From assembly GCF_007858975.2 (NCBI RefSeq), contig NZ_CP042220.2, positions 3,782,001-3,846,000 on the forward strand: a DNA stretch of 64,000 bases. The letters run 5' to 3'. Numbering within the stretch: the stretch's first letter is position 1; every line of letters begins with the position of its first letter. The position numbers and the translations under genes are program-made. The notes under the pieces are model-generated. The model was not told the DNA's origin. It saw nothing but the letters and a program-made list of their open reading frames with translations, and did no database searches. This DNA comes from Dickeya poaceiphila (GTDB taxonomy: Bacteria > Pseudomonadota > Gammaproteobacteria > Enterobacterales > Enterobacteriaceae). Shown here piece by piece: positions 1 through 64,000 of this stretch.

Positions 1-413
1 TCTACCGGCAGTCGCCACTCACGTTTCCAGGTAAAATCAATCCCGCATTCAGGTGCCAGCGAGACATGACGAAAGCGTTGATCTGCGGGAAGGAGGTCCG
101 CTTCAGCTAAAGGCTGATGGATGGTTTGCCGCGCGCCCTTGGCGAAAAGCGCATTGCGATCAAACTGCAACCCATAGGGGGCAAAATTGACCCCAGCCTT
201 AGCAGCGTTCAGCAGGAGCCGGGCGGCCTGAATCAGCGGGATTTCACTAAAGGCGATGCAGCGGCGCTCACCGAGAATATAAGGCGGACGTTCGCCGATC
301 AGCGCCCCGCGTTGCAGGATAGCCAGCAAGTCTGGCAACGGCGTATCGTGCTTTCCTAGCTTAATCCACCATATCAGTTTTTCACTCAGATCACTGCGCA
401 GCCAGTTAATCAT
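1..413 (-). CDS. Partial conserved protein, resembles AbiGi-type/unknown-function family
   Basis: The reading frame starts with ATG at 411-413 and stays open for 137 codons to the left edge, so the C-terminus is missing. It overlaps the stop of the MFS gene by 8 nt and is therefore probably the ninth gene of the operon. The protein begins MINWLRSDLSEKLIWW and contains the blocks CIAFSEIPL, NFAPYGLQFD, LFAKGARQ and FTWKREWRLP. From memory these recall a family of unknown function annotated as abortive-infection AbiGi-like or DUF2971-like. No signal peptide or membrane segment is visible. Family naming is uncertain; the frame itself is convincing because codon use matches its neighbours and the start is coupled. 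Confidence 0.6.
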   Translation of the reverse strand, partial: MINWLRSDLSEKLIWWIKLGKHDTPLPDLLAILQRGALIGERPPYILGERRCIAFSEIPLIQAARLLLNAAKAGVNFAPYGLQFDRNALFAKGARQTIHQPLAEADLLPADQRFRHVSLAPECGIDFTWKREWRLPV

Positions 414-1641
414 TTGCAGCATCCTCCAGCGCGGCGGGTTTCGTTTTTCCCATCCAGTGGGGCAGTTCTACCCACAGCAATACGACAGCAAACACGCCGC
501 ATAACGCCCAACCGGTGGCGACCAGCCCTATCTGATCAGAAAGCACGCCGCCAGCAACAATTGCCAGCACCATGCCGAGGGTGGAAAGCGATAAGACGCT
601 CGACGATACCGCAGCCATTGCCGAAGGCGGACACTGGACAATCATGTTCTTCTGGCAGAACGTGAACGCAATCTGGAAGACAAACAGATACAGTGCATAG
701 CCGGACAGGCTCAGCCAGACTACCGGGGTCAACAGCGACAACTGCATCAACACCACGCTGATCAATGCGATTAACCACGGCTGGTTGCGCCAGCTTTGAC
801 TTTCATCCTGCATCAACCACGCCACCACCAGCGAGCCAGTAAAGAAACTGACGCTGGCAATCGCCTGTAGCAACATAACCCCCTGTTCGCCCAGGCCGAG
901 AAGGTTGACAGGCAATAAGGTGCGCGCCACATTGTGAAATCCCTGCAATAACGCCGTTGTCACCATCACCCAGATAAATTGCCGCCGCAACTGCGGTAGA
1001 TCGCGCAGCGCCTCAAACGCCGGACGCAGCGCGCTGCCGCTGGCTACCGGCGCTGAACTCTCCTGCGTTCTGTTACGTCGCCACAGCAGGAAATAGAGCG
1101 CGCCGGAGATCAGAAAGGTTAAGCTGTCGATCAGCGCCACCCAGACCAGCGGACTCTTTTCTACCAGAATGGCACCCAGCAGCGACCCCAGCGCAATACC
1201 AATAAAGGTACCGGTACCGAACAGCGAGGCGGCGCGCCCCAACAGCGGCTCAGGAACGGTATTTTTCAGTGCGACCACCCTGGCGGCCTTGCTCAGGCTC
1301 TCGACCAGCCCGCGCAAGGCAAGCAGCACAAACACCAGCGTCAAATGCTCATAGCTCAGGCCAATCAGCAGTGACACCCCGCCGCCCAGCCATTCGCTAA
1401 TCGCGGCCAGTTTTGCGGCGCTAATCCGCTGCAACAACCGGCTGACCAGCGGAGCAGAGAAAATGATCGCCCCCCATTGCACGGCAAACACCGCCGATGC
1501 GAGAAAATTACTGCCAGTGATGCGCCAGATATACACCGACAGCGATAACATCAGTAAAAAATTCCCCAGCGTGCTGATTAATACTGCTGACCAGATGGTT
1601 TGCAGACTCTTGTTACGTACTGTTTCGCTTAAACTGGCCAT
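406..1641 (-). CDS. MFS exporter of the NRPS/PKS operon
   Basis: 411-residue integral membrane protein with about 12 hydrophobic segments, of the major facilitator superfamily (MFS_3/EntS-like exporter type). Its likely job is to export the product of the adjacent megasynthase genes from the cytoplasm. The start MASLSETVRNKSL is chosen because its ATG overlaps the TGA of the preceding nucleotidyltransferase gene (ATGA). The frame is open 44 codons further upstream, but that part lies inside the upstream gene. The C-terminal tail (KTKPAALEDAAND) is hydrophilic. Substrate is inferred from context only. Confidence 0.85.
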   Translation of the reverse strand: MASLSETVRNKSLQTIWSAVLISTLGNFLLMLSLSVYIWRITGSNFLASAVFAVQWGAIIFSAPLVSRLLQRISAAKLAAISEWLGGGVSLLIGLSYEHLTLVFVLLALRGLVESLSKAARVVALKNTVPEPLLGRAASLFGTGTFIGIALGSLLGAILVEKSPLVWVALIDSLTFLISGALYFLLWRRNRTQESSAPVASGSALRPAFEALRDLPQLRRQFIWVMVTTALLQGFHNVARTLLPVNLLGLGEQGVMLLQAIASVSFFTGSLVVAWLMQDESQSWRNQPWLIALISVVLMQLSLLTPVVWLSLSGYALYLFVFQIAFTFCQKNMIVQCPPSAMAAVSSSVLSLSTLGMVLAIVAGGVLSDQIGLVATGWALCGVFAVVLLWVELPHWMGKTKPAALEDAAND

Positions 1642-2486
1642 CAACCTTCCTCCACTGCGGGAGCCAGTTGGTAATCCGCAGGATCGACCTGATGCTGCGC
1701 CAGTAAAACCTGCAATTGCTGCTCTATCCAGGGGCAAAACGCCGCCAGTAACTGTTGTTGCTCTGCGAGGCAATCGTCCGGTTCAATTGCCCACGCCACC
1801 GCCTGGCGGCACAGGTCGGCCTGTTGTGGGTATTGACGGCAAAAGACCTGGCAACACAACGACAGATCACGCGTATAACAACGCTGCTGCTCCATTGTCA
1901 GTTCGAAAGCGGCGCGGACCACTGCTTTCATTATCCACTCACACATCAACCGCGGTTTAGCCTGCCATTCTGGCTGGCGCAAGCGCCTTTGGTATTCCGC
2001 CATCCGCTGCGATAACCACAACGCCTCTCCCATAATGGCTACCCCTGGCCGGTAAGGTGCCAGCTGGCGGGCATAATCATGGCCGTAAAGTAACAGCGAC
2101 TGTGTTTTGATGAAAAACGGCCACACGCCGAGGTAATTGCCCAAGACATCTTTTTCCTGGCAGGTGGTGAATTCCAGCTCGGTCAGCCCAGGCAATAACT
2201 GATGTAATTCCACCGTCAGAGCATCATCCGCCGTGAGCGGCGTTGTCGGGCATCCATCCGCCACAACGGCAAACGCATCAAGATCGGAGAGATAAGGCAC
2301 CTGGGTGCCGCGGGCGACAGAACCGCGCAAGTACACAGCGCGCAGCGTCTTTGGAAACCATTGCTGAAACGCGCTGACCAGCCGGGCACCAAACGCTGCG
2401 GGAAAATGGTGGGCGGAAGTGTCATTGACAATAAACCCCTGTTCATCAAGAGGGAAAAAACGACCCGGAATATCAGCGTGCGCCAT
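1641..2486 (-). CDS. Nucleotidyltransferase-domain protein (pol-beta type)
   Basis: 281-residue soluble protein. The N-terminal third has the nucleotidyltransferase signature GSVARG (residues 55-60) followed by SDLD (67-70), whose two aspartates are the expected metal ligands. The remainder is helical and resembles the C-terminal part of aminoglycoside-adenylyltransferase-like proteins. It starts 14 nt inside the upstream carboxymuconolactone-decarboxylase-like gene and its stop overlaps the MFS start, so it belongs to the biosynthetic operon. It may add a nucleotide to the product or an intermediate as tailoring or self-protection; this role is inference. Confidence 0.75.
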   Translation of the reverse strand: MAHADIPGRFFPLDEQGFIVNDTSAHHFPAAFGARLVSAFQQWFPKTLRAVYLRGSVARGTQVPYLSDLDAFAVVADGCPTTPLTADDALTVELHQLLPGLTELEFTTCQEKDVLGNYLGVWPFFIKTQSLLLYGHDYARQLAPYRPGVAIMGEALWLSQRMAEYQRRLRQPEWQAKPRLMCEWIMKAVVRAAFELTMEQQRCYTRDLSLCCQVFCRQYPQQADLCRQAVAWAIEPDDCLAEQQQLLAAFCPWIEQQLQVLLAQHQVDPADYQLAPAVEEG

Positions 2487-2898
2487 AATTTTCAGCCTCC
2501 ATAACCTGGTTATCCAGTTTGCTGAACGTTGCCATCACTGTTTGCGTTGCCGCAATCGCCGCCGGCCAGCCATTAAATAACGCGGTGAGTTCCACCGCGT
2601 TCAACACCTGCTCACGCTGCCAGCCCTGCTTTAGCGCGGCTCCGGCGCAAAACTCCAGCAAAGCTGGCGGAGTGCCTGCCGTGCAGGCCAGCACCAGAGA
2701 CAATAAGGTGCGCGTTTTCTCATCAATCGCCTGCTCTGCGCGAAAAAAATCGCCAAAATCTTCCAGAAAATGTTGTTTGAACGCGGGCGCTTGCAGGCGC
2801 ATCCCGTGTAACAGCCCGTGAGGATTGCCCAGTGGCAGCTCAAACTTTTCAACCGCCTGCAATCCACGCGACAAGCGATGGGGTTGTGCATCACTCAT
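2473..2898 (-). CDS. Carboxymuconolactone decarboxylase-like (AhpD fold) protein
   Basis: 141-residue helical protein. The central part (DEKTRTLLSLVLACTAGTPP, then a helix ending ALKQGW, then NAVELTALFNGWPAA) follows the pattern of the carboxymuconolactone decarboxylase/AhpD family. The canonical CxxC plus His active site is not seen: only Cys72 and Cys84 lie in the region and the usual His is replaced by Ala. The ATG overlaps the NRPS stop (ATGA) and its end overlaps the nucleotidyltransferase start. It is probably a tailoring or structural partner in the pathway; reaction unknown. Confidence 0.7.
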   Translation of the reverse strand: MSDAQPHRLSRGLQAVEKFELPLGNPHGLLHGMRLQAPAFKQHFLEDFGDFFRAEQAIDEKTRTLLSLVLACTAGTPPALLEFCAGAALKQGWQREQVLNAVELTALFNGWPAAIAATQTVMATFSKLDNQVMEAENYGAR

Positions 2899-5800
2899 GA
2901 AGGATTCCTTTGTGTCTGAGCCGGAACACGCCGCTCACGCGCCTGGGTAAATGCGGCGCGACGGCGGGCGGCATTAACATTAATCTCCGGCGATGGGGCG
3001 ACGGTCGGTGTTTTAGCCATGACAAACTGGCTGAGTGCCCGAATAGTGGGGTGGGCAAAAAGATCGACTACCGCCAGCGAGTCGCCCAGCGCGTTGCCGA
3101 TACGTTCGCTGGCCTGAACCATCATCAACGAGTTGGCGCCCATCTCGAAAAAATTGGTCTCGCAGTCCGGCGGTGTTGGTAGCTCAAGCAGTTGCTGCCA
3201 TACGCGGGCAATAGCCTGTTCGGTGGCATTACCTGTTTTCGCCTTTCTCTGTGGTTGTTGCGGCAACTGCTGCGGCAGACGGCGACAGTCAACTTTGCCG
3301 CTGGCGGTCAGCGGCAACTCGGACAACAGCGTGAAGCAGGAAGGCACCATATAAGCAGGTAGTTTTGCCATCAGCGCTTGTTTTACTGCCTCGATCTGTA
3401 CCGTTCCCGGCGTGTTTTCAACAATCCAGGCCGCCAGAACCGGATTGCGCTCATCACCAATCACATTAACCGCACAGTGACGAATCTCAGGCAATTGCCC
3501 AAGACAGGCATCAATTTCTCCTGGCTCAATACGATTGCCGCGCAGTTTGACCTGGAAATCCATCCGTCCGAGAAACGTCAGCACGCCATCATTTCGCCAG
3601 CGACCGAGATCACCGCTGCGGTAAAAACGCTGCCGGGTTCCATCAGGCAGGGTGCGCCAGACAAAGGCTTCCGGTGAACGCTGCCCCAGATACCCCTGCG
3701 AAAGCCCCGGTCCGGCAATACAGATTTCGCCCACCGCTCCCTGCGGTAACGGCTGGCCCTTTTCATCCATAATCAACAACTGGGTATTGGGATTGGCGAC
3801 GCCGAGCGGTACCGTCAGCGCACTTTCGTCTTGCGTCGTCGCCACGTGAGTCGCGCTGGTCATCGTGGCTTCGGTGGGACCGTACTGATTGATAATGGTC
3901 AGATTGCTGCCGAAAGCACGCCATGCCGCAGTGAGATCGTCGCCACGCAGACGCTCACCGTTCAGCATCAGCACCCGCAGGGTAGCGGCACCGCAGCTCT
4001 CCGCCAGCAAGGCACGCAGCAGTGTCGGCACCATCGACAATACATGACTGACCTGCTGTGCAGCCATCAGCGCCAGAATGCGCGCAGGATGAGTCGCCGT
4101 GGCGTCATCTGGCAGGATGGCGGCGGCACCACTCGCCAGCGTGGCGAACTGATCGCGTACGGCAGGGTCGAAGCTGAATGATGTCAATTGCAGCACCCGG
4201 TCGCCCTCCCCCAGCGCCAGACGGCGGATAAGAAAAAGCAAATCGTGTGCCACACCACCATGACGAATAGGCACCCCTTTGGGTATGCCAGTGGAACCTG
4301 AGGTATACATCAGATAACAGCACTGCTGCGCATCAACATGACGCGCCACTGCAACCACCGGCTGACCTTCCGCCAGCGTCAGTAAGCGCTGCTCATCAAT
4401 ATGCTGAGCAGGCTGCGCCTGCTGGCGCACCAGAGATTGCCGCTCGGCAGGCCAGTGTGGATCGATGGGTAAATACATTCCCCCCGCTTTCAGCACGCCG
4501 TAAAGCACGGCGATACGCGCGGCGCTGCGCGGCAGGCAGACGGAAACGCACTCCCCCGACGCCAGCCCTGAGGCAATCAGACCATGTGCCAGTTGGTTTG
4601 CCCAGCTATCAAGCTGGGCATAGCTCAGCTCACCGCCCTCCCACACCAGCGCCGTCGCCTGTGGCGTACGCTTCACCTGGGCTTCAAACAGGCCGTGCAA
4701 TGTCTGCGCCGTGGTTAGCGAAGGATCCTCGTGAGAAAATTCACTTTGCTGTGCGATAAACTCGGCGGCGGACATCAGGCTCAGGCTGTCGATCACCGCC
4801 CCCGGTGACGTCAGCATCGCGGCAATCAGCTGTTGCCACGCCTGCGCCAGTCGCACGAGGGTGTTCTCACCATACAGTGACTGGCGATAAGCGATATAAC
4901 CGCCAAACGCCGCGCCCTGAGACTGGAAATGCACGTTAAGATCATACTTTGCCTGCTGCGACAATGTCGGGCAGGTGGTCACCGCCAGCCCCGGCAAGCT
5001 GAGTTCATCGAGGCTGACAGGATCTTCCACGATTTGAATCTGAAAGAGCGGCGACTGTTGCGCATCACGCAGCGGATTCACCGCGTCAACCATCTCTTCG
5101 AATGGCAGCGCCGAGCCGGAGATCGCCTGATCAAATGCCGTAGCGACGCGCCTCACCAGCGTTTCCAGCGGCAATGAGCTATCACACTGCACACGCAGCG
5201 GAATGTTATTAAGCAACGGCCCGATCACTGCGGCACTGTCAGGATCATCGCGCAACGCTACCGGGATGCCGAAGACCAGATCCTGCTGGCGGCTGTAGCG
5301 TTGCAACAGGATAAACCAACTGCTCAACAGCACGACAAAAGGGGTAACGCTCCACTGCCGCGCTTGCTGTTTCAGTTGACGCCACTGTTCTGGCGCTAAT
5401 GACAGCGCCTGGATGCCGGCATCCTGCTCATCAGCACTATCAGGCTGGGAGTCGGTGGGAAAACGCGACGTTTGCGGCGCATCCGCCAGCCAGCTTCGCC
5501 AGCGTTCACGCAGCAAGGGATAGGCGGCCTTGCGCTGTTGCTCCAGCCAGGCGAACTGCGGGGCAGGTTCCGCAGGAAGCGAGCCAAGCCAGGCACGCTG
5601 TAGATCCTGTAGTAATATCGGCAATGACAAACCATCGGCGGCGATATGATGCAGGTTAACCAAAAGGTAGTGGCGTGCTGGCTCCGTATGTACCAGGGCA
5701 AAACGGATAAAGCGGTCGCGCGCCAAATCAAGTGGCTGAGTATGGAAGCCATGACGGAAAACGGGAAACTCCGCTTCACTGACCTGATACTCCTCCAGCG

Positions 5801-8800
5801 CTATCGGGCCATCCTGGGGATCAAGGTGATAATGGGGACCTTGTGGATTTTCAATCAAACGACTGCCGAGAATAGGGTGTCGCGCCACCAGCGCCACCAG
5901 CGCCTGTTGCAGCCGCAGTGTATCCAGTGCGCCGTCGAGACGCCATGCCGCAGACATCGAATATTCACTGCTTGCGCCATGAAGACGCCACAAAAACCAT
6001 AGCCGTTGTTGCATCGCGCTCAGCGGGTGCGCGGCATGAGGGTCGTGGTTGTCGATGTGGTCGGTACGCGCGTGCCCGGTCGGCAACTGCGCCAGCGCGG
6101 CGGCAAAATCCGCCAGACGCGGGTGTTGCATCATTAAGCCGGTGGATGCCGCGATACCCAACTGGCGGCGAATCTGGCGCACTACTTCCATCGCCAGCAA
6201 TGAGTGCCCCCCTAGCGCGAAAAAATCAGCATCACGATCATTGACCGGGCAATCCAGCAAGGTCTGCCAAATTTCCGCGATATCCTGCTCCAGACCAGCA
6301 TTCAATATGCCAGTCTGCGTGGCAGACGCGGGGGACGGCAAGGTCTGCGGCAACGCGTTACGATCAATTTTGCCGCTGCGGGTCAGCGGCATCGCGGCGA
6401 GCGGCACATAGCGTGCAGGCACCTGATAATGCGGCAGTCGCTGCGCCAGTGCGTCATGCAGTTGGCTCTCGGTCAGCCCGACCTCGGCGCTGCAGTAAAA
6501 TGCCGCCAGCAGCGCGTGTCCCCGCGCGTCTTCTCGTAGCGCGACGGCGGTTTCATCCACCAGTCCCGTGGCCAGCAATGCCGCTTCAATTTCTTCAATT
6601 TCAATGCGATAGCCATTGAGCTTAATTTGCCGGTCACTGCGCCCCAGGTAGTAAAGATTGCCATCTTCCCGCAACACAGCGCGATCACCGGTTAAATAAC
6701 GCCGCTGGTTGATACCTGCCCCGCCGGACAAAAACTGGCGTGCGGTCATATCGGGACGCTGGTGATATCCCAGTCCAACACTGTCACCATCAATCATCAG
6801 TTCACCGCTGACCCCGGCGGGTAACGGCTGGCCATGATGATCCACCACCGAAAGCAGCGCCCCCGGAATAGCCTGCCCCAACGGTACCGGTTCATGTTGC
6901 TGCGCAACAGGACTCGCCAGCAGATACCAGGCGACAACATCGGCGCACTCTGTCGGACCATAGCTGTTGATAAAACGACATGGCGTCGGCCTTTGCTGCT
7001 GCCACTGCCGCAGCGGTGCCAGCAGAATAGGTTCACCACCCAGCACGACATAACGCAAGCTGTCCAGTGCAACATATCCCTGCTCTTTGGCCTCCTGCAA
7101 CAGGGAGATAAATGCGGTTGGCGTACAGTTAATCACCGTGACCTGATGCTGAATGATCGCCGCCAGCACCGCCTTTGGATCAAACTGCTCCATGCAGGGA
7201 AACAGCACCTGCCCGCCACACATTAACGGCGCAAAGAGGTTTTTCTGGGTTAAATCAAATGCGATGTTACTGATCACCAACGCACGCATTTCTTCGTTGC
7301 CAACGGCCTGCTGGTACCATGCCAGCAGGCGTGCAACACCGGCATGATGCACAATCGCCGCTTTGGGCGTCCCGGTGGAGCCGGAAGTAAATATCAGCCA
7401 GGCGCGATCTGTCGGTTGAGTTACCCAGGGGGACCATTCGCCACTGATTTCGCCCTCCGGTAATGTCTCTTCATCAATCACCAACGCCAGACCCGCATCA
7501 GCAATCATTGCCTGTAAACGCGCCACGGGTTGCCGTCTGTCCAGCGGCACATAAGCACTTCCGGCGGCGAAAACGCCCAGCGTCGCCGCCAATGCGGCGG
7601 GACCGGCGGGTAAACCAATCCCCACCGACGATCCCGGTTGCACCCCCTGCTGATGCAGCCATTGTGCGACCCGACCAACCTTTGCCCATAGTTGCGCATA
7701 AGACCATGACTCACGCCCCTGAGCGACAGCAGTAGCCTGCGGCGTTTGCCTTACCTGACGCGCAATCTGCTCCAGCGGCCCTGCGGGGGATGCAGGTATC
7801 TGCGCGACTGCCGCAGTGGCCTGCAGGCGGAACGTCTGCAACGCCGCATCGGGATCGTCGGCGATTTGCTGCAGCAGGCAGAGATAGGCCTCAGCCATTA
7901 TTGCGACATCCTGCGCCGTCAGCGCGCCATGGCGAAACTCAAACAAACACTGCGGCTGTGCGCCAGGCACGACGGTCAGCATCAGATCAAATTTGGCCTG
8001 TTGGGGAAAATATCGCACCAGGCTGACATGAATGCCGGACAGCGCCAGTTGATCCGCCGCATCGCTTTCCAGGCTAAACATAATATTGCTGGCGGCCTGT
8101 GGATGGCGTGTACGCAGATGGTGATAAGAAGCATGGCTGTGGGGAAGACTTTCCTGCGTCTGCCGGGCCAATGTCAGCACCAGTTCGCGCAGTGTTTGCG
8201 TCGGCTGCATGTTCGCTCTGCTATACAAGGTGTTCACCAGAAAGCCGACACGTCGGGCGTCCGCAATGGCATTACGGTTGGCATAGGGGGTCAGCACCAC
8301 GGTATTGTTTTTTCCGTAATACCTGGCCAACAGCAGTTGGAATGCGGCATTCATCCAGTGGTGCAGACTGACGCCACTGCGTTCTGCCAATGCCGTCAGG
8401 CGGGACCACAGCTTACCGTCAACCGGCAAGACGGAATGACCGGCCTGTGGCTGGCCGACCGCCGGAGGAAACGAGATCGGTTCCTCAGCATCCTGCAACA
8501 GCGCTTCCCACCAGTCATCCGCTTGTCGGGTATCCGCCGCCGGGCGATAAACCGGCAGGTTTTCCGCTGGAGGTAAATGGCCCTGATAACGCTGGGCGAC
8601 GTTATTCAGCAACATCCCCAGACTCCAGCCATCAATTACACTGTGATGGAAAACCAGCAGTAACACATGGCGATCCTCTGCCTCGCGCAGCAATTGCGCA
8701 CGCAGCAGCACGTCGTTGGCCAGATCAAACGCGGGGGCGGCCAGTTGTTGCAGCCACTGTTGCGGCGTGCCGGACGGAGCCTGTTGCGCAACGATCGCCG

Positions 8801-9194
8801 GTAGTCCGTTACCGCAGCGCTGGCACAACCCTTGATCTGTTTCCACCAGCCGCATACGTAAGGCCGGATGCTGAGCGATTTCGTCATTCAGTGCCTGGCA
8901 AAACAACGAAGCATCCAGCCCCCCCTCAAGCCGTAGTCCCAGCGCCAGATGATAAGCATCACCGCCATGTTGCTGCTGCCACAGCCAGAGTCTGGTCTGG
9001 CCTTCGCTGGCCGGTATGTTTTCTCCTTCCCCGGTCAGTAGTTGCAGCAATCCGGACTTGTGCAACTGCAATTGCGCTTTCAATGCTTCATCCAGCGCCC
9101 CTTTCGCTGCCCGAACACGCAGTTGTCCATTATCATGCCGCAGGGTTATCCCCAGCGCCGTTAACCGCTCATAGAGATCTACTGTCTGACTCAT
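2895..9194 (-). CDS. Two-module nonribosomal peptide synthetase (C-A-T-C-A-T)
   Basis: 2099-residue NRPS. Domain order with key motifs: TubC-type docking domain (about 1-52); condensation domain with HHSVIDGW at 183-190; adenylation domain with IFTSGSTGTPKAAI at 601-614; carrier with GGHSL (Ser998); second condensation with HHIAADG at 1182-1188; second adenylation with YTSGSTGIPKG at 1630-1640; second carrier with GANSL (Ser2022); then a 77-residue tail rich in Arg and Pro. There is no thioesterase, reductase or epimerase domain. Reading the specificity positions against GrsA by eye gives D-L-K-N-V-G-S-D-V for module 1 and D-P-R-S-M-N-Q-M-T for module 2; neither is one I can assign. The start overlaps the previous gene's stop (ATGA), indicating translational coupling. 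It adds two residues to the acyl-peptide chain made by the preceding proteins. Confidence 0.95.
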   Translation of the reverse strand: MSQTVDLYERLTALGITLRHDNGQLRVRAAKGALDEALKAQLQLHKSGLLQLLTGEGENIPASEGQTRLWLWQQQHGGDAYHLALGLRLEGGLDASLFCQALNDEIAQHPALRMRLVETDQGLCQRCGNGLPAIVAQQAPSGTPQQWLQQLAAPAFDLANDVLLRAQLLREAEDRHVLLLVFHHSVIDGWSLGMLLNNVAQRYQGHLPPAENLPVYRPAADTRQADDWWEALLQDAEEPISFPPAVGQPQAGHSVLPVDGKLWSRLTALAERSGVSLHHWMNAAFQLLLARYYGKNNTVVLTPYANRNAIADARRVGFLVNTLYSRANMQPTQTLRELVLTLARQTQESLPHSHASYHHLRTRHPQAASNIMFSLESDAADQLALSGIHVSLVRYFPQQAKFDLMLTVVPGAQPQCLFEFRHGALTAQDVAIMAEAYLCLLQQIADDPDAALQTFRLQATAAVAQIPASPAGPLEQIARQVRQTPQATAVAQGRESWSYAQLWAKVGRVAQWLHQQGVQPGSSVGIGLPAGPAALAATLGVFAAGSAYVPLDRRQPVARLQAMIADAGLALVIDEETLPEGEISGEWSPWVTQPTDRAWLIFTSGSTGTPKAAIVHHAGVARLLAWYQQAVGNEEMRALVISNIAFDLTQKNLFAPLMCGGQVLFPCMEQFDPKAVLAAIIQHQVTVINCTPTAFISLLQEAKEQGYVALDSLRYVVLGGEPILLAPLRQWQQQRPTPCRFINSYGPTECADVVAWYLLASPVAQQHEPVPLGQAIPGALLSVVDHHGQPLPAGVSGELMIDGDSVGLGYHQRPDMTARQFLSGGAGINQRRYLTGDRAVLREDGNLYYLGRSDRQIKLNGYRIEIEEIEAALLATGLVDETAVALREDARGHALLAAFYCSAEVGLTESQLHDALAQRLPHYQVPARYVPLAAMPLTRSGKIDRNALPQTLPSPASATQTGILNAGLEQDIAEIWQTLLDCPVNDRDADFFALGGHSLLAMEVVRQIRRQLGIAASTGLMMQHPRLADFAAALAQLPTGHARTDHIDNHDPHAAHPLSAMQQRLWFLWRLHGASSEYSMSAAWRLDGALDTLRLQQALVALVARHPILGSRLIENPQGPHYHLDPQDGPIALEEYQVSEAEFPVFRHGFHTQPLDLARDRFIRFALVHTEPARHYLLVNLHHIAADGLSLPILLQDLQRAWLGSLPAEPAPQFAWLEQQRKAAYPLLRERWRSWLADAPQTSRFPTDSQPDSADEQDAGIQALSLAPEQWRQLKQQARQWSVTPFVVLLSSWFILLQRYSRQQDLVFGIPVALRDDPDSAAVIGPLLNNIPLRVQCDSSLPLETLVRRVATAFDQAISGSALPFEEMVDAVNPLRDAQQSPLFQIQIVEDPVSLDELSLPGLAVTTCPTLSQQAKYDLNVHFQSQGAAFGGYIAYRQSLYGENTLVRLAQAWQQLIAAMLTSPGAVIDSLSLMSAAEFIAQQSEFSHEDPSLTTAQTLHGLFEAQVKRTPQATALVWEGGELSYAQLDSWANQLAHGLIASGLASGECVSVCLPRSAARIAVLYGVLKAGGMYLPIDPHWPAERQSLVRQQAQPAQHIDEQRLLTLAEGQPVVAVARHVDAQQCCYLMYTSGSTGIPKGVPIRHGGVAHDLLFLIRRLALGEGDRVLQLTSFSFDPAVRDQFATLASGAAAILPDDATATHPARILALMAAQQVSHVLSMVPTLLRALLAESCGAATLRVLMLNGERLRGDDLTAAWRAFGSNLTIINQYGPTEATMTSATHVATTQDESALTVPLGVANPNTQLLIMDEKGQPLPQGAVGEICIAGPGLSQGYLGQRSPEAFVWRTLPDGTRQRFYRSGDLGRWRNDGVLTFLGRMDFQVKLRGNRIEPGEIDACLGQLPEIRHCAVNVIGDERNPVLAAWIVENTPGTVQIEAVKQALMAKLPAYMVPSCFTLLSELPLTASGKVDCRRLPQQLPQQPQRKAKTGNATEQAIARVWQQLLELPTPPDCETNFFEMGANSLMMVQASERIGNALGDSLAVVDLFAHPTIRALSQFVMAKTPTVAPSPEINVNAARRRAAFTQARERRVPAQTQRNPS

Positions 9195-12100
9195 AACGAA
9201 ATTTCCTCAATGTCGTCGCAGGATTGAGCCTGTTGCAACCAGCCAGCCAGCGCATCAGCCTGTTCGCCGAAAGCCCGATGATTAAGCAACAAGGCAATCG
9301 GAACCTCGACATTCAGATAGCGGCTGAGTTGTTGACGCAACTGCACTACGAGCAGGGAATTTCCGCCCAAGCTGATAAAGTGCGCCTCGCGATTCTGTGG
9401 ACGCTGCCCCAAAACCTGCTGCCATATATCCGCCAGTTGCTGTTCGTCCTCACGTTGCAGAGGTTGCGACTGTTTCTCGCCGAAGGCAGGCAACGGCAAT
9501 GCGCGGCGATCAATTTTTCCATTTGGGGTTTGCGGCAATGTCGGCAATGCCAGCCAGGCGCTGGGCAACATCCACTCAGGCAGTGTTTTCGCCAGTTGGC
9601 GGCGTAGCTCGCCGGAACCGGGCTCCTCTCCCGCCGGAACATACCAGGCGGCAAGCTGTTTCTGCCCGGTGGCGTTCTCCACCACACTAACCACAGCCTG
9701 CTGGATACCCGGCGCGCGCAACAGGCAACGCTCAACCTCACCGGTTTCAATGCGATAACCGTTCAGTTTTATCTGGTGATCCAGACGGCCCAGGTAGACT
9801 AATCGCCCATCCGCCAGACGACGCACCCGATCCCCTGTGCGATAGGCGCGGGTTTCCAGATGGCGGAGCGCGGCAGGTACGGTAAAGGCCGCCGCGTTAA
9901 GTTCGGGGCGTTGCAAATAGCCTTGCGACAATTTCTCCCCGGCCAGCCACAACTCTCCCGGCATGTTTTGCGCCACTGGCTGCTGGACGCTATCCAGCAC
10001 GTATGCCCTGGTGCCAGGCAATGGCGTGCCAATGGTTTCATCACCACCGGCATAGCGGCGAGCGCAGGTGGAATAGACGGTATCTTCGGTCGGACCATAC
10101 AGATCCAGTAATCGCAGCAGTGGTGCCTGACTCAGCAGCCGGTCAACCAGCGTCTGGCGGAAAGGCTCGCCAGCCACCAGCGCCACCTGAGCCTGCAACG
10201 GGAAGGCTCCGGCCTGCAACAGCGCCTCCACGGCGGAGGGCACGGTATTGACCAGAGAAACATCAAGCGAACGCTCCGCCAGATCGAGAATACGTTCGAC
10301 GATCACGCAGCACGTTCCGAGACACAGCGGAACAAAGCATTCAAACACGGACAAATCGAAGCAGATGGATGTCGATGCCAGAATCCGCGCACGTTCCCTG
10401 TCGCTCAGACAGGTCTGCGCCCAGTCCAGCAACGCCGAAATATTGCCCTGCGTCACCTGCACGCCTTTCGGTCTGCCGGTGGAGCCTGAGGTGTAAAGCA
10501 CGTAGGCAATAGCATCAAGACTGGCCGCCACCAGCGGACGCGAAACCTCCGGCCGCAGATCGACTGGCGTAATAACATGATGTTCGGGGAATAACGCCGG
10601 ATCGCGCGCCATAACAATCCGGCACTGGCTGTCCTCCATCATCATGGCCAGCCTGTCTGGCGGATAGCTGAGATCCATCGGCACGTAACAGGCACCAGCA
10701 GCATGAATCGCCAGCATCGCTGCTGGCAGATGACGGTCGCGCGTCATCGCCAGGCCAATGCGTTCCCCCGGCCTGACATGCTGATGCTGCAACAACGCGG
10801 TATAACCTTGCGCCAGCGCCAGCAGTTGAGCGTAGCTGCAGGCTCCACTGGCGTCCTCGACTGCGGTAGCATCAGGGGATAACGCCGCCTGGCGACGGAA
10901 ACGGCTAATCACATCCTGGTGGCTCAGTTGGGGTGTGACCGGGCGGGTCAACAGGCCCATTTCAGCCTGTTCAGCCAATGACAGGTAACAAATCTGGCCG
11001 ATGGCGATATCTGGCCGCAGCAGCGCTTCATGCAGCCATTGCTGTAAATGTGCCAGTAAGCGTTGCGCGCTGTGGCTGTCGCACTGCAGCGGATCAAACT
11101 CCAGCTCCAGCACTATCTGTTGTGGCGACGGGAATGCCAGCAGTGAAAACTGGCTTTGCGCCGCCGCTGCGGGAATAAACGGCGGACAATCAGGCTGTTC
11201 ACTCTGACAGGCGAACACGGCATGGTAGAGATTATCGCGCTGAGGCTGCCGCCGCCGCACCTGTTCCAGCAACGAAATATAGGGCAGAAAGCGATGACGA
11301 AGCAGCAGATGAGTGTGCGAGCTGACTTGCTCAAGCAGCGTTTTCAGCGTGGTGTCATCATCAACGTGCAACGCCAGTGGCAAAATATTAACTGCATTAC
11401 CCAGCCAGCGGGCTTGCTGAGGCGCGCGCACGGAAACCGGTATGCCAAGCGCCAGTCGCGTTTCACCGCTATATCGCGCCAGCAGAGCAGCAAAGGCGGC
11501 GGCTAACAGCACATGCAGCGTAGTCCCGGCCTGCTGTGCATATTGCTTTAATGCCTGCGTTTCAGCGGCGGCCAGCGTGTGACGCACACTGGCCAGCGCC
11601 GCCGGTTGTACCGGTTTCGCCAGATTAAAATCTGGTCGTTCCGGCATGGCGCACAGCGCATCCAGCCAGCCAGCATCGGCCTGCAGATCGGGACGAGCGC
11701 TGCTGTGCAGGCTTCCGAGCATCAACGGCAAACGGCTGGCTGCCGGTAAACACTGTTCCCCAGCGAGCAGTTGGCGCAAATCGTGCAACAATGTCTGCGC
11801 GGCCATATGATCAATAATCATATGGTGAACCGCTAATGCCAGTTGCACGCCTTGTCCCTGCCCGGTTAGCAGGGCGCAACGCCACGCTGGGCTGACAGTC
11901 AAATCAAAGGGACGCGCACGGAAATCCAGCAACCATGCTGACCGCTGTGCGGACGTCCAGTCGCTAGCGTCCACGCATTCCAGCTTCACTCCCGCCCCGC
12001 TAAGCCAGCCGGAATCCGTCAGCGTCGCCGCCAGTTGCGGGTGCGCCGCGCTGAGCAGATCTAACGTCTGCTGCACCTGCTCTGGCGAGTGGTGCGGTGA

Positions 12101-14164
12101 CAGCGTCAGGAAGGTCGCCAGGTTGTAGCATGACGCGTCGGGCTGCGTCTGTTGATGTAGCCAGATCGCTTGTTGCCAGGGCGTCACCGCTGCATTTTCC
12201 ACTGGAGGTTCCTCCTCCGGCACAGTCTCCATCGCAGGTAAGGCCGCAAGCTGCTGCTCCAGTTTTTCCAGCGTCAAATCGGCCAGCAACCAGTCGAGCG
12301 GAATAGTGCGGGCTAACCGCTGCTGCAACAAGGTGTGCAATTCAAGCCGGAGCAGTGAATCAACACCCAGCATACTTAAGGTATGCCGGGGCTGAGGGCT
12401 TAACCCTTTAGCCGCAAGCAGAGTGAAAAGCGCGGAAGAAGATCTGGCGTCAGAGGCTTCACTACGGCATGGCAAGCCAAGCGGAGCAAGATTTCCCGCC
12501 TGCCACTGGCTGCACATATAGCGACGACGCAGTTTGCCGCTGGAGGTTTTGGCCACGCTTCCCGGTTTCACCGCCACCAGATGCGCCAGCGTCAAACCAT
12601 GGCGTCCGGCAACGGCGCTACGCGCCTGCTCCAGCGCTTGTACGGCATCAAACCGGCGCACCGCGCTGCGTCGCACTTCCTGTACCACGACCAGTTCGTC
12701 ACCACTCATAAACGCCACGCCGCCCCCCGTGACAAACTGGCTGTCACTGCTCTGCACGGTGTATTCAATATCCTGCGGATAGTGGTTACGGCCACGAACA
12801 ATCAACACGTCTTTCAGACGCCCGGTGACATACAGCTGACCATCACGCAAAAAGCCCAGATCGCCAGTACGCAGATAGCTCGTCTCAGCATCATCTGCCA
12901 GTGCGGCCAGCAAGGTGGCATTCGCCTCTGACGCATTCCAGTATCCGCGGCTGATGCTGTCACCGCGCAGCCAAATCTCCCCCACCCTGCCATCGGCACA
13001 ACGCGTCCGCCGTTCCGGATCGGCGATAATCAGCTGAGTTCCGCCCCACAGCTGGCCGCTGCTTACCAGCGTGGTGCCATCAGTGGTTGTCGTCAGTTGC
13101 GCTACCCCGGCGCTGAGCCGTTCGCTGTCAACATGCAGGGTCGTCGCCGGTTGCCCCGCTACATTGCCCGATACAAACAGCGTCGCTTCCGCCAGCCCAT
13201 AGCAGGGATACAGCGCGCCGTGTCGCAAGCCGTAGTGCGCATAGGCAGCCTGAAAGCGCGCCACGGTTTCACTGCGAATCGGCTCCGCGCCATTATAGGC
13301 AACGTCCCAGCGGGAAAGATCGAGGCCTGCGCGCTCCTCCTCGCTGATGTTATTGACACAAAGGGCGTAGGCAAAATCGGGTCCGCCGCTACAGGTCACT
13401 CCCGCGTCAGAAATCAGGCGCAACCAGCGGACAGGCTTTTGCAAAAACGCCATCGGCGGCATCAGCCAACAGCTGACGCCCAGATAGAGCGGCTGCATCA
13501 CGTTGCCGATGAGTCCCATATCATGAAACAACGGTAACCAGCTGGCGAATACCGTATGGTCGCCATTGCCCATCCCCTGTCGGATAGCACACTGATTACT
13601 CATCAGATTGGCATGGGTGACAATCACACCTTTTGGGTCACCGGTAGAGCCGGAAGAGTATTGTAAGAAAGCAATGTCTTCTCCGGTCAACGCTGGCGCC
13701 CACCATGCGTCAACATCGCCACGCTGCGCGTCTTCGATACAGCGTAGTGCAAACGCGTCAGCTTCACTCTCACGCCGCACATCATCCAGCGTTTCATGGT
13801 TGGTGAGGATGGTGGTCGCCTGGCTACTGGCGATAAGTTTTTGCAGGCGATCACTCTTCGAGCGATTGTTGCCCGGTGGATAGGCGGAAACCGCTATCAC
13901 ACCGGCATATAAACAGCCGAAAAACGCCACGATAAAATCGATTCCGGGGCGAAATTGCAGCAGTACCGGCTGCTTACTCAGGCCCTGTTGCTGCAGCATC
14001 AGTGCGGTCAGGCGCGCCTGTCTGTCCAGTTCAGCATAACTGAGTGACGTGGCGACCTTTTCACCATCAGGCAAATAGTAAAAAGCGACCGTATCCGGGC
14101 GCTTCTGCGCCCAATACTGAATAACATGATGAAAGCAGGGGAAATTTTCGACCGGGGACGACAT
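9191..14164 (-). CDS. FAAL-ACP-C-A-T hybrid synthetase
   Basis: 1657-residue loading protein. It starts with a fatty acyl-AMP ligase domain (YSSGSTGDPKG at 169-179, SWLPLFHDMGLIG, YGLAEATL), followed by an acyl carrier with GVDSLL (Ser603), a condensation domain with HHMIIDH at 780-786, an adenylation domain with YTSGSTGRPKG at 1224-1234, and a carrier with LGGNSLL (Ser1603). The FAAL should activate a free fatty or polyketide acid as acyl-AMP and load it onto the adjacent ACP. The adenylation specificity reads D-L-F-N-L-A-L-V-Y, close to an alanine-type code as I remember it. The C-terminus ends in an acidic tail (CDDIEEISL) suited to the TubC docking domain of the next protein. The start MSSPVENF is chosen because AGGAGG lies 7 nt upstream; an ATG two codons earlier overlaps the upstream stop and is an alternative. 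Confidence 0.93.
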   Translation of the reverse strand: MSSPVENFPCFHHVIQYWAQKRPDTVAFYYLPDGEKVATSLSYAELDRQARLTALMLQQQGLSKQPVLLQFRPGIDFIVAFFGCLYAGVIAVSAYPPGNNRSKSDRLQKLIASSQATTILTNHETLDDVRRESEADAFALRCIEDAQRGDVDAWWAPALTGEDIAFLQYSSGSTGDPKGVIVTHANLMSNQCAIRQGMGNGDHTVFASWLPLFHDMGLIGNVMQPLYLGVSCWLMPPMAFLQKPVRWLRLISDAGVTCSGGPDFAYALCVNNISEEERAGLDLSRWDVAYNGAEPIRSETVARFQAAYAHYGLRHGALYPCYGLAEATLFVSGNVAGQPATTLHVDSERLSAGVAQLTTTTDGTTLVSSGQLWGGTQLIIADPERRTRCADGRVGEIWLRGDSISRGYWNASEANATLLAALADDAETSYLRTGDLGFLRDGQLYVTGRLKDVLIVRGRNHYPQDIEYTVQSSDSQFVTGGGVAFMSGDELVVVQEVRRSAVRRFDAVQALEQARSAVAGRHGLTLAHLVAVKPGSVAKTSSGKLRRRYMCSQWQAGNLAPLGLPCRSEASDARSSSALFTLLAAKGLSPQPRHTLSMLGVDSLLRLELHTLLQQRLARTIPLDWLLADLTLEKLEQQLAALPAMETVPEEEPPVENAAVTPWQQAIWLHQQTQPDASCYNLATFLTLSPHHSPEQVQQTLDLLSAAHPQLAATLTDSGWLSGAGVKLECVDASDWTSAQRSAWLLDFRARPFDLTVSPAWRCALLTGQGQGVQLALAVHHMIIDHMAAQTLLHDLRQLLAGEQCLPAASRLPLMLGSLHSSARPDLQADAGWLDALCAMPERPDFNLAKPVQPAALASVRHTLAAAETQALKQYAQQAGTTLHVLLAAAFAALLARYSGETRLALGIPVSVRAPQQARWLGNAVNILPLALHVDDDTTLKTLLEQVSSHTHLLLRHRFLPYISLLEQVRRRQPQRDNLYHAVFACQSEQPDCPPFIPAAAAQSQFSLLAFPSPQQIVLELEFDPLQCDSHSAQRLLAHLQQWLHEALLRPDIAIGQICYLSLAEQAEMGLLTRPVTPQLSHQDVISRFRRQAALSPDATAVEDASGACSYAQLLALAQGYTALLQHQHVRPGERIGLAMTRDRHLPAAMLAIHAAGACYVPMDLSYPPDRLAMMMEDSQCRIVMARDPALFPEHHVITPVDLRPEVSRPLVAASLDAIAYVLYTSGSTGRPKGVQVTQGNISALLDWAQTCLSDRERARILASTSICFDLSVFECFVPLCLGTCCVIVERILDLAERSLDVSLVNTVPSAVEALLQAGAFPLQAQVALVAGEPFRQTLVDRLLSQAPLLRLLDLYGPTEDTVYSTCARRYAGGDETIGTPLPGTRAYVLDSVQQPVAQNMPGELWLAGEKLSQGYLQRPELNAAAFTVPAALRHLETRAYRTGDRVRRLADGRLVYLGRLDHQIKLNGYRIETGEVERCLLRAPGIQQAVVSVVENATGQKQLAAWYVPAGEEPGSGELRRQLAKTLPEWMLPSAWLALPTLPQTPNGKIDRRALPLPAFGEKQSQPLQREDEQQLADIWQQVLGQRPQNREAHFISLGGNSLLVVQLRQQLSRYLNVEVPIALLLNHRAFGEQADALAGWLQQAQSCDDIEEISL

Positions 14165-14166
14165 AC

Positions 14167-15456
14167 TCATGCCTCCTCTGCACCAAAATGACGACGGAAT
14201 GCAGCGATGGCGGATGCAGGAACACGCCAGAAACCACAATGCAAATTGGCCGCCTGGTAGCCACGTTCGACCAATGCCTGGTAGTGCGTGACCGCGTGCT
14301 GCGGCTCCACCATGCCCAGCGTCGCGGGATAATCAAATTTGCCGGAAAACAGGCTGGAGAGAATACAACCGGTAATATGATGCGCGTTATCGTCATCCGC
14401 CGGGTATTGCAGTGCCCATTCCAGCGCTTTTGGCACGTAGATACGATGTTGAATCTCACCAGGCGCGCGCAATGCGCCACCTTCGGTAAACAGGATATCG
14501 CTCTGAGTTTCAAGGCGCTCAATCGCCTGTGCGACATCAAAGCAGTGAGGGTCCGAGTCATCGACAATCAGCGAGCCTGGACGCAGGCGTGCCACATCCA
14601 CCACGTTCGGCACATTCGTCGCACCAACTAATGTCGTCGCCTGATAGATCTCTTCCGGACAAGTGCGCTGCGAAGGTGCAAAGCGCAGTTCGCCCTGATA
14701 ATGCAGCTCTTCGCGCAAATAACGCATTAATGTTTCCAGCGCATCACGCCGCGTGTAGAGATCGCACAATGTCAGGCTGCGAGGATGCGGCAGAACCGTC
14801 AACATCAGAGACAACGCAGCGGTACCCACCGATCCCAGGCCAATAAAGCTCAGATCTTCATCAGCCAAATCACGCCCTGCCGACTGTAACAGTTTCTGCA
14901 AAGACAGCACCACCGCCGAGGTGGTGGTGGCATGTCCGGTGGTAATCAACGGCTGGTTCGCCTGATGGCGAATTGCCTGACCATAGCGCGTCGCCGATGG
15001 AATCAGCCCGGTCAGTGAAACAGCACGGGCGCCTAGTGAATGCGCAATATGAAGACTCTGTTCAACCAGCCGGACGATATCGCCGCTTTGCGAATAGATT
15101 TGCCCGTAAGTACGCGGCAGCGTCAGCGTGGCAATACGCCCTTCAGGCAACTGGCGAATATTGCTGAGCAACGGCAAGTCGCCACAAATACCGTGGGTGA
15201 TATCGCGCAAATTGAAACCTTTCCCTACCACACGATCATTCAGGCAGGTAATGGACACCGCATCCACCGGCGCCTCTTCACCTGCGGCAAAAAGCGTCAG
15301 CAATGGCCGCTGATCAAGAATCAGCCATGGCGCAAGCCTCGTTTCCAGTGCCTCTTGCGCGTCATTGCTGGTTTTGGCGCGCTGTGACAACTGGGCCAGC
15401 AGTTTATTTTTTAACTCAGGAGTCAGGGTCGGCAGGGACGAAGAGACACTGGACAT
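14167..15456 (-). CDS. NAD(P)-binding reductase, long-chain acyl-ACP reductase-like
   Basis: 429-residue soluble protein with a Rossmann fold: GLGSVG at 206-211 and an acidic residue at the end of the next strand (LTLCDLY, Asp232). The surrounding pattern (SLTGLIPSATRYG, then TTGHATTTSAVV before the glycine loop) recalls cyanobacterial-type aldehyde-forming acyl-ACP reductases. That would fit reduction of a carrier-bound thioester to an aldehyde or alcohol. The N-terminus (LPTLTPELKNKLLAQLSQRA) looks like a short helical docking segment and resembles the N-terminus of the neighbouring monooxygenase. It starts 1 nt after the monooxygenase stop. Family assignment is from pattern memory; the dehydrogenase fold is firm, the substrate inferred. 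Confidence 0.65.
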   Translation of the reverse strand: MSSVSSSLPTLTPELKNKLLAQLSQRAKTSNDAQEALETRLAPWLILDQRPLLTLFAAGEEAPVDAVSITCLNDRVVGKGFNLRDITHGICGDLPLLSNIRQLPEGRIATLTLPRTYGQIYSQSGDIVRLVEQSLHIAHSLGARAVSLTGLIPSATRYGQAIRHQANQPLITTGHATTTSAVVLSLQKLLQSAGRDLADEDLSFIGLGSVGTAALSLMLTVLPHPRSLTLCDLYTRRDALETLMRYLREELHYQGELRFAPSQRTCPEEIYQATTLVGATNVPNVVDVARLRPGSLIVDDSDPHCFDVAQAIERLETQSDILFTEGGALRAPGEIQHRIYVPKALEWALQYPADDDNAHHITGCILSSLFSGKFDYPATLGMVEPQHAVTHYQALVERGYQAANLHCGFWRVPASAIAAFRRHFGAEEA

Positions 15457-15457
15457 A

Positions 15458-16612
15458 TCAGTTTACCTTTTGCTCACGAAAGTGGGTGGGCGCTAATTCG
15501 CGCAACAGCGCCAGACTGGTCAACGTGGCGTCGAGGGGGATACCAAAATCAATCAGACAGGCGATTTCATTCACCCCCATGGCGCTCAGGGTATGGGTCA
15601 AACGGCGGCATTTTTCGACCGGGCCAAACAACGCGGCCTGTTCAAAATAGCGTTCGAAAGCAAAGTCGAGAAACTGCGCTTTGTTGGCATTCACATTCTG
15701 GCGAATATCCGCCTCCACCAGGTTGTCGTATTGCCGGATATAGCCTTCGAGATAGCGCAGCATGGGTGCGCGAACCAGCTCCTTTGCCCGCTGAATATCA
15801 TTATCCAGATAGGTATGCAGCATGATGCTAATCACCCCGCTCTGCGGATCGAATCCCGCCCGCTCACGCGTCTGACGATAGTTATGAATATTCTCTTCCA
15901 GCAGACTGAGAGAATGTCCCAACATGCACAGCACATTGCACCCTTGCTCTCCGGCACGGCGCCACCCTTCAGGTGAACTACAGGTCAGCCAGTAGCGCAA
16001 CGTTGGCTGAATCGGTCGCGGCCATGTGCGCACCTCGACGCTCTCCCCGTCCACGCCCGGAATGGCGACCGCCTCGCCGCGCCACAGGCGTTGCATCTGT
16101 TGCATACCGCTGGCGACACGTTCACGCCGGTCATGCCAGGCTTCGGGCAGTAAAGCAAAGTCCCCTTTATGCCATCCGCTGGCCAGCGCCAGCGCCACGC
16201 GACCGCCGGAGAGGTTATCGACTACCGACCACTCCTCGACAATCCGCACCGGATTATGCAGCGGCACCACGACGCTGCCGGCGCGGAGTTCCAGGTTTTC
16301 AGTGCGTACCGCCAGCGCTGCGGCCAGAACCGAAGGATTCGGGTACAAGCCGCCAAAAGGGGTGAAATGGCGTTCAGGCAACCAGATAGCGTTGATACCG
16401 TGCTTATCGCCAAATTCAGCACAGCGAAACAGCATGTCGTATTTATTAACCGCCCCCTCTTCATCGTTAGCCGAGAAAAAAAACAGGCTAAAATCAAGCT
16501 CGCCTGCTGCCTCTGGCAGTGGCTGCTGCGCTCGTTTAGCACTGCGCTGGCGCAGTTGCTCTCGCTGTTGCGGGGTTAATCCCGCCAGTTTTTCTTTGAG
16601 AAAGTCATTCAT
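15458..16612 (-). CDS. Luciferase-like FMN-dependent monooxygenase (MupA type)
   Basis: 384-residue bacterial luciferase-like monooxygenase of the type often found inside or beside NRPS/PKS genes. Supporting blocks are DFSLFFFSAN, GINAIWLPERHF, GSVVVPLHNPVRIVEEW and ALASGWHKGDFAL. Such enzymes use reduced flavin and oxygen to hydroxylate or cleave carrier-bound intermediates. A 30-residue helical leader (LAGLTPQQREQLRQRSAKRA) precedes the barrel and may dock it to a synthase. The ATG overlaps the PKS stop by 4 nt (ATGA). Oxygenation of the growing chain is inferred from family and context. Confidence 0.88.
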   Translation of the reverse strand: MNDFLKEKLAGLTPQQREQLRQRSAKRAQQPLPEAAGELDFSLFFFSANDEEGAVNKYDMLFRCAEFGDKHGINAIWLPERHFTPFGGLYPNPSVLAAALAVRTENLELRAGSVVVPLHNPVRIVEEWSVVDNLSGGRVALALASGWHKGDFALLPEAWHDRRERVASGMQQMQRLWRGEAVAIPGVDGESVEVRTWPRPIQPTLRYWLTCSSPEGWRRAGEQGCNVLCMLGHSLSLLEENIHNYRQTRERAGFDPQSGVISIMLHTYLDNDIQRAKELVRAPMLRYLEGYIRQYDNLVEADIRQNVNANKAQFLDFAFERYFEQAALFGPVEKCRRLTHTLSAMGVNEIACLIDFGIPLDATLTSLALLRELAPTHFREQKVN

Positions 16613-19600
16613 GACGCCTGTCCCTGCTCTTCCTGCAACAGCGCGTACAGCTCCTCTTCGGAGAACTCACCCAACGCTTCCAGCAACACACTCAGCTCTG
16701 CGCTATCTACGCTATTCAGCAGACGCTGTTCGACCAGAGCCGTGAGATCGCTGATGGTGGCGGCGTGAAGTAACTCAGACAGATGAATTTCACAGCCAAA
16801 GTGAGCGTTAACTTTGCTGACAATCTGCAAAGCCCAGAGTGAGTTACCTCCCAGGTCAAAAAAGTTTTCATCCGGGCTGATAGCCGGTAAAGCCAGCACG
16901 TCCTGCCAGATAGCGGTGATCTGTTGCTGAACGTCATTCTGTGGTTCCGTACTGCTTGCATCAGATTGTTTCATCGTGAGGTTCTCCGCTGAGGAAAATT
17001 TACGGGATTCAACCTGCGGGGCAATCAGCTGGCTGAAAAGGGATTGGATCTCTTGCTGACTGCAATACTCTTTGCCGTCGAGGCTCAGAGTGACGCCGCC
17101 GGTCGCCAGAAGCTGGCTCAGATGCGCGGTGTCAGCCACAGGATGAGGTTCTGCCCAGTGATAGCTGCGCTCAAAGGCGTAGCCTGGCAGACGAAAACGT
17201 TGCAGATCTAACGGCGCAGTCATCAATCCGCTCAGATCGATAGCCTGGCCATGCGCCCACAACTCGCCAGCGGCCTGCAACAGCGCGGAGACTGACTGCT
17301 CTGCCCGCGAGGCATGAGGCTGGCTGCTGATAACCGTCGCAGCAGGTAAAACGCCGCGCGCCAGCGATGCCAATACCGTACCGGGGCCACACTCCAGAAA
17401 AATATCCACACCCTGAGCGGCGGCACATTCCAACCCGGCAGCGAATTGCACTGGACGACGAAGATGTTCCGCCCAATATTGTGCTGAAAGCGCCTGCTCT
17501 TCGCTCAGCAACTGGCCGGTCACATTGGACACAATCGGGATTGAAGGGAAATGACGTGGCGTGGCAGCCACTGCCTGGGCTAACTCGGTCGCTGCCGGTA
17601 GCATTGCCGCAGTATGAAAGGCGTGGGAGGTATGCAGGAGGCGGTAGGCGATGCCCTGTGTTTCCAGTTGCCGGCTAAGCTGTTCAAGCAGCACCGCATC
17701 GCCGCCCACCACACAAGCGTTATGCTGGTTGATAACGGCAATCTCCAGCTCCGGCGGCAGTTGCTTTTGCAACGCTGGCGCGTCTAATGCCACGGACAAC
17801 ATGCGTCCGGGCCTTGCCGCCTGCATCAAACGGCCACGCAGACAAACCAGGCGCATGGCGTCATCCAGTGAAAATATTCCCGCCAGACAGGCGGCCACCC
17901 ATTCGCCAATGCTGTGGCCCAATAACACCGTTGGCTCAATCCCCTGCTGACGCCACCACTGCGCCAGCGCCCAACTGGTAGCGAACAGCGTCGGCTGGGC
18001 ATATTCCGTCAACATCAACGTTTCGCTTTCTGACATCAGCAGTGGCAGCAGTTCGCCGCCGCCGTGGCGGCGCATACTCTGCCCCGCCTCATCAAGCCAG
18101 TTGCGGAAGTCGGCGCATTGCCGGTACAGCGGCAGCGTCATTTGCGTATGTTGCGAACCCTGCCCAGGGAACAAAAATGCCACATCACCAGCGCCAGCGA
18201 CCGCTGCGGTTACCGGCCGCACCGTCTGCAACGATTTCACCGCCTGCGCGATATTTTCAGCGACAATCGCAGCGCGACAAGCAAAATGACTACGGGTCGA
18301 TGCCAGCGTGGTGGCGAAACCGGGCAACTCCGCATCGCTGCGCGATGCCAGCGCCGCAGCAAGCTGGTGGCACTGGTTCTCCAGCGCGGCGGGACTTTTC
18401 GCCGACAGCACCAGCAGTGATGCGTGGCTCGCCGGTAATGGCGATGCAGTGACCTCAGGGGGTTGTTGCAGGATCAGATGTACATTTGTGCCACCGATAC
18501 CGAAACTACTGACTGCGGCTTGCCGTGGTTTTTTGCCGGGTTGCCAGGGTTCCGCCTGCTGTGGGATACGGAACGGCGACTGGGTTAATTTCAGCGCGGG
18601 GTGAGGCGTTTCGCAATGCGCCAGTGGTGGAATCACCCCCTCCCGCACTGCGCAACACGCCTTAATCAACCCTGTCACGCCAGCTGCCGCCCCCAGATGG
18701 CCGATATTTGCCTTGATGGAACCCAATGCGCAAAAACCGCTGCGGTCAGTGTAGGGATTCCACGCCTGCGTAAGGGCGGAAATCTCAATGGAGTCGCCCA
18801 GTTGCGTACCAGTGCCATGAGTTTCCACATAGCCGATATCTTCCACATCCGCTTCTGCCACCGCCAGCGCTTCCGTAATCACACGCGCCTGTCCGCTGAC
18901 GCTGGGGGCAGAGTATCCCACTTTGTCATTGCCATCGCTGTTGACCGCACTGCCGAGGATCACGCCATGGATAGCATTACCATCACGTAATGCATCATCC
19001 AGCCGTTTCAGCGCCACCAGTGCAACGCCAGCACCATCAATCGTGCCATTAGCATCCATTGAGAAGGGGCGGCACAGGCCATCCGGTGATAAAAAACCGC
19101 CGGGGATCGCCAACTGGGATTCGGGTTGAAACGCCGGGATCGCCGCCCCTCCGGCAAGCGCGACATCGCACTCCCAGGTGAGCAGGCTGTTACAGGCTAA
19201 ATGAACGGCAAGCAGCGACGTTGAACAGGCGGTATTGACGCTAATGGCCGGCCCACCCAGTCCTAAACGGTAAGCAATCAGCGTTGCTGCACTGTCTTTG
19301 CGGTTCATCATTTGCAAGTAATCAGCCCCCAGCGCGGCTAAATGGCGGGGGTTGTGCTGCAAATGTTCTTCAAAATAACGGGAGTGGCGCACGCCAGCGA
19401 AGATACCGGTGCGTAAACGCTGGTGTTCCTGACAGGCATTCGCCTGCTCCAGCGCCAGCCAGGCTTGCTCCATCAGCAAGCGAAGCTGAGGATCCAGCGC
19501 TTCAGCTTCAATCGGGGTATAACCAAAAAAAGCAGCGTCGAACCATTCCGGATGAGTTAATAGTGGTCGGCGATGTATCCAGTTCTGCCCAGGTCTTTCC

Positions 19601-19719
19601 TGAATAGTCGGAGGAAATTCAGGTATGGAGACTTTTCCGCTACGGATATTCTGCCATAAAGCATCTACATCTTCTGCATCGGGAAAAACTCCCTGCATTG
19701 CAACAATCGCAATATTCAT
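16609..19719 (-). CDS. Type I polyketide synthase module (KS-AT-ACP)
   Basis: 1036-residue single-module PKS. The ketosynthase has the complete triad: Cys165 in NTACSTS, His301 in ETHGTGT and His341 in NIGHLG. The acyltransferase has GHSIGEW (Ser603) and the HAFH motif at 699-702, which predicts malonyl-CoA. The carrier has LGGNSL (Ser960). No ketoreductase, dehydratase or enoylreductase is present, so the module should leave a beta-keto group. The tail after the ACP (SEEELYALLQEE) resembles a docking motif. The start MNIAIVAMQG is preferred because GGTGG lies just upstream; a start 12 codons earlier is possible. First gene of the operon, preceded by an AT-rich leader. Confidence 0.93.
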   Translation of the reverse strand: MNIAIVAMQGVFPDAEDVDALWQNIRSGKVSIPEFPPTIQERPGQNWIHRRPLLTHPEWFDAAFFGYTPIEAEALDPQLRLLMEQAWLALEQANACQEHQRLRTGIFAGVRHSRYFEEHLQHNPRHLAALGADYLQMMNRKDSAATLIAYRLGLGGPAISVNTACSTSLLAVHLACNSLLTWECDVALAGGAAIPAFQPESQLAIPGGFLSPDGLCRPFSMDANGTIDGAGVALVALKRLDDALRDGNAIHGVILGSAVNSDGNDKVGYSAPSVSGQARVITEALAVAEADVEDIGYVETHGTGTQLGDSIEISALTQAWNPYTDRSGFCALGSIKANIGHLGAAAGVTGLIKACCAVREGVIPPLAHCETPHPALKLTQSPFRIPQQAEPWQPGKKPRQAAVSSFGIGGTNVHLILQQPPEVTASPLPASHASLLVLSAKSPAALENQCHQLAAALASRSDAELPGFATTLASTRSHFACRAAIVAENIAQAVKSLQTVRPVTAAVAGAGDVAFLFPGQGSQHTQMTLPLYRQCADFRNWLDEAGQSMRRHGGGELLPLLMSESETLMLTEYAQPTLFATSWALAQWWRQQGIEPTVLLGHSIGEWVAACLAGIFSLDDAMRLVCLRGRLMQAARPGRMLSVALDAPALQKQLPPELEIAVINQHNACVVGGDAVLLEQLSRQLETQGIAYRLLHTSHAFHTAAMLPAATELAQAVAATPRHFPSIPIVSNVTGQLLSEEQALSAQYWAEHLRRPVQFAAGLECAAAQGVDIFLECGPGTVLASLARGVLPAATVISSQPHASRAEQSVSALLQAAGELWAHGQAIDLSGLMTAPLDLQRFRLPGYAFERSYHWAEPHPVADTAHLSQLLATGGVTLSLDGKEYCSQQEIQSLFSQLIAPQVESRKFSSAENLTMKQSDASSTEPQNDVQQQITAIWQDVLALPAISPDENFFDLGGNSLWALQIVSKVNAHFGCEIHLSELLHAATISDLTALVEQRLLNSVDSAELSVLLEALGEFSEEELYALLQEEQGQAS

Positions 19720-20241
19720 TCTATCCACCAAGATATAACAGTCATTAAGAAACAATCCTCAAAGAAAGAGCCTTATTTCCGATAAAAAAGTTATATTCCC
19801 GGCAAATAAAAAATTAAAAAGAAAGAATAAAAACTATAATAACCTCCAACATTATTTTTTCAAAAAACACGACAACAAAGTCATTTAAATTAATTAAATT
19901 CGAATATAAACCCAAATGCAAATAACTGCCAACGCAACCACAAAAAAATGAAACATTAAAATAAAAAACAAACAAAAGACATTAATTATACAGTTAACAA
20001 CTATCAAAGGCACTATTTTAAAGAACAAAAAACCACAAAATTATTTTAATAAAGAATATTATTTTAAATAAACAAAAACATCAATATAAAATAAAAAACC
20101 AAAAAAATAAAAAAGTACAAAATTTAATTACGCAAGATTGCAATATAAAGAAATAAAATCTGGAAAATGATTTAATTCACATCTGAAAGCAGCCATATTT
20201 TAATTGATATGACTTTCTTATACATTAATTAACGCATCATA
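19720..20241. promoter_or_regulatory. AT-rich upstream region of the NRPS/PKS operon
   Basis: About 520 bp of extremely AT-rich sequence with many A and T runs and no gene. It precedes the first operon gene and must carry its promoter. The composition is what H-NS-type silencers prefer, so silencing with activation by a dedicated regulator is likely, but no specific operator or single convincing -35/-10 pair can be picked out by eye. Confidence 0.5.
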
Positions 20242-20686
20242 TTACCGCTCCACTTTAACCAGCCCATACTTATTACCGGGTAACGACAAATCGGCATTCA
20301 TAAATTGGTTTATCTGACCAGTAATGACCACATGTATCTGCCTGTTTCAGATACCAATGCAAGGTGGCGCGGTGACGCGTTATATCAAAAAGCCTGTTGA
20401 CGATCAGCAGCGGCAACGCCTGAATAATATCGGCGGACAGCCACAGTGGAGCACGTGCTGATCTGAGGCTTTTAGCCCTTCAATGCCCTGTAAAGTAAAC
20501 TAATTTATCCCTCTTCCAACGGAAGAACGGGTAGCGTATAGCATGTTGGCGACCTCGGTGACGGTCATTCCTCATGCAGCATCAGTACGGCAATAAGCCG
20601 TCTGGCATGATGTTTATCACGCGTTGCTGGGCTGCTTTACGCATTAGTTGTCGCTCTTCACCAGAGATAGCCGCTATGATCGGCAT
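20242..20686 (-). pseudogene. Decayed IS630-family transposase, internally deleted
   Basis: Minus-strand remnant. The N-terminus MPIIAAISGEERQLMRKAAQ matches the start of IS630-type transposases. After frameshifts, MTVTEVANMLYATRSSVGR and GIEGLK follow, then the large middle with the catalytic core is gone. The C-terminus is recognisable as RLFDITRH and SLPGNKYGLVKVER before a stop. Several stops and frame changes make it non-functional. It marks an old insertion between the biosynthetic operon and the GNAT gene. Confidence 0.75.
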
Positions 20687-20787
20687 CGCTGAGTTCGGTT
20701 GGTGATGTATGATTTTTGGCGATTGATCAGATCGTTCAACCCAAATCCGCAGTTCCATTTACGTGATCGACTAATTTGAGAAGCCAT

Positions 20788-21249
20788 TTAGCCTAATAGT
20801 TTCTTTTCAAAACAAATCGCTTCTTCCCGCCCCTTGTAAACACCATAATTATCAATAACATGATAACCATTTGCCAAATAAAACCGCACCGCAGCCTCAT
20901 TTACCTTCCGAGTCTCAAGGCAGACAGAAAGGTAACCATAATCAAATGCAGCCGTTTCCAGAGCCTGAAGGACCATTCGACCAAATCCCTTATTTTTTTC
21001 TAATGAAAACATTCTTTTAATTTCACACACATGTGCCATTAATGGCCGAAACCCACCACAAGCTACAGCCTTACCCTTATTCAAAACCAACAAAAATAAA
21101 GCGCCCTCCTCGGAAAAATTGGACAACGCTGCGCGTTTTGAACCATCACTACCGCTGATATTCGAAAGAGAATCATTTAAAATTTGTATTAACTCCATAA
21201 CCTGCTTATCGTCAGCCGGTTGGTTGATTATTTTAATTTCAATACTCAT
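20788..21249 (-). CDS. GNAT-family N-acetyltransferase
   Basis: 153-residue protein with the GNAT fold. The acetyl-CoA loop is EIKRMFSLEKNKGFGRMVL (KNKGFG at 85-90), followed by ALETAAFDYGY and the C-terminal VRFYLANGYHVIDNYG strand pattern. It transfers an acetyl group from acetyl-CoA to an unknown amine. The ATG at 21247-21249 has GAGG five bases upstream. The gene lies alone between two IS630 remnants with lower GC than the core genes, consistent with acquisition. Substrate cannot be inferred. Confidence 0.85.
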   Translation of the reverse strand: MSIEIKIINQPADDKQVMELIQILNDSLSNISGSDGSKRAALSNFSEEGALFLLVLNKGKAVACGGFRPLMAHVCEIKRMFSLEKNKGFGRMVLQALETAAFDYGYLSVCLETRKVNEAAVRFYLANGYHVIDNYGVYKGREEAICFEKKLLG

Positions 21250-21374
21250 TAACACCTCTTTATTAAATTAGTCACTAAGATAATAGTAGGTTATACAGCA
21301 TTAAAATTTTTGACCGATAGCGGGAAGATAAATAATTTGTCTTTCTGAGGATTTAATAACAAAGCGTAATAAAC

Positions 21375-21558
21375 TTTATGGATAGCCGCCATTTTTTCTG
21401 CCTGGTGCGGGTCACAGATATACAGTGTCGGTACGGCCCGTCACCATACCAGCCCCGCCGCAGGCAACCAGCGACGGATTATACCGGCATGGAACTGGCA
21501 TCCTGTTATCTCATTGATTTTTATTGTCAGCAGCTCAGTGCTCCAGCGGGAGCGCTGG
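21375..21558 (-). pseudogene. IS630-type transposase fragment (downstream half, split by IS3 element)
   Basis: The minus strand reads QRSRWSTELLTIKINEITG and then RRWLPAAGLVW, a stop, RAVPTL and EKMAAIHK. This is the internal region of IS630 transposases. Similarity starts exactly at the IS3-family element boundary and the missing preceding codons lie on the far side of that element. It contains an in-frame TGA and lacks both ends of the gene. Confidence 0.75.
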
Positions 21559-21613
21559 TGTCAACAACACCGCTTAATGACCGCTTTGGGGGTGCGGACG
21601 ATTTCCTGGACTC
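21559..21613 (+). repeat. Left terminal inverted repeat of the IS3-family element
   Basis: Begins TGTCAACAACACCGCTTAAT and runs to TTTCCTGGACT. Matches the right repeat except for two additional G bases in a G run near its middle. Confidence 0.85.
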
Positions 21614-21627
21614 TCAGGAGATAATTT

Positions 21628-23160
21628 ATGTATTCCAAAGCTGAGCGCCTTCGCGCTATTGAGCTCTATTTTAAATTCGGCAGAAAGATCACCTCTGTTA
21701 TTCGTGAACTGGGCTACCCCACAGAACGCAACCTCCGGCGATGGGTACAGGCATGGGAAGCCAGCAGTGGCGATATCAGTTGCCTGCCCCGCAAAGAGCG
21801 CTACTCTGATGCGCAGAAACAGGCCGCCGTCGACCATTACCTTACGCACGGCTGCTGCCTTGCCCATACCCGAAGGACGCTGGGATACCCCTGCGGTGCG
21901 CTTCTTATTCGCTGGATAGATGAACTCCATCCCGGCTGGCGACGCATCCACACCAGTGTGCAAAACGCCAGCGCGCCCTTTAAGCCGGAGGTTAAGCTGC
22001 AGGCCGTCAGGGATCTGTGTACCCGGACCATCCCCGCCCAAAAAATCGCACAGGACGTGGGCGTCAGCCGGCAGGTGTTGTATAAATGGAAAGACGAGGC
22101 CATCGGCGATGAGACTTACCAGTTCATGCGAAAAAATGACGACCCCTCCCTTATCCAGGAACGTGATGCGCTACGGGAAGAGCTTGCCCGGCTCACTCAG
22201 GCGGTAAAGCGCCAGCAGCTGGAACTGGATATCCTGAAGAAGGCGGAGGAAATAATAAAAAAAGACCCGGGCATCAGCGTCAGCACCCTGACAAACAGGG
22301 AAAAGACGAAGGTCGCTGATGCCCTCAGAGATACACATCCACTGCCAGTGCTGCTGAGCACCCTGAGGCTCGCCCGCAGCAGCTATTTTTATCACCGTGC
22401 AGCACTGCGTGCCGGTGATAAACACGCCGGTGTGCGCGTCAGCCTGTCGGAGATCTTCCACGCCAACTACCGCTGTTACGGCTACCGCCGCCTGCACGCA
22501 ATGCTCCGTCATGAAGGCGTCCGGCTCTCTGAAAAAGTCGTGCGCAGGCTGATGTCAGAAGAAAAGCTTGTTGTCAGTACAGCCCGTCGACGGCGTTACA
22601 GCTCGTACTGCGGAGAAATCGGGGTGGCCCCTGATAATCTTCTTGCGAGGGACTTCACCGCCGGGTTGCCCAATCAGAAGTGGCTGACGGATATCACGGA
22701 GTTCCATCTGCCCGCAGGCAAAGTGTGGCTGTCACCAGTCGTGGACTGCTTCGACGGTAAGGTGGTGAGCTGGTCGTTGGGCACCCGGCCAGACGCGATG
22801 CTTGCCAACAGCATACTGGAAAGAGCGATCGGCACGCTAAAACCGCCCGAACGTCCGATCATACACAGCGATCGCGGCGGACATTACCGGTGGCCGGGGT
22901 GGTTACAGAGAATATCATCCTCGGGCCTGGTGCGCTCTATGTCGCGCAAAGGTTGCTCTCCGGATAATGCGGCGTGCGAAGGGTTCTTCGGACGGCTGAA
23001 AAACGAGATGTATTATGGTCGCAACTGGTCAGGTGTAACGCTGGATGACTTTATGAAGCAGGTGGATGGCTACATCCGCTGGTACAATAGTCATCGGATC
23101 AAGCTGTCGCTGGGCGCAGTGAGCCCTGAAACGTACCGGAAAAGACTGGGGTTAATCTAA
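21628..23160 (+). CDS. IS3-family transposase, single fused frame
   Basis: 510-residue transposase. The N-terminal half has two helix-turn-helix segments (KITSVIRELGYPTERNLRRW; KIAQDVGVSRQVLYKW) and a leucine-rich coiled region (about 180-210). The C-terminal half is an rve-type integrase core with the three acidic residues in LTDITEF, IHSDRGGHY and NAACEGFFGRLKNE. Both halves are in one frame, without the -1 frameshift usual in IS3 elements. The frame is intact and starts inside the element, ending 8 bp before the right inverted repeat, so the element may be active. Confidence 0.92.
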   Translation: MYSKAERLRAIELYFKFGRKITSVIRELGYPTERNLRRWVQAWEASSGDISCLPRKERYSDAQKQAAVDHYLTHGCCLAHTRRTLGYPCGALLIRWIDELHPGWRRIHTSVQNASAPFKPEVKLQAVRDLCTRTIPAQKIAQDVGVSRQVLYKWKDEAIGDETYQFMRKNDDPSLIQERDALREELARLTQAVKRQQLELDILKKAEEIIKKDPGISVSTLTNREKTKVADALRDTHPLPVLLSTLRLARSSYFYHRAALRAGDKHAGVRVSLSEIFHANYRCYGYRRLHAMLRHEGVRLSEKVVRRLMSEEKLVVSTARRRRYSSYCGEIGVAPDNLLARDFTAGLPNQKWLTDITEFHLPAGKVWLSPVVDCFDGKVVSWSLGTRPDAMLANSILERAIGTLKPPERPIIHSDRGGHYRWPGWLQRISSSGLVRSMSRKGCSPDNAACEGFFGRLKNEMYYGRNWSGVTLDDFMKQVDGYIRWYNSHRIKLSLGAVSPETYRKRLGLI

Positions 23161-23167
23161 TCAACCA

Positions 23168-23227
23168 GTCCAGGAAATCGTCCGCACCCAAAGCGGTCAT
23201 TAAGCGGTGTTGTTGACATTGCTGACA
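23168..23227 (-). repeat. Right terminal inverted repeat of the IS3-family element
   Basis: On the minus strand it reads TGTCAGCAA and then the same sequence as the left repeat (TGTCAACAACACCGC and onward). The additional outer nine bases partly repeat the inner terminus. Confidence 0.8.
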
Positions 23228-23278
23228 CTGGTAACCGAAATCACAGGGTAAGTGTTTCACAAGTTGTACCAGCAACGC
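23228..23278 (-). pseudogene. IS630-type transposase fragment (upstream part, split by IS3 element)
   Basis: The minus strand reads ALLVQLVKHLPCDFGYQ, matching the IS630 transposase segment that precedes the fragment at 21375-21558. The reading joins in frame once the IS3-family element and one CTGG copy are removed. A stop codon lies shortly upstream, so this copy was already decayed. Confidence 0.65.
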
Positions 23279-23362
23279 ACAATTCGGACTGAGTTACCTC
23301 CAAGTGATCTACTATTTGGCGCAGCTATTTAGTTGTCAGAGCCACTATGTAAGCTGTAGACC

Positions 23363-23386
23363 TAGCATGCCATTGCATGCTATGAT
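23363..23386 (+). promoter_or_regulatory. Palindrome overlapping a -10-like box upstream of the R-M genes
   Basis: TAGCATGC and GCATGCTA form a perfect 8-bp inverted repeat around CATT. Its right edge overlaps TATGAT, a good -10 hexamer, 35 bp before the first gene of the restriction-modification locus. The position suits an operator for autoregulation, possibly by the HTH protein. Promoter and operator are inferred. Confidence 0.5.
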
Positions 23387-23420
23387 CTTATTATTAATAG
23401 CCATAAAAAGTGCTTGATAT

Positions 23421-23690
23421 ATGCCTTGGGACAGAAATGTGAGTCGTAATGAACAACTTATGCTCCAAGTGTTAGAGTCTGCTGTGCAGCCTCTAAATCT
23501 GAGAGAGATAGTTAATGCAATAAATGCTATCGATAATACTAGTCTGGCTGGAAAAACTCCGGAGAAATCGCTTTATTCGATAATTTATAGGCGTGAAAAA
23601 AGAAGAAAAGAAAATGGTCAAACACCAATATTCATAGTAAATAAACGTGGTGGAACACAGTATTACTCAGTAAATAAAGAGGCCATTTAA
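23421..23690 (+). CDS. Small HARE-HTH-like DNA-binding protein
   Basis: 89-residue protein. The pattern LMLQVLESAVQPLNLREIV, AGKTPEKSLYSIIYRREK and FIVNKRGGTQYYSV follows the HARE-HTH winged-helix module that occurs in restriction-modification proteins and in some eukaryotic chromatin factors. It ends 1 nt before the methylase start, so the two are co-transcribed. It may be a regulator or a DNA-recognition subunit of the restriction-modification system. GC content is low like the two genes after it. The fold is recognised from pattern only. Confidence 0.7.
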   Translation: MPWDRNVSRNEQLMLQVLESAVQPLNLREIVNAINAIDNTSLAGKTPEKSLYSIIYRREKRRKENGQTPIFIVNKRGGTQYYSVNKEAI

Positions 23691-23691
23691 A

Positions 23692-24582
23692 ATGAGTGTT
23701 CCTCATATAATTCCTTACCAAGGAAGTAAAAGAAAAATAGCAAATGAAATATTAAGTAATATTGAATTTAAGGTTGAAGGAAGACTTTTTGAACCTTTTT
23801 CTGGTTCGGCTGCAATCACCTTATCTGCTGCGAGTCAGGAAATAGCAAGGGGTTATGTTATAGGTGATAAATATAAACCACTAATTGACCTGTGGAAGGC
23901 TATCATTGATTCTCCCGATAAGGTTGCGGATGAGTACCATAGACTTTGGAATGCCCAACTTTATGATCCAAAAGATTTTTTTTCTAAAACCAGAAATCAG
24001 TTCAATATTGATAACGATCCAGTTAAGTTTCTTTATTTAGTCGCACGTTGTGTAAAAAATGCTATTAGATTCAATGTTCAAGGCGAGTTTAATCAATCTC
24101 CAGATAATCGGAGACTAGGAACGAAGCCTGATCGTGTGAAAAGGGAAGCTGATAGAGTATCGAGGTTATTATCTGGAAAAGTTGAATTTCGCTCAGGTGA
24201 CTTCATGGAAATACTCAAAGATGTAACTCCTGAAGATGTTGTTTATATGGATCCACCTTGGCAAGGAACAAGCAATAAAAAAGATCCTAGGTATGCATAT
24301 TTATTAGATTTGGAGCGTTTAATCGAAGGGCTTAGTGACCTTAATCAGCGCGGTATTCCTTATCTACTATCATTTGATGGGACTTGTGGAGATAGGACCT
24401 ATGGTAATGAACTGCCAGCAGAGTTAGGCCTGACAAAAACAGGCATTCATGCTGGCAGATCGAGTCAGGCCACCCTTCTGGGAAGAGATGATGTGACTAT
24501 TGAGTCTCTATATCTATCTCCCGCTCTGGTTGAACGGGGTGAATTTACCAGGGGAAACGTTCAGCTTAAAATGTTCGCCTAA
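23692..24582 (+). CDS. D12-class DNA adenine methyltransferase
   Basis: 296-residue Dam-like (alpha class) N6-adenine methyltransferase. Motif I is FEPFSGS at 33-39 and the catalytic motif IV is DPPW at 187-190; the N-terminal YQGSKRK is the usual start of this family. It transfers a methyl group from S-adenosylmethionine to adenine in DNA and should protect host DNA from the convergent HNH nuclease. Its stop overlaps the nuclease stop by 4 nt. Recognition sequence is unknown. The low GC and the neighbouring insertion sequences suggest horizontal transfer. Confidence 0.9.
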   Translation: MSVPHIIPYQGSKRKIANEILSNIEFKVEGRLFEPFSGSAAITLSAASQEIARGYVIGDKYKPLIDLWKAIIDSPDKVADEYHRLWNAQLYDPKDFFSKTRNQFNIDNDPVKFLYLVARCVKNAIRFNVQGEFNQSPDNRRLGTKPDRVKREADRVSRLLSGKVEFRSGDFMEILKDVTPEDVVYMDPPWQGTSNKKDPRYAYLLDLERLIEGLSDLNQRGIPYLLSFDGTCGDRTYGNELPAELGLTKTGIHAGRSSQATLLGRDDVTIESLYLSPALVERGEFTRGNVQLKMFA

Positions 24583-25316
24583 CCATTATAGCGCTTGTGA
24601 ATTATAGCTTTTATCAATTCCTGAGGAGAGCAGCCAATGTTAACGCTCTCCTTGTATAGGCTATCAAAATCTTTAACTTCTTTACCTTCCCAGGTCAGAT
24701 TTATACTTCTCTGGGTGCGCATCGCAACGTGTGTATAATTTTCTGGGGTAGCCCAGTAACAAGTCTTGCAAATATTTAGATCAAAATAATTTTTCAGATT
24801 TTCACAATGCTCACAGTCCCAGGATTTGGATCTCTGCATAGATTTTGATAGAAGCATGAAATCTTCAGAGTTGCGCTCTCCTGCAATATCCCCAGAGATA
24901 TAATATGGAACTCTGTGATCGATTTGTAATTCATAAGCGGGAAGAGGCTGTTTAGATATTGAACAGAATAGGCCATCACGCTCTATAAGTTTACCTTTTA
25001 AAGAGTGAGGAAAGTTTATTCTACCGCCGAATTTGTGTTTTTTAATATCTGAAGCGGGACCAAATATATATTCGGCTATTGTTCTATTGTCAGAACTCTT
25101 AATGTTTCTAGTTATTAGTGGAACTCCGTTGTCTCTTACATCACCAACGGCGCGAGCTCCATGAACAAAACCAGCATTTCTAATTTGTTCAGAGTTTATT
25201 GATCCATATTGAACGATATGATTTATTACAAAAATCGCCCGAGAACTGCAAACTTTCAAGACATCCCTTAAATAATCTTCAAGCTCTTTTTCCACAATCC
25301 ATAATCTCAGCATCAA
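24579..25316 (-). CDS. HNH restriction endonuclease
   Basis: 245-residue protein. The N-terminal part (about 15-70) looks like a winged helix (RAIFVINHIVQYGSINSEQI). The C-terminal part is an HNH domain: QIDHRVPYY (Asp133-His134), MLLSKSMQRSKSW, and two zinc-type pairs Cys168-Cys171 and Cys183-Cys186. The cluster CEHC, ICKTCYWATPE and YTHVA resembles a group of type II HNH restriction enzymes. Convergent with the adenine methylase, with overlapping stops, so it is the likely cognate endonuclease. The third-helix Asn of many HNH enzymes is not obvious. Cleavage site unknown. Confidence 0.8.
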   Translation of the reverse strand: MMLRLWIVEKELEDYLRDVLKVCSSRAIFVINHIVQYGSINSEQIRNAGFVHGARAVGDVRDNGVPLITRNIKSSDNRTIAEYIFGPASDIKKHKFGGRINFPHSLKGKLIERDGLFCSISKQPLPAYELQIDHRVPYYISGDIAGERNSEDFMLLSKSMQRSKSWDCEHCENLKNYFDLNICKTCYWATPENYTHVAMRTQRSINLTWEGKEVKDFDSLYKESVNIGCSPQELIKAIIHKRYNG

Positions 25317-25538
25317 AAAATAGCATCATGATAACCATGTTTTGATACTGACATCAATCATAATGCTGGCTTGATTGTTTTTCATTTATTATCAATTCGT
25401 TGAGTATGGTTTAGGTTTAATTTTCAACATGTAAAAGTTCACGGTTAACTGCATTAGGATGCTTTTTAACCAGAGAACTCTATTACGCGGTAAGACTAAA
25501 TTCTGGGGGGACTACACGCACACAGCGCCTGCACGCAC

Positions 25539-26039
25539 TCAATTCAACTCCCTGACCCCATACCCCACGACCACTTTATTCGCAGCAAGACTCTTGGTGA
25601 CCACCGTTCCGGCCCCCACTTTTACGTTATCACCTAACGTAATATCGCCAAGCAGAATGGCATTGGCGCCAAGCTCCACCTGGTTACCCAATACCGGGCT
25701 TTTCGTGACCTGACCATCACGGTTTATCACACTGCCAATGGTCACGCCCTGCCGTAACGTACAGTTGTCCCCAATGATTACGTCATAATTCACCACAATG
25801 CAGTGAGGGTGATATATTTTCAGCCCAAACCCAATTTGGGTTCTGTGTGGAATTTCCACACAGAACACCCACTCATTAATAACTTTATTCAGAATCACAA
25901 AAGGAATGCTGATAATTTTCAGCAGCGCATTTGATGACTGGTAGAGGGTAGCAAGGCGAAACAACAATATTACCAGTTTAGCTTTAACACTGCCCGCTGC
26001 TTTAACTTCACGCCATACATGGCCAATATTTTTCAGCAT
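25539..26039 (-). CDS. Hexapeptide-repeat acetyltransferase (WcaB/serine acetyltransferase-like)
   Basis: 166-residue acyltransferase with left-handed beta-helix repeats (VVNYDVIIGDNCTLRQGVTI, LGNQVELGANAILLGDITL, VKVGAGTVVTKSL). The His-containing segment IYHPHCIVVN is typical of CysE/WcaB-type enzymes. In this position, last in a polysaccharide operon, it probably acetylates a sugar of the repeat unit in the cytoplasm using acetyl-CoA rather than making O-acetylserine. Separated from the upstream gene by 26 nt. Confidence 0.85.
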   Translation of the reverse strand: MLKNIGHVWREVKAAGSVKAKLVILLFRLATLYQSSNALLKIISIPFVILNKVINEWVFCVEIPHRTQIGFGLKIYHPHCIVVNYDVIIGDNCTLRQGVTIGSVINRDGQVTKSPVLGNQVELGANAILLGDITLGDNVKVGAGTVVTKSLAANKVVVGYGVRELN

Positions 26040-26065
26040 ATGAATATCTATTCTTTATTCCGCGC

Positions 26066-27460
26066 TCAGCGCACCGTTACTGTGGAAACCCGATACCAAC
26101 CATCAGCCTGTTTGCCTTCGTTGGCAAGATTAATTCGTGATACCCCTTTCGCATCCAGCATCGCCACATCGATATTATACTGCCCGGCTGGCAGCGCTTC
26201 CGGCATTGCCAGTTGATAAATGAACGAATGCTGCCCCGGCAGCCAGGCACGGACATTCTCCGTCGTTTTACCCATAATCATCACGTTATTAGCATCATTC
26301 GCTACACGATAAGCCAAATCATATTTCAGATAAATGGGTGCTACACCGTCATTAAACCACTGGCTGTTTAATGTCAGGCTCTGCCCTTTCGCCAATTCAG
26401 ACTCATGGGTTAAAGAAGCCAGGCGGAAACGGTAGCCAAGTTTAGTCAACGCGTTATCCACAATATCCCGATATGCAGCGGGTACGATGCGCGATTTCAA
26501 ATTAATGGTACTGGCATGTTGTGCCAGCGCCCAGTCAAATGTCGCCTGCACTTGCTCACGCGTATAATGCTGAACGCTCTGCCACTCCGACATATAACCA
26601 CAGATTTCCAGACTCACCGGCGCACGTTGCCACACAGAACTAAAATTTGGATAAAGGACTCCAGCATTCTGTAGCTGTTGAGGATAATAATCTTGCATGT
26701 GACTCCATGTTGCTGAAAAGTTATGCCAGTCTCCCCAGCAATCTGCACGCCATCCCGCGCCTTGTTTCGCTGCACTTGCCAGCGTATCGCCACCGTTAAT
26801 TAACATAATTTTTGGGCTGTTGGGAAACGCCGTAACATACATGCTGACGTATGTATCCAGTTGGGCTGAGGTATAGCGCTCCAGTAGCGGCTTAATCGAG
26901 GGAAAATTGCTGTTGTGCCACTCGCCCCATGAACCTATCAAGCCAATATCGATATAAGCCAGGTTTAAATTACCGTCATAACGCTTACCAAAAGCGTTAA
27001 GCAAACGCTGGCTGTATTTGATAAACACCGGGTCGGTCCAATCCGGTACAAACGTTTTTTTATCCGGCGTCCACTCCCCTTTGATGCCTTTTTGGATCAA
27101 CCAATCAGGAATTTTTGAACCACTGGCAGGCTCATCCAGAGCCATAAAACGCAGCCCTACCGCCATCGCAGGCTGATGCTGGCGAGCCAGATCGAAAACG
27201 GTATCCACAAGCTGAAAGTTATATTGCCCTTCTGCCGGCTCCAGTTCGCTCCAGTAAAAGCGATCATATTCAATGCCGGTATCAGGATAATCAGCCAGCG
27301 ATAATGTGGTGCTATTACCTTTATTAAAGCTGGCAACGCCATTGCCCGGATTGGTTAACGGACCATTTAGCCCTCTGGGAGTGACGGTCGTCATAGATTC
27401 GCCAGCCATCCCCAACGCCGAAAATAACAAACCTCCTAACGCAATAACTTTAAAGTTCAT
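26066..27460 (-). CDS. Secreted DUF4832-type protein of the polysaccharide operon
   Basis: 464-residue protein with a signal peptide (MNFKVIALGGLLFSALGMAG). The body reads as a TIM-barrel-like glycosidase fold (EYDRFYWSELEPAEGQYNF, YIDIGLIGSWGEWHNS) followed by a beta-sandwich domain (about 350-464, NSQWFNDGVAPIYLKYDLAY), the layout of DUF4832 proteins. It likely acts in the periplasm or outside on the exopolysaccharide, perhaps as a hydrolase or modifying enzyme. Activity has not been inferred beyond that. Confidence 0.75.
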   Translation of the reverse strand: MNFKVIALGGLLFSALGMAGESMTTVTPRGLNGPLTNPGNGVASFNKGNSTTLSLADYPDTGIEYDRFYWSELEPAEGQYNFQLVDTVFDLARQHQPAMAVGLRFMALDEPASGSKIPDWLIQKGIKGEWTPDKKTFVPDWTDPVFIKYSQRLLNAFGKRYDGNLNLAYIDIGLIGSWGEWHNSNFPSIKPLLERYTSAQLDTYVSMYVTAFPNSPKIMLINGGDTLASAAKQGAGWRADCWGDWHNFSATWSHMQDYYPQQLQNAGVLYPNFSSVWQRAPVSLEICGYMSEWQSVQHYTREQVQATFDWALAQHASTINLKSRIVPAAYRDIVDNALTKLGYRFRLASLTHESELAKGQSLTLNSQWFNDGVAPIYLKYDLAYRVANDANNVMIMGKTTENVRAWLPGQHSFIYQLAMPEALPAGQYNIDVAMLDAKGVSRINLANEGKQADGWYRVSTVTVR

Positions 27461-27498
27461 TTATGACTCCTTATTTCCACATCAGCAGAAACCGGAGG

Positions 27499-27906
27499 TC
27501 AGTGATCCTTCAGGCTGAGCCACCAATCCCAAATCCCTAAGTGGAAATGTGGGAAAATGTCAATACCCAAGGCAGACTTAATCATATATAGCGTTAATAA
27601 CGTCGCAAGCGTGCAGAACAACCCAAGAAACAGGATCAACGCCGTCAGCAGAATGCGAAATAGCGTCGATTCTTTACGTGGACGCTTACGGTGGTCCAGA
27701 CCGAACAAAAAAACGAAGTAATAGCGCCGGTTCAAAAAAGGAAAACTTTTACGCACATCGATCCAATGCATTGACGATGCCGTGACAGACAACACTGCCT
27801 GCTCAACGGCCAGTCGTTGTTCCGATGTCAGTTCTGTGTCGGTTTTGTCATCAAGCGCTTCATAGAAGCGTTCAATGACTAACGGGCGTTTATTAGATTC
27901 GTTCAC
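27499..27906 (-). CDS. Small membrane protein of unknown function
   Basis: 135-residue protein I do not recognise. The N-terminal 75 residues are soluble and charged and the segment at about 84-110 (FRILLTALILFLGLFCTLATLLTLYMI) is one strong transmembrane helix. It lies between a glycosyltransferase gene and the DUF4832 gene with 18 and 38 nt gaps, so it is part of the polysaccharide operon. It may be an accessory of assembly or export. Confidence 0.7.
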   Translation of the reverse strand: MNESNKRPLVIERFYEALDDKTDTELTSEQRLAVEQAVLSVTASSMHWIDVRKSFPFLNRRYYFVFLFGLDHRKRPRKESTLFRILLTALILFLGLFCTLATLLTLYMIKSALGIDIFPHFHLGIWDWWLSLKDH

Positions 27907-27924
27907 TATTAACCTATTGATGTA

Positions 27925-29037
27925 TTAACTCGATAATTTATTTACTGAGGTGTAAACGGCCATCGTTTGTTGCGCGATTTTTTGCCAATTATACCGTTGT
28001 AAATATTCAGAGTAATCAACAGATAACGATTTAGAACGCTGTGCGATTTTTTCAGATAAATCTGCCACGTCTCCTACATTGAAATACGCGTCTGATGCTA
28101 ATTTCACCTCCAGATTGGCTGGAATATTACTGACCACGGCAGGCAATGAGAACGACATTGCCTCCAGCAACGCAATAGGTAACCCTTCATGATATGAGGG
28201 CATTACAAATAGTTTAGCTTGTGAAAAGACAGTTTGTAGTTCGTGCCCCATTAAAAATCCGGTCAGGATCACATTGGGGGTTTCATGGGCTAACTGTTTT
28301 AACCGTTCGCTATATGCAGTCGGGTGATCAGCATCGCCAACCAAAACCAGCGGCATCTGGATGCCTGATTGCTTATAGGCGGCGATAAGGTCGTGCAGAC
28401 CTTTTTCTTCCACGAAACGGCCTACTGCAACCACATAATTTTGCGGCTGAAGGGAAAAACGCGACAGCGTTTGATTAATCACTTCAGGTGTCAATTGCTG
28501 AGATAGGCTCACACCGTTATAAATAAGATGCGCATCATCCCGGCCATATTTTCTTTTGATCATCTCGTTAATGACTTCGGAGATCACAATCACTTCATTG
28601 GCATATTTCACTGCAACCTTTTCACCCAGCAACAGCACTTTTTTAGCCAGAAATCCCCATTTCTGACGTTCATAATCCGGTCCATGGTGAGTAAAAACCA
28701 CTTTTTTACCCAATAAACGTAACAGCGGCACCACCAGGCCGGGGCCAATAGCGTGAACATGCACCACAGTGGACTTATCAAAACAGGTCGCAAATGCAGC
28801 GAGAACAGAATGAACGATTGCCTCTAATGACCGTTTTTTCGGCGCTAATAACGCACGGGTCATCACTCCGCGATACTGTGATTCTTTATAATTGACATAG
28901 GGTGAGCGTGCCAGAACACAAATATCTACATCAAAGTGCTGTTTTATAGTTGGGTATAAATTTTGGCAATGTGTTTCCACACCGCCAGACACGTTTGGAA
29001 TACCACGTGTACCCAAGACGGTAATCTTAGTTGTCAT
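27925..29037 (-). CDS. Family 4 glycosyltransferase (DUF1972 type)
   Basis: 370-residue GT-B glycosyltransferase. The N-terminal GTRGIPNVSGGVETH is the donor-side glycine loop of DUF1972/GT4 enzymes. The C-terminal half has VAVGRFVEEKGLHDLI and the EX7E-type segment PSYHEGLPIALLEAMSF. It transfers a sugar to the undecaprenyl-linked repeat unit on the inner face of the inner membrane. It follows the previous glycosyltransferase by 1 nt. Sugar identity unknown. Confidence 0.88.
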   Translation of the reverse strand: MTTKITVLGTRGIPNVSGGVETHCQNLYPTIKQHFDVDICVLARSPYVNYKESQYRGVMTRALLAPKKRSLEAIVHSVLAAFATCFDKSTVVHVHAIGPGLVVPLLRLLGKKVVFTHHGPDYERQKWGFLAKKVLLLGEKVAVKYANEVIVISEVINEMIKRKYGRDDAHLIYNGVSLSQQLTPEVINQTLSRFSLQPQNYVVAVGRFVEEKGLHDLIAAYKQSGIQMPLVLVGDADHPTAYSERLKQLAHETPNVILTGFLMGHELQTVFSQAKLFVMPSYHEGLPIALLEAMSFSLPAVVSNIPANLEVKLASDAYFNVGDVADLSEKIAQRSKSLSVDYSEYLQRYNWQKIAQQTMAVYTSVNKLSS

Positions 29038-29038
29038 A

Positions 29039-30253
29039 TTATTTTTCGCTTATTATTTCCTGATAAAGCGCTAATAAAGATGCTGTGTGTGTATGCAATG
29101 AATATTTTTCGCTAAGACGCTGACGCGCGTTCAATCCCATTTCTCTGGCTTTTTGTGGATTTACCGCCAGGTCATCAAGCACATCGGCCAGCGCCTGGAC
29201 ATTACCCGGCTCGAATAAAATGCCATCGATATTATCGCGGATTTGTTCGGGAATACCGCCAATACGACCACCCACCACCGGTTTGGCGAACGCCATAGAC
29301 TCCAGTACCGACATTGAGCAGTTCTCATAATATTCGGAAGGAACCACCACCGCACGAGCCTTTCTAATCAGCGTATTAAGCTCTTCGCCCTGTTGTTTAT
29401 AACCCAGGAATTCCGCATTCGGAAATTGTGCGATCAGATCGTCATACAGCGGTCCGCTACCCGCTATTTTTAACGGGATTTTATTCCGCATTTGCTGATG
29501 TGCGCGGGCCAGAGTAGCAACGCCTTTTTCCCGACTCAGGCGGCCAATAAACAGAAAATAACCTTCGTCTTCAATGTCCTCTAACGGCTGGCTGTCATCA
29601 ATCCCGTTCACAATAACATCGATACGAGAATGCGGCAGTTTACGAATGAGTTGGCTGCGTAAAAATTCGCTGGGTGAAATAATCACATCCAGCGCCTGAT
29701 AATTTTGGGCAATATTCTGCCAGGCCGCCTCTAGCGAAAGCAGCAGGCTTTTTGATGCAGAACCCTGCTGACAACGGTATTTAACCGCGTTAAAGACCGA
29801 ACCGGTTAAACAAGCATCGCAAACCTTGCCATCACGCAGCATGGTGTATGAAGGGCAGATAATTTTGTAGTCATGAGCCGTTAACACGGTTTTACAACCA
29901 AACTTCCGTGCGACATTAATCAACGACGGCGTAAGCTGGTGGTAGATATTATGGAAATGGACAATATCCGGTTTTTCTTTACGCAATAGCGCCAACAACT
30001 TTTTGCAGGCTTGCGCATTATGAATAAAGTTAACCGCGGTTTTTACCGCCGCTACCACGCCACTGTGCTGGTGGTAATCCACATTATTGACAAAATAGGG
30101 CGCGTAGTCTGACGGGAAATTATTTTCATGTTGCATGGAGAAAGCGATAACCTCAACACCGGCTGCTTTCAGCATTTCACTTTCCTGAAAATAAACCGTT
30201 TCTGCGCCACCCTTGATATAGAAAAATTTATTGACTAATAAAACTTTCATCAT
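29039..30253 (-). CDS. Family 4 glycosyltransferase
   Basis: 404-residue GT-B glycosyltransferase. It has the N-terminal loop FFYIKGGAETVYF, the central HFHNIYHQL, LFIGRLSREKGVATL, and the nucleotide-sugar motif PSEYYENCSMSVLESMAF. It has the same role in the repeat-unit assembly line as its neighbours. Six bases separate it from the upstream GT2 gene. The second ATG codon is an equally possible start. Confidence 0.88.
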   Translation of the reverse strand: MMKVLLVNKFFYIKGGAETVYFQESEMLKAAGVEVIAFSMQHENNFPSDYAPYFVNNVDYHQHSGVVAAVKTAVNFIHNAQACKKLLALLRKEKPDIVHFHNIYHQLTPSLINVARKFGCKTVLTAHDYKIICPSYTMLRDGKVCDACLTGSVFNAVKYRCQQGSASKSLLLSLEAAWQNIAQNYQALDVIISPSEFLRSQLIRKLPHSRIDVIVNGIDDSQPLEDIEDEGYFLFIGRLSREKGVATLARAHQQMRNKIPLKIAGSGPLYDDLIAQFPNAEFLGYKQQGEELNTLIRKARAVVVPSEYYENCSMSVLESMAFAKPVVGGRIGGIPEQIRDNIDGILFEPGNVQALADVLDDLAVNPQKAREMGLNARQRLSEKYSLHTHTASLLALYQEIISEK

Positions 30254-30259
30254 CCCAGC

Positions 30260-31249
30260 CTATTCATGAATAACCTTGCTGTCTGGCGGAGTCATAGGGT
30301 CGCGCATTGTTCTGCTTAACCCCTTTACCAACCCAGCCGAAAATACCGTCAGGTTCATCACGCTTTGCAATCCATTCAATAGTGAGCGGTTCTTAACCGT
30401 TTTTAATGCCACAAAAATTAGTAACGGCAATAACGTTATGCCAATCACACTGGCGCTAAACGTCAATAATCCCAGCAGCAGCGCCAACAGATACACCGCA
30501 AAAATCGCCTCGTTTTTAACAATTTTTAATGCCTCGCGGAAATGGGGGGTGCCCCATGCGCTGCGCAACAACTCGCCCGGCGCCCAAAGAAAACCCGTTG
30601 TCCAACGATATTGCAGCATTTTAAATGTTGGCATGGTGTACGAGGTGTGACGAAAATAAGGCACACTCAAGCGATGTAATTTATATCCGGCAGCGTGCAG
30701 ACGAATGCCTAATTCAGCCTCTTCATAACCATGCAGGCTGCGGTGGGTGAGATAGCCTATTTTTTCAATGGCCGAACGGCGGTATAACCCCCCGCCCCCA
30801 AGATGGCTACAATCGCCCAGCGGATATATTTTATGAATGCGTTGCTTGCGCGATTTAAATTCATAATTTGCCGCATCATCCATTTCTACCGTTCCAGCCA
30901 CGCCGGCGTACTCTGGATGTGCCGCCAAAAATGCAATCCCTTGCTCAATAAAGCCGTCTTCCAGCACCATATCGCCATCCATTAGCAGGAGATAATCCCC
31001 CTGGCTGTACAGATAGCCAAGCTGGTGCCCCACGCCACAACAGCGTTCAGACGGTTCCGTCAGCGACACCACGGTTACGCCTTTGGCGCTGGCAAGCTGC
31101 TGAGTGTTGTCGGTTGACAAGCTATCGGCAACAATAATTTTATGAGGGTAATCGGCAATATGGCGACGAATACTATCGATAGTTTTCTCGATACATTCCG
31201 CCTCATTGAACGTTTTAATACTCACTGAAATAAAAGGTTTATCACTCAT
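30260..31249 (-). CDS. Family 2 glycosyltransferase, membrane-associated
   Basis: 329-residue GT-A glycosyltransferase. The N-terminal domain has SVSIKTFNEAECIEKTI, the metal-binding MDGDM and EAELGIRLHAAGY. The C-terminal part has two or three hydrophobic segments (IFAVYLLALLLGLLTF, VIGITLLPLLIFVAL) anchoring it to the inner membrane. It adds a sugar to the lipid-linked repeat unit. The start overlaps the polymerase stop by 4 nt. Confidence 0.88.
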   Translation of the reverse strand: MSDKPFISVSIKTFNEAECIEKTIDSIRRHIADYPHKIIVADSLSTDNTQQLASAKGVTVVSLTEPSERCCGVGHQLGYLYSQGDYLLLMDGDMVLEDGFIEQGIAFLAAHPEYAGVAGTVEMDDAANYEFKSRKQRIHKIYPLGDCSHLGGGGLYRRSAIEKIGYLTHRSLHGYEEAELGIRLHAAGYKLHRLSVPYFRHTSYTMPTFKMLQYRWTTGFLWAPGELLRSAWGTPHFREALKIVKNEAIFAVYLLALLLGLLTFSASVIGITLLPLLIFVALKTVKNRSLLNGLQSVMNLTVFSAGLVKGLSRTMRDPMTPPDSKVIHE

Positions 31250-32625
31250 ACAGTCTTTCCCGTATAACGGTGGACAGAATGGCGTATCACCAGACTTGAG
31301 CCTAGTGATAAATAAAATAGGAATTGCAACATGGGAATAATCATCAGAATCTGACTATAGGGCAGACTCAACAGACAGCCAATTGCAAACACATTAAATG
31401 CCGGAGAAAAACTTAGCAATTGCAGATCCTGCCGGTCTAACTCATTACGCTCCAGCACTGGCTTTGGATGTGCAATAATTAATATATAAACAGTTAATCC
31501 AATAAAAAATAGTGTTCCTACCACACCCACTTCCCATAGCAACACACTTAATGAAGTCGAATCAATAATCAGGTTATAGATAATATTTAAAAACCCCGGA
31601 GAAACGGCACTACCACTATTGGTTGCATTTAATCCATAACCGAATAAAGTACCGGAAGGTCCCCACATATCGTGATTCTTCAACCAGAAAAATAGGGTAG
31701 TAAAACGCCCCAGCTCACCTGATTCCATAATATAATTGGTATCGAAAATATAACTTAACGAATCCAGAAATACGCTAGCGGCGCTTTTTGTTGGATCGCT
31801 GCCAAACGCCGAGGAGTAACCAGAAGCCAAAATCGTAATCGCCACGGTAATCAGTAACGCCATGCCGATCAAAATCAGTAAAATCGCTTTCAGGTTGACA
31901 TTACTCAATCCATTAATATAACCCGGCATCATCCAAACACAGGCCAGTAATAACGGTGAAATCAGGATAACGAACTTCACTTCTCCCAGGATACAGAGGC
32001 TAAATCCCAAAATGATATGTAATGCCGTGGATTTAAAGGACGTCAAACCATGTTTAAACTCCGACACTTTCAGCAGCATAATCAGCAGACAGAACAACCC
32101 CATCGCTGCGGTATTCCCGCCACCCATGGGATCGCCGCCAAAAGTACCGACCACGGAATCCCATTTTTCATCTTCGCCACGCAAGGCTACCCGCTTTGGT
32201 AAAACGAATAACACCTGATAAAACACGACGGGAAATTGCGCGTAGAACACCCAATACAAGCTACAGGTCACGCGATAAATTTGTGATTCCCGGCAAAATC
32301 CCAGCAACAGGCAAAACATAATCAGCGATAACGCAATCTCGTTTTTAAAACCGACAATGGTGACGGTTATTCCCCCCTGCAATAGCGTAGACACCAACGC
32401 CATCGCCATAAAAGAGAGATAAAGCGTGATAACCATCAGTTCCTGGGTATCTAAATGCAATCCATCGTAACGGGTTTGCATGATGAGCAGCGCTGACATG
32501 ATCAGAACCATAAAAAAGGGTAACCACAGCACCGCCAGCAAACCGGTGAAATATTGCGTCAGCCCACAAAACACCAACGTAATAAAGACATATGCCTGCA
32601 GATAATGTCCGGTATTTAAATTCAT
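31246..32625 (-). CDS. Wzy-like polysaccharide polymerase
   Basis: 459-residue protein with about ten to twelve hydrophobic segments and a large polar loop (about 275-345). Its position between the flippase and glycosyltransferase genes and its topology fit an O-antigen/capsule polymerase of the Wzy type, which joins repeat units on the periplasmic face. Sequence conservation in this family is poor, so the call rests on topology and context. It overlaps the flippase stop and the GT2 start by 4 nt each. Confidence 0.75.
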   Translation of the reverse strand: MNLNTGHYLQAYVFITLVFCGLTQYFTGLLAVLWLPFFMVLIMSALLIMQTRYDGLHLDTQELMVITLYLSFMAMALVSTLLQGGITVTIVGFKNEIALSLIMFCLLLGFCRESQIYRVTCSLYWVFYAQFPVVFYQVLFVLPKRVALRGEDEKWDSVVGTFGGDPMGGGNTAAMGLFCLLIMLLKVSEFKHGLTSFKSTALHIILGFSLCILGEVKFVILISPLLLACVWMMPGYINGLSNVNLKAILLILIGMALLITVAITILASGYSSAFGSDPTKSAASVFLDSLSYIFDTNYIMESGELGRFTTLFFWLKNHDMWGPSGTLFGYGLNATNSGSAVSPGFLNIIYNLIIDSTSLSVLLWEVGVVGTLFFIGLTVYILIIAHPKPVLERNELDRQDLQLLSFSPAFNVFAIGCLLSLPYSQILMIIPMLQFLFYLSLGSSLVIRHSVHRYTGKTV

Positions 32626-33833
32626 GATTCAGTCATCATGCTTTTCAGCGCATTAGCACGCTTATTCACTTTTATATAAATGAACGCGTAGCGCACCAGC
32701 GTCAATACCGAAAAAAGAATCATTGATGTAGCATACTGATGATAAAAATAAGGCACTATCACAAAAGCGATTAATACAATACTTAATTGCTCCAGCTGAA
32801 TACGCAGAAAATAGCGATGAGATCCAAATATTAATTCAATCACCGTCAACGGACATACTGCCAGCGCCGGGAATAAGTAAGGTAACATATAGCGAGACGT
32901 AGGAATGGAATTGATCCATTCCTCGCTGAAAAAAAGATTCATCACCAACGGATAACACACAAACACACCTAATGTGCAGATGACGCCTGCTGCCAATAAT
33001 ACCCGACGAACCTTTTTGAATTCATCATAGTTAAATCGCTTATTTCTAAAATCGGCGGACCATGACGAAAAAATAGAGTTACGCACCGCATTGCCGATGA
33101 TCACAACCGGCGACAGACAAAAACGGCTTACCACCGAAAAATAACCCGCAGTCAACGAAGAGAACCAAAAATTAATCAGCATAATCGGCAAATTATTATT
33201 TACCATCGCCAGCACTTCCGCACTGCCAACGCGGGTGAGGTGGTGAAAATGCTGAGTAAAGAATGCCGTATTACGCTGCAGACTAAAATGCCTAAACGTA
33301 ATGATGTGAATATTAAATGAATACAAGATGCAGCCGCTAATCAGCGCCATCATGGTGCAAGCCCAAGCCCAATAAAAGGCGGAGCTATGTGAGGTGAACA
33401 CAACCGACAATACCACCACCGTCGAAACAGAAAGTCGCTGAAAAGCCAGAAAACGATAGTTGCCCGCGCGCAGCGATAAATTCTCGGCTATCAATACCAG
33501 CGCATAGGAAAGCGTGAGCAGGTAGAGAAAGAATACGTTTTGCTGGAACAACCATGCGGTCAGTACGGCGTAAGGCACCGCAGTAATCAGGCTTTGCAGC
33601 GTACTGAACACCACGTTTTGCGCCAACTCACTGTCTTGCTGTTTTGGGATCAGCAGTTGCGATGCAAAGGTACAGACCTGTGCCCCCACCAGCACGATGC
33701 TGTAGTTCAGCGCGTAAATCCCCACCTCGGCCATATCATATTTATGAGAAATCAGCCAGATAGACAACGCGCCAATCAGTTGTGAAAGCACCGAGGAACT
33801 CGCAATGGTAGAAACACTTTTCAGTAAACTCAT
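32622..33833 (-). CDS. Wzx-like polysaccharide flippase
   Basis: 403-residue membrane protein with about twelve hydrophobic segments, of the MATE/polysaccharide-exporter type. It should flip undecaprenyl-linked repeat units across the inner membrane. The start MSLLKSVSTIASSS is chosen because it immediately precedes the first helix. The frame is open 15 codons further, but that part overlaps the C-terminus of the upstream Wzc-like gene. Confidence 0.8.
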   Translation of the reverse strand: MSLLKSVSTIASSSVLSQLIGALSIWLISHKYDMAEVGIYALNYSIVLVGAQVCTFASQLLIPKQQDSELAQNVVFSTLQSLITAVPYAVLTAWLFQQNVFFLYLLTLSYALVLIAENLSLRAGNYRFLAFQRLSVSTVVVLSVVFTSHSSAFYWAWACTMMALISGCILYSFNIHIITFRHFSLQRNTAFFTQHFHHLTRVGSAEVLAMVNNNLPIMLINFWFSSLTAGYFSVVSRFCLSPVVIIGNAVRNSIFSSWSADFRNKRFNYDEFKKVRRVLLAAGVICTLGVFVCYPLVMNLFFSEEWINSIPTSRYMLPYLFPALAVCPLTVIELIFGSHRYFLRIQLEQLSIVLIAFVIVPYFYHQYATSMILFSVLTLVRYAFIYIKVNKRANALKSMMTES

Positions 33834-33846
33834 ATTTTCACTAAAC

Positions 33847-35979
33847 TCATAGATGACCTGTGCGGTTGATGAGCGCATTCATGTGATGGCTCAGGGAACG
33901 TATTCCCTCTTTGGTTTCAAGGTCGTTATCAGCCACCTGATTTATTACCGCGCCAATCAGCACCGCGTGGTGATGTTTCACTTTCTCAATGGCACTCAAC
34001 ACATCGCCAGCACGCCACGCACCGGCTTTCAATACAAAAATCAGCCCATCGGTCACCCGATTAATCAGTTGAATATCCTGAGTTTGATTCACAGCAGCCA
34101 CGTCAATAATTATTCGCTGATAACGTGTTCTCAGTTCCGCCATCAACGTTGCGACCTGTTCGGATGACAGCATCAGCAAAGAAGACATCTGTGCATTACC
34201 ACGCGGCAGGAAGCTTAAATTTTCACTGACCGTCACCAGAGCGGCATCCATAATGGATTGGTCTTGCAGTATTTCTGCCATGCCAATCGCAGAAGGTTGC
34301 GCCAAATCTTGCGTCAATCCGGCGTTGTTAAAGAAATCCAGATCGATAAGCAGCGTTTTTTGGTCCGCACTGAAGGATGTCGCCAGCAAATGCGCCAGCA
34401 GTGATCGCCCTTCACCGGCTTCCGTCGAACTGATGGCAATGGTTTGGCAGGATGGATGAGACAGCAAAATATGGGTCCTGATGCTGTGGACAATATCCAC
34501 ATCCAGCGGTGACTCGGTTATCAAGCGCACCACCTGTGTTCGTCTCAACCCATTGGTAAAACGGCGAATTTCACCCACTGGCTCCACATTAAGGCGCTTT
34601 TTCATCTGGCTGATGCTGTTGATTGAATTATCCAGCGCGGCTCTCACGATGAAATAAACCACCGAGAAAATCAGGGTCAGCATGACAGCCATCACCAGCA
34701 GCATCGCTTTATTCGGTTTCGACGGCTTGTCAGCCGGCACCGCAGGGTCATACAACACCGCATCCGGTTCTAAGTAGTTGCCGGCAAGCGTCTGCTCTTT
34801 GGTGCGTTGATAGAGCGCCTTATAGAGTTCTTTCGTTTTCTCCAGCGCCGTCGTCAGGTTGTTGTATTCATCACGTTTAGACGCCAGCGTCTGGAAGGCC
34901 GCTTTTTGTTGATCCAACAGTTGCTGATAGTATTTTTCATCCCTCAGCGCCGCTTGATACTGCTTACTCAGCCCCGTTTCCAGTTCGAGTAACACGGTGC
35001 GGGTCTGTTCCTCAATCGCCTGAACCTGGGCTTCCGCTTCCAAAATCTTGGTATGTTTCAGCCCATAGCGTTTGCGTAAATCATATAAAGAACGTCGGGC
35101 CTGCGTCAGCGCAATGCGCAAATCCTGAATCTGAGCATGATTAGAAATATCGGGCAGCGAAATGATGTTTTCCAGCGATTTTCCTGCATTCAAACGTACG
35201 CTGTTATAGTTCGTTTCTGCGGTGATGCGACGCTGGGTAGCATCCGCCAGCTTCGTGGTGACGATACCCAACTGTTCCGTTTCAAAACCATCCACACCAC
35301 GGAACGTGAGCAACCCTTCTCTCTTTAGAAACTGATCGATAGCGGCCTGCTGCGCTACAACTTGCTGCCACACCTCTTCCATCTGTTTTTGGTTCAATTC
35401 CCTGGCTTTTAACGTCTTAAGGTGTTTTTGTCTCGCCGTATAATTAATGAATGCTTGCGCAACCCCGTTAGCGATTTCAGCCGAAAGCGCCGGCGATGCC
35501 GATTCATATGAGATAGTGGCGAGATGCGTGGTGCGAACACCGTTAATCGTCAGGTTTGGCACCATCGCTTTCAGCGCACGATCAACCTGTTGTTGCTCAT
35601 CAGCCTGGTTATCCGCATTTTTGTCAGAATCACCGTTAATCGCTGAATTTTGGTACAATTTGATGTCCCGTACCGCTTGTTCAAGCACAATACGTGACTG
35701 CATCAACGCATACTGCGTTTCGTAATAGCCACTGCGGGTGGAATCGTAGCCATCGACCTGCGGCAAGGGTGAAACATTATCTTGTTGCGCTTTAATCAGC
35801 ACCGTGGCCGTCGAAACATATTTAGGCGTGATCATGTTAATCAGCGGGTATGCCACTGCCGCAGCAACCAAGCCAGACAGGGCTATCTTCCAGCCGTTTT
35901 TTTTGAGTTCTTGGGCAAACCGGGAAAAGTCGATGGTGCTTTCCAGCTTTTTGCCGTTTTCCACAATAGATAGACTCAT
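33847..35979 (-). CDS. Wzc/GumC-like chain-length protein with degenerate kinase domain
   Basis: 710-residue inner-membrane polysaccharide co-polymerase. Two transmembrane helices (about 32-50 and 425-447) bracket a long periplasmic coiled-coil region (about 180-400). A C-terminal BY-kinase-like ATPase domain follows. Its Walker A is GEGRSLL at 522-528, with Arg525 where catalytic kinases have Lys, and the second Walker motif reads LLIDLDFF instead of the usual DxDxR. No tyrosine cluster is seen at the C-terminus. It should regulate polymer length and contact the outer-membrane export protein, but phosphotransfer is doubtful. No Wzb phosphatase gene accompanies it. Confidence 0.88.
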   Translation of the reverse strand: MSLSIVENGKKLESTIDFSRFAQELKKNGWKIALSGLVAAAVAYPLINMITPKYVSTATVLIKAQQDNVSPLPQVDGYDSTRSGYYETQYALMQSRIVLEQAVRDIKLYQNSAINGDSDKNADNQADEQQQVDRALKAMVPNLTINGVRTTHLATISYESASPALSAEIANGVAQAFINYTARQKHLKTLKARELNQKQMEEVWQQVVAQQAAIDQFLKREGLLTFRGVDGFETEQLGIVTTKLADATQRRITAETNYNSVRLNAGKSLENIISLPDISNHAQIQDLRIALTQARRSLYDLRKRYGLKHTKILEAEAQVQAIEEQTRTVLLELETGLSKQYQAALRDEKYYQQLLDQQKAAFQTLASKRDEYNNLTTALEKTKELYKALYQRTKEQTLAGNYLEPDAVLYDPAVPADKPSKPNKAMLLVMAVMLTLIFSVVYFIVRAALDNSINSISQMKKRLNVEPVGEIRRFTNGLRRTQVVRLITESPLDVDIVHSIRTHILLSHPSCQTIAISSTEAGEGRSLLAHLLATSFSADQKTLLIDLDFFNNAGLTQDLAQPSAIGMAEILQDQSIMDAALVTVSENLSFLPRGNAQMSSLLMLSSEQVATLMAELRTRYQRIIIDVAAVNQTQDIQLINRVTDGLIFVLKAGAWRAGDVLSAIEKVKHHHAVLIGAVINQVADNDLETKEGIRSLSHHMNALINRTGHL

Positions 35980-35981
35980 GT

Positions 35982-36539
35982 TCAGAAAAAACTCATACCA
36001 ACAATCACGGTATCACCGGGATGAACTGTGTGTCTTACATCAACATTTTCAATCAGTTGATTGCTCTTCGACAGACGAATAGCAATATCTTTGCGGTCTG
36101 CACGATCAGTAAATCCACCGGCCAACGCCAGCGCTTTTTCAACGGTCAACCCCGGCTCGTAGCCATACCCATTCGGCTTGTGAACTTCACCCGTGATATA
36201 GAACTTCCGGAATTCGGCGATGCTGACCGTCACCATCGGATTTTGCAGATAGTCACCACGCAGGCGATGAGTCAATTCTTCGCTCACCTGCCCCGGCGTT
36301 TTTCCTTTCAACACCAGTTGACCGATATAGGGAAAAGTAATCGCGCCACTTTTATCCAACATGAATTTCATTGTCATCTCAGGCTCGCCGTATACCAGAA
36401 TATTGACGGCGTCGCCTTCATCTAACTGATAACCGGTGTCCTCGCTGTCAGGTTTGTCCATCTGCTGCGGACTTGACAGGGTACATCCGGCCAGCAATGC
36501 GCTCAGGCACAGAAAAATGCACAGCTTTATTATTCTCAC
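35982..36539 (-). CDS. Polysaccharide export lipoprotein (GumB/short Wza type)
   Basis: 185-residue lipoprotein. The signal peptide ends in the lipobox LLAGC (Cys19). A Poly_export domain (YQLDEGDAVNILVYGEPEMT) and one SLBB-type domain (FYITGEVHKPNGYGYEPGLT) follow. It lacks the C-terminal membrane-spanning helix of full-length Wza, as in GumB. It should form the periplasmic and outer-membrane part of the export channel with the Wzc-like protein, possibly with the neighbouring outer-membrane barrel as the pore. Confidence 0.88.
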   Translation of the reverse strand: MRIIKLCIFLCLSALLAGCTLSSPQQMDKPDSEDTGYQLDEGDAVNILVYGEPEMTMKFMLDKSGAITFPYIGQLVLKGKTPGQVSEELTHRLRGDYLQNPMVTVSIAEFRKFYITGEVHKPNGYGYEPGLTVEKALALAGGFTDRADRKDIAIRLSKSNQLIENVDVRHTVHPGDTVIVGMSFF

Positions 36540-36540
36540 G

Positions 36541-37827
36541 TTAGATCTGTACCTTAGTTGTAAACATAATCAGAGAGTTATCGTGGCCCAGCGTTCTGAT
36601 GACCTGGCGATTACCATCAGGGCCAATAAAGAAAGAATCAGTATTTTTATTAGAACGGAGCGTGTTTAGTTGGTACTTAACTTCAACGTTAATAGAGGGC
36701 CTGACGCTATAGTTCATAGCGAATGTGAATACCCTGTTCCTGTCTTTACGATCATCCAGATAATTCTTGTAATCATCTGTCAGGTACGAATAATCGAACG
36801 TGGTAGAGAATTTCCCAACCAGCCAAACATGCTGATAAGAGATACCATATTCAGACACCATGATATAGCCACCGACTTCTGTCGGATCTTTGATGCGCTG
36901 TGCCGTATGAGCGATAAAAGCAGACTGTTTAACCGGCTTCCACTCACCCTGAATGTTCCAGTTGACGCCACTGAAATCCCTGGCATTCGGGTTATTATCA
37001 AAGGTTTTGTATAACCAGGATACGTTCGCATCAATACGGGTTTTGCCTGTAAGCTGCGATTTGACGCCGTATTCCAGGTAATAGTCGTTGTTGTCTTTTT
37101 TAGCATCGATTTCATAACGCCGCTGATTATGAGTAAAGCGGTAGTTAAAGCGCGTTGCCTGGGAGTATTGGTCAGTGAGTTCTGCTACCAAACCGTTCTC
37201 ATGCCATTCCTGCCCAAGGATATAGTTATAAAAATCAATATCGGTATTTCTGATATCACCGGTATGGCCTAAACGCAGTTTTTTAAACAACACAGCAACG
37301 TCGGCTTTACCTCGCCCACCCGGTGTACCATAGCTGTAACGTAATTCGCTATTGAAAAGCGTGTTACTCAACGGTGAATGAATACCAAATTCGCGCAACT
37401 GTTGAGGCCGAAATCCTTCGGTAATACCACTCCCACGCGCTTCATGGCCAAGGGAGTCATCAAGAATAAGCGCTATCCCATGCCTTTGCCCATAGCGCCA
37501 TGCGCCATTAAATCGCAACAGATGATCGGTATAATTATCCGCCGGGGCGCTGCCGTAATGACGATAATCCCCAGAATACATCAGTAAATAGCGGTCCTGA
37601 TCACGTTGACCAATAGCTTTAAGCGTTGGCTTGAGGCTTTGAAAATCAGATCCTATCACGTCTTGATGATAAGCCTGATTGGTCACGTTACTCTCATGCC
37701 CATAATCCAGACCAAGCTGGCTTTGAAAATCAATACCCGCAATACCGATATGCGATTTAGGTACCAGTTCCGCCCAGGAAGGGTGAGGTATTACCATTCC
37801 CGCAGCAATGATCAATTTAGTACGCAT
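36541..37827 (-). CDS. Outer-membrane beta-barrel protein of the polysaccharide operon
   Basis: 428-residue protein with signal peptide MRTKLIIAAGMVIPHPSWA and a body of alternating amphipathic strands (LLMYSGDYRHYGSA, ELRYSYGTPGG, FSTTFDYSYLTDDY) ending in a C-terminal aromatic/hydrophobic strand (SLIMFTTKVQI). This is typical of BBP2-like barrels found in vps/gum-type clusters. It may complete the export pore for the short Wza-type protein. The start is set at the ATG that opens the signal peptide, overlapping the upstream gene by 11 nt; the frame extends further but within that gene. Confidence 0.8.
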   Translation of the reverse strand: MRTKLIIAAGMVIPHPSWAELVPKSHIGIAGIDFQSQLGLDYGHESNVTNQAYHQDVIGSDFQSLKPTLKAIGQRDQDRYLLMYSGDYRHYGSAPADNYTDHLLRFNGAWRYGQRHGIALILDDSLGHEARGSGITEGFRPQQLREFGIHSPLSNTLFNSELRYSYGTPGGRGKADVAVLFKKLRLGHTGDIRNTDIDFYNYILGQEWHENGLVAELTDQYSQATRFNYRFTHNQRRYEIDAKKDNNDYYLEYGVKSQLTGKTRIDANVSWLYKTFDNNPNARDFSGVNWNIQGEWKPVKQSAFIAHTAQRIKDPTEVGGYIMVSEYGISYQHVWLVGKFSTTFDYSYLTDDYKNYLDDRKDRNRVFTFAMNYSVRPSINVEVKYQLNTLRSNKNTDSFFIGPDGNRQVIRTLGHDNSLIMFTTKVQI

Positions 37828-39229
37828 TTTCACCGATAAAGCCTTTGAAAATGGTTCTAAAGATAATCTTGATATCCAGCCAGAGGGACCAGCTTTGAAT
37901 GTAGGCAATATCGTAGTAAACCCGTTTTTCCATTTTATCGAGGGTATCCACCTCACCACGATAACCATTAACCTGCGCCAACCCTGATATTCCCGGCTTC
38001 ACTTTATGGCGAATCATGTAATTTTCGACCAGTTGCCGATACTGTTCATTATGCACAACCGCGTGGGGCCGGGGACCAATAATTGACATTGTACCTTGTA
38101 ATACATTGAAAAACTGAGGCAATTCATCTAACGAGGTCCGGCGTAAAAAAGCACCAAAGCGTGTAACGCGCGGATCGTTTTTCGTTGCCTGCTTCACAAC
38201 ATCGCTATTCTCCATCACGTGCATCGAGCGAAATTTCCACACTTTGATTTTGTTGCCACTCAGGCCGTAGCGATCCTGCTTGAATAACACCGGCCCAGGC
38301 GACGTCAGCTTGATGCCGATAGCAATCACTAATAGCAACGGCGAAATCATCAGCGTAATAATTCCACCAATGATCAAATCCTCCGCACGCTTAATTACTG
38401 AGCCAAGACCGTCAAACGGCGATCTAAAAATACTGATGGTTTGAATATTATTAATGGAACGAAGCTGTGATACGTATGAACTATAAGAATAAAGATCAGG
38501 AATAATATAAGTATCAACTGTAGTATCAGACATCATCGACAGAAAATAGCGAATGCGTTTCAACGCAATCATCGGCAGTGCAATATAAATTTCATCTACC
38601 CGGCCAGCTTTAGCTTCCTCAACCAGCGCACTCACCTTGCCTTTAAATTCACTCTTTATCAGGTAGCCAAAGCGGGATGGATTGCGATCATCGTAGAAAG
38701 CCAACTCTAACTGCATATTAGCGTACTCTTTGAGCAAGGCTTTTTCCGCTGCTAACCCGCCAGGGGTTAATCCTACAATCGCCACCCGAATCCGTTTTTT
38801 AGCCATGCATTTGAACGTAATTAAACGCATCAGATAGAGAACGCATAAAGAAAGGGTGTACCAGTAAAATGTAGAAGGAAAATATATGTTATCAAGTTGG
38901 TGCAACAGCCCTAGCGAGTATAATGTACCGGCATATGTCCTGACCACCTCAACAAATATGACAGATAGCAATGCGGACACCCACAGCGTTCTCTGTCCAC
39001 GAAACTGCATATTTTTAAGCCGATTCTGATATAAGCCCGTATATTCCCCAACAAGTAGAAAAGAGGTAGAGAATAGCAGGCTAATCATAATGACATCATC
39101 AAAAGCGCCTATGCCCATCAAGAATATCTTGGCACTGACGATTAATGTCACATTGATTGATAAGAAATCCATCAATTTAATAATGGAAAAGTCATTTCCA
39201 TAGGAAATTTTTATCTGATTGCTAGACAC
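37817..39229 (-). CDS. Undecaprenyl-phosphate sugar phosphotransferase (WcaJ/GumD type)
   Basis: 470-residue initiating transferase. Four N-terminal transmembrane segments (to about 140) are followed by a CoA-binding-like Rossmann domain (VAIVGLTPGG, about 149-158), a fifth membrane segment (about 285-305) and the catalytic bacterial sugar transferase domain with KVWKFRSM, DELPQ at 368-372 and GPRP at 385-388. It transfers a sugar-1-phosphate, probably glucose-1-phosphate, to undecaprenyl phosphate and so starts repeat-unit synthesis. First gene of the operon. The start appears to be GTG without a strong ribosome-binding site; an in-frame ATG 19 codons later is possible. Confidence 0.9.
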   Translation of the reverse strand: MSSNQIKISYGNDFSIIKLMDFLSINVTLIVSAKIFLMGIGAFDDVIMISLLFSTSFLLVGEYTGLYQNRLKNMQFRGQRTLWVSALLSVIFVEVVRTYAGTLYSLGLLHQLDNIYFPSTFYWYTLSLCVLYLMRLITFKCMAKKRIRVAIVGLTPGGLAAEKALLKEYANMQLELAFYDDRNPSRFGYLIKSEFKGKVSALVEEAKAGRVDEIYIALPMIALKRIRYFLSMMSDTTVDTYIIPDLYSYSSYVSQLRSINNIQTISIFRSPFDGLGSVIKRAEDLIIGGIITLMISPLLLVIAIGIKLTSPGPVLFKQDRYGLSGNKIKVWKFRSMHVMENSDVVKQATKNDPRVTRFGAFLRRTSLDELPQFFNVLQGTMSIIGPRPHAVVHNEQYRQLVENYMIRHKVKPGISGLAQVNGYRGEVDTLDKMEKRVYYDIAYIQSWSLWLDIKIIFRTIFKGFIGENAY

Positions 39230-39542
39230 GTTTAATCATAGTCCATTAGATTTTTATTATTCGCACCTCTCCGGTCACGATAATATATCACACAAAAAAA
39301 ATTTAAAATAGCGACCAGAAAAATCATAACAATACGGCGTCAGAAAACACCAAAATAAACAATACCACTTATTAATTCATTTATATAAATGATCACACTA
39401 TTTCTTTTTTATTTTAATTATTTTTTAATAATTAGATATTATGATAATGCTTATTGAGATCATTATTTGTGATTATTGGTAATATGTATAATATTTAGCC
39501 TGATTAGCTCGCAAGATAATCAGGCCAGAAAATTGAAAGAAT
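39230..39542. promoter_or_regulatory. AT-rich upstream region of the polysaccharide operon
   Basis: About 310 bp of AT-rich sequence with no gene. It must contain the promoter of the polysaccharide operon on the minus strand. I see no JUMPstart/ops element. A short hairpin, CCTGATTA and TAATCAGG, lies at 39499-39524. Confidence 0.4.
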
Positions 39543-39920
39543 GTGGATCGTACGTTGGTCGCCTCAGTTACTTTGGCTGGTAGCAGCACGTCAACGGTTA
39601 TCAATAGCCGTACCAGACAAGACACTACCCGGCGTACTTGCCAAATTCACAGCTCAGTTGCGTCCACTTGCGAGCCTGTTCACTCAGCGTAGGAAGCGGA
39701 AAGCCGTGGCTTGCGTGTTCCTCAGGATCTGGCGGTGATGGGGTTCGGCGATTTGGATTTTGCCGCCAGCAATCGTCCCTCTATCACCACTGTCGGCATC
39801 GACAGGCGGGAGATGGGCCGCCGGGCCGCTACCTTACTGGCAGACAACATCGCCGGCCATCCCCACAGCGATGCAATTATCGATATCGGCTTTCAGCTCA
39901 TCGAGCGAGAATCGGCGTAA
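39543..39920 (+). pseudogene. LacI/GntR-type repressor remnant
   Basis: One frame carries both ends of a LacI-family regulator with the middle deleted. The first part (TLVASVTLAGSSTSTV) resembles the DNA-binding helix-turn-helix. After a TAG at 39690-39692 the frame continues with EAESRGLRVPQDLAVMGFGD, then RREMGRRAATLL and IIDIGFQLIERES, the C-terminal effector domain of gluconate-type repressors. With the deletion and stop it cannot be functional. Confidence 0.7.
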
Positions 39921-39936
39921 CCGGGTGGGTAAGCGC

Positions 39937-40368
39937 TTACCCCAAGTGCGTATGACCAGTGCCGCTGTCTTCAATCTCCAACGCAGACAAACCATGCAGA
40001 ATGCCGCAGTCGTCCACAGTCTGCGTCACCTGACAGCGTTGGCTAATGTGCATCAGTTGCACTTTCAGTTGCTGTAGCTCCGCAATACGCGCTTCCACAT
40101 GCCCCAGATGCTCATTCAACAGGATATTCACCCCCTCGCAACTGGCAGCAGGTTGCTCACTGAGCGCAACCAGCGCGCGGATTTCATCGTGGTTCATGTC
40201 CAATGAGCGGCAGTTACGGATAAACCGCAACCGATCAACATGAAACTGATGGTAGTGGCGATAGTTCCCTTCGGTACGTTCCGGTTCGGGCAACAGCCCT
40301 TTCTTCTCATAAAAACGAATGGTTTCCGGTGTGGTGTTGGTCGCTTTCGCCAGATCGCCAATTTTCAT
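39937..40368 (-). CDS. cadR: MerR-family Cd/Pb-responsive regulator (CadR-like)
   Basis: 143-residue MerR-type activator. The N-terminal helix-turn-helix is MKIGDLAKATNTTPETIRFY, followed by EKKGLLPEPERTEGNYRHY and a dimerisation coiled coil. Metal-binding candidates are the Cys of PAASCEGVN and of DDCGILHGL, with a His-containing tail (GTGHTHLG), as in CadR/PbrR proteins. It should twist the divergent promoter at 40380-40410 to activate the P-type ATPase gene on cadmium, lead or zinc exposure. The start MKIGDLA is chosen by family; the frame is open 24 codons upstream into the promoter region. Confidence 0.88.
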   Translation of the reverse strand: MKIGDLAKATNTTPETIRFYEKKGLLPEPERTEGNYRHYHQFHVDRLRFIRNCRSLDMNHDEIRALVALSEQPAASCEGVNILLNEHLGHVEARIAELQQLKVQLMHISQRCQVTQTVDDCGILHGLSALEIEDSGTGHTHLG

Positions 40369-40379
40369 GTAATTCCCCC

Positions 40380-40410
40380 TTGACCCTATAGTTGCTACAG
40401 GGTTTTTACT
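40380..40410 (+). promoter_or_regulatory. MerR-type promoter and operator of the metal ATPase gene
   Basis: A -35 box TTGACC (40380-40385) is followed by the dyad ACCCTATAG-TTG-CTACAGGGT (40383-40403, one mismatch) and a weak -10 box near TTTACT (40405-40410). The spacer is about 19 bp, overlong as in promoters controlled by MerR-family activators. It lies in the gap between the cadR-like gene and the ATPase gene. Confidence 0.75.
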
Positions 40411-40438
40411 ACAACAAAACCCAGAACAGGAATCAACC

Positions 40439-42790
40439 ATGTCAGAGAAACATTCATCTACTTCTCACCGTCAATTCCAGCCGGTCACGCTGGAAAAACC
40501 GGGTAAGGCCCTGTTCCGGCCACATCAGCAGGCGCGCCAGACGCCTCACACCGCTAACAATACCCAACAACGTGGGCAAACATGCGCTCATCACTGCTGC
40601 GACAATGCGGCACCGACCGAGCCAACCACTACGCTGGAAGGTGCGGAACGTATCGGCGACCAGCAGCGCACGCCGATACGCATCATGCAGATGGACTGCC
40701 CGACCGAAGAAACGATGCTGCGAAAAAAACTCGGCACCTTGCCGGAAATCAGCAAGCTGGAATTCAATCTGATGCAACGGGTGATGACGGTTACCCACCG
40801 TTACGATGCATTAGACAAGGTGCTGGCCGCCATCCGCACGTTAGGGTTCGAACCTGAAGTTCGCACCGGTGATGATCGCGCTCCCTTGCCGCCGGAGCCG
40901 AAAAAACCCTGGTGGCCGCTGGGCCTGGCGGTGGTCGCTGCCGGAGCGGCGGAAGCAGTAGAGTGGAGCGGTTTGCCCGAATGGTGGGCTGCGGTACTGG
41001 CGATTCTCGCCGTCGCCGCCAGTGGGCTGACCACCTATCGCAAAGGCTGGATTGCCCTGCGTACCGGCAATCTGAACATCAATGCGCTGATGAGCATCGC
41101 GGTGACCGGTGCGCTGTTCCTGCAACAGTGGCCGGAAGCAGCGATGGTGATGGTGTTGTTTACCCTTGCCGAACACATTGAGGCGCGTTCGCTGGACCGC
41201 GCCCGCAATGCCATTGCCGGGTTGATGAATCTGGCTCCGGATACCGCCACAGTGCAACAGCCAGATGGCAGTTGGCGCGACATGGAGGCTAACACCGTCG
41301 CGCTGGGCAGCATCGTACGGGTACGTCCCGGCGAGCGTATTGCGCTGGATGGCGACATCACCAGCGGCCACTCCGCCGTCAATCAGGCGCCGATTACCGG
41401 AGAAAGCCTGCCGGTGGATAAACGTGTCGGCGACAACGTATTTGCCGGCACTATCAATGAAAGCGGCTCGTTTGAATATCGGGTGACAGCGGCGGCGGCT
41501 AACACCACGCTGGCGCGGATTATTCACGCGGTGGAGCAGGCACAGGGCACCAAAGCGCCAACGCAGCGGTTCGTCGATCAGTTCGCCCGCGTTTACACCC
41601 CGCTGGTGTTTCTGGGCGCAGTATTAGTGGCAGTACTGCCGCCGCTGTTTACCGGCGGAAACTGGCAGGAGTGGACCTACAAGGCGCTGGTGCTGTTGGT
41701 AATAGCCTGCCCGTGCGCACTGGTGATTTCTACCCCGGTCACCATCGTCAGCGGGCTGGCGGCGGCGGCGCGGCGCGGCATTCTGATCAAAGGCGGGGTA
41801 TTTCTGGAAAAAGGCCACGCGCTTTCCTGGCTGGCGCTGGACAAAACCGGCACCCTGACCCACGGTAAACCGGTGCAGACCGGCTTTGAGACGCTCGCTG
41901 ATGTTGACGCCGCCCGCTGTCAGCAACTGGCTGCCAGTCTGGCCAGCCGCTCTGACCACCCGGTATCGCAGGCAGTAGCAAAAGCAGCGCAGGAAATCAG
42001 TACGCCATTGCTTGATGTCGATAACTTCAGCGCCGTCGCCGGACAAGGCGTCATCGGCACTCTGCAGGGGCAGCGCTATTTTCTCGGCAACCAGCGACTG
42101 GCTCAACAGTGGCTGGGCGATACCGCCACGGGGATTACCGGGCGGCTGACCGCACTGGAGCAGGCTGGCAACACCGTGATCATTCTGGGCGACGAGCGGC
42201 AAATTTTAGCGTTGATGACGGTGGCCGATACGGTGAAACCCTCCAGTCAGGAGGCTATCAACGCGCTGCATCAGGCCGGCATTAAAACCCTGATGCTTAC
42301 CGGCGACAACCAGTACGTGGCACAAGCCATCGCCCGTGATGTGGGCATTGATGAAGCGCGCGGCAACTTGTTGCCAGAAGACAAACTCTCACAGATTGAA
42401 CGGCTGTCGGCACAGGGCGTGATCGGCATGGTGGGAGACGGTATCAACGACACCCCGGCGCTGGCGCGCGCGGATATCGGTTTCGCTATGGGCGCAATGG
42501 GGACCGACAGCGCCATTGAAACCGCCGATGTGGCGCTGATGAACGACGATTTGCGCAAAATTCCAGAATTTGTGCGCATTTCTAAAGCCACACGTACCCT
42601 ATTAATCCAGAATATCGTGTTGGCACTCGGCATCAAGGCTTTGTTCCTGACGCTCACGCTGCTGGGCATGGGCACCATGTGGATGGCGGTGTTCGCTGAT
42701 GTCGGCGCCAGCTTGCTGGTGGTAGGCAATGGTCTGCGACTGCTGCGCCAGACGCCGGTTAACGCCCGCCAGCAGCATCAAGCGGCATAG
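40439..42790 (+). CDS. cadA: Cd/Zn/Pb-exporting P1B-type ATPase
   Basis: 783-residue heavy-metal efflux ATPase in the inner membrane. The N-terminus carries a Cys/His cluster (CAHHCC, about 49-54) and a HMA-like domain with MDCPTEE at 85-91. Six to eight membrane helices include the CPC motif (IACPCALVISTPV). Phosphorylation loop DKTGTLTHGKP, SDHPVSQAV and hinge GDGINDTPALARADIGFAMG are all present. It exports divalent soft metals at the expense of ATP. The divergent MerR-type gene and operator indicate induction by the same metals. Could equally be called zntA. Confidence 0.92.
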   Translation: MSEKHSSTSHRQFQPVTLEKPGKALFRPHQQARQTPHTANNTQQRGQTCAHHCCDNAAPTEPTTTLEGAERIGDQQRTPIRIMQMDCPTEETMLRKKLGTLPEISKLEFNLMQRVMTVTHRYDALDKVLAAIRTLGFEPEVRTGDDRAPLPPEPKKPWWPLGLAVVAAGAAEAVEWSGLPEWWAAVLAILAVAASGLTTYRKGWIALRTGNLNINALMSIAVTGALFLQQWPEAAMVMVLFTLAEHIEARSLDRARNAIAGLMNLAPDTATVQQPDGSWRDMEANTVALGSIVRVRPGERIALDGDITSGHSAVNQAPITGESLPVDKRVGDNVFAGTINESGSFEYRVTAAAANTTLARIIHAVEQAQGTKAPTQRFVDQFARVYTPLVFLGAVLVAVLPPLFTGGNWQEWTYKALVLLVIACPCALVISTPVTIVSGLAAAARRGILIKGGVFLEKGHALSWLALDKTGTLTHGKPVQTGFETLADVDAARCQQLAASLASRSDHPVSQAVAKAAQEISTPLLDVDNFSAVAGQGVIGTLQGQRYFLGNQRLAQQWLGDTATGITGRLTALEQAGNTVIILGDERQILALMTVADTVKPSSQEAINALHQAGIKTLMLTGDNQYVAQAIARDVGIDEARGNLLPEDKLSQIERLSAQGVIGMVGDGINDTPALARADIGFAMGAMGTDSAIETADVALMNDDLRKIPEFVRISKATRTLLIQNIVLALGIKALFLTLTLLGMGTMWMAVFADVGASLLVVGNGLRLLRQTPVNARQQHQAA

Positions 42791-43254
42791 CATCACCGGC
42801 ATAAACACGCATCGGGCCGACGGGAAACGCGTCGCTGCGCTCCTTATTCGGCACAGTATCTACAACAGGCTATTTGCAATAAATATTCGCAAAAGTATAT
42901 AAGCACTCACTAACATTCTTTCCTTCATTGCATCAGGTGACCAACTGGTAGCAGGCGTCTCTCAGTTGCCAGTGGCGCTTGCTATAAAGCGCGCCATCAG
43001 AGTAGTGATTACTCACTTCATCAACAGTTCAGCAACCGGCGGCAAGCCAGTCCCATCGGCACACCTGTTCCGGCTTTTCTGCCACCGCAGGGGCTTCAAA
43101 CCGAGGGCGCAGCACCCGCGCCGACGATATGTCAGACCCGGCAAAAATTAAGATTCACTTACAACTCCATGACAACATGAAATTTACCCGTCATTAAAGT
43201 ACGCCTAACCTAGACAAACTGCGCATCCCTCAATCTACACCACCTGGAGGAGTC
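42791..43254. other. 464-bp intergenic region without recognised gene
   Basis: Between the metal ATPase gene and the 2H phosphoesterase gene. I see no RNA gene, terminator or convincing frame. A GGAGGAG ribosome-binding site lies directly before the downstream ATG. Confidence 0.4.
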
Positions 43255-44085
43255 ATGAACCCGTTACGCCGCCGCTTCGTCCTGCAACTGCCGTTGCTCG
43301 CTTATGGTATGCCGTTATTTGCCAGCGCCAGAGCCGACGACATGTTCAGCACCATGCGTCCAGCGGATTCTCTGGTGCCCACACCACACGACATTGGCGG
43401 CAAATTCGATCCCGATGGCAGCGTCAGCCGCTTTCCCGGCAACACCATTATTTCTCACATCCCGCTGGATTCCGACGCCTCGAATGCGTTTATGACGGTA
43501 CGCGATACGCTAAAACAGCAGGACTTCAGCCACTGTCTGGCCTTCACCCCACCTTCCAGCTATCACATGACCGTGTTTGAAGGCGTGAACGAAACCAAAC
43601 GCAGGTTACCGTTTTGGCCGGTTGACCTACCCACCGATGCTCCGATGCAGGCCTGTTCCGATCATCTGGCTCGCAAACTGGCAGGGTTCGACTTGCAAGC
43701 CACGTTACCGTTTAAAATGCGTATCACCAACTTCAACGCCCAGCTGGATTCTGGCGCCATACTGCGCCTGACCCCAGTAGATAACAACGAGGAGCGCAAA
43801 TTGCGTACCCTGCGGGATCAGTTATCTGAGCGGCTGGAGATCCGTGCACCGGACCACGATACCTATGGTTTTCACGTGACGTTGGGGTATCTGGTGCGCT
43901 GGATGACGGAAGAGGAATCGCAAGCGTACCTGAAAACCCAACAGGCGTGCCTGCGTTACCTGCAACAACAGGTGCCGGTACTGGAACTGGGCGTGCCGGA
44001 ATTCTGCGTTTTCAATGATATATTCGCGTTCGATACCCAGTTGAAGGTCGGCCAGCCTGCCAGCACCGTGCCGCTAACGGCCTGA
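43255..44085 (+). CDS. Exported DUF1868-type 2H phosphoesterase-like protein
   Basis: 276-residue protein with an N-terminal export signal carrying consecutive arginines (NPLRRRFVLQL) and an AxA-type cleavage region (ASARADD), compatible with Tat or Sec export. Two HxT motifs, HMT at 104-106 and HVT at 207-209, are the hallmark of the 2H phosphoesterase superfamily (2'-5' RNA ligase-like), matching DUF1868. It probably acts on a cyclic or linear phosphoester in the periplasm; substrate unknown. Preceded by a strong GGAGGAG ribosome-binding site. Confidence 0.75.
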   Translation: MNPLRRRFVLQLPLLAYGMPLFASARADDMFSTMRPADSLVPTPHDIGGKFDPDGSVSRFPGNTIISHIPLDSDASNAFMTVRDTLKQQDFSHCLAFTPPSSYHMTVFEGVNETKRRLPFWPVDLPTDAPMQACSDHLARKLAGFDLQATLPFKMRITNFNAQLDSGAILRLTPVDNNEERKLRTLRDQLSERLEIRAPDHDTYGFHVTLGYLVRWMTEEESQAYLKTQQACLRYLQQQVPVLELGVPEFCVFNDIFAFDTQLKVGQPASTVPLTA

Positions 44086-44147
44086 CGAGCGTGAGAGTCA
44101 CGGTGTCCATGTCGCAACACGGCAATAATACCCCTGGGTTTGGCGCA

Positions 44148-44178
44148 TAAAAAAACCCCTTCAGACAGGCTGAAGGGG
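44148..44178 (-). terminator. Rho-independent terminator of ahpF
   Basis: Perfect 9-bp stem CCCCTTCAG/CTGAAGGGG around a 5-nt loop. On the minus strand it is followed by seven T residues, 88 bp after the ahpF stop. Confidence 0.85.
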
Positions 44179-44265
44179 CCGGGTCAGGTTAGTGATATGA
44201 GGGATAACAGCCCGAAAGTGGGTGGCCAGGCAACAAGATGGAACAGGATTCAGGCCGGAATCTGA

Positions 44266-45828
44266 TTACCCCTGGGTTCTGATCAGATGATCAAACGCGC
44301 TCAGAGAGGCTTTGGCCCCTTCGCCAGTGGCGATGATAATCTGCTTGTAAGGTACGGTAGTGCAGTCCCCCGCCGCAAACACACCTTTCACGCTGGTTTC
44401 ACAACGGACATCGATCTCAATTTCACCGATGCGATTGCGCTCAACCGTTCCTTCCAGCCAGGCCGTATTCGGCAGCAGGCCGATTTGTACAAAAATCCCT
44501 TCCAGCGCCAGCTTATGAACGCTGTCAGTGACGCGATCCTTATACTGCAGGCCGGTGACCTTCTGTCCATCACCCAACACTTCCGTGGTCTGGGCATTCA
44601 CAATCACGTCCACGTTCGGCAGGCTGCGCAGTTTGCTCTGCAGCACGGAATCCGCTTTCAGTTCTGGCGCGAACTCCAGCAGGGTGACGTGTTTCACCAC
44701 GCCCGCCAGGTCGATAGCCGCCTCCACGCCGGAGTTACCGCCGCCGATCACCGCCACATGCTTGCCTTTAAACAGCGGACCATCGCAATGCGGGCAATAG
44801 GTCACGCCACGGGTACGGTACTGCTCTTCACCCGGCACGTTCATGTTGCGCCAGCGCGCACCGGTAGCAATGATGATGCTACGGGATTTCAGCACGGCGC
44901 CGGAGGCGGTTTCGATCTGGTGCGGCTGACCCGGTTCAGAAGCCGAAATCAATCTTTGCGCGCTCTGTAAATCGATAACATCAACATCGTAGTCATCTAC
45001 ATGGGTTTTCAGCGCGGTCGCCAGTTTGGCGCCTTCGGTCTTCGGCACCGAAATGTAGTTTTCGATATCGACGGTATCCAGAATCTGACCACCAAAGCGC
45101 TCGCCCATCAGGCCGGTGCGAATACCTTTACGAGCCGCGTATACAGCCGCCGCCGCACCCGCCGGGCCGCTGCCGACGATCAGCACGTCATACACCGGAC
45201 GGCTGTTGAGCTTATCGACCACACGGGCGTTGGCGCCGGTGTCAATTTTACCGACGATCTCAGCCAGACTCATGCGCCCCTGGCTGAAATGCTCGCCGTT
45301 CAGAAATACCGTGGGGACGCCCATGATATTGCGATCCTTGATCTCATCCTGAAACACACCGCCATCAATGGCAGTATGGGTAATGTTCGGGTTCAGGATG
45401 GACATTAAATTCAGCGCCTGCACCACGTCCGGACAATTGTGGCAGGTCAGCGAATAATAGGTTTCAAAGTGGAACGTGCCGTCCAGGCTGTGGATTTGAT
45501 CCAGCAATTCCTTCGCTTCTTTCGACGGGTGACCGCCAGTTTGCAGCAACGCCAGCACCAGCGAGGTAAATTCGTGTCCCATCGGTGCACCAGCGAAGCG
45601 AGGCCCGGTGGCCGCCCCCGGATTGGTTACCAGGAACGAAGGCTTACGCACAGGCAGGTCATTATTTTCAAAGAAACTGACTTTGTCGGACAACCCGGCA
45701 ACCTCAATGAGTAGTTCCCGAACTTCAGCGGATTTCGCTGAGTCATCCAGCGTCGCCACTAACTCAACCGGTTTGGTTAATTTTTCCAGATAGGTTTTCA
45801 GCTGGAGCTGCACGTTATTGTCGAGCAT
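44266..45828 (-). CDS. ahpF: Alkyl hydroperoxide reductase subunit F
   Basis: 520-residue flavoprotein disulfide reductase that passes electrons from NADH to AhpC. The N-terminal double-thioredoxin domain has the redox pair CHNC at 129-132. FAD-binding GSGPAG follows at about 219-224, and the second redox pair is CPHC at 345-348. The C-terminal [14 protein letters not shown] motif is also present. Full family length. It follows ahpC by 71 nt on the same strand and ends before a strong terminator. Confidence 0.97.
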
Positions 45829-45899
45829 AGATTATCCTTGGCGTTGGCGTAAAAATCGGGTGCCATGCACCCGATAGAACATCAGGGGGAGAGTTGAGG

Positions 45900-46463
45900 T
45901 TAGATTTTGCCAACCAGGTCCAGAGACGGTGCCAGCGTGGCATCACCTTCTTTCCATTTAGCCGGGCACACTTCACCTGGATGAGACGCCACGTACTGAG
46001 CGGCTTTCACCTTACGCAGCAGGTCGGAGGCATCACGGCCAATACCTTCAGCAGTGATTTCCACCGCCTGAATGATGCCCTGCGGGTCAACGATGAAGGT
46101 GCCGCGGTCAGCCAGGCCCTGATCTTCACGCATGTTTTCGAAGTTACGGGTCAGCGCGCCGGTCGGGTCGCCGATCATGGCGTATTTAATTTTGGCGATA
46201 GTGTCAGAACTGCCGTGCCAGGCTTTGTGAGTAAAGTGGGTATCGGTAGATACAGAGTAAATATCTACGCCGATTTTCTGGAACTCGTCATAGTGATCCG
46301 CAACGTCGCCCAGTTCAGTCGGGCAGACAAACGTAAAGTCAGCCGGATAGAAGAAGAACACGCTCCATTTGCCTTCGATGCTCTGCTCAGTCACTTCAAC
46401 GAACTGACCATCTTTAAAGGCCTGGTTTTTAAACGGTTTAACTTTAGTATTAATAACGGACAT
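45900..46463 (-). CDS. ahpC: Alkyl hydroperoxide reductase subunit C (peroxiredoxin)
   Basis: 187-residue typical 2-Cys peroxiredoxin. Peroxidatic Cys47 is in FVCPTE and resolving Cys166 is in GEVCPAKW. It reduces hydrogen peroxide and organic hydroperoxides and is recycled by AhpF. The start [11 protein letters not shown] matches the family; the frame extends 22 codons upstream without family similarity. The AT-rich leader to 46600 probably holds an OxyR-type promoter, which I cannot place exactly. Confidence 0.97.
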
Positions 46464-46739
46464 CGCTGATTCCTCATGTATTCCACTGTGTTTGGCTTGG
46501 AATGTAAGGTACAAAAATGTGATGCCCATCGCTAATGCGTTGTCTTTATCAAATCAATAAGCGATACCTAACGTTTTGCCAGCAGCACAATCACAACATG
46601 CCCGGCGGTAATGGACGCTTACAAACTGTCCGATTATCGGATAAGTACGAAGGATGCAGCACAGAAAAGGGTATGTTATAACAAGCCACACTCTATTCTT
46701 TTCAACACGTGTTGCCTGACAACTTACAGGTGGTCGGTT

Positions 46740-46970
46740 ATGAAACTCAGGATGTCGCTGGTTTTTCTCTCATTTGCGGCGGCCAACGCCTCGGCATTTC
46801 AGGCCAAACTGACGCCTGTCAACCCGAATGACGCCGCGAAACTGGCGCAGATGGAAACGGCATTCAGTAACGGTCATGTCGCTACAGGTCCGTTGGGTAT
46901 CTGCGATGCCACCTCAGTGAGCGGTTGCAACTGCCCGTTTTGCACCCAGTTAAGAAGTATTGGGCGTTAA
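46740..46970 (+). CDS. Small secreted cysteine-rich peptide, unknown
   Basis: 76-residue protein with a clear signal peptide (MKLRMSLVFLSFAAANASA). The mature part of about 57 residues ends in a cysteine-rich segment, ICDATSVSGCNCPFCTQLRS, with four Cys. AGGTGG lies a few bases upstream of the ATG, and the frame extends further upstream without signal-like character. I do not recognise it. It is divergent from ahpC. Secretion is inferred from the signal peptide. Confidence 0.65.
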   Translation: MKLRMSLVFLSFAAANASAFQAKLTPVNPNDAAKLAQMETAFSNGHVATGPLGICDATSVSGCNCPFCTQLRSIGR

Positions 46971-47014
46971 ATATCAGTAGCCGCCATCAGAAAAGCTGTC
47001 GGTTGGCTTTTGTT

Positions 47015-47768
47015 TTAACCTTCCTGATCGAGATTAAAGGATCGAAAACGCTCGGCGTATGTTCCTTCCCGCTCGGCAAACCGAAAGGCGCAGGCCCGCG
47101 CTACCACAATCTCCTCCGCCTGCGGCTGCTGTGACAACAACAGCAGCGTTTCATCAATAAAATCAGGCAACGGCATCGCACGCGGGTCATACCCCTGATC
47201 GCCCTGCAACCCGGTTTGCACCCAGGGCGGGATAATCTCGATGACTTGTACCGATGTCTGACGCAGTTGGCAGCGCAACGCTTGGGTGTAAGCGTGCAAC
47301 GCTGCTTTGCTGGCACAGTAGGTTGGAGTAATCGCCTGCGGCAAAAATGCCAGTTCCGGAGGTCACATTCACTATCGTCGCGTGCGGCTGACGCAGCAAA
47401 TGGGGAATTAATGCGCCAGTAAGCCACAGCGGACCCAACAGGTTGGTCGATACCGTATCGGTAATCTGTTGCGGGTCCACCTGGGTTAGATCTTCACGCC
47501 GCTGAATGCCGGCATTATTAATCAGCACATTGAGCGTCGGATAATCTTGCGTCAACTGTGCGACAAAAGCGTTAATCGCCATAGGATCGCGCTGATCCAA
47601 TACTCGCCAGACCATGCCAGGGAAAGGCGCTGCGGCCTGCCGCACGATCTCCTCACGCCGCCCGGCGATAATGACCTGATTACCCCGCTGATGGAACGCC
47701 GCCGCCAGCCCCAACCCGATGCCCGAACCACCGCCAGTAATCAGTATCGTATTGCCCGTCATTTTCAT
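47015..47768 (-). pseudogene. Short-chain dehydrogenase (DltE-like), frameshifted
   Basis: Minus-strand SDR gene in two overlapping frames. The first (from 47768) has TGGGSGIG and NNAG; the second (ending at 47015) has the catalytic YCASK and the C-terminal half. The switch is at about 47354, where GGAACTGGC replaces an expected GGACTGGC, a single extra base. Removing it gives LAFLPQAITPTYCASKAAL in frame, a normal SDR. It is either a recent inactivation or an assembly error. Confidence 0.8.
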
Positions 47769-47803
47769 CGCTGTCGCTCCCTGCCGTCATGACGCCATGC
47801 TGT

Positions 47804-48523
47804 TTAGTTAAACAGAAACGTGGTGATATCACTTTCCCGCAATAGATAAGATCCTGAGAAACTACGCCCAGCCAGATAATCAGCCGACAGGTCAGTCAAC
47901 AACTGCAAAGTAAAGGTATGCTGTACCGCATCCAGCCCGACCATGCGGACATCCAGGAAGTCAAAGTAGCGTTTTACCTTCGGATACAACGCTTTATATA
48001 AACTTTCCTTGGCGGAAAAATTCAGTGTCAACATTCTGGCGAAACTCATCGAATCGTGGGAATGCAACCAGTCATACTCAATCTCATCAGCGATGCCGGG
48101 CCACAGGTTGCTGGCGCGCTCAGCGTGCATCCAGGTTTCGATATCCAGCCCGATACAGGTGATATCCCGGCTGCATTGATGCGCGGCACACAACACACTA
48201 TCGACGTTGTGGCTGAGCGAACCTGCGATGCCCTCCGGCCACTGCGGCGAGCGATCAGGCGCACTGGTCAATACATAGCTATCCACGCCCAGCCGGGACA
48301 TCACCGTCTGCGCCAGATAACGCCCCGCCAGATACTCTGCCCGGCGTTTCGGCACTGAACGCGTGATCGCCTCCGGCATAGGGAACCCTGCCAGAGAAAA
48401 CAAATCATCACGATACGCCGACAAGTCGAAATAGCAGCGAGCGCAATGCCCTGGGTAAGCAGTCTCATTCCCAGCCGGACTGATGGTCAACCACTCGATA
48501 TTTTTTATAAATGAAGCAAGCAT
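47804..48523 (-). CDS. EntD-type 4'-phosphopantetheinyl transferase
   Basis: 239-residue Sfp/EntD-type enzyme. Conserved blocks are KRRAEYLAGR at 59-68, SLSH at 102-105, the metal-binding GLDIE at 125-129 and FSAKESLYK at 169-177. It moves the phosphopantetheine arm of CoA onto Ser of peptidyl, aryl and acyl carrier domains. No NRPS gene is adjacent, so it probably serves megasynthases elsewhere, including those at 2895-19719. It lies just after the frameshifted SDR on the same strand, not clearly in an operon. Confidence 0.9.
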   Translation of the reverse strand: MLASFIKNIEWLTISPAGNETAYPGHCARCYFDLSAYRDDLFSLAGFPMPEAITRSVPKRRAEYLAGRYLAQTVMSRLGVDSYVLTSAPDRSPQWPEGIAGSLSHNVDSVLCAAHQCSRDITCIGLDIETWMHAERASNLWPGIADEIEYDWLHSHDSMSFARMLTLNFSAKESLYKALYPKVKRYFDFLDVRMVGLDAVQHTFTLQLLTDLSADYLAGRSFSGSYLLRESDITTFLFN

Positions 48524-48919
48524 GTCACTGCACTCTGCAACGTAGAACTATCCCAGTAGGCATAACTGACAGCTGAAATAACCTGTTGGAATAGGTTCTT
48601 AATATGTCATAAGGAATAGACGAAGCACGTTAAACGATTTTCGTCGCAAGTTCATACCGCATCAGACAAAGAAAAACATCAAAAAATGACGTTCGTCGCT
48701 TTCTTAACTGGCAATATGCGGGTTAGACGCTGTTTTGATTGTTAAATTTGCCGCGTTGACAGCGATACTCACCATAAAAATAGGTTTCTGATGGATACGC
48801 AGGCACTCACCACAGGTCGATTCCGACAGACAACGCGATTTGCCAGGTTTATGCATTGTCACGGAAACAGCCGACAAAACAGGGAAATATCGCCGTCTGA
48901 CGATAAGGTGCCAGACGGA
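48524..48919. other. 396-bp intergenic region without recognised gene
   Basis: Between the phosphopantetheinyl transferase gene and yjjV, both on the minus strand. AT-rich near 48600-48780, presumably holding the transferase promoter. No RNA gene or clear terminator was seen. Confidence 0.35.
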
Positions 48920-49753
48920 TTACGCAGACTCCGGTAATCGCAGTCCCGGAAACAATCGTAGCGTATTAGCAAGAATGGCATCTGCAATCACCTGCGGCCA
49001 CTCCGGACGCAGTTCGCATAGCGCGTCGAATACCGAAACAATACGCTCAGGGCGATTCGGTTGCCCCTGAAATCCGTACACCGGCATATCCGGCGCATCG
49101 GTTTCCAGCAACAGTCGGTCAAGCGGCAAACGGGCGATAGCCTGACGGGTCTTGTTGGCGCGCGGATAAGTGATAGTACCGCCGACCCCGATATAGTAGC
49201 CAAGGCGGATAAACGTCATGGCCTGATCGTAGCTACCGGCAAAACCGTGCACCACCCCCGTACATGGCACCGGATGGCGGCGCAGCATCTGCGCCAGTTG
49301 ATCATGGCTGCGGCGGGAATGGAGAATCACCGGTAGATCATGTTGGGCCGCCAGCTTAAGCTGGGCTGCCAGAAACGCTTTCTGCCGTTCAAATTGCGGC
49401 TCCAGCATGTAAAGATCCAGACCTACCTCACCCACCGCGACCAAACGCGGAGGCGAGTACGCCAATGCCGACGCCAGTTCGGCCAGATGCGCCTCCTGAT
49501 GCCCGGCAATATACAACGGATGTAATCCCAGAGCAGCGTATAGAACGGACCAACGCTCACTGAGCGCCAATACCCGGTCAACGTGTTCAGCGGCCACAGC
49601 CGGCACAATCAAGCGGCGGACGCCTGCCTGCGCGGCCCGCGCCAAACTGCTCGCGGCATCGTCAGCAAACAGAGGAAAATCAAAGTGGCAATGGGTGTCG
49701 ATAAACCCAAAGGCCGGCACCTGCGCATCATCAGATAAAGAATGGGGGGGCAA
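48920..49753 (-). CDS. yjjV: TatD-family metal-dependent hydrolase YjjV
   Basis: 277-residue TatD-type hydrolase. It has the metal-binding FIDTHCHFD at the N-terminus, VAVGEVGLDLY, VILHSRRSHD, VVHGFAGS and LLETDAPDMP. It is a TIM-barrel metalloenzyme of the amidohydrolase superfamily, probably a deoxyribonuclease or phosphodiesterase in the cytosol. Position near osmY and prfC matches enterobacterial yjjV. Confidence 0.9.
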   Translation of the reverse strand: MPPHSLSDDAQVPAFGFIDTHCHFDFPLFADDAASSLARAAQAGVRRLIVPAVAAEHVDRVLALSERWSVLYAALGLHPLYIAGHQEAHLAELASALAYSPPRLVAVGEVGLDLYMLEPQFERQKAFLAAQLKLAAQHDLPVILHSRRSHDQLAQMLRRHPVPCTGVVHGFAGSYDQAMTFIRLGYYIGVGGTITYPRANKTRQAIARLPLDRLLLETDAPDMPVYGFQGQPNRPERIVSVFDALCELRPEWPQVIADAILANTLRLFPGLRLPESA

Positions 49754-49763
49754 CGGTCATCCC

Positions 49764-49955
49764 TTAGTGCAAGCTGTCATGCTCTAAGGATACCTTCTCC
49801 TGATCTTTTCCGTAATATTCCTGCATCACACCTGCCAGAAAATCGTGGTTTCCCGCGACCCAAGCTCCGTCGCTGTCAACACATTCAGCCCACAGCTCCC
49901 ACAGACAACCTTTCCATTGTTTCCATCTGCCAATAGCGACATCCAGATTCATCAT
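49764..49955 (-). CDS. CsbD-like stress protein
   Basis: 63-residue protein (MMNLDVAIGRWKQWKG). The pattern WKQWKG, ELWAE, VAGNHDFLAGVMQEYYGKD follows the CsbD family of small stress-induced proteins such as YjbJ. Two adjacent ATG codons lie 4-7 nt after GGGGGT; either could be the start. It has two Cys, unusual for the family. Function in this family is poorly known; stress response is inferred. Confidence 0.7.
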   Translation of the reverse strand: MMNLDVAIGRWKQWKGCLWELWAECVDSDGAWVAGNHDFLAGVMQEYYGKDQEKVSLEHDSLH

Positions 49956-50039
49956 AATGACCCCCAGACAAACTTCGGACAAAAAAACAACACAGACAGT
50001 GTGACGAAATAACATGACAGACATATGGAATTTCCACGC

Positions 50040-50201
50040 CTATGGTCGGCGACGTCCCATAAACAAGCTAAGCAGGAACAAGATAATTCCAACCACAAAA
50101 ACGATTTTGGCGACGGCGGCAGCCGTACCGGCAAGCGCACCAAACCCGAAAGCAGCCGCAAGAACCGCAATGATGAGAAAAAAAATGCCCCAGCGAAACA
50201 T
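50040..50201 (-). CDS. ytjA: Small membrane protein YtjA (DUF1328)
   Basis: 53-residue protein [16 protein letters not shown]... with two hydrophobic segments and a GRRRP C-terminus, the DUF1328/YtjA family. AGGAGG lies 4 nt before the ATG; the open frame continues upstream but lacks family similarity. It sits in the inner membrane with unknown role, next to osmY as in other enterobacteria. Confidence 0.88.
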
Positions 50202-50368
50202 CAGACCTCCTTGCATATGCACATTGAGAGGGGTATCGCCGTCAGTACCCCTGCAAAAAACGGTCTGGGTACGCGGCGACATCCGCAATCACTCAAAGAA
50301 AGGGCGTAATGGCGACAACAAGCGTACTATCATGCTGCTGTCAATGCTCAGCGGTGAGGCGATAGAAT

Positions 50369-51025
50369 TCAGGATTTCACAGTCAGTTCATTTTTGACGC
50401 TTTTGACGCCGCTAACCGCCTTGGCAATCGCTTCAGCCCGTTCAGCTTGCGCCCGGTCGCCGACCTGGCCAGTCAACAATACCACGCCATCCTGAGTGAC
50501 CACCTTGATATGACGAGAAGGCACGATGTCATCTGCCAACAATTTGGCCTTGATGGTACTGGTGGTGAGGGCGTCACCAGCATACGCGCTAACCGACTGC
50601 ACACCGCTGCCATCCTTCACCTGTAATTTATCACTGACCGATTTCACCCCTTCAGTCTGGACGGCAATTTTCACCGCTTGGGTCGCCATCTGCTGGCTGG
50701 CAATAAAGCCGCTAAGCATCACCACACCATCGTGGGTGGAGACGGAAATATTATTGCTGTCGAGCGTTTCGTCTTTTAGCAATGCGCCTTTTACTCTGGC
50801 GGTGAGGGTGCTGTCGTCTACATAGTCAGTAGCCTTCTGTACGGAATTATCGATTTTCTTACCTGCGGTATCGGCGATACGCTGCGCCTGCTGTACCAGC
50901 GTTTCCTGCTCAGCCTGCGCCTGACCACTTGCCAGTACCGAACCCAGTACCAACGCCGCCAGCGACAATCCACACTTAGCCCACCGTTCACATTGCATCG
51001 AAAGTGTAATCTTGGTCTTTTTCAT
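50369..51025 (-). CDS. osmY: Periplasmic BON-domain protein OsmY
   Basis: 218-residue osmotically inducible periplasmic protein. A long signal peptide ends near GQAQA (about 38-42). Two BON domains follow (DSTLTARVKGALLKDETLD... and TTSTIKAKLLADDIV...), each with the conserved glycine-containing strand (HDGVVMLSGF, QDGVVLLTGQV). It binds membrane surfaces and acts as a chaperone-like stress protein. The ATG at 51023-51025 is preceded by AAGGAAGG. Confidence 0.93.
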   Translation of the reverse strand: MKKTKITLSMQCERWAKCGLSLAALVLGSVLASGQAQAEQETLVQQAQRIADTAGKKIDNSVQKATDYVDDSTLTARVKGALLKDETLDSNNISVSTHDGVVMLSGFIASQQMATQAVKIAVQTEGVKSVSDKLQVKDGSGVQSVSAYAGDALTTSTIKAKLLADDIVPSRHIKVVTQDGVVLLTGQVGDRAQAERAEAIAKAVSGVKSVKNELTVKS

Positions 51026-51324
51026 CAATACCTTCCTTATCGTTATCGCCTGTTTTACAACAGGTTTACTACTACTCGTGTCAGAACGATTCGTTACGTC
51101 ATTTCAGATTATTCTATTAACCAATCAAATATAAAAAACATAAAAACCTAATTTTAAACGAATAATGGTTAAATAAACTAAAACCGTAACACACTGGTAA
51201 CTATAGACAATGGCAGGCAAAAACCCAGCACAGAACGGCGGGAAGACAGTGATTTCAGATTTGTCCGTGGCGGGGAAACGATCAGAAGACAGTCATCACG
51301 TTATTGATAGTTAATCAATATGAT

Positions 51325-51353
51325 AAAACCACCCACTCCTAGCGGAGTGGGTG
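51325..51353 (-). terminator. Rho-independent terminator of prfC
   Basis: Perfect 10-bp stem CACCCACTCC/GGAGTGGGTG around a TAGC loop. On the minus strand it is followed by a short T run, 27 bp after the prfC stop. The remaining sequence to osmY (51026-51324) shows no gene. Confidence 0.75.
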
Positions 51354-51380
51354 ATATAGCAACGATTAATATACCAACGA

Positions 51381-52970
51381 TTAATGTTCGCGGGTCTTAT
51401 GGAACTGCACGTCAGGATAACGCTCCTGCGCGAGATTGAGGTTAACCATGGTCGGTGCTACATACGCCAGGTTGTCGCCGCCATCCAACGCCAGATTCGG
51501 CTCGTTCTTGCGCTTGAATTCCTCGAACTTCTTCACATCGCCGCACTCAACCCAGCGTGCGGTAGAGACGTTCACCGATTCGTACACCGCTTCCACGTTG
51601 TATTCGGTTTTCAGGCGGGCTACCACCACGTCAAACTGCAACACACCGACCGCACCCACGATCAAATCATTGTTGATAAGCGGCCTGAACACCTGCACAG
51701 CGCCCTCTTCGGAAAGCTGCACCAACCCTTTAAGCAACTGTTTTTGCTTAAGCGGATCACGCAGGCGAATACGGCGAAACAGCTCCGGCGCAAAGTTGGG
51801 AATACCGGTGAATTTCAGATCTTCGCCCTGAGTAAAGGTATCGCCGATCTGAATGGTGCCGTGGTTATGCAAGCCGATAATGTCACCCGGCCAGGCTTCT
51901 TCCACATGGGAGCGATCACCTGCCATGAACGTTAGCGCATCAGAGATCACTACGTCTTTGCCGGTACGCACCTGACGCAGCTTCATCCCTTTCTCGTACC
52001 GTCCGGACACCACACGCATGAACGCCACACGGTCGCGGTGTTTCGGGTCCATATTGGCCTGAATCTTAAACACAAAACCGCTGAACTTCTCTTCGTCGGC
52101 ACTCACCACACGCGCATCGGTCTTACGCGGCATCGGTGCAGGCGCCCAGGCCACCAGCCCATCCAGCATGTGATCGACACCGAAGTTACCCAGCGCCGTA
52201 CCGAAAAATACCGGCGTCATTTCACCGTTCAGAAATGCATCTTGATCAAACTCGTGGGAAGCGCCTTTCACTAATTCCAGTTCTTCGCGCAACTGCGCGG
52301 CCAGATCTTCACCTACTGCCTGATCCAGTTCCGGATTATCCAGCCCTTTGACGATGCGCACCGCCTGAATGGTATGACCCATACCGCTCTGATAGAGATA
52401 AACCTCGTCCTTATAAAGGTGGTATACGCCCTTAAACAGCTTGCCGCAGCCAATCGGCCAGGTAATCGGCGCACAGGCGATGTTCAGTTCGTTTTCCACC
52501 TCGTCCAGCAGTTCCATCGGGTCGCGGATATCACGGTCGAGTTTGTTCATGAAAGTCAGGATCGGCGTATCGCGCAGACGGGTCACTTCCATCAGCTTAC
52601 GGGTCCGGTCTTCTACGCCTTTGGCGGCATCGATCACCATCAGGCAGCAGTCAACCGCGGTTAGCGTGCGGTAGGTATCTTCGGAGAAGTCTTCATGCCC
52701 CGGCGTATCCAGCAGATTGACCAGACATTCACGGTACGGGAACTGCATCACCGAGGTGGTAATCGAGATACCACGCTGTTTTTCCATCTCCATCCAGTCA
52801 GATTTAGCGTGCTGGTTGGAGCCGCGTCCCTTTACCGTACCGGCGACCTGAATCGCCTGTCCGAACAACAGCACCTTTTCCGTAATGGTGGTTTTACCGG
52901 CGTCAGGGTGAGAGATAATGGCGAATGTCCGACGTTTCGAGACTTCGCGTGCGTATTCACTTGGAGACAT
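51381..52970 (-). CDS. prfC: Peptide chain release factor 3
   Basis: 529-residue GTPase that recycles RF1/RF2 from the ribosome after termination. G-domain motifs are [17 protein letters not shown] and MNKLDRD. Length and start ([16 protein letters not shown]) match the family. Single gene with its own terminator. Confidence 0.97.
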
Positions 52971-53384
52971 GTTATTCAGGCTTCTTTAATAGTTAGGTGA
53001 CGACATCTGCATCACGCAAGCGATGCCGCACCAGACAAAATTAGGAAATAAAAGACAGATAAAGCTGTCTGATGCCAATCAGTTAAGCCATCAGGACACG
53101 GGTAAGCGTGGCCGCACGGCAGAAAAGTTCCTCTAAGCACTTTTACACGCGTTTTCCCCCACACAGGCTTAAGTGACAGGCATCGTAGCGACAGATGGAT
53201 AAGGCGCTCATTTTCTCTGATTTACCGGCCCGGCACAATCAATCATGACGTAAACACCGCCGGTGGTAACCTAAACCCTATATGAGTCACGCTCTGATAA
53301 TAACATTTAGAAACACTCATAAAGATTCGTTTTACACTCACCGATAACAAACAGGCTAACGCTTACCTAATTTAAGGAGAAAGC
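52971..53384. other. 414-bp divergent intergenic region
   Basis: Lies between the divergent prfC and the unrecognised gene at 53385, so it should hold both promoters. AAGGAG precedes the downstream ATG. No RNA gene or repeat was recognised. Confidence 0.35.
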
Positions 53385-54257
53385 ATGGATCTGTCTGTTA
53401 TCAATGCGGGCTATAGCCATTCTCAGGACCCAACCACCTCGCTATCGAACGCCGGGCAACGCCTCGACACAGAAAAACGCGACCCGTTGACCGGAAAAAC
53501 CATCACCGCCCCCACCAGCATCAAGGTTTCGCAAGAAACCCTGACGCGCTGGCGCCAGGGCACCTCACAAAGCGAACCGCTGAGTAAGGAAGAACAGGAC
53601 AAACTGACGCGCACCATTCGTGATCTGCGTAATGATATCATCACGCGCACCGCCTCCGGCGTCAGTCTGGACAACCCGCTATTCAAAGACCCTTTCACCG
53701 CCAGCAATGCCCTGCTTTTCAGCAGTTGGGCCAATAATATCAACGCTGACAGCCACCTCAGTAAAGAAGACCTCCTGACGCTGGTCCACGACGTGTTGGC
53801 CTACGGCTTTACCGATCAGCAGAGCAATATCACCAGCGCGATGCAACTGAGCGTGAAAAAAGCCGAACTGACGGCTATCAAAGACAAATACCTGAACAGC
53901 GACTATCAGCAGCAAGCACAAGCGGCCATCAACAGTTTTTTCAGCCAGAAAGTCGCCAATGAAGACAGCATCAGTAAAGCGCTGATGGAAGGGGAATATC
54001 GCATCGGCATCGAAATGGGTGACACCGCTCGCGCCGCCTGGGCACAAAGTCAGCTACAGAAATATGACACCGGCACCAGCGACGTGCAGCTCAAACGCCA
54101 GCACATTTTCGCACTGGCGAGCAATAACAACGTTGACGGTTGGTTCGACTCATTCCGCCATTACCTGCAAACGTCCCCGTCACCCAGCGACTGGGAACAG
54201 CACAATATCGATGCATTACAATCCCAATGGCAGCAGTTCCAGCAACGTCTGGGTTAA
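53385..54257 (+). CDS. Unrecognised 290-residue protein
   Basis: Hydrophilic, mostly helical protein without signal peptide, membrane segment or known motif that I can identify. The N-terminal 60 residues are rich in Ser, Thr, Asn and Gln (MDLSVINAGYSHSQDPTTSL), typical of flexible or secreted proteins. The rest contains predicted helices with many Gln and Asn and a C-terminal QWQQFQQRLG. It is preceded by AAGGAG and followed by a hairpin at 54271-54293. It interrupts the otherwise conserved prfC-ytjB neighbourhood. Codon use resembles the core genes, so it is not obviously recent. Confidence 0.75.
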   Translation: MDLSVINAGYSHSQDPTTSLSNAGQRLDTEKRDPLTGKTITAPTSIKVSQETLTRWRQGTSQSEPLSKEEQDKLTRTIRDLRNDIITRTASGVSLDNPLFKDPFTASNALLFSSWANNINADSHLSKEDLLTLVHDVLAYGFTDQQSNITSAMQLSVKKAELTAIKDKYLNSDYQQQAQAAINSFFSQKVANEDSISKALMEGEYRIGIEMGDTARAAWAQSQLQKYDTGTSDVQLKRQHIFALASNNNVDGWFDSFRHYLQTSPSPSDWEQHNIDALQSQWQQFQQRLG

Positions 54258-54360
54258 CTGAGACTGTAGAGCACAATCAAGGACTGATTGTGCAGGGACA
54301 GAGTGTACAGGGACAACGTGTGCCGAGCTAACCGGGGCAAATATGATGAAAGACCCCTGT

Positions 54361-55059
54361 TCAGGGTTTATGGAGTTTGTCCTCGTCCTGCGTAGTTGGG
54401 CTATCGTCGTTAGTTGAGCTATCGTCGTTGGCCGGTTCATCATCCTGCGACGAGGCATTCGCGGTCAACAGGTAAGGCGACTGTTGCCAGCGGGAGCGGC
54501 GATGTTGCAACAAGGTGCGGGCCAAAATAATGCCGATAGCCAGCGCCATCATAATCATCAATCGCAGGATGTTGGTGGTGTTGTCCACCTGACGGGCTTC
54601 CGTCGCCAGCACATGGGTATCCAGTGTAATGCGCAGAAAGCCAATCGGCCCGTCCTTACTGTTGACAGGTTCGACCAACTGGTGATTGAAATAGCTGCCG
54701 GCGCGGCTGCCATCCAGCGCCAGCCGGTCACGTACTTCCACCTGTTCACCCGCACGCGCCACCAGCGTGCCGTCCTGCAAGTACAAGGCGGCATCCAGAA
54801 TTCGGCTGTGATCGGTAAGCTGGTGCAGCGTTTCCTCAATCCTGCTGCTGTTGTCGCTATTGCTCTCCAGCAACGGCGTCAAATTAAACGCCACCTGACG
54901 CGCCAGCGTGCGCGCCAGTTCCTCCACTTGCTCGGAACGGGCCATCTGATGACTGAGACTGAAATAGGACGCGCCCTGCAGCAATATCACCAGCAAAGCC
55001 AGACAGATCAGCACAATGGCCGTACGATGTAAGCGAAATTTAATCCTGGCCCGAACCAT
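54361..55059 (-). CDS. ytjB: Membrane protein YtjB (Smp family)
   Basis: 232-residue inner-membrane protein. There is one N-terminal transmembrane helix (about 13-32), a periplasmic domain (about 33-160) with EELARTLARQVAFNL, and a second helix (about 163-182), followed by a cytoplasmic tail rich in Asp, Asn and Ser. It matches YtjB (SMP) of enterobacteria, encoded divergently from serB as here. Function is poorly defined. Confidence 0.88.
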   Translation of the reverse strand: MVRARIKFRLHRTAIVLICLALLVILLQGASYFSLSHQMARSEQVEELARTLARQVAFNLTPLLESNSDNSSRIEETLHQLTDHSRILDAALYLQDGTLVARAGEQVEVRDRLALDGSRAGSYFNHQLVEPVNSKDGPIGFLRITLDTHVLATEARQVDNTTNILRLMIMMALAIGIILARTLLQHRRSRWQQSPYLLTANASSQDDEPANDDSSTNDDSPTTQDEDKLHKP

Positions 55060-55185
55060 GGTAATACCTGTGCGATTTGGATACTTTCATGTTGCCAGAA
55101 GCGTTAGCGATAGGATAGCTTGTTGCGTTGATTTGTAACCGTCCCCCGTCAATGCTCACTACCCGCAGGAAAGGATATTTAACCC

Positions 55186-56163
55186 ATGTCGAACCGTTTG
55201 ACCTATAGCGATCTGCCCGATGAGATCAACTGCTGGCCAAATTTGCCGCTGTCGCTGAGTGACGACGAAGTCATGCCGCTCGACTATCGCGCCGGCAATA
55301 CCGGTTGGCTGATGTACGGCGATGTGCTCGACAAGTATCTGCTATCCCGCATCCAGCGTCGTCTGGATGACCCGCTGGTGATTGTCAGCGCCTGGAGCGT
55401 AGACGACTATCAGGTGGTGCGGTTGGCGGGCACCCTGACGCCGCGCATCACCAAAGTCGCTCACGAACTGGGGCTGGACGTCGCGCCGATGGGCAATACC
55501 CCAAGTTTACGTTCTCCCGGCCTGCTGGTAATGGACATGGATTCCACCGCCATCCAGATCGAATGTATCGATGAAATCGCCAAACTGGCAGGCACCGGTG
55601 AGCAGGTAGCGGAAGTGACCGAGCGCGCCATGCGCGGCGAGCTGGATTTCGCGGCCAGCCTGCGCCAACGCGTCGGCACGCTGAAAGGCGCCGATGCCAA
55701 CATTCTGCGTCAGGTGCGGGATACGCTGCCGTTAATGCCGGGGTTGAGAAACATGGTCAGGCAGTTGCAAGACGCGGGCTGGCACCTGGCCATCGCGTCC
55801 GGCGGTTTCACCTATTTCGCCGACTACCTGCGCGACGAACTTGGGCTGGTGGCGGCGGTCGCCAATGAAATGGGGATGCGCGACGGCAAACTGACCGGTG
55901 AAGTAATAGGCCCAATCATTGATGCGAAATATAAAGCGGATACGCTGCGTCAGTTGGCGGAAAAACTGGACATTCCACCTCATCAGACGGTCGCCATCGG
56001 CGATGGCGCCAACGATCTACTGATGATAAAAGCAGCCGGTCTGGGCATCGCCTACCATGCCAAACCCAAGGTCAACGAGCAGAGCACGGTCAGCATTCGC
56101 CACGCCGACTTGACCGGCGTATTGTGCATTCTCAGTGGTAGCCTGAGACACGAAAAAAGCTGA
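55186..56163 (+). CDS. serB: Phosphoserine phosphatase
   Basis: 325-residue HAD-superfamily enzyme that removes phosphate from phosphoserine in the last step of serine synthesis. The catalytic motif is MDMDSTAIQIE (nucleophile and acid aspartates), SGGFTYF is motif II, and GDGANDLLM is the metal-binding motif. An N-terminal ACT-like region precedes them. First of the serB-radA-nadR row. Confidence 0.97.
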   Translation: MSNRLTYSDLPDEINCWPNLPLSLSDDEVMPLDYRAGNTGWLMYGDVLDKYLLSRIQRRLDDPLVIVSAWSVDDYQVVRLAGTLTPRITKVAHELGLDVAPMGNTPSLRSPGLLVMDMDSTAIQIECIDEIAKLAGTGEQVAEVTERAMRGELDFAASLRQRVGTLKGADANILRQVRDTLPLMPGLRNMVRQLQDAGWHLAIASGGFTYFADYLRDELGLVAAVANEMGMRDGKLTGEVIGPIIDAKYKADTLRQLAEKLDIPPHQTVAIGDGANDLLMIKAAGLGIAYHAKPKVNEQSTVSIRHADLTGVLCILSGSLRHEKS

Positions 56164-56212
56164 GCCACACCGTAACACTCGCAGTAAAAAAGCAGTAACG
56201 AGGAGGTAATTC

Positions 56213-57598
56213 ATGGCCAAAGCCGTCAAACGCGCCTTTGTCTGTAATGAATGCGGGGCCAACTATCCACGTTGGCAAGGGCAATGCAGCGCCTGTCACG
56301 CCTGGAACACCATCACCGAAGTGCGTCTGGCCGCCGCGTCCTCCTCATCACGCAGCGACCGTTTCTCCGGCTACGCCGGAGACAGCGGCAACGTCAGCCG
56401 GGTGCAAAAACTTTCAGAAATCAGCCTGGAGGCGCTGCCGCGCTTCTCCACCGGTTTTCAGGAGTTTGACCGGGTGTTGGGCGGCGGTGTGGTCCCCGGC
56501 AGCGCCATTCTGATCGGCGGCAATCCCGGCGCCGGCAAAAGTACCCTGTTGCTGCAAACTCTGTGCAAGCTGGCCGAACAGATGAAAACCCTGTATGTCA
56601 CCGGCGAGGAATCGCTCCAGCAGGTGGCGATGCGCGCCCACCGTCTTGGCCTGCCCGCCCAGCACATCAACATGCTGTCGGAAACCAGCATCGAGCAAAT
56701 CTGCCTGATTGCCGAGCAGGAACAGCCGAAACTGATGGTGATCGACTCCATTCAGGTGATGCATCTGGCAGATATCCAGTCGTCTCCCGGCAGCGTAGCG
56801 CAGGTGCGGGAAACCGCTGCCTACCTGACACGCTTTGCGAAAACCCGCGGTGTCGCCATCATCATGGTCGGCCACGTCACCAAAGACGGTTCGCTGGCTG
56901 GTCCGAAAGTGCTGGAACACTGTATCGACTGTTCAGTGCTGCTGGACGGCGACGCCGATTCTCGTTTCCGTACCCTGCGCAGCCACAAAAACCGTTTTGG
57001 CGCCGTCAACGAACTGGGCGTATTCGCCATGACCGAGCAGGGGTTGCGTGAAGTCAGTAATCCATCCGCTATCTTCCTGAGCCGGGGCGATGAAATCACC
57101 TCAGGCAGTTCGGTGATGGTGGTGTGGGAAGGTACCCGGCCACTGCTGGTAGAAATTCAGGCGCTGGTGGACCAGTCGATGATGGCGAACCCACGCCGGG
57201 TCGCGGTCGGGTTGGAACAGAACCGATTGGCTATCTTGCTGGCGGTGCTGCATCGCCACGGCGGGTTGCAAATGTCGGATCAGGACGTGTTCGTCAACGT
57301 GGTGGGCGGCGTCAAGGTAACGGAAACCAGCGCCGACCTGGCGCTGCTGCTGTCGCTGGTGTCCAGCTTCCGCGACCGACCGCTGCCGCAGGATCTGGTG
57401 GTGTTCGGCGAAGTCGGACTGGCCGGAGAAATCCGCCCGGTGCCGAGCGGCCAGGAGCGTATTACCGAAGCGGCCAAGCATGGCTTTAAGCGTGCCATCG
57501 TACCGTTTGCCAATATGCCGAAAAAACCACCCGCCAATATGCAGGTGATGGGCGCGAAAAAACTGTCGGACGCCCTGGCGATCCTGGATGATCTGTAA
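56213..57598 (+). CDS. radA: DNA repair protein RadA
   Basis: 461-residue RecA-like ATPase in recombination branch migration. The N-terminal zinc motif is CNECG...CSAC (about 11-31). Walker A is GGNPGAGKST, the KNRFG motif is present, and the C-terminal Lon-like domain contains the typical EVGLAGEIRPV. Full length, start MAKAVKRAFVC as in the family, 49 nt after serB. Confidence 0.97.
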   Translation: MAKAVKRAFVCNECGANYPRWQGQCSACHAWNTITEVRLAAASSSSRSDRFSGYAGDSGNVSRVQKLSEISLEALPRFSTGFQEFDRVLGGGVVPGSAILIGGNPGAGKSTLLLQTLCKLAEQMKTLYVTGEESLQQVAMRAHRLGLPAQHINMLSETSIEQICLIAEQEQPKLMVIDSIQVMHLADIQSSPGSVAQVRETAAYLTRFAKTRGVAIIMVGHVTKDGSLAGPKVLEHCIDCSVLLDGDADSRFRTLRSHKNRFGAVNELGVFAMTEQGLREVSNPSAIFLSRGDEITSGSSVMVVWEGTRPLLVEIQALVDQSMMANPRRVAVGLEQNRLAILLAVLHRHGGLQMSDQDVFVNVVGGVKVTETSADLALLLSLVSSFRDRPLPQDLVVFGEVGLAGEIRPVPSGQERITEAAKHGFKRAIVPFANMPKKPPANMQVMGAKKLSDALAILDDL

Positions 57599-57669
57599 TT
57601 TCCATTAGGCTTTATTTATCATAACGTTAATATTACACAGCGTTATCCGCCACATCGGAGTATCAGACC

Positions 57670-58926
57670 ATGTCTCCCTACGATTACCTGAAAACAGCCA
57701 TCAGACAAAAAGGCTGTACCCTGCAACAGGTCGCCGATGCCGCGGGTATGACCAAAGGCTATCTGAGCCAGTTGCTCAATGCCAAAATCAAAAGCCCCAG
57801 CGCCCAGAAGCTGGAGTCATTGCACCGTTTCCTGGGGTTGGAATTTCCTTACCAGCAAAAAAGCATCGGTGTCGTCTTCGGCAAATTCTACCCGCTGCAC
57901 ACCGGCCACATTTATCTGATTCAACGTGCCTGTAGCCAGGTGGACGAGCTGCACGTAATTCTCGGTTACGACGAGCCGCGCGATCGCCTGCTGTTTGAAC
58001 ACAGTTCCATGTCGCAACAACCCACCGTCAGTGACCGCCTGCGCTGGTTGCTGCAAACCTTCAAATATCAGAAAAATATTCACATTCACGCCTTCAACGA
58101 ACAAGGTATGGAACCCTACCCGCACGGTTGGGACGTGTGGAGCCGCGGTATAAAACAGTTCATGACGGAAAAAGGCATCGACCCCCGCTACGTCTATACC
58201 AGCGAAGAGCAGGACGCGCCGCAGTACAAAGAGCATCTTGGCATCGAAACCGTGCTGATCGACCCGAAACGCTCGTTTATGAGCATCAGCGGCGCGCAGA
58301 TCCGCCAGGACCCGTTCCGCTACTGGGACTATATCCCCACCGAGGTGAAGCCGTTTTTCGTGCGTACTGTGGCGATTCTGGGCGGCGAATCCAGCGGTAA
58401 GTCTACGCTGGTCAACAAGTTAGCTAATATCTTCAACACCACCAGCGCCTGGGAATATGGCCGCGACTATGTGTTCTCTCATCTGGGCGGCAACGAAATG
58501 GCGCTACAGTATTCCGATTACGACAAAATCGCGCTCGGTCAGGCACAGTACATTGATTTTGCAGTGAAATACGCCAACAAGGTGGCGTTTATCGACACTG
58601 ACTTCATCACCACGCAGGCATTTTGCAAAAAATACGAAGGCCGGGAACACCCGTTCGTACAAGCGCTGATTGAAGAGTACCGCTTTGATCTGGTGATTCT
58701 GCTGGAGAACAACACCCCCTGGGTAGCGGACGGCCTGCGTAGCCTGGGCAGCGCGACAGATCGCAAAGCGTTTCAGGACGTGCTCAAGAATATGCTGGCA
58801 GAAAACAACGTGCCGTACGTTCATGTTACCGAATCCGACTACGACAGCCGCTTTCTGCGCTGTGTGGAACTGGTGCAACAGATGCTGGGACACGACCAGC
58901 AACACCCGGTGCCAACGGTGGGCTAA
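57670..58926 (+). CDS. nadR: Trifunctional NAD regulator NadR
   Basis: 418-residue protein with three parts. An N-terminal helix-turn-helix (TLQQVADAAGMTKGYLSQLL) represses NAD genes. A nicotinamide-nucleotide adenylyltransferase domain has GKFYPLHTGHIYLI and the ISGAQIR motif. A C-terminal ribosylnicotinamide kinase domain has Walker A GGESSGKST. Gene order after radA matches other enterobacteria. Confidence 0.95.
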   Translation: MSPYDYLKTAIRQKGCTLQQVADAAGMTKGYLSQLLNAKIKSPSAQKLESLHRFLGLEFPYQQKSIGVVFGKFYPLHTGHIYLIQRACSQVDELHVILGYDEPRDRLLFEHSSMSQQPTVSDRLRWLLQTFKYQKNIHIHAFNEQGMEPYPHGWDVWSRGIKQFMTEKGIDPRYVYTSEEQDAPQYKEHLGIETVLIDPKRSFMSISGAQIRQDPFRYWDYIPTEVKPFFVRTVAILGGESSGKSTLVNKLANIFNTTSAWEYGRDYVFSHLGGNEMALQYSDYDKIALGQAQYIDFAVKYANKVAFIDTDFITTQAFCKKYEGREHPFVQALIEEYRFDLVILLENNTPWVADGLRSLGSATDRKAFQDVLKNMLAENNVPYVHVTESDYDSRFLRCVELVQQMLGHDQQHPVPTVG

Positions 58927-58954
58927 CGGCTAACCTCACCGCTCGCACGCCGCG

Positions 58955-59569
58955 TTACCAGCACCAGTGATGGGAAGGCGTGATGATTTCCGGCAACGGC
59001 ACGTCCCAGCTTTCCACCGGTAATGCATCCACCTGCTGGCAGTCATGCGCCAGCCCGATAGGGTATGGGCCGCGCGCTTGCCAGTGTTGCAACGTGCGGT
59101 CATAAAATCCGCCGCCCATGCCAAGCCGCTGCCCGTTGGCATCGAATGCGACCAGCGGTGTCAGCAGCACATCCAACTGCTCAACCGGCAATACCTGACG
59201 TACATCCAGCCGCGGCTCCTGAATCTTCAGTCGATTCCACACCAGCTCAGTATCCGGCGCATAGAGTAAAAACAGCAGATGCCCACGGCAGAACGGGTGT
59301 AACACCGGCAGATAAACCTGTTTTTGCCGCTGCCATAGCATCTCGATTAACGGCTGGGTATTCAGTTCACCGTCAAATGACAAAAACACCGCCACCCGTC
59401 TGGCATCGCCAAGGCGTGCGTGTTCCATCACCCGCTCTGCGGCCTGACGGGAAAAATCCGCCTGCTGATCAGAGCTTAACGCACGGCGACGTTGACGAAC
59501 CTGCTGACGAATGTGCTGGCGTAATGATGCAACGGGAGAAAGACTGGAAGATGCACTGGCTGAGTTCAT
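58955..59569 (-). CDS. ygfA: 5-formyltetrahydrofolate cyclo-ligase
   Basis: 204-residue ATP-dependent cyclo-ligase (Fau). The ATP and folate motifs are RQHIRQQVRQRRRAL at the N-terminus and GQRLGMGGGFYDRTL near the C-terminus. It converts 5-formyl-THF to 5,10-methenyl-THF. It lies directly downstream of the 6S RNA gene on the same strand, as in E. coli, and is likely co-transcribed with it. Confidence 0.95.
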   Translation of the reverse strand: MNSASASSSLSPVASLRQHIRQQVRQRRRALSSDQQADFSRQAAERVMEHARLGDARRVAVFLSFDGELNTQPLIEMLWQRQKQVYLPVLHPFCRGHLLFLLYAPDTELVWNRLKIQEPRLDVRQVLPVEQLDVLLTPLVAFDANGQRLGMGGGFYDRTLQHWQARGPYPIGLAHDCQQVDALPVESWDVPLPEIITPSHHWCW

Positions 59570-59613
59570 GCGCAGTCACTGTCATGCAAATAAATAAGGG
59601 GAATAAACGAGAG

Positions 59614-59796
59614 GGAATCTCCGAGATGCCGCCGCAGGCTGTAACCCTTGAACCCTTGGTTCAAGGTGAACGTAACGTCGCAATCTTAAGGCTTCTCGGA
59701 CAAACCGAGCGTGCTCACCAACTACGGATCGTTACATTCTGTTGGTTGAAATATCGGCTCAGGGGACTTGCCCGCTGACGAACATCTCAGAGAAAT
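59614..59796 (-). ncRNA. ssrS: 6S RNA
   Basis: About 183 nt. The 5' end ATTTCTCTGAGATGTTCG and the 3' part GGCATCTCGGAGATTCC pair to form the terminal stem, and the conserved segments GTCCCCTGAGCCGATATTTC and CACCTTGAACCAAGGGTTCA match the E. coli RNA closely. It binds the RpoD-holoenzyme in stationary phase and mimics an open promoter. Position between zapA and ygfA is conserved. Confidence 0.96.
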
Positions 59797-59877
59797 TTTG
59801 TTCCTTCAACGCTACCTTATCATGTCTGGCAGCGATGTGTTACCCAAAAAAACGTACTTTTGTCAAAACGAGACGCG

Positions 59878-60207
59878 CTACTCAAATTGCGCGCCCTGAC
59901 GCTCGGTAATGCGGCCTTGCTCCAGCAACGCCTGTTCAATTGTCTGCTGCAACATGCGGATACGCTGCTCCATATTGGCGGCATAATCGCGGGTTTTCAA
60001 CCGCTCCTGCGCCAGTTCATGGCACACATTAAGCGCCGCGATGAACACCAGTTGCTCAGTATTCGTCACCCTAGTACGCACCTTAAGGTCCTGCAACCGC
60101 TGGTTAAGATCCTCCGCAGCCTGATTCAGCGCATCCTGCTGTTCTGGCGGACAATTGACTCTTAACGAACGGCCAAAAATCTGAATATCTACCGGTTGTG
60201 CAGACAT
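59878..60207 (-). CDS. zapA: Cell division protein ZapA
   Basis: 109-residue protein. The globular N-terminal domain ([18 protein letters not shown]) precedes a long C-terminal coiled coil (about 65-100). It binds FtsZ and bundles its filaments at the division septum. Divergent from ygfB, with ssrS downstream, as in enterobacteria. Confidence 0.95.
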
Positions 60208-60414
60208 GTCACCTTCGCCTTATTTCGCTTCACGCCCGCAGAGGAACATCCGCTGCGCGGCCCGTGACGGAGCCTTGAAAAAACGGGCGCTACTATATAT
60301 ATCCACAATAGAAGATACAAGCCCTTTCCGGGTCTGGAAACGGAGCTTGCTGGTATAGCAACGGAGCTTGGTGGTAGCATAACATGAACGACCTGCCAAC
60401 GACGATGAATGCTC

Positions 60415-60999
60415 ATGTCTATACAGAATACACTCCCCGGTTATGAAGTTATCGACCAGCTATTACAACAACATCAGGTTGCCCTGACCGCCGCCGAAAT
60501 GCACGGTCTGGTCAGCGGTATGTTGTGCGGCGGCAACCACGACGATAGCTGGAAAACACTGACGTTCGAACTGACTAACGATGGTATGGCTTTCCCACAG
60601 ACGTTGGCCCAACCATTACAACAACTGTATCAGGTGACCCGCGATACACTGGAAGACGAGGGTTTTATGTTCCAGTTGTTCCTGCCGGACGACGCGCTGG
60701 AACAGGTCAGCATCTTTGACCGCGCCGACGCGCTGGCCGGATGGGTCAACCATTTTCTGCTCGGCCTTGGTGTCGTCCAGCCGCGCCTTGACAAAACGAA
60801 AGGTGAGCTAAAAGAAGCGATTGACGACCTGCGCAATATTGCCCAGCTCGGCTACGACGAAGATGAAGACAAGGATGAACTGGAGCAGTCGCTGGAAGAA
60901 GTGATCGAATACGTACGGGTGGCGGCCATCATGTGCCATAACGAATTTACCCGCCCGGTAAGGACTGCGCCGGAACAGAAAAAACCGACGCTGCATTAA
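60415..60999 (+). CDS. ygfB: UPF0149 family protein YgfB
   Basis: 194-residue protein of unknown biochemical role, UPF0149. The start [11 protein letters not shown] matches the family (an ATG two codons earlier is possible). Recognisable blocks are [34 protein letters not shown] and [13 protein letters not shown]. It begins the row ygfB-pepP-ubiH-ubiI. Confidence 0.95.
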
Positions 61000-61037
61000 C
61001 ACACATTCTGCATTGATGCCCTTTTCAGGAGCAGGTA

Positions 61038-62369
61038 ATGAACCAACAAGAATATCTCCGCCGTCGCCTGGCTCTGCTGGACAAAATGGCGCCCGGCAGC
61101 GCGGCGATTCTGTTCGCCGCGCCGGAAGTGCAGCGCAACGCGGACAGCGACTACCCTTACCGCCAGAACAGCGATTTCTGGTATTTCACCGGTTTTAATG
61201 AACCGGAAGCTGCGCTGCTGCTGATCAAGAGCGACGAAAATCACCACCACAGCGTGTTGTTTAACCGGGTGCGCGACCTCACCGCCGAAATCTGGTTCGG
61301 TCGTCGTCTCGGCCAGGAAGCCGCGCCGGCTAAACTGGGCGTGGACCGCGCGCTGCCGTTCAGCGAAATCGGCGAACAGCTGCATCTGCTGCTCAATGGT
61401 CTGGATGTGGTCTACCATGCGCAGGGTGAATACGCCTATGCCGACAAGCTGGTGTTCGCCGCGCTGGACACCCTGCGCACCGGCGGCACACGCAAGGGCT
61501 TTCGCGCGCCGGCCACCCTGACCGACTGGCGACCGTGGGTGCACGACATGCGCCTGTTTAAATCGCCGGCAGAAATCGACATCCTGCGCCGCGCCGGTGA
61601 AATTAGCGCGCTGGCCCACACCCGTGCGATGGAAAAATGCCGCCCCGGCATGTTTGAATACCAGTTGGAAGGGGAAATCCACCACGAATTCAACCGCCAC
61701 GGCGCACGCTACCCATCTTATAACACCATTGTCGGCAGCGGCGAAAACGCCTGCATCCTGCACTACACCGAAAACGAATGTCAGATGCGCGACGGCGATC
61801 TGGTGCTGATCGACGCCGGATGCGAATACCAGGGCTACGCGGGCGATATCACCCGCACATTCCCGGTCAACGGCAAATTCACCCCGGCGCAGCGCGCAAT
61901 TTACGATATCGTGCTGGAATCGGAAGTGCGCGCTATTGAGATGTTCGCGCCGGGCCGTAGCATCCGCGAAGTGAATGAAGAAGTGGTGCGCATCATGCTG
62001 CGCGGCCTGATCAAACTCGGTATCCTGCAAGGCGATGCAGATACCCTGTTCGCCGAACAGGCGCACCGTAAGTTCTTTATGCACGGTCTGAGCCACTGGC
62101 TCGGCATGGATGTGCATGACGTTGGCGACTACGGCACCGCTGATCGTGGCCGGCCACTGGAGCCGGGCATGGTGCTGACAGTAGAACCGGGCCTGTACAT
62201 CGCGCCGGATGCTGATGTACCGCCGGAGTATCGCGGTATTGGCATTCGCATCGAAGACGATATTGTGATCACCGCAACCGGCAATGACGTGCTGACCGGA
62301 AACGTAGTGAAAGATCCGGATGACATCGAAGCATTGATGGCAAAAGCAGCAGCAGGATACGCCTCATGA
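61038..62369 (+). CDS. pepP: Xaa-Pro aminopeptidase
   Basis: 443-residue metallopeptidase that removes N-terminal residues preceding proline. The C-terminal pita-bread domain carries the dinuclear metal site: VLIDAGCEYQGYAGDITR (two Asp), HGLSHWLGMDVHDVG (His), VEPGLYI (Glu) and GIRIEDD (Glu). Full length; its stop overlaps the ubiH start (ATGA). Confidence 0.96.
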   Translation: MNQQEYLRRRLALLDKMAPGSAAILFAAPEVQRNADSDYPYRQNSDFWYFTGFNEPEAALLLIKSDENHHHSVLFNRVRDLTAEIWFGRRLGQEAAPAKLGVDRALPFSEIGEQLHLLLNGLDVVYHAQGEYAYADKLVFAALDTLRTGGTRKGFRAPATLTDWRPWVHDMRLFKSPAEIDILRRAGEISALAHTRAMEKCRPGMFEYQLEGEIHHEFNRHGARYPSYNTIVGSGENACILHYTENECQMRDGDLVLIDAGCEYQGYAGDITRTFPVNGKFTPAQRAIYDIVLESEVRAIEMFAPGRSIREVNEEVVRIMLRGLIKLGILQGDADTLFAEQAHRKFFMHGLSHWLGMDVHDVGDYGTADRGRPLEPGMVLTVEPGLYIAPDADVPPEYRGIGIRIEDDIVITATGNDVLTGNVVKDPDDIEALMAKAAAGYAS

Positions 62370-63544
62370 CGGTCATGATTGTCGGCGGCGGAATGGCAGG
62401 CGCAACGCTGGCGCTGGCGATCTCCCACCTGTCGAACGGTCGGGTTCCGGTAGACCTGGTCGAAGCCCGCTCGCCGCAAGAGCACCAGCACCCCGGTTTT
62501 GACGCCCGCGCCATTGCGCTGGCCCAGGGCACCTGTATGCAGTTGGACGCTATCGGCGTCTGGCAGACGTTCGCCCCCGTCGCCACCCCCATCACCAGCG
62601 TACACGTCAGTGACCGGGGTCACGCAGGGCGGGTACGGTTGCAGGCCAGCGATTACCGGGTACCGGCGCTAGGTCACGTGGTTGAACTACACGACGTCGG
62701 CAAACGATTGTTCTCGCTATTACAACAGGCGCCCGGCGTGCGATTGCATTGCCCGGCAACGGTAGTCAGTATGCAGCGGGAAGAGAGCAGCGCGTCACTG
62801 CAGTTGGACAACGGTACCCTGCTGAGCGGGCAACTGCTGGTGGCAGCCGATGGCTCTCACTCCCGGCTGGCACAGTACGCCGGTATCCAGCGGCAGCACG
62901 CGCCTTACGAACAGGTGGCTGTCATCGCCAATGTCACCACCGCGCAAGCACATCAGGGCCGCGCCTACGAGCGCTTCACCGAGCACGGTCCGCTGGCGCT
63001 GTTGCCAATGAGCAAAGGCCGCAGCTCACTGGTGTGGTGCCACCCGCTATCACAACAGGCCGAGGTGGATAGCTGGAGCGATACACAGTTTCGCCAGCAG
63101 TTGCAGCGGGCGTTTGGCTGGCGGCTGGGGGCGATAACCCAGGTCGGCGAGCGTCACAGTTATCCGCTGGCACTCTCGACCGCCAGCCGGCACATCAGCC
63201 ACCGGTTGGCGCTGGCAGGCAATGCGGCGCAAACTCTGCACCCCATCGCCGGGCAAGGGTTCAACCTCGGTTTGCGCGACGTAATGACACTGGCGGAAAC
63301 CGTGGTGGCCGCAGTCGAACAGCAGGAAGATCCGGGCAGCCAAATGGTGTTGCAACGCTATCAACGTCGCCGCCAGCCAGATCAGCACACCACGGTAACC
63401 TTGACCGACGGGCTGGTGCGCGTCTTCTCCAACCGCCTGTTTCCGATGGAAGTCGGGCGGAATCTGGGGCTGATGGCGATGAATGGCCTGCCGCTGCTGC
63501 GTGACGTGCTGGCACGGCGTACGCTGGGCTGGGTGGAACGTTAA
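62366..63544 (+). CDS. ubiH: Ubiquinone biosynthesis FAD monooxygenase UbiH
   Basis: 392-residue class A flavoprotein hydroxylase that introduces a hydroxyl on the ubiquinone ring. The FAD-binding GGGMAGATLAL is at the N-terminus, the LVAADGSHS (DG) motif in the middle, and AGNAAQTLHPIAGQGFNLG near the C-terminus. Coupled to pepP by a 4-nt overlap. Confidence 0.95.
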   Translation: MTVMIVGGGMAGATLALAISHLSNGRVPVDLVEARSPQEHQHPGFDARAIALAQGTCMQLDAIGVWQTFAPVATPITSVHVSDRGHAGRVRLQASDYRVPALGHVVELHDVGKRLFSLLQQAPGVRLHCPATVVSMQREESSASLQLDNGTLLSGQLLVAADGSHSRLAQYAGIQRQHAPYEQVAVIANVTTAQAHQGRAYERFTEHGPLALLPMSKGRSSLVWCHPLSQQAEVDSWSDTQFRQQLQRAFGWRLGAITQVGERHSYPLALSTASRHISHRLALAGNAAQTLHPIAGQGFNLGLRDVMTLAETVVAAVEQQEDPGSQMVLQRYQRRRQPDQHTTVTLTDGLVRVFSNRLFPMEVGRNLGLMAMNGLPLLRDVLARRTLGWVER

Positions 63545-63566
63545 TACAGACAGGAATTCATGCTCT

Positions 63567-64000
63567 ATGCAATCATTTGATGTGGTCATCGCGGGTGGAG
63601 GAATGGTCGGGTTGGCACTGGCCTGTGGTTTGCAAGGCAGCGGCCTGAACGTCGCGGTGCTGGAAAAGCAGGCGGCCACGGCACCATCGGCAACCGGTCC
63701 GCACGCGCTGCGCGTATCCGCCATCAATGCCGCCAGCGAAACGCTGCTGCGTAAGCTCAACGTCTGGCCGGGCATTGCCGCACAACGGCTGAGTCCCTAC
63801 AACGACATGTACGTTTGGGATAAAGACAGCTTCGGCAATATTCGTTTTTGCGGTGAAGAGTTTGGGTTTTCCCACCTCGGCCACATAGTCGAAAACGATG
63901 TCATCCAGTGGGCATTGTGGCAACAGGCAGCCCAATCGCGGGATATCACTCTGCTGGCGCCCGCTGCACTGCGGCAGGTGGCCTGGGGCGAAACGGAAGC
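63567..64000 (+). CDS. ubiI: Ubiquinone biosynthesis FAD monooxygenase UbiI, partial
   Basis: The frame starts MQSFDVVIAGGGMVGLALAC at 63567 and remains open to the right edge (about 144 codons seen), so the C-terminal two thirds are missing. FAD-binding GGGMVGLALA, RVSAINAASETLL, DKDSFG and FSHLGHIVEND match UbiI (VisC), the C5 hydroxylase of ubiquinone synthesis. It follows ubiH by 22 nt. Confidence 0.93.
   Translation, partial: MQSFDVVIAGGGMVGLALACGLQGSGLNVAVLEKQAATAPSATGPHALRVSAINAASETLLRKLNVWPGIAAQRLSPYNDMYVWDKDSFGNIRFCGEEFGFSHLGHIVENDVIQWALWQQAAQSRDITLLAPAALRQVAWGETE

Follow-up and report, generated by a model that had tools for sequence, protein, structure and literature searches.

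What does the hybrid NRPS-PKS gene set at one end of this Dickeya poaceiphila DNA assemble, how would the chain be released, and has the cluster been described before? The window, i.e. the whole stretch of 64,000 nucleotides that was analysed, covers bases 3782001-3846000 of a single-contig genome of 4,317,154 bases. The cluster comprises eleven genes on the minus strand; those from the PKS to the MFS exporter occupy 406-19719, and the last three cross or leave the left window edge. The features are as follows (L002 coordinates lie outside the window).

19720..20787, no strand: AT-rich upstream region, which probably holds the promoter of the operon (sequence)
16609..19719, minus strand: PKS, KS-AT(malonyl-type HAFH)-ACP, with no KR, DH or ER match (Pfam, NCBIfam, motifs, six-way alignment)
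15458..16612, minus strand: FMN luciferase-like monooxygenase of the MupA/Atu3671 family, proposed alpha-hydroxylase (TIGR04020; nearest PDB entry PuwE, 6ket)
14167..15456, minus strand: RED, a stand-alone TAD/AAR-type NAD-binding release enzyme, proposed active Cys364 (profile and fold comparison)
9191..14170, minus strand, alternative start 14164: FAAL-ACP-C-A-T, code DLFNLALVY (domains, motifs, A-domain code)
2895..9194, minus strand: TubC-C-A-T-C-A-T, codes DLKNVGSDV and DPRSMNQMT (domains, motifs, A-domain codes)
2473..2898, minus strand: carboxymuconolactone-decarboxylase-like protein, CMD (PF02627, 32.6 bits, cut-off 23)
1641..2486, minus strand: nucleotidyltransferase-like protein with a GS...SDLD stretch (PF01909, 18.8 bits, just below the cut-off of 21)
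406..1641, minus strand: predicted MFS exporter (PF07690)
1..413, minus strand, final 127 bases beyond the window, ending at L002:17874: small conserved protein, 179 aa (predicted ADP-ribosyltransferase-like fold)
L002:16264-17877, outside the window, following the small gene: AMP-ligase, 537 aa
L002:15575-16267, outside the window, following the AMP-ligase gene: type-II thioesterase, 230 aa

A sequence-only reading of the window had counted nine genes, because the window edge cuts the cluster; the AMP-ligase and type-II thioesterase genes follow outside. Its list and coordinates (PKS, monooxygenase, reductase-like protein, FAAL-ACP-C-A-T, C-A-T-C-A-T, CMD, nucleotidyltransferase, MFS and small protein, all on the minus strand) hold, and so does its description of the junctions as tight. 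The seven junctions measured in the window lie between an overlap of 14 bases and a gap of 2 bases, the start of the small gene (413) overlaps the MFS stop (406) by 8 bases, and, from their coordinates, the AMP-ligase and thioesterase genes each overlap their neighbour by 4 bases. Within 1-20000, promoter-like sites are not enriched (7, against a mean of 9.3 in shuffles) and terminator-like sites are not commoner than in shuffles (25, against a mean of 21.6). From gene spacing alone, we infer a single transcript for the cluster.

Solanimycin, which had been considered as a possible identity, can be discarded. The sol cluster and the cluster in the window are both of the hybrid NRPS-PKS kind and share a genome, where a SolG match above the cut-off (2604 bits) is indeed present at G000:C1:1186863, a different locus. 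However, sol is described as a trans-AT cluster of 40.3 kb with 12 ORFs (PMC9765074) and has other enzymes, whereas the PKS in the window carries its AT in cis, and the two NRPSs score 337.8 and at most 339.6 bits with the SolG model, far below its cut-off of 2200. Table 11 of PMC10319131 names no cluster that could be equated with this one; three clusters are listed there merely as unknown, in other species. A literature search found no characterised cluster with this gene set. From the sequence comparison with sol and these published records, it is scarcely conceivable that the cluster is solanimycin or another known Dickeya cluster; its enzyme families are known, and their arrangement was not found described. 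Elsewhere in the genome, one open frame (10,219 aa) spans G000:C1:1400647-1429281 and has numerous matches of NRPS type.

The cluster, with its observed gene set, intact motifs, family memberships, conserved order and signs of horizontal transfer, is best read as an orphan assembly line of eleven genes for a lipid-tagged peptide with a ketide end and TAD-type release, a reading that we hold with about as much belief as doubt. We infer every chemical step, the order with the PKS last, the product and its function. The FAAL would activate a fatty acid and load it onto the adjoining ACP, and the first C domain would couple it to what is probably alanine. Two residues would follow on the second NRPS protein, the first predicted to be homoserine and the other, X, without a prediction. 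The KS-AT-ACP protein would extend the chain by one malonate and so introduce a beta-keto group, the MupA-type monooxygenase would hydroxylate the alpha carbon on the ACP, and RED would take the chain onto Cys364 and release it as a C-terminal primary amide (or aldehyde). The MFS protein would export the product, which is probably antimicrobial.

The domain motifs are intact. The Cys/His/His triad of the KS, the GHSxG and HAFH motifs of the AT and the ACP serine are all present according to motifs and alignment, also in the five other PKS copies aligned; the HAFH acyltransferase had been recognized correctly before. An inactive KS (KS0) was considered and rejected, since the alignment shows the KS motifs to be intact. 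The ACP of the FAAL protein and the three T domains retain the carrier serine. The HHxxxDG motif is found in two of the three C domains, and the first reads HHMIIDH. The FAAL scores 451.8 bits with the curated model PRK05850 (cut-off 775) and matches, over nearly its whole length, a 572-aa PDB chain, 7r7g, with the molecule name 'Polyketide synthase'.

The three A-domain codes (DLFNLALVY, DLKNVGSDV and DPRSMNQMT, in this order) are each identical in the window, Pantoea, Erwinia ErVv1, E. piriflorinigrans and Hahella, wherever the retrieved sequence includes the domain. The first is probably Ala-like, by comparison with a code list. For the third, a literature search gave no specificity, and we know of no code that matches it; this gap, and the tentative nature of the alanine assignment, count against the assembly-line model. 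The second is predicted from its sequence to select homoserine or its lactone, as DLKNVGSDVK is assigned to either (PMC12283262), and the related DLKNFGSDVK to Hse (PMC7524897).

The monooxygenase passes TIGR04020 with 418.3 bits (cut-off 244.45), and its nearest PDB entry by sequence is PuwE (6ket, E 6.4e-95). For MupA, alpha-hydroxylation of an ACP-bound chain has been reported (PMC10953402). With MupA of mupirocin and PuwE of puwainaphycin the cluster shares a TIGR04020-type monooxygenase adjoining a PKS; it differs in that the PKS is a single cis-AT module whose KS triad is intact (no KS0) and in that the partner is a release enzyme. KrmP of an uncultured bacterium (P0202) is 46% identical to the monooxygenase. 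Judging from its name, we guess that KrmP belongs to keramamide; an unusual C1 extension is mentioned for the keramamides (PMC12858407).

The kinship of the monooxygenase to PuwE, its nearest solved relative, raises a different order of events. In puwainaphycin biosynthesis, the fatty acid is extended and alpha-hydroxylated ahead of peptide synthesis. By analogy, PKS, monooxygenase and RED might act first, and the position of their genes at the head of the operon, before the FAAL gene, would also fit such an order and counts against the assembly-line model. However, one protein unites the FAAL with its ACP and the first C domain, no aminotransferase match was found in the ten proteins scanned of the eleven or in the small one, the NRPS precedes the trio in Robbsia, and RED belongs to a release family. 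We therefore consider fatty-acid-first action distinctly unlikely, and retain the order with the PKS last.

RED was earlier called acyl-ACP-reductase-like and counted as one of two flavin/nicotinamide tailoring enzymes. The superfamily and the outline of two such enzymes stand, but among solved structures the carmabin TAD, not an AAR, is the closest, and RED is a member of a chain-release family, not simply a tailoring reductase. Its top profile match is the carmabin TAD 9e4s (E 1.9e-166), with similarity across the whole domain, and no solved AAR is among the 20 profile matches listed. RED and the carmabin TAD (PDB 9e4s, 9e4u, 9e4x, 9e50 and 9e56, released in 2025) have the family, the fold, the NAD-binding loop and the active-site Cys in common; Cys364 of RED maps to Cys2238 of the carmabin TAD (numbering offset 1886, derived here), the residue that in TADs reacts with the pantetheine arm, and is kept in 117 of the 120 homologues listed. 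Comparison was made with the carmabin TAD only, and the likeness to the terminal domains of VatR (vatiamide) and HcaD (hectoramide) is presumed from it. In HcaD and VatR, the domain forms part of an NRPS and follows a carrier, whereas RED is a separate 429-aa protein, encoded after the PKS and the MupA-type monooxygenase, and thus not a C-terminal domain behind an NRPS carrier.

RED could also be an ordinary acyl-thioester reductase that releases an aldehyde and no amide. The product would then be a hydroxy-keto-aldehyde, which is reactive and could cyclise. AAR, a structural relative, yields aldehydes, and TAD chemistry is a prediction for RED; both points weigh against the assembly-line model. 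C-terminal amide formation is only proposed even for the named TAD members, and the enzymology of such terminal amidation was unstudied as of 2024, according to PMC10949194. The profile matches listed, with the TAD on top and AAR missing, speak against aldehyde release, as does the origin of the carmabin TAD from a pathway with an amide product. We regard aldehyde release as a real possibility, somewhat less probable than the TAD-type release of the assembly-line model.

How common is a separate RED with a monooxygenase partner? A profile search of genome contigs with RED gave 78 loci, to which the Pantoea locus and the window's own were added, for a total of 80. Loci were counted as fused when RED lies in frame behind at least 300 residues, and flanks were examined for up to 10 kb, or less where the contig ended sooner (the locus of the window itself is short). 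RED is fused in 59 loci, stand-alone-like in 12 and cut by the contig end in 9. The monooxygenase gene was found at 4 of the 78 profile-search loci. In the flanks of up to 10 kb, it accompanies RED in 6 of the 12 stand-alone-like loci and in none of the 59 fused or 9 cut ones; at all six, these two genes and the PKS gene lie side by side in one conserved order. The other six stand-alone-like loci, without the monooxygenase within the flanks, weigh against the assembly-line model; they include two short, probably broken frames (L032 and L074). For 9 of the 22 best RED matches from protein searches, the longest contig has the same size as that of a listed monooxygenase match, an indirect sign of linkage in, among others, Hahella, Vibrio vulnificus, Chitinivorax and Caldimonas. 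Unexpectedly for the genus, TAD-family proteins are also encoded in two Rickettsia records, from a Rickettsia endosymbiont of Culicoides (L065) and a Rickettsia MAG (L064); in the former, NRPS C and A domains adjoin the gene. Four cyanobacterial loci and one Saprospiraceae MAG (L022, L024, L025, L034 and L075) have a gene resembling NAD synthase close to that of the TAD family, as in Pantoea; it may serve target duplication, amidation or the supply of NAD.

The same genes, in the same order, are found again in Pantoea stewartii, two Erwinia and, without a CMD match, Hahella; therefore, the cluster is not a chance assembly. The orphan cluster on Pantoea plasmid NZ_CP046586.1 is collinear with this one over all eleven genes, with ten proteins 69-86% identical (BLASTP) and the small protein 78% identical (tblastn). 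It has, in addition, genes for an NAD synthase, which exceeds the NAD+ synthase cut-off, a LysE translocator and a penicillin acylase, and a PPTase gene nearby. After the thioesterase gene, NAD synthase and acylase genes follow in ErVv1, NAD synthase, LysE and acylase genes in E. piriflorinigrans, and an acylase gene in Hahella, with a weak, partial NAD-synthase-like match farther on. In Robbsia, no acylase match was found, which also counts against the assembly-line model. The Pantoea acylase has a hydrophobic N-terminal stretch, presumably a membrane anchor, and keeps an SNGW motif, which we take to hold the catalytic Ser.

PvdQ/ClbP-type prodrug maturation is a comparable scheme. The FAAL-loaded lipid and the acylase gene in the clusters of the relatives are shared with it, and the acylase at the end of the Pantoea, Erwinia and Hahella clusters may remove the fatty acid, which would make the lipid a removable tag. 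The earlier description of the product as an acylated, oxidised tripeptide-polyketide agrees with the domain order and the HAFH AT, with the caveat that the acyl group may be removed in the relatives. Unlike in the PvdQ/ClbP-type systems, no acylase gene is in place at the cluster in the window: no remnants of the NAD synthase, LysE or acylase genes were found beside the thioesterase gene, and the best match anywhere in the stretch has E 0.35. Deacylation would either be missing in place or be carried out by an unlinked acylase. The genome encodes an acylase about 2 Mb away, 53-55% identical to that of Pantoea; it is not a moved cluster gene, as a 65-83% identical gene is present in 6 of 8 same-genus genomes, none of the eight having RED.

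The absence of the three genes means that the copy in the window could be impaired, which weakens the assembly-line model. It could even be what is left of a transferred pathway, decaying and silent; the variable interval around it holds integrases and an IS3 transposase. We consider this unlikely, as all eleven frames are open with intact motifs, and the eight proteins compared are 82-92% identical to those of ErVv1. For all eight, this identity exceeds that between ErVv1 and E. piriflorinigrans (59-83%). In contrast, GyrB is 85.6% identical between the window genome and ErVv1, and 93.3% between the two Erwinia; the D. poaceiphila GyrB is 85.4-85.6% identical to those of the two Erwinia and 93-97% identical to those of seven of eight same-genus genomes (seven compared), so that an Erwinia as the host of the cluster in the window was rejected. 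The G+C content is 57.5% in the cluster and 45% in the next 10 kb. These are signs, seen in the sequences, that the cluster was acquired horizontally.

The cluster belongs to an interval bounded by tRNA-Phe (3756208-3756283) and, at window 39.7 kb, a merR/P-type ATPase gene pair; this interval measures 65.4 kb here and about 4-5 kb in the same-genus genomes G002 and G006 (in G004, the right flank was not reached). First in the interval, at tRNA-Phe, comes a separate 16-kb element (L123:12208 to L002:8560) that encodes two integrases and a restriction-modification pair of type III; it stops at 3772543 with a 16-base copy of the tRNA end. In six of eight relatives, the tRNA is followed directly by sequence resembling that past the 16-base copy; G004 is an exception, and in G003 such sequence comes only farther on. 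Just beyond the left window end, five tightly packed plus-strand genes (L002:9940-15319, about 45% G+C; arginase-like, two JmjC/cupin-like, one of unknown type and one MFS-like) are convergent with the cluster and look like a second small biosynthetic operon. Upstream of the cluster, window 21628-24582 encodes an IS3-family transposase (one 510-aa frame) and then a D12 adenine methyltransferase, and window 25539-39229, in the same variable interval, a surface-polysaccharide set (hexapeptide transferase, Wzz/tyrosine-kinase-like, Bac_transf).

Genome searches (order-wide, 1/394; class-wide, 1/369; and 58 relatives) found the cluster in its own genome only. Protein searches add possible copies in four further species: the monooxygenase alone was matched in Serratia nevei, the small protein alone in Erwinia aphidicola, RED together with the small protein in Enterobacter cloacae, and these two plus the monooxygenase in Vibrio vulnificus. 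As copies known by name were missed in the genome searches, sampling is thin. In a plasmid collection, the Pantoea record was the sole match; this orthologous cluster resides on the 311-kb plasmid pCN101 (L003) of a sugar-cane isolate. D. poaceiphila likewise comes from sugar cane (PMC10319131).

The small protein had been labelled AbiGi-like, a label that Pfam does not support: nine members gave no Pfam match to AbiGi at E up to 1 (one has a DUF3146 match, E 0.096), and the weak best matches of its predicted fold are NAD-using ADP-ribosyltransferases. The nucleotidyltransferase-like protein, which has no match in the PDB, is a candidate for self-protection. More speculatively, and with a small chance of being right, the PKS, the MupA-type monooxygenase and the stand-alone TAD may form a portable warhead cassette that turns a carrier-bound peptide into an alpha-oxidised keto-amide or, because the 46% identical KrmP hints at keramamide-type C1 extension, a one-carbon-trimmed alpha-keto-amide. 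The lipid would be stripped after export, and NAD-linked neighbours (the ADP-ribosyltransferase-like small protein, the nucleotidyltransferase and, in the relatives, the NAD synthase) would cap the homoserine hydroxyl for self-protection. If so, the product end would be of a classical covalent protease-inhibitor type.

Eleven horizontally acquired genes should thus make a fatty-acid-tagged small peptide with an oxidised end. The TAD-family enzyme is here a separate 429-aa protein in a simple operon of an Enterobacterales member, with a monooxygenase as partner; therefore, the release chemistry and its coupling to alpha-oxidation can be assayed directly, and the three-enzyme finishing set may offer a simple route to study peptide release. 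Since the cluster moves between genera, once on a plasmid, its product may matter in competition on plants.
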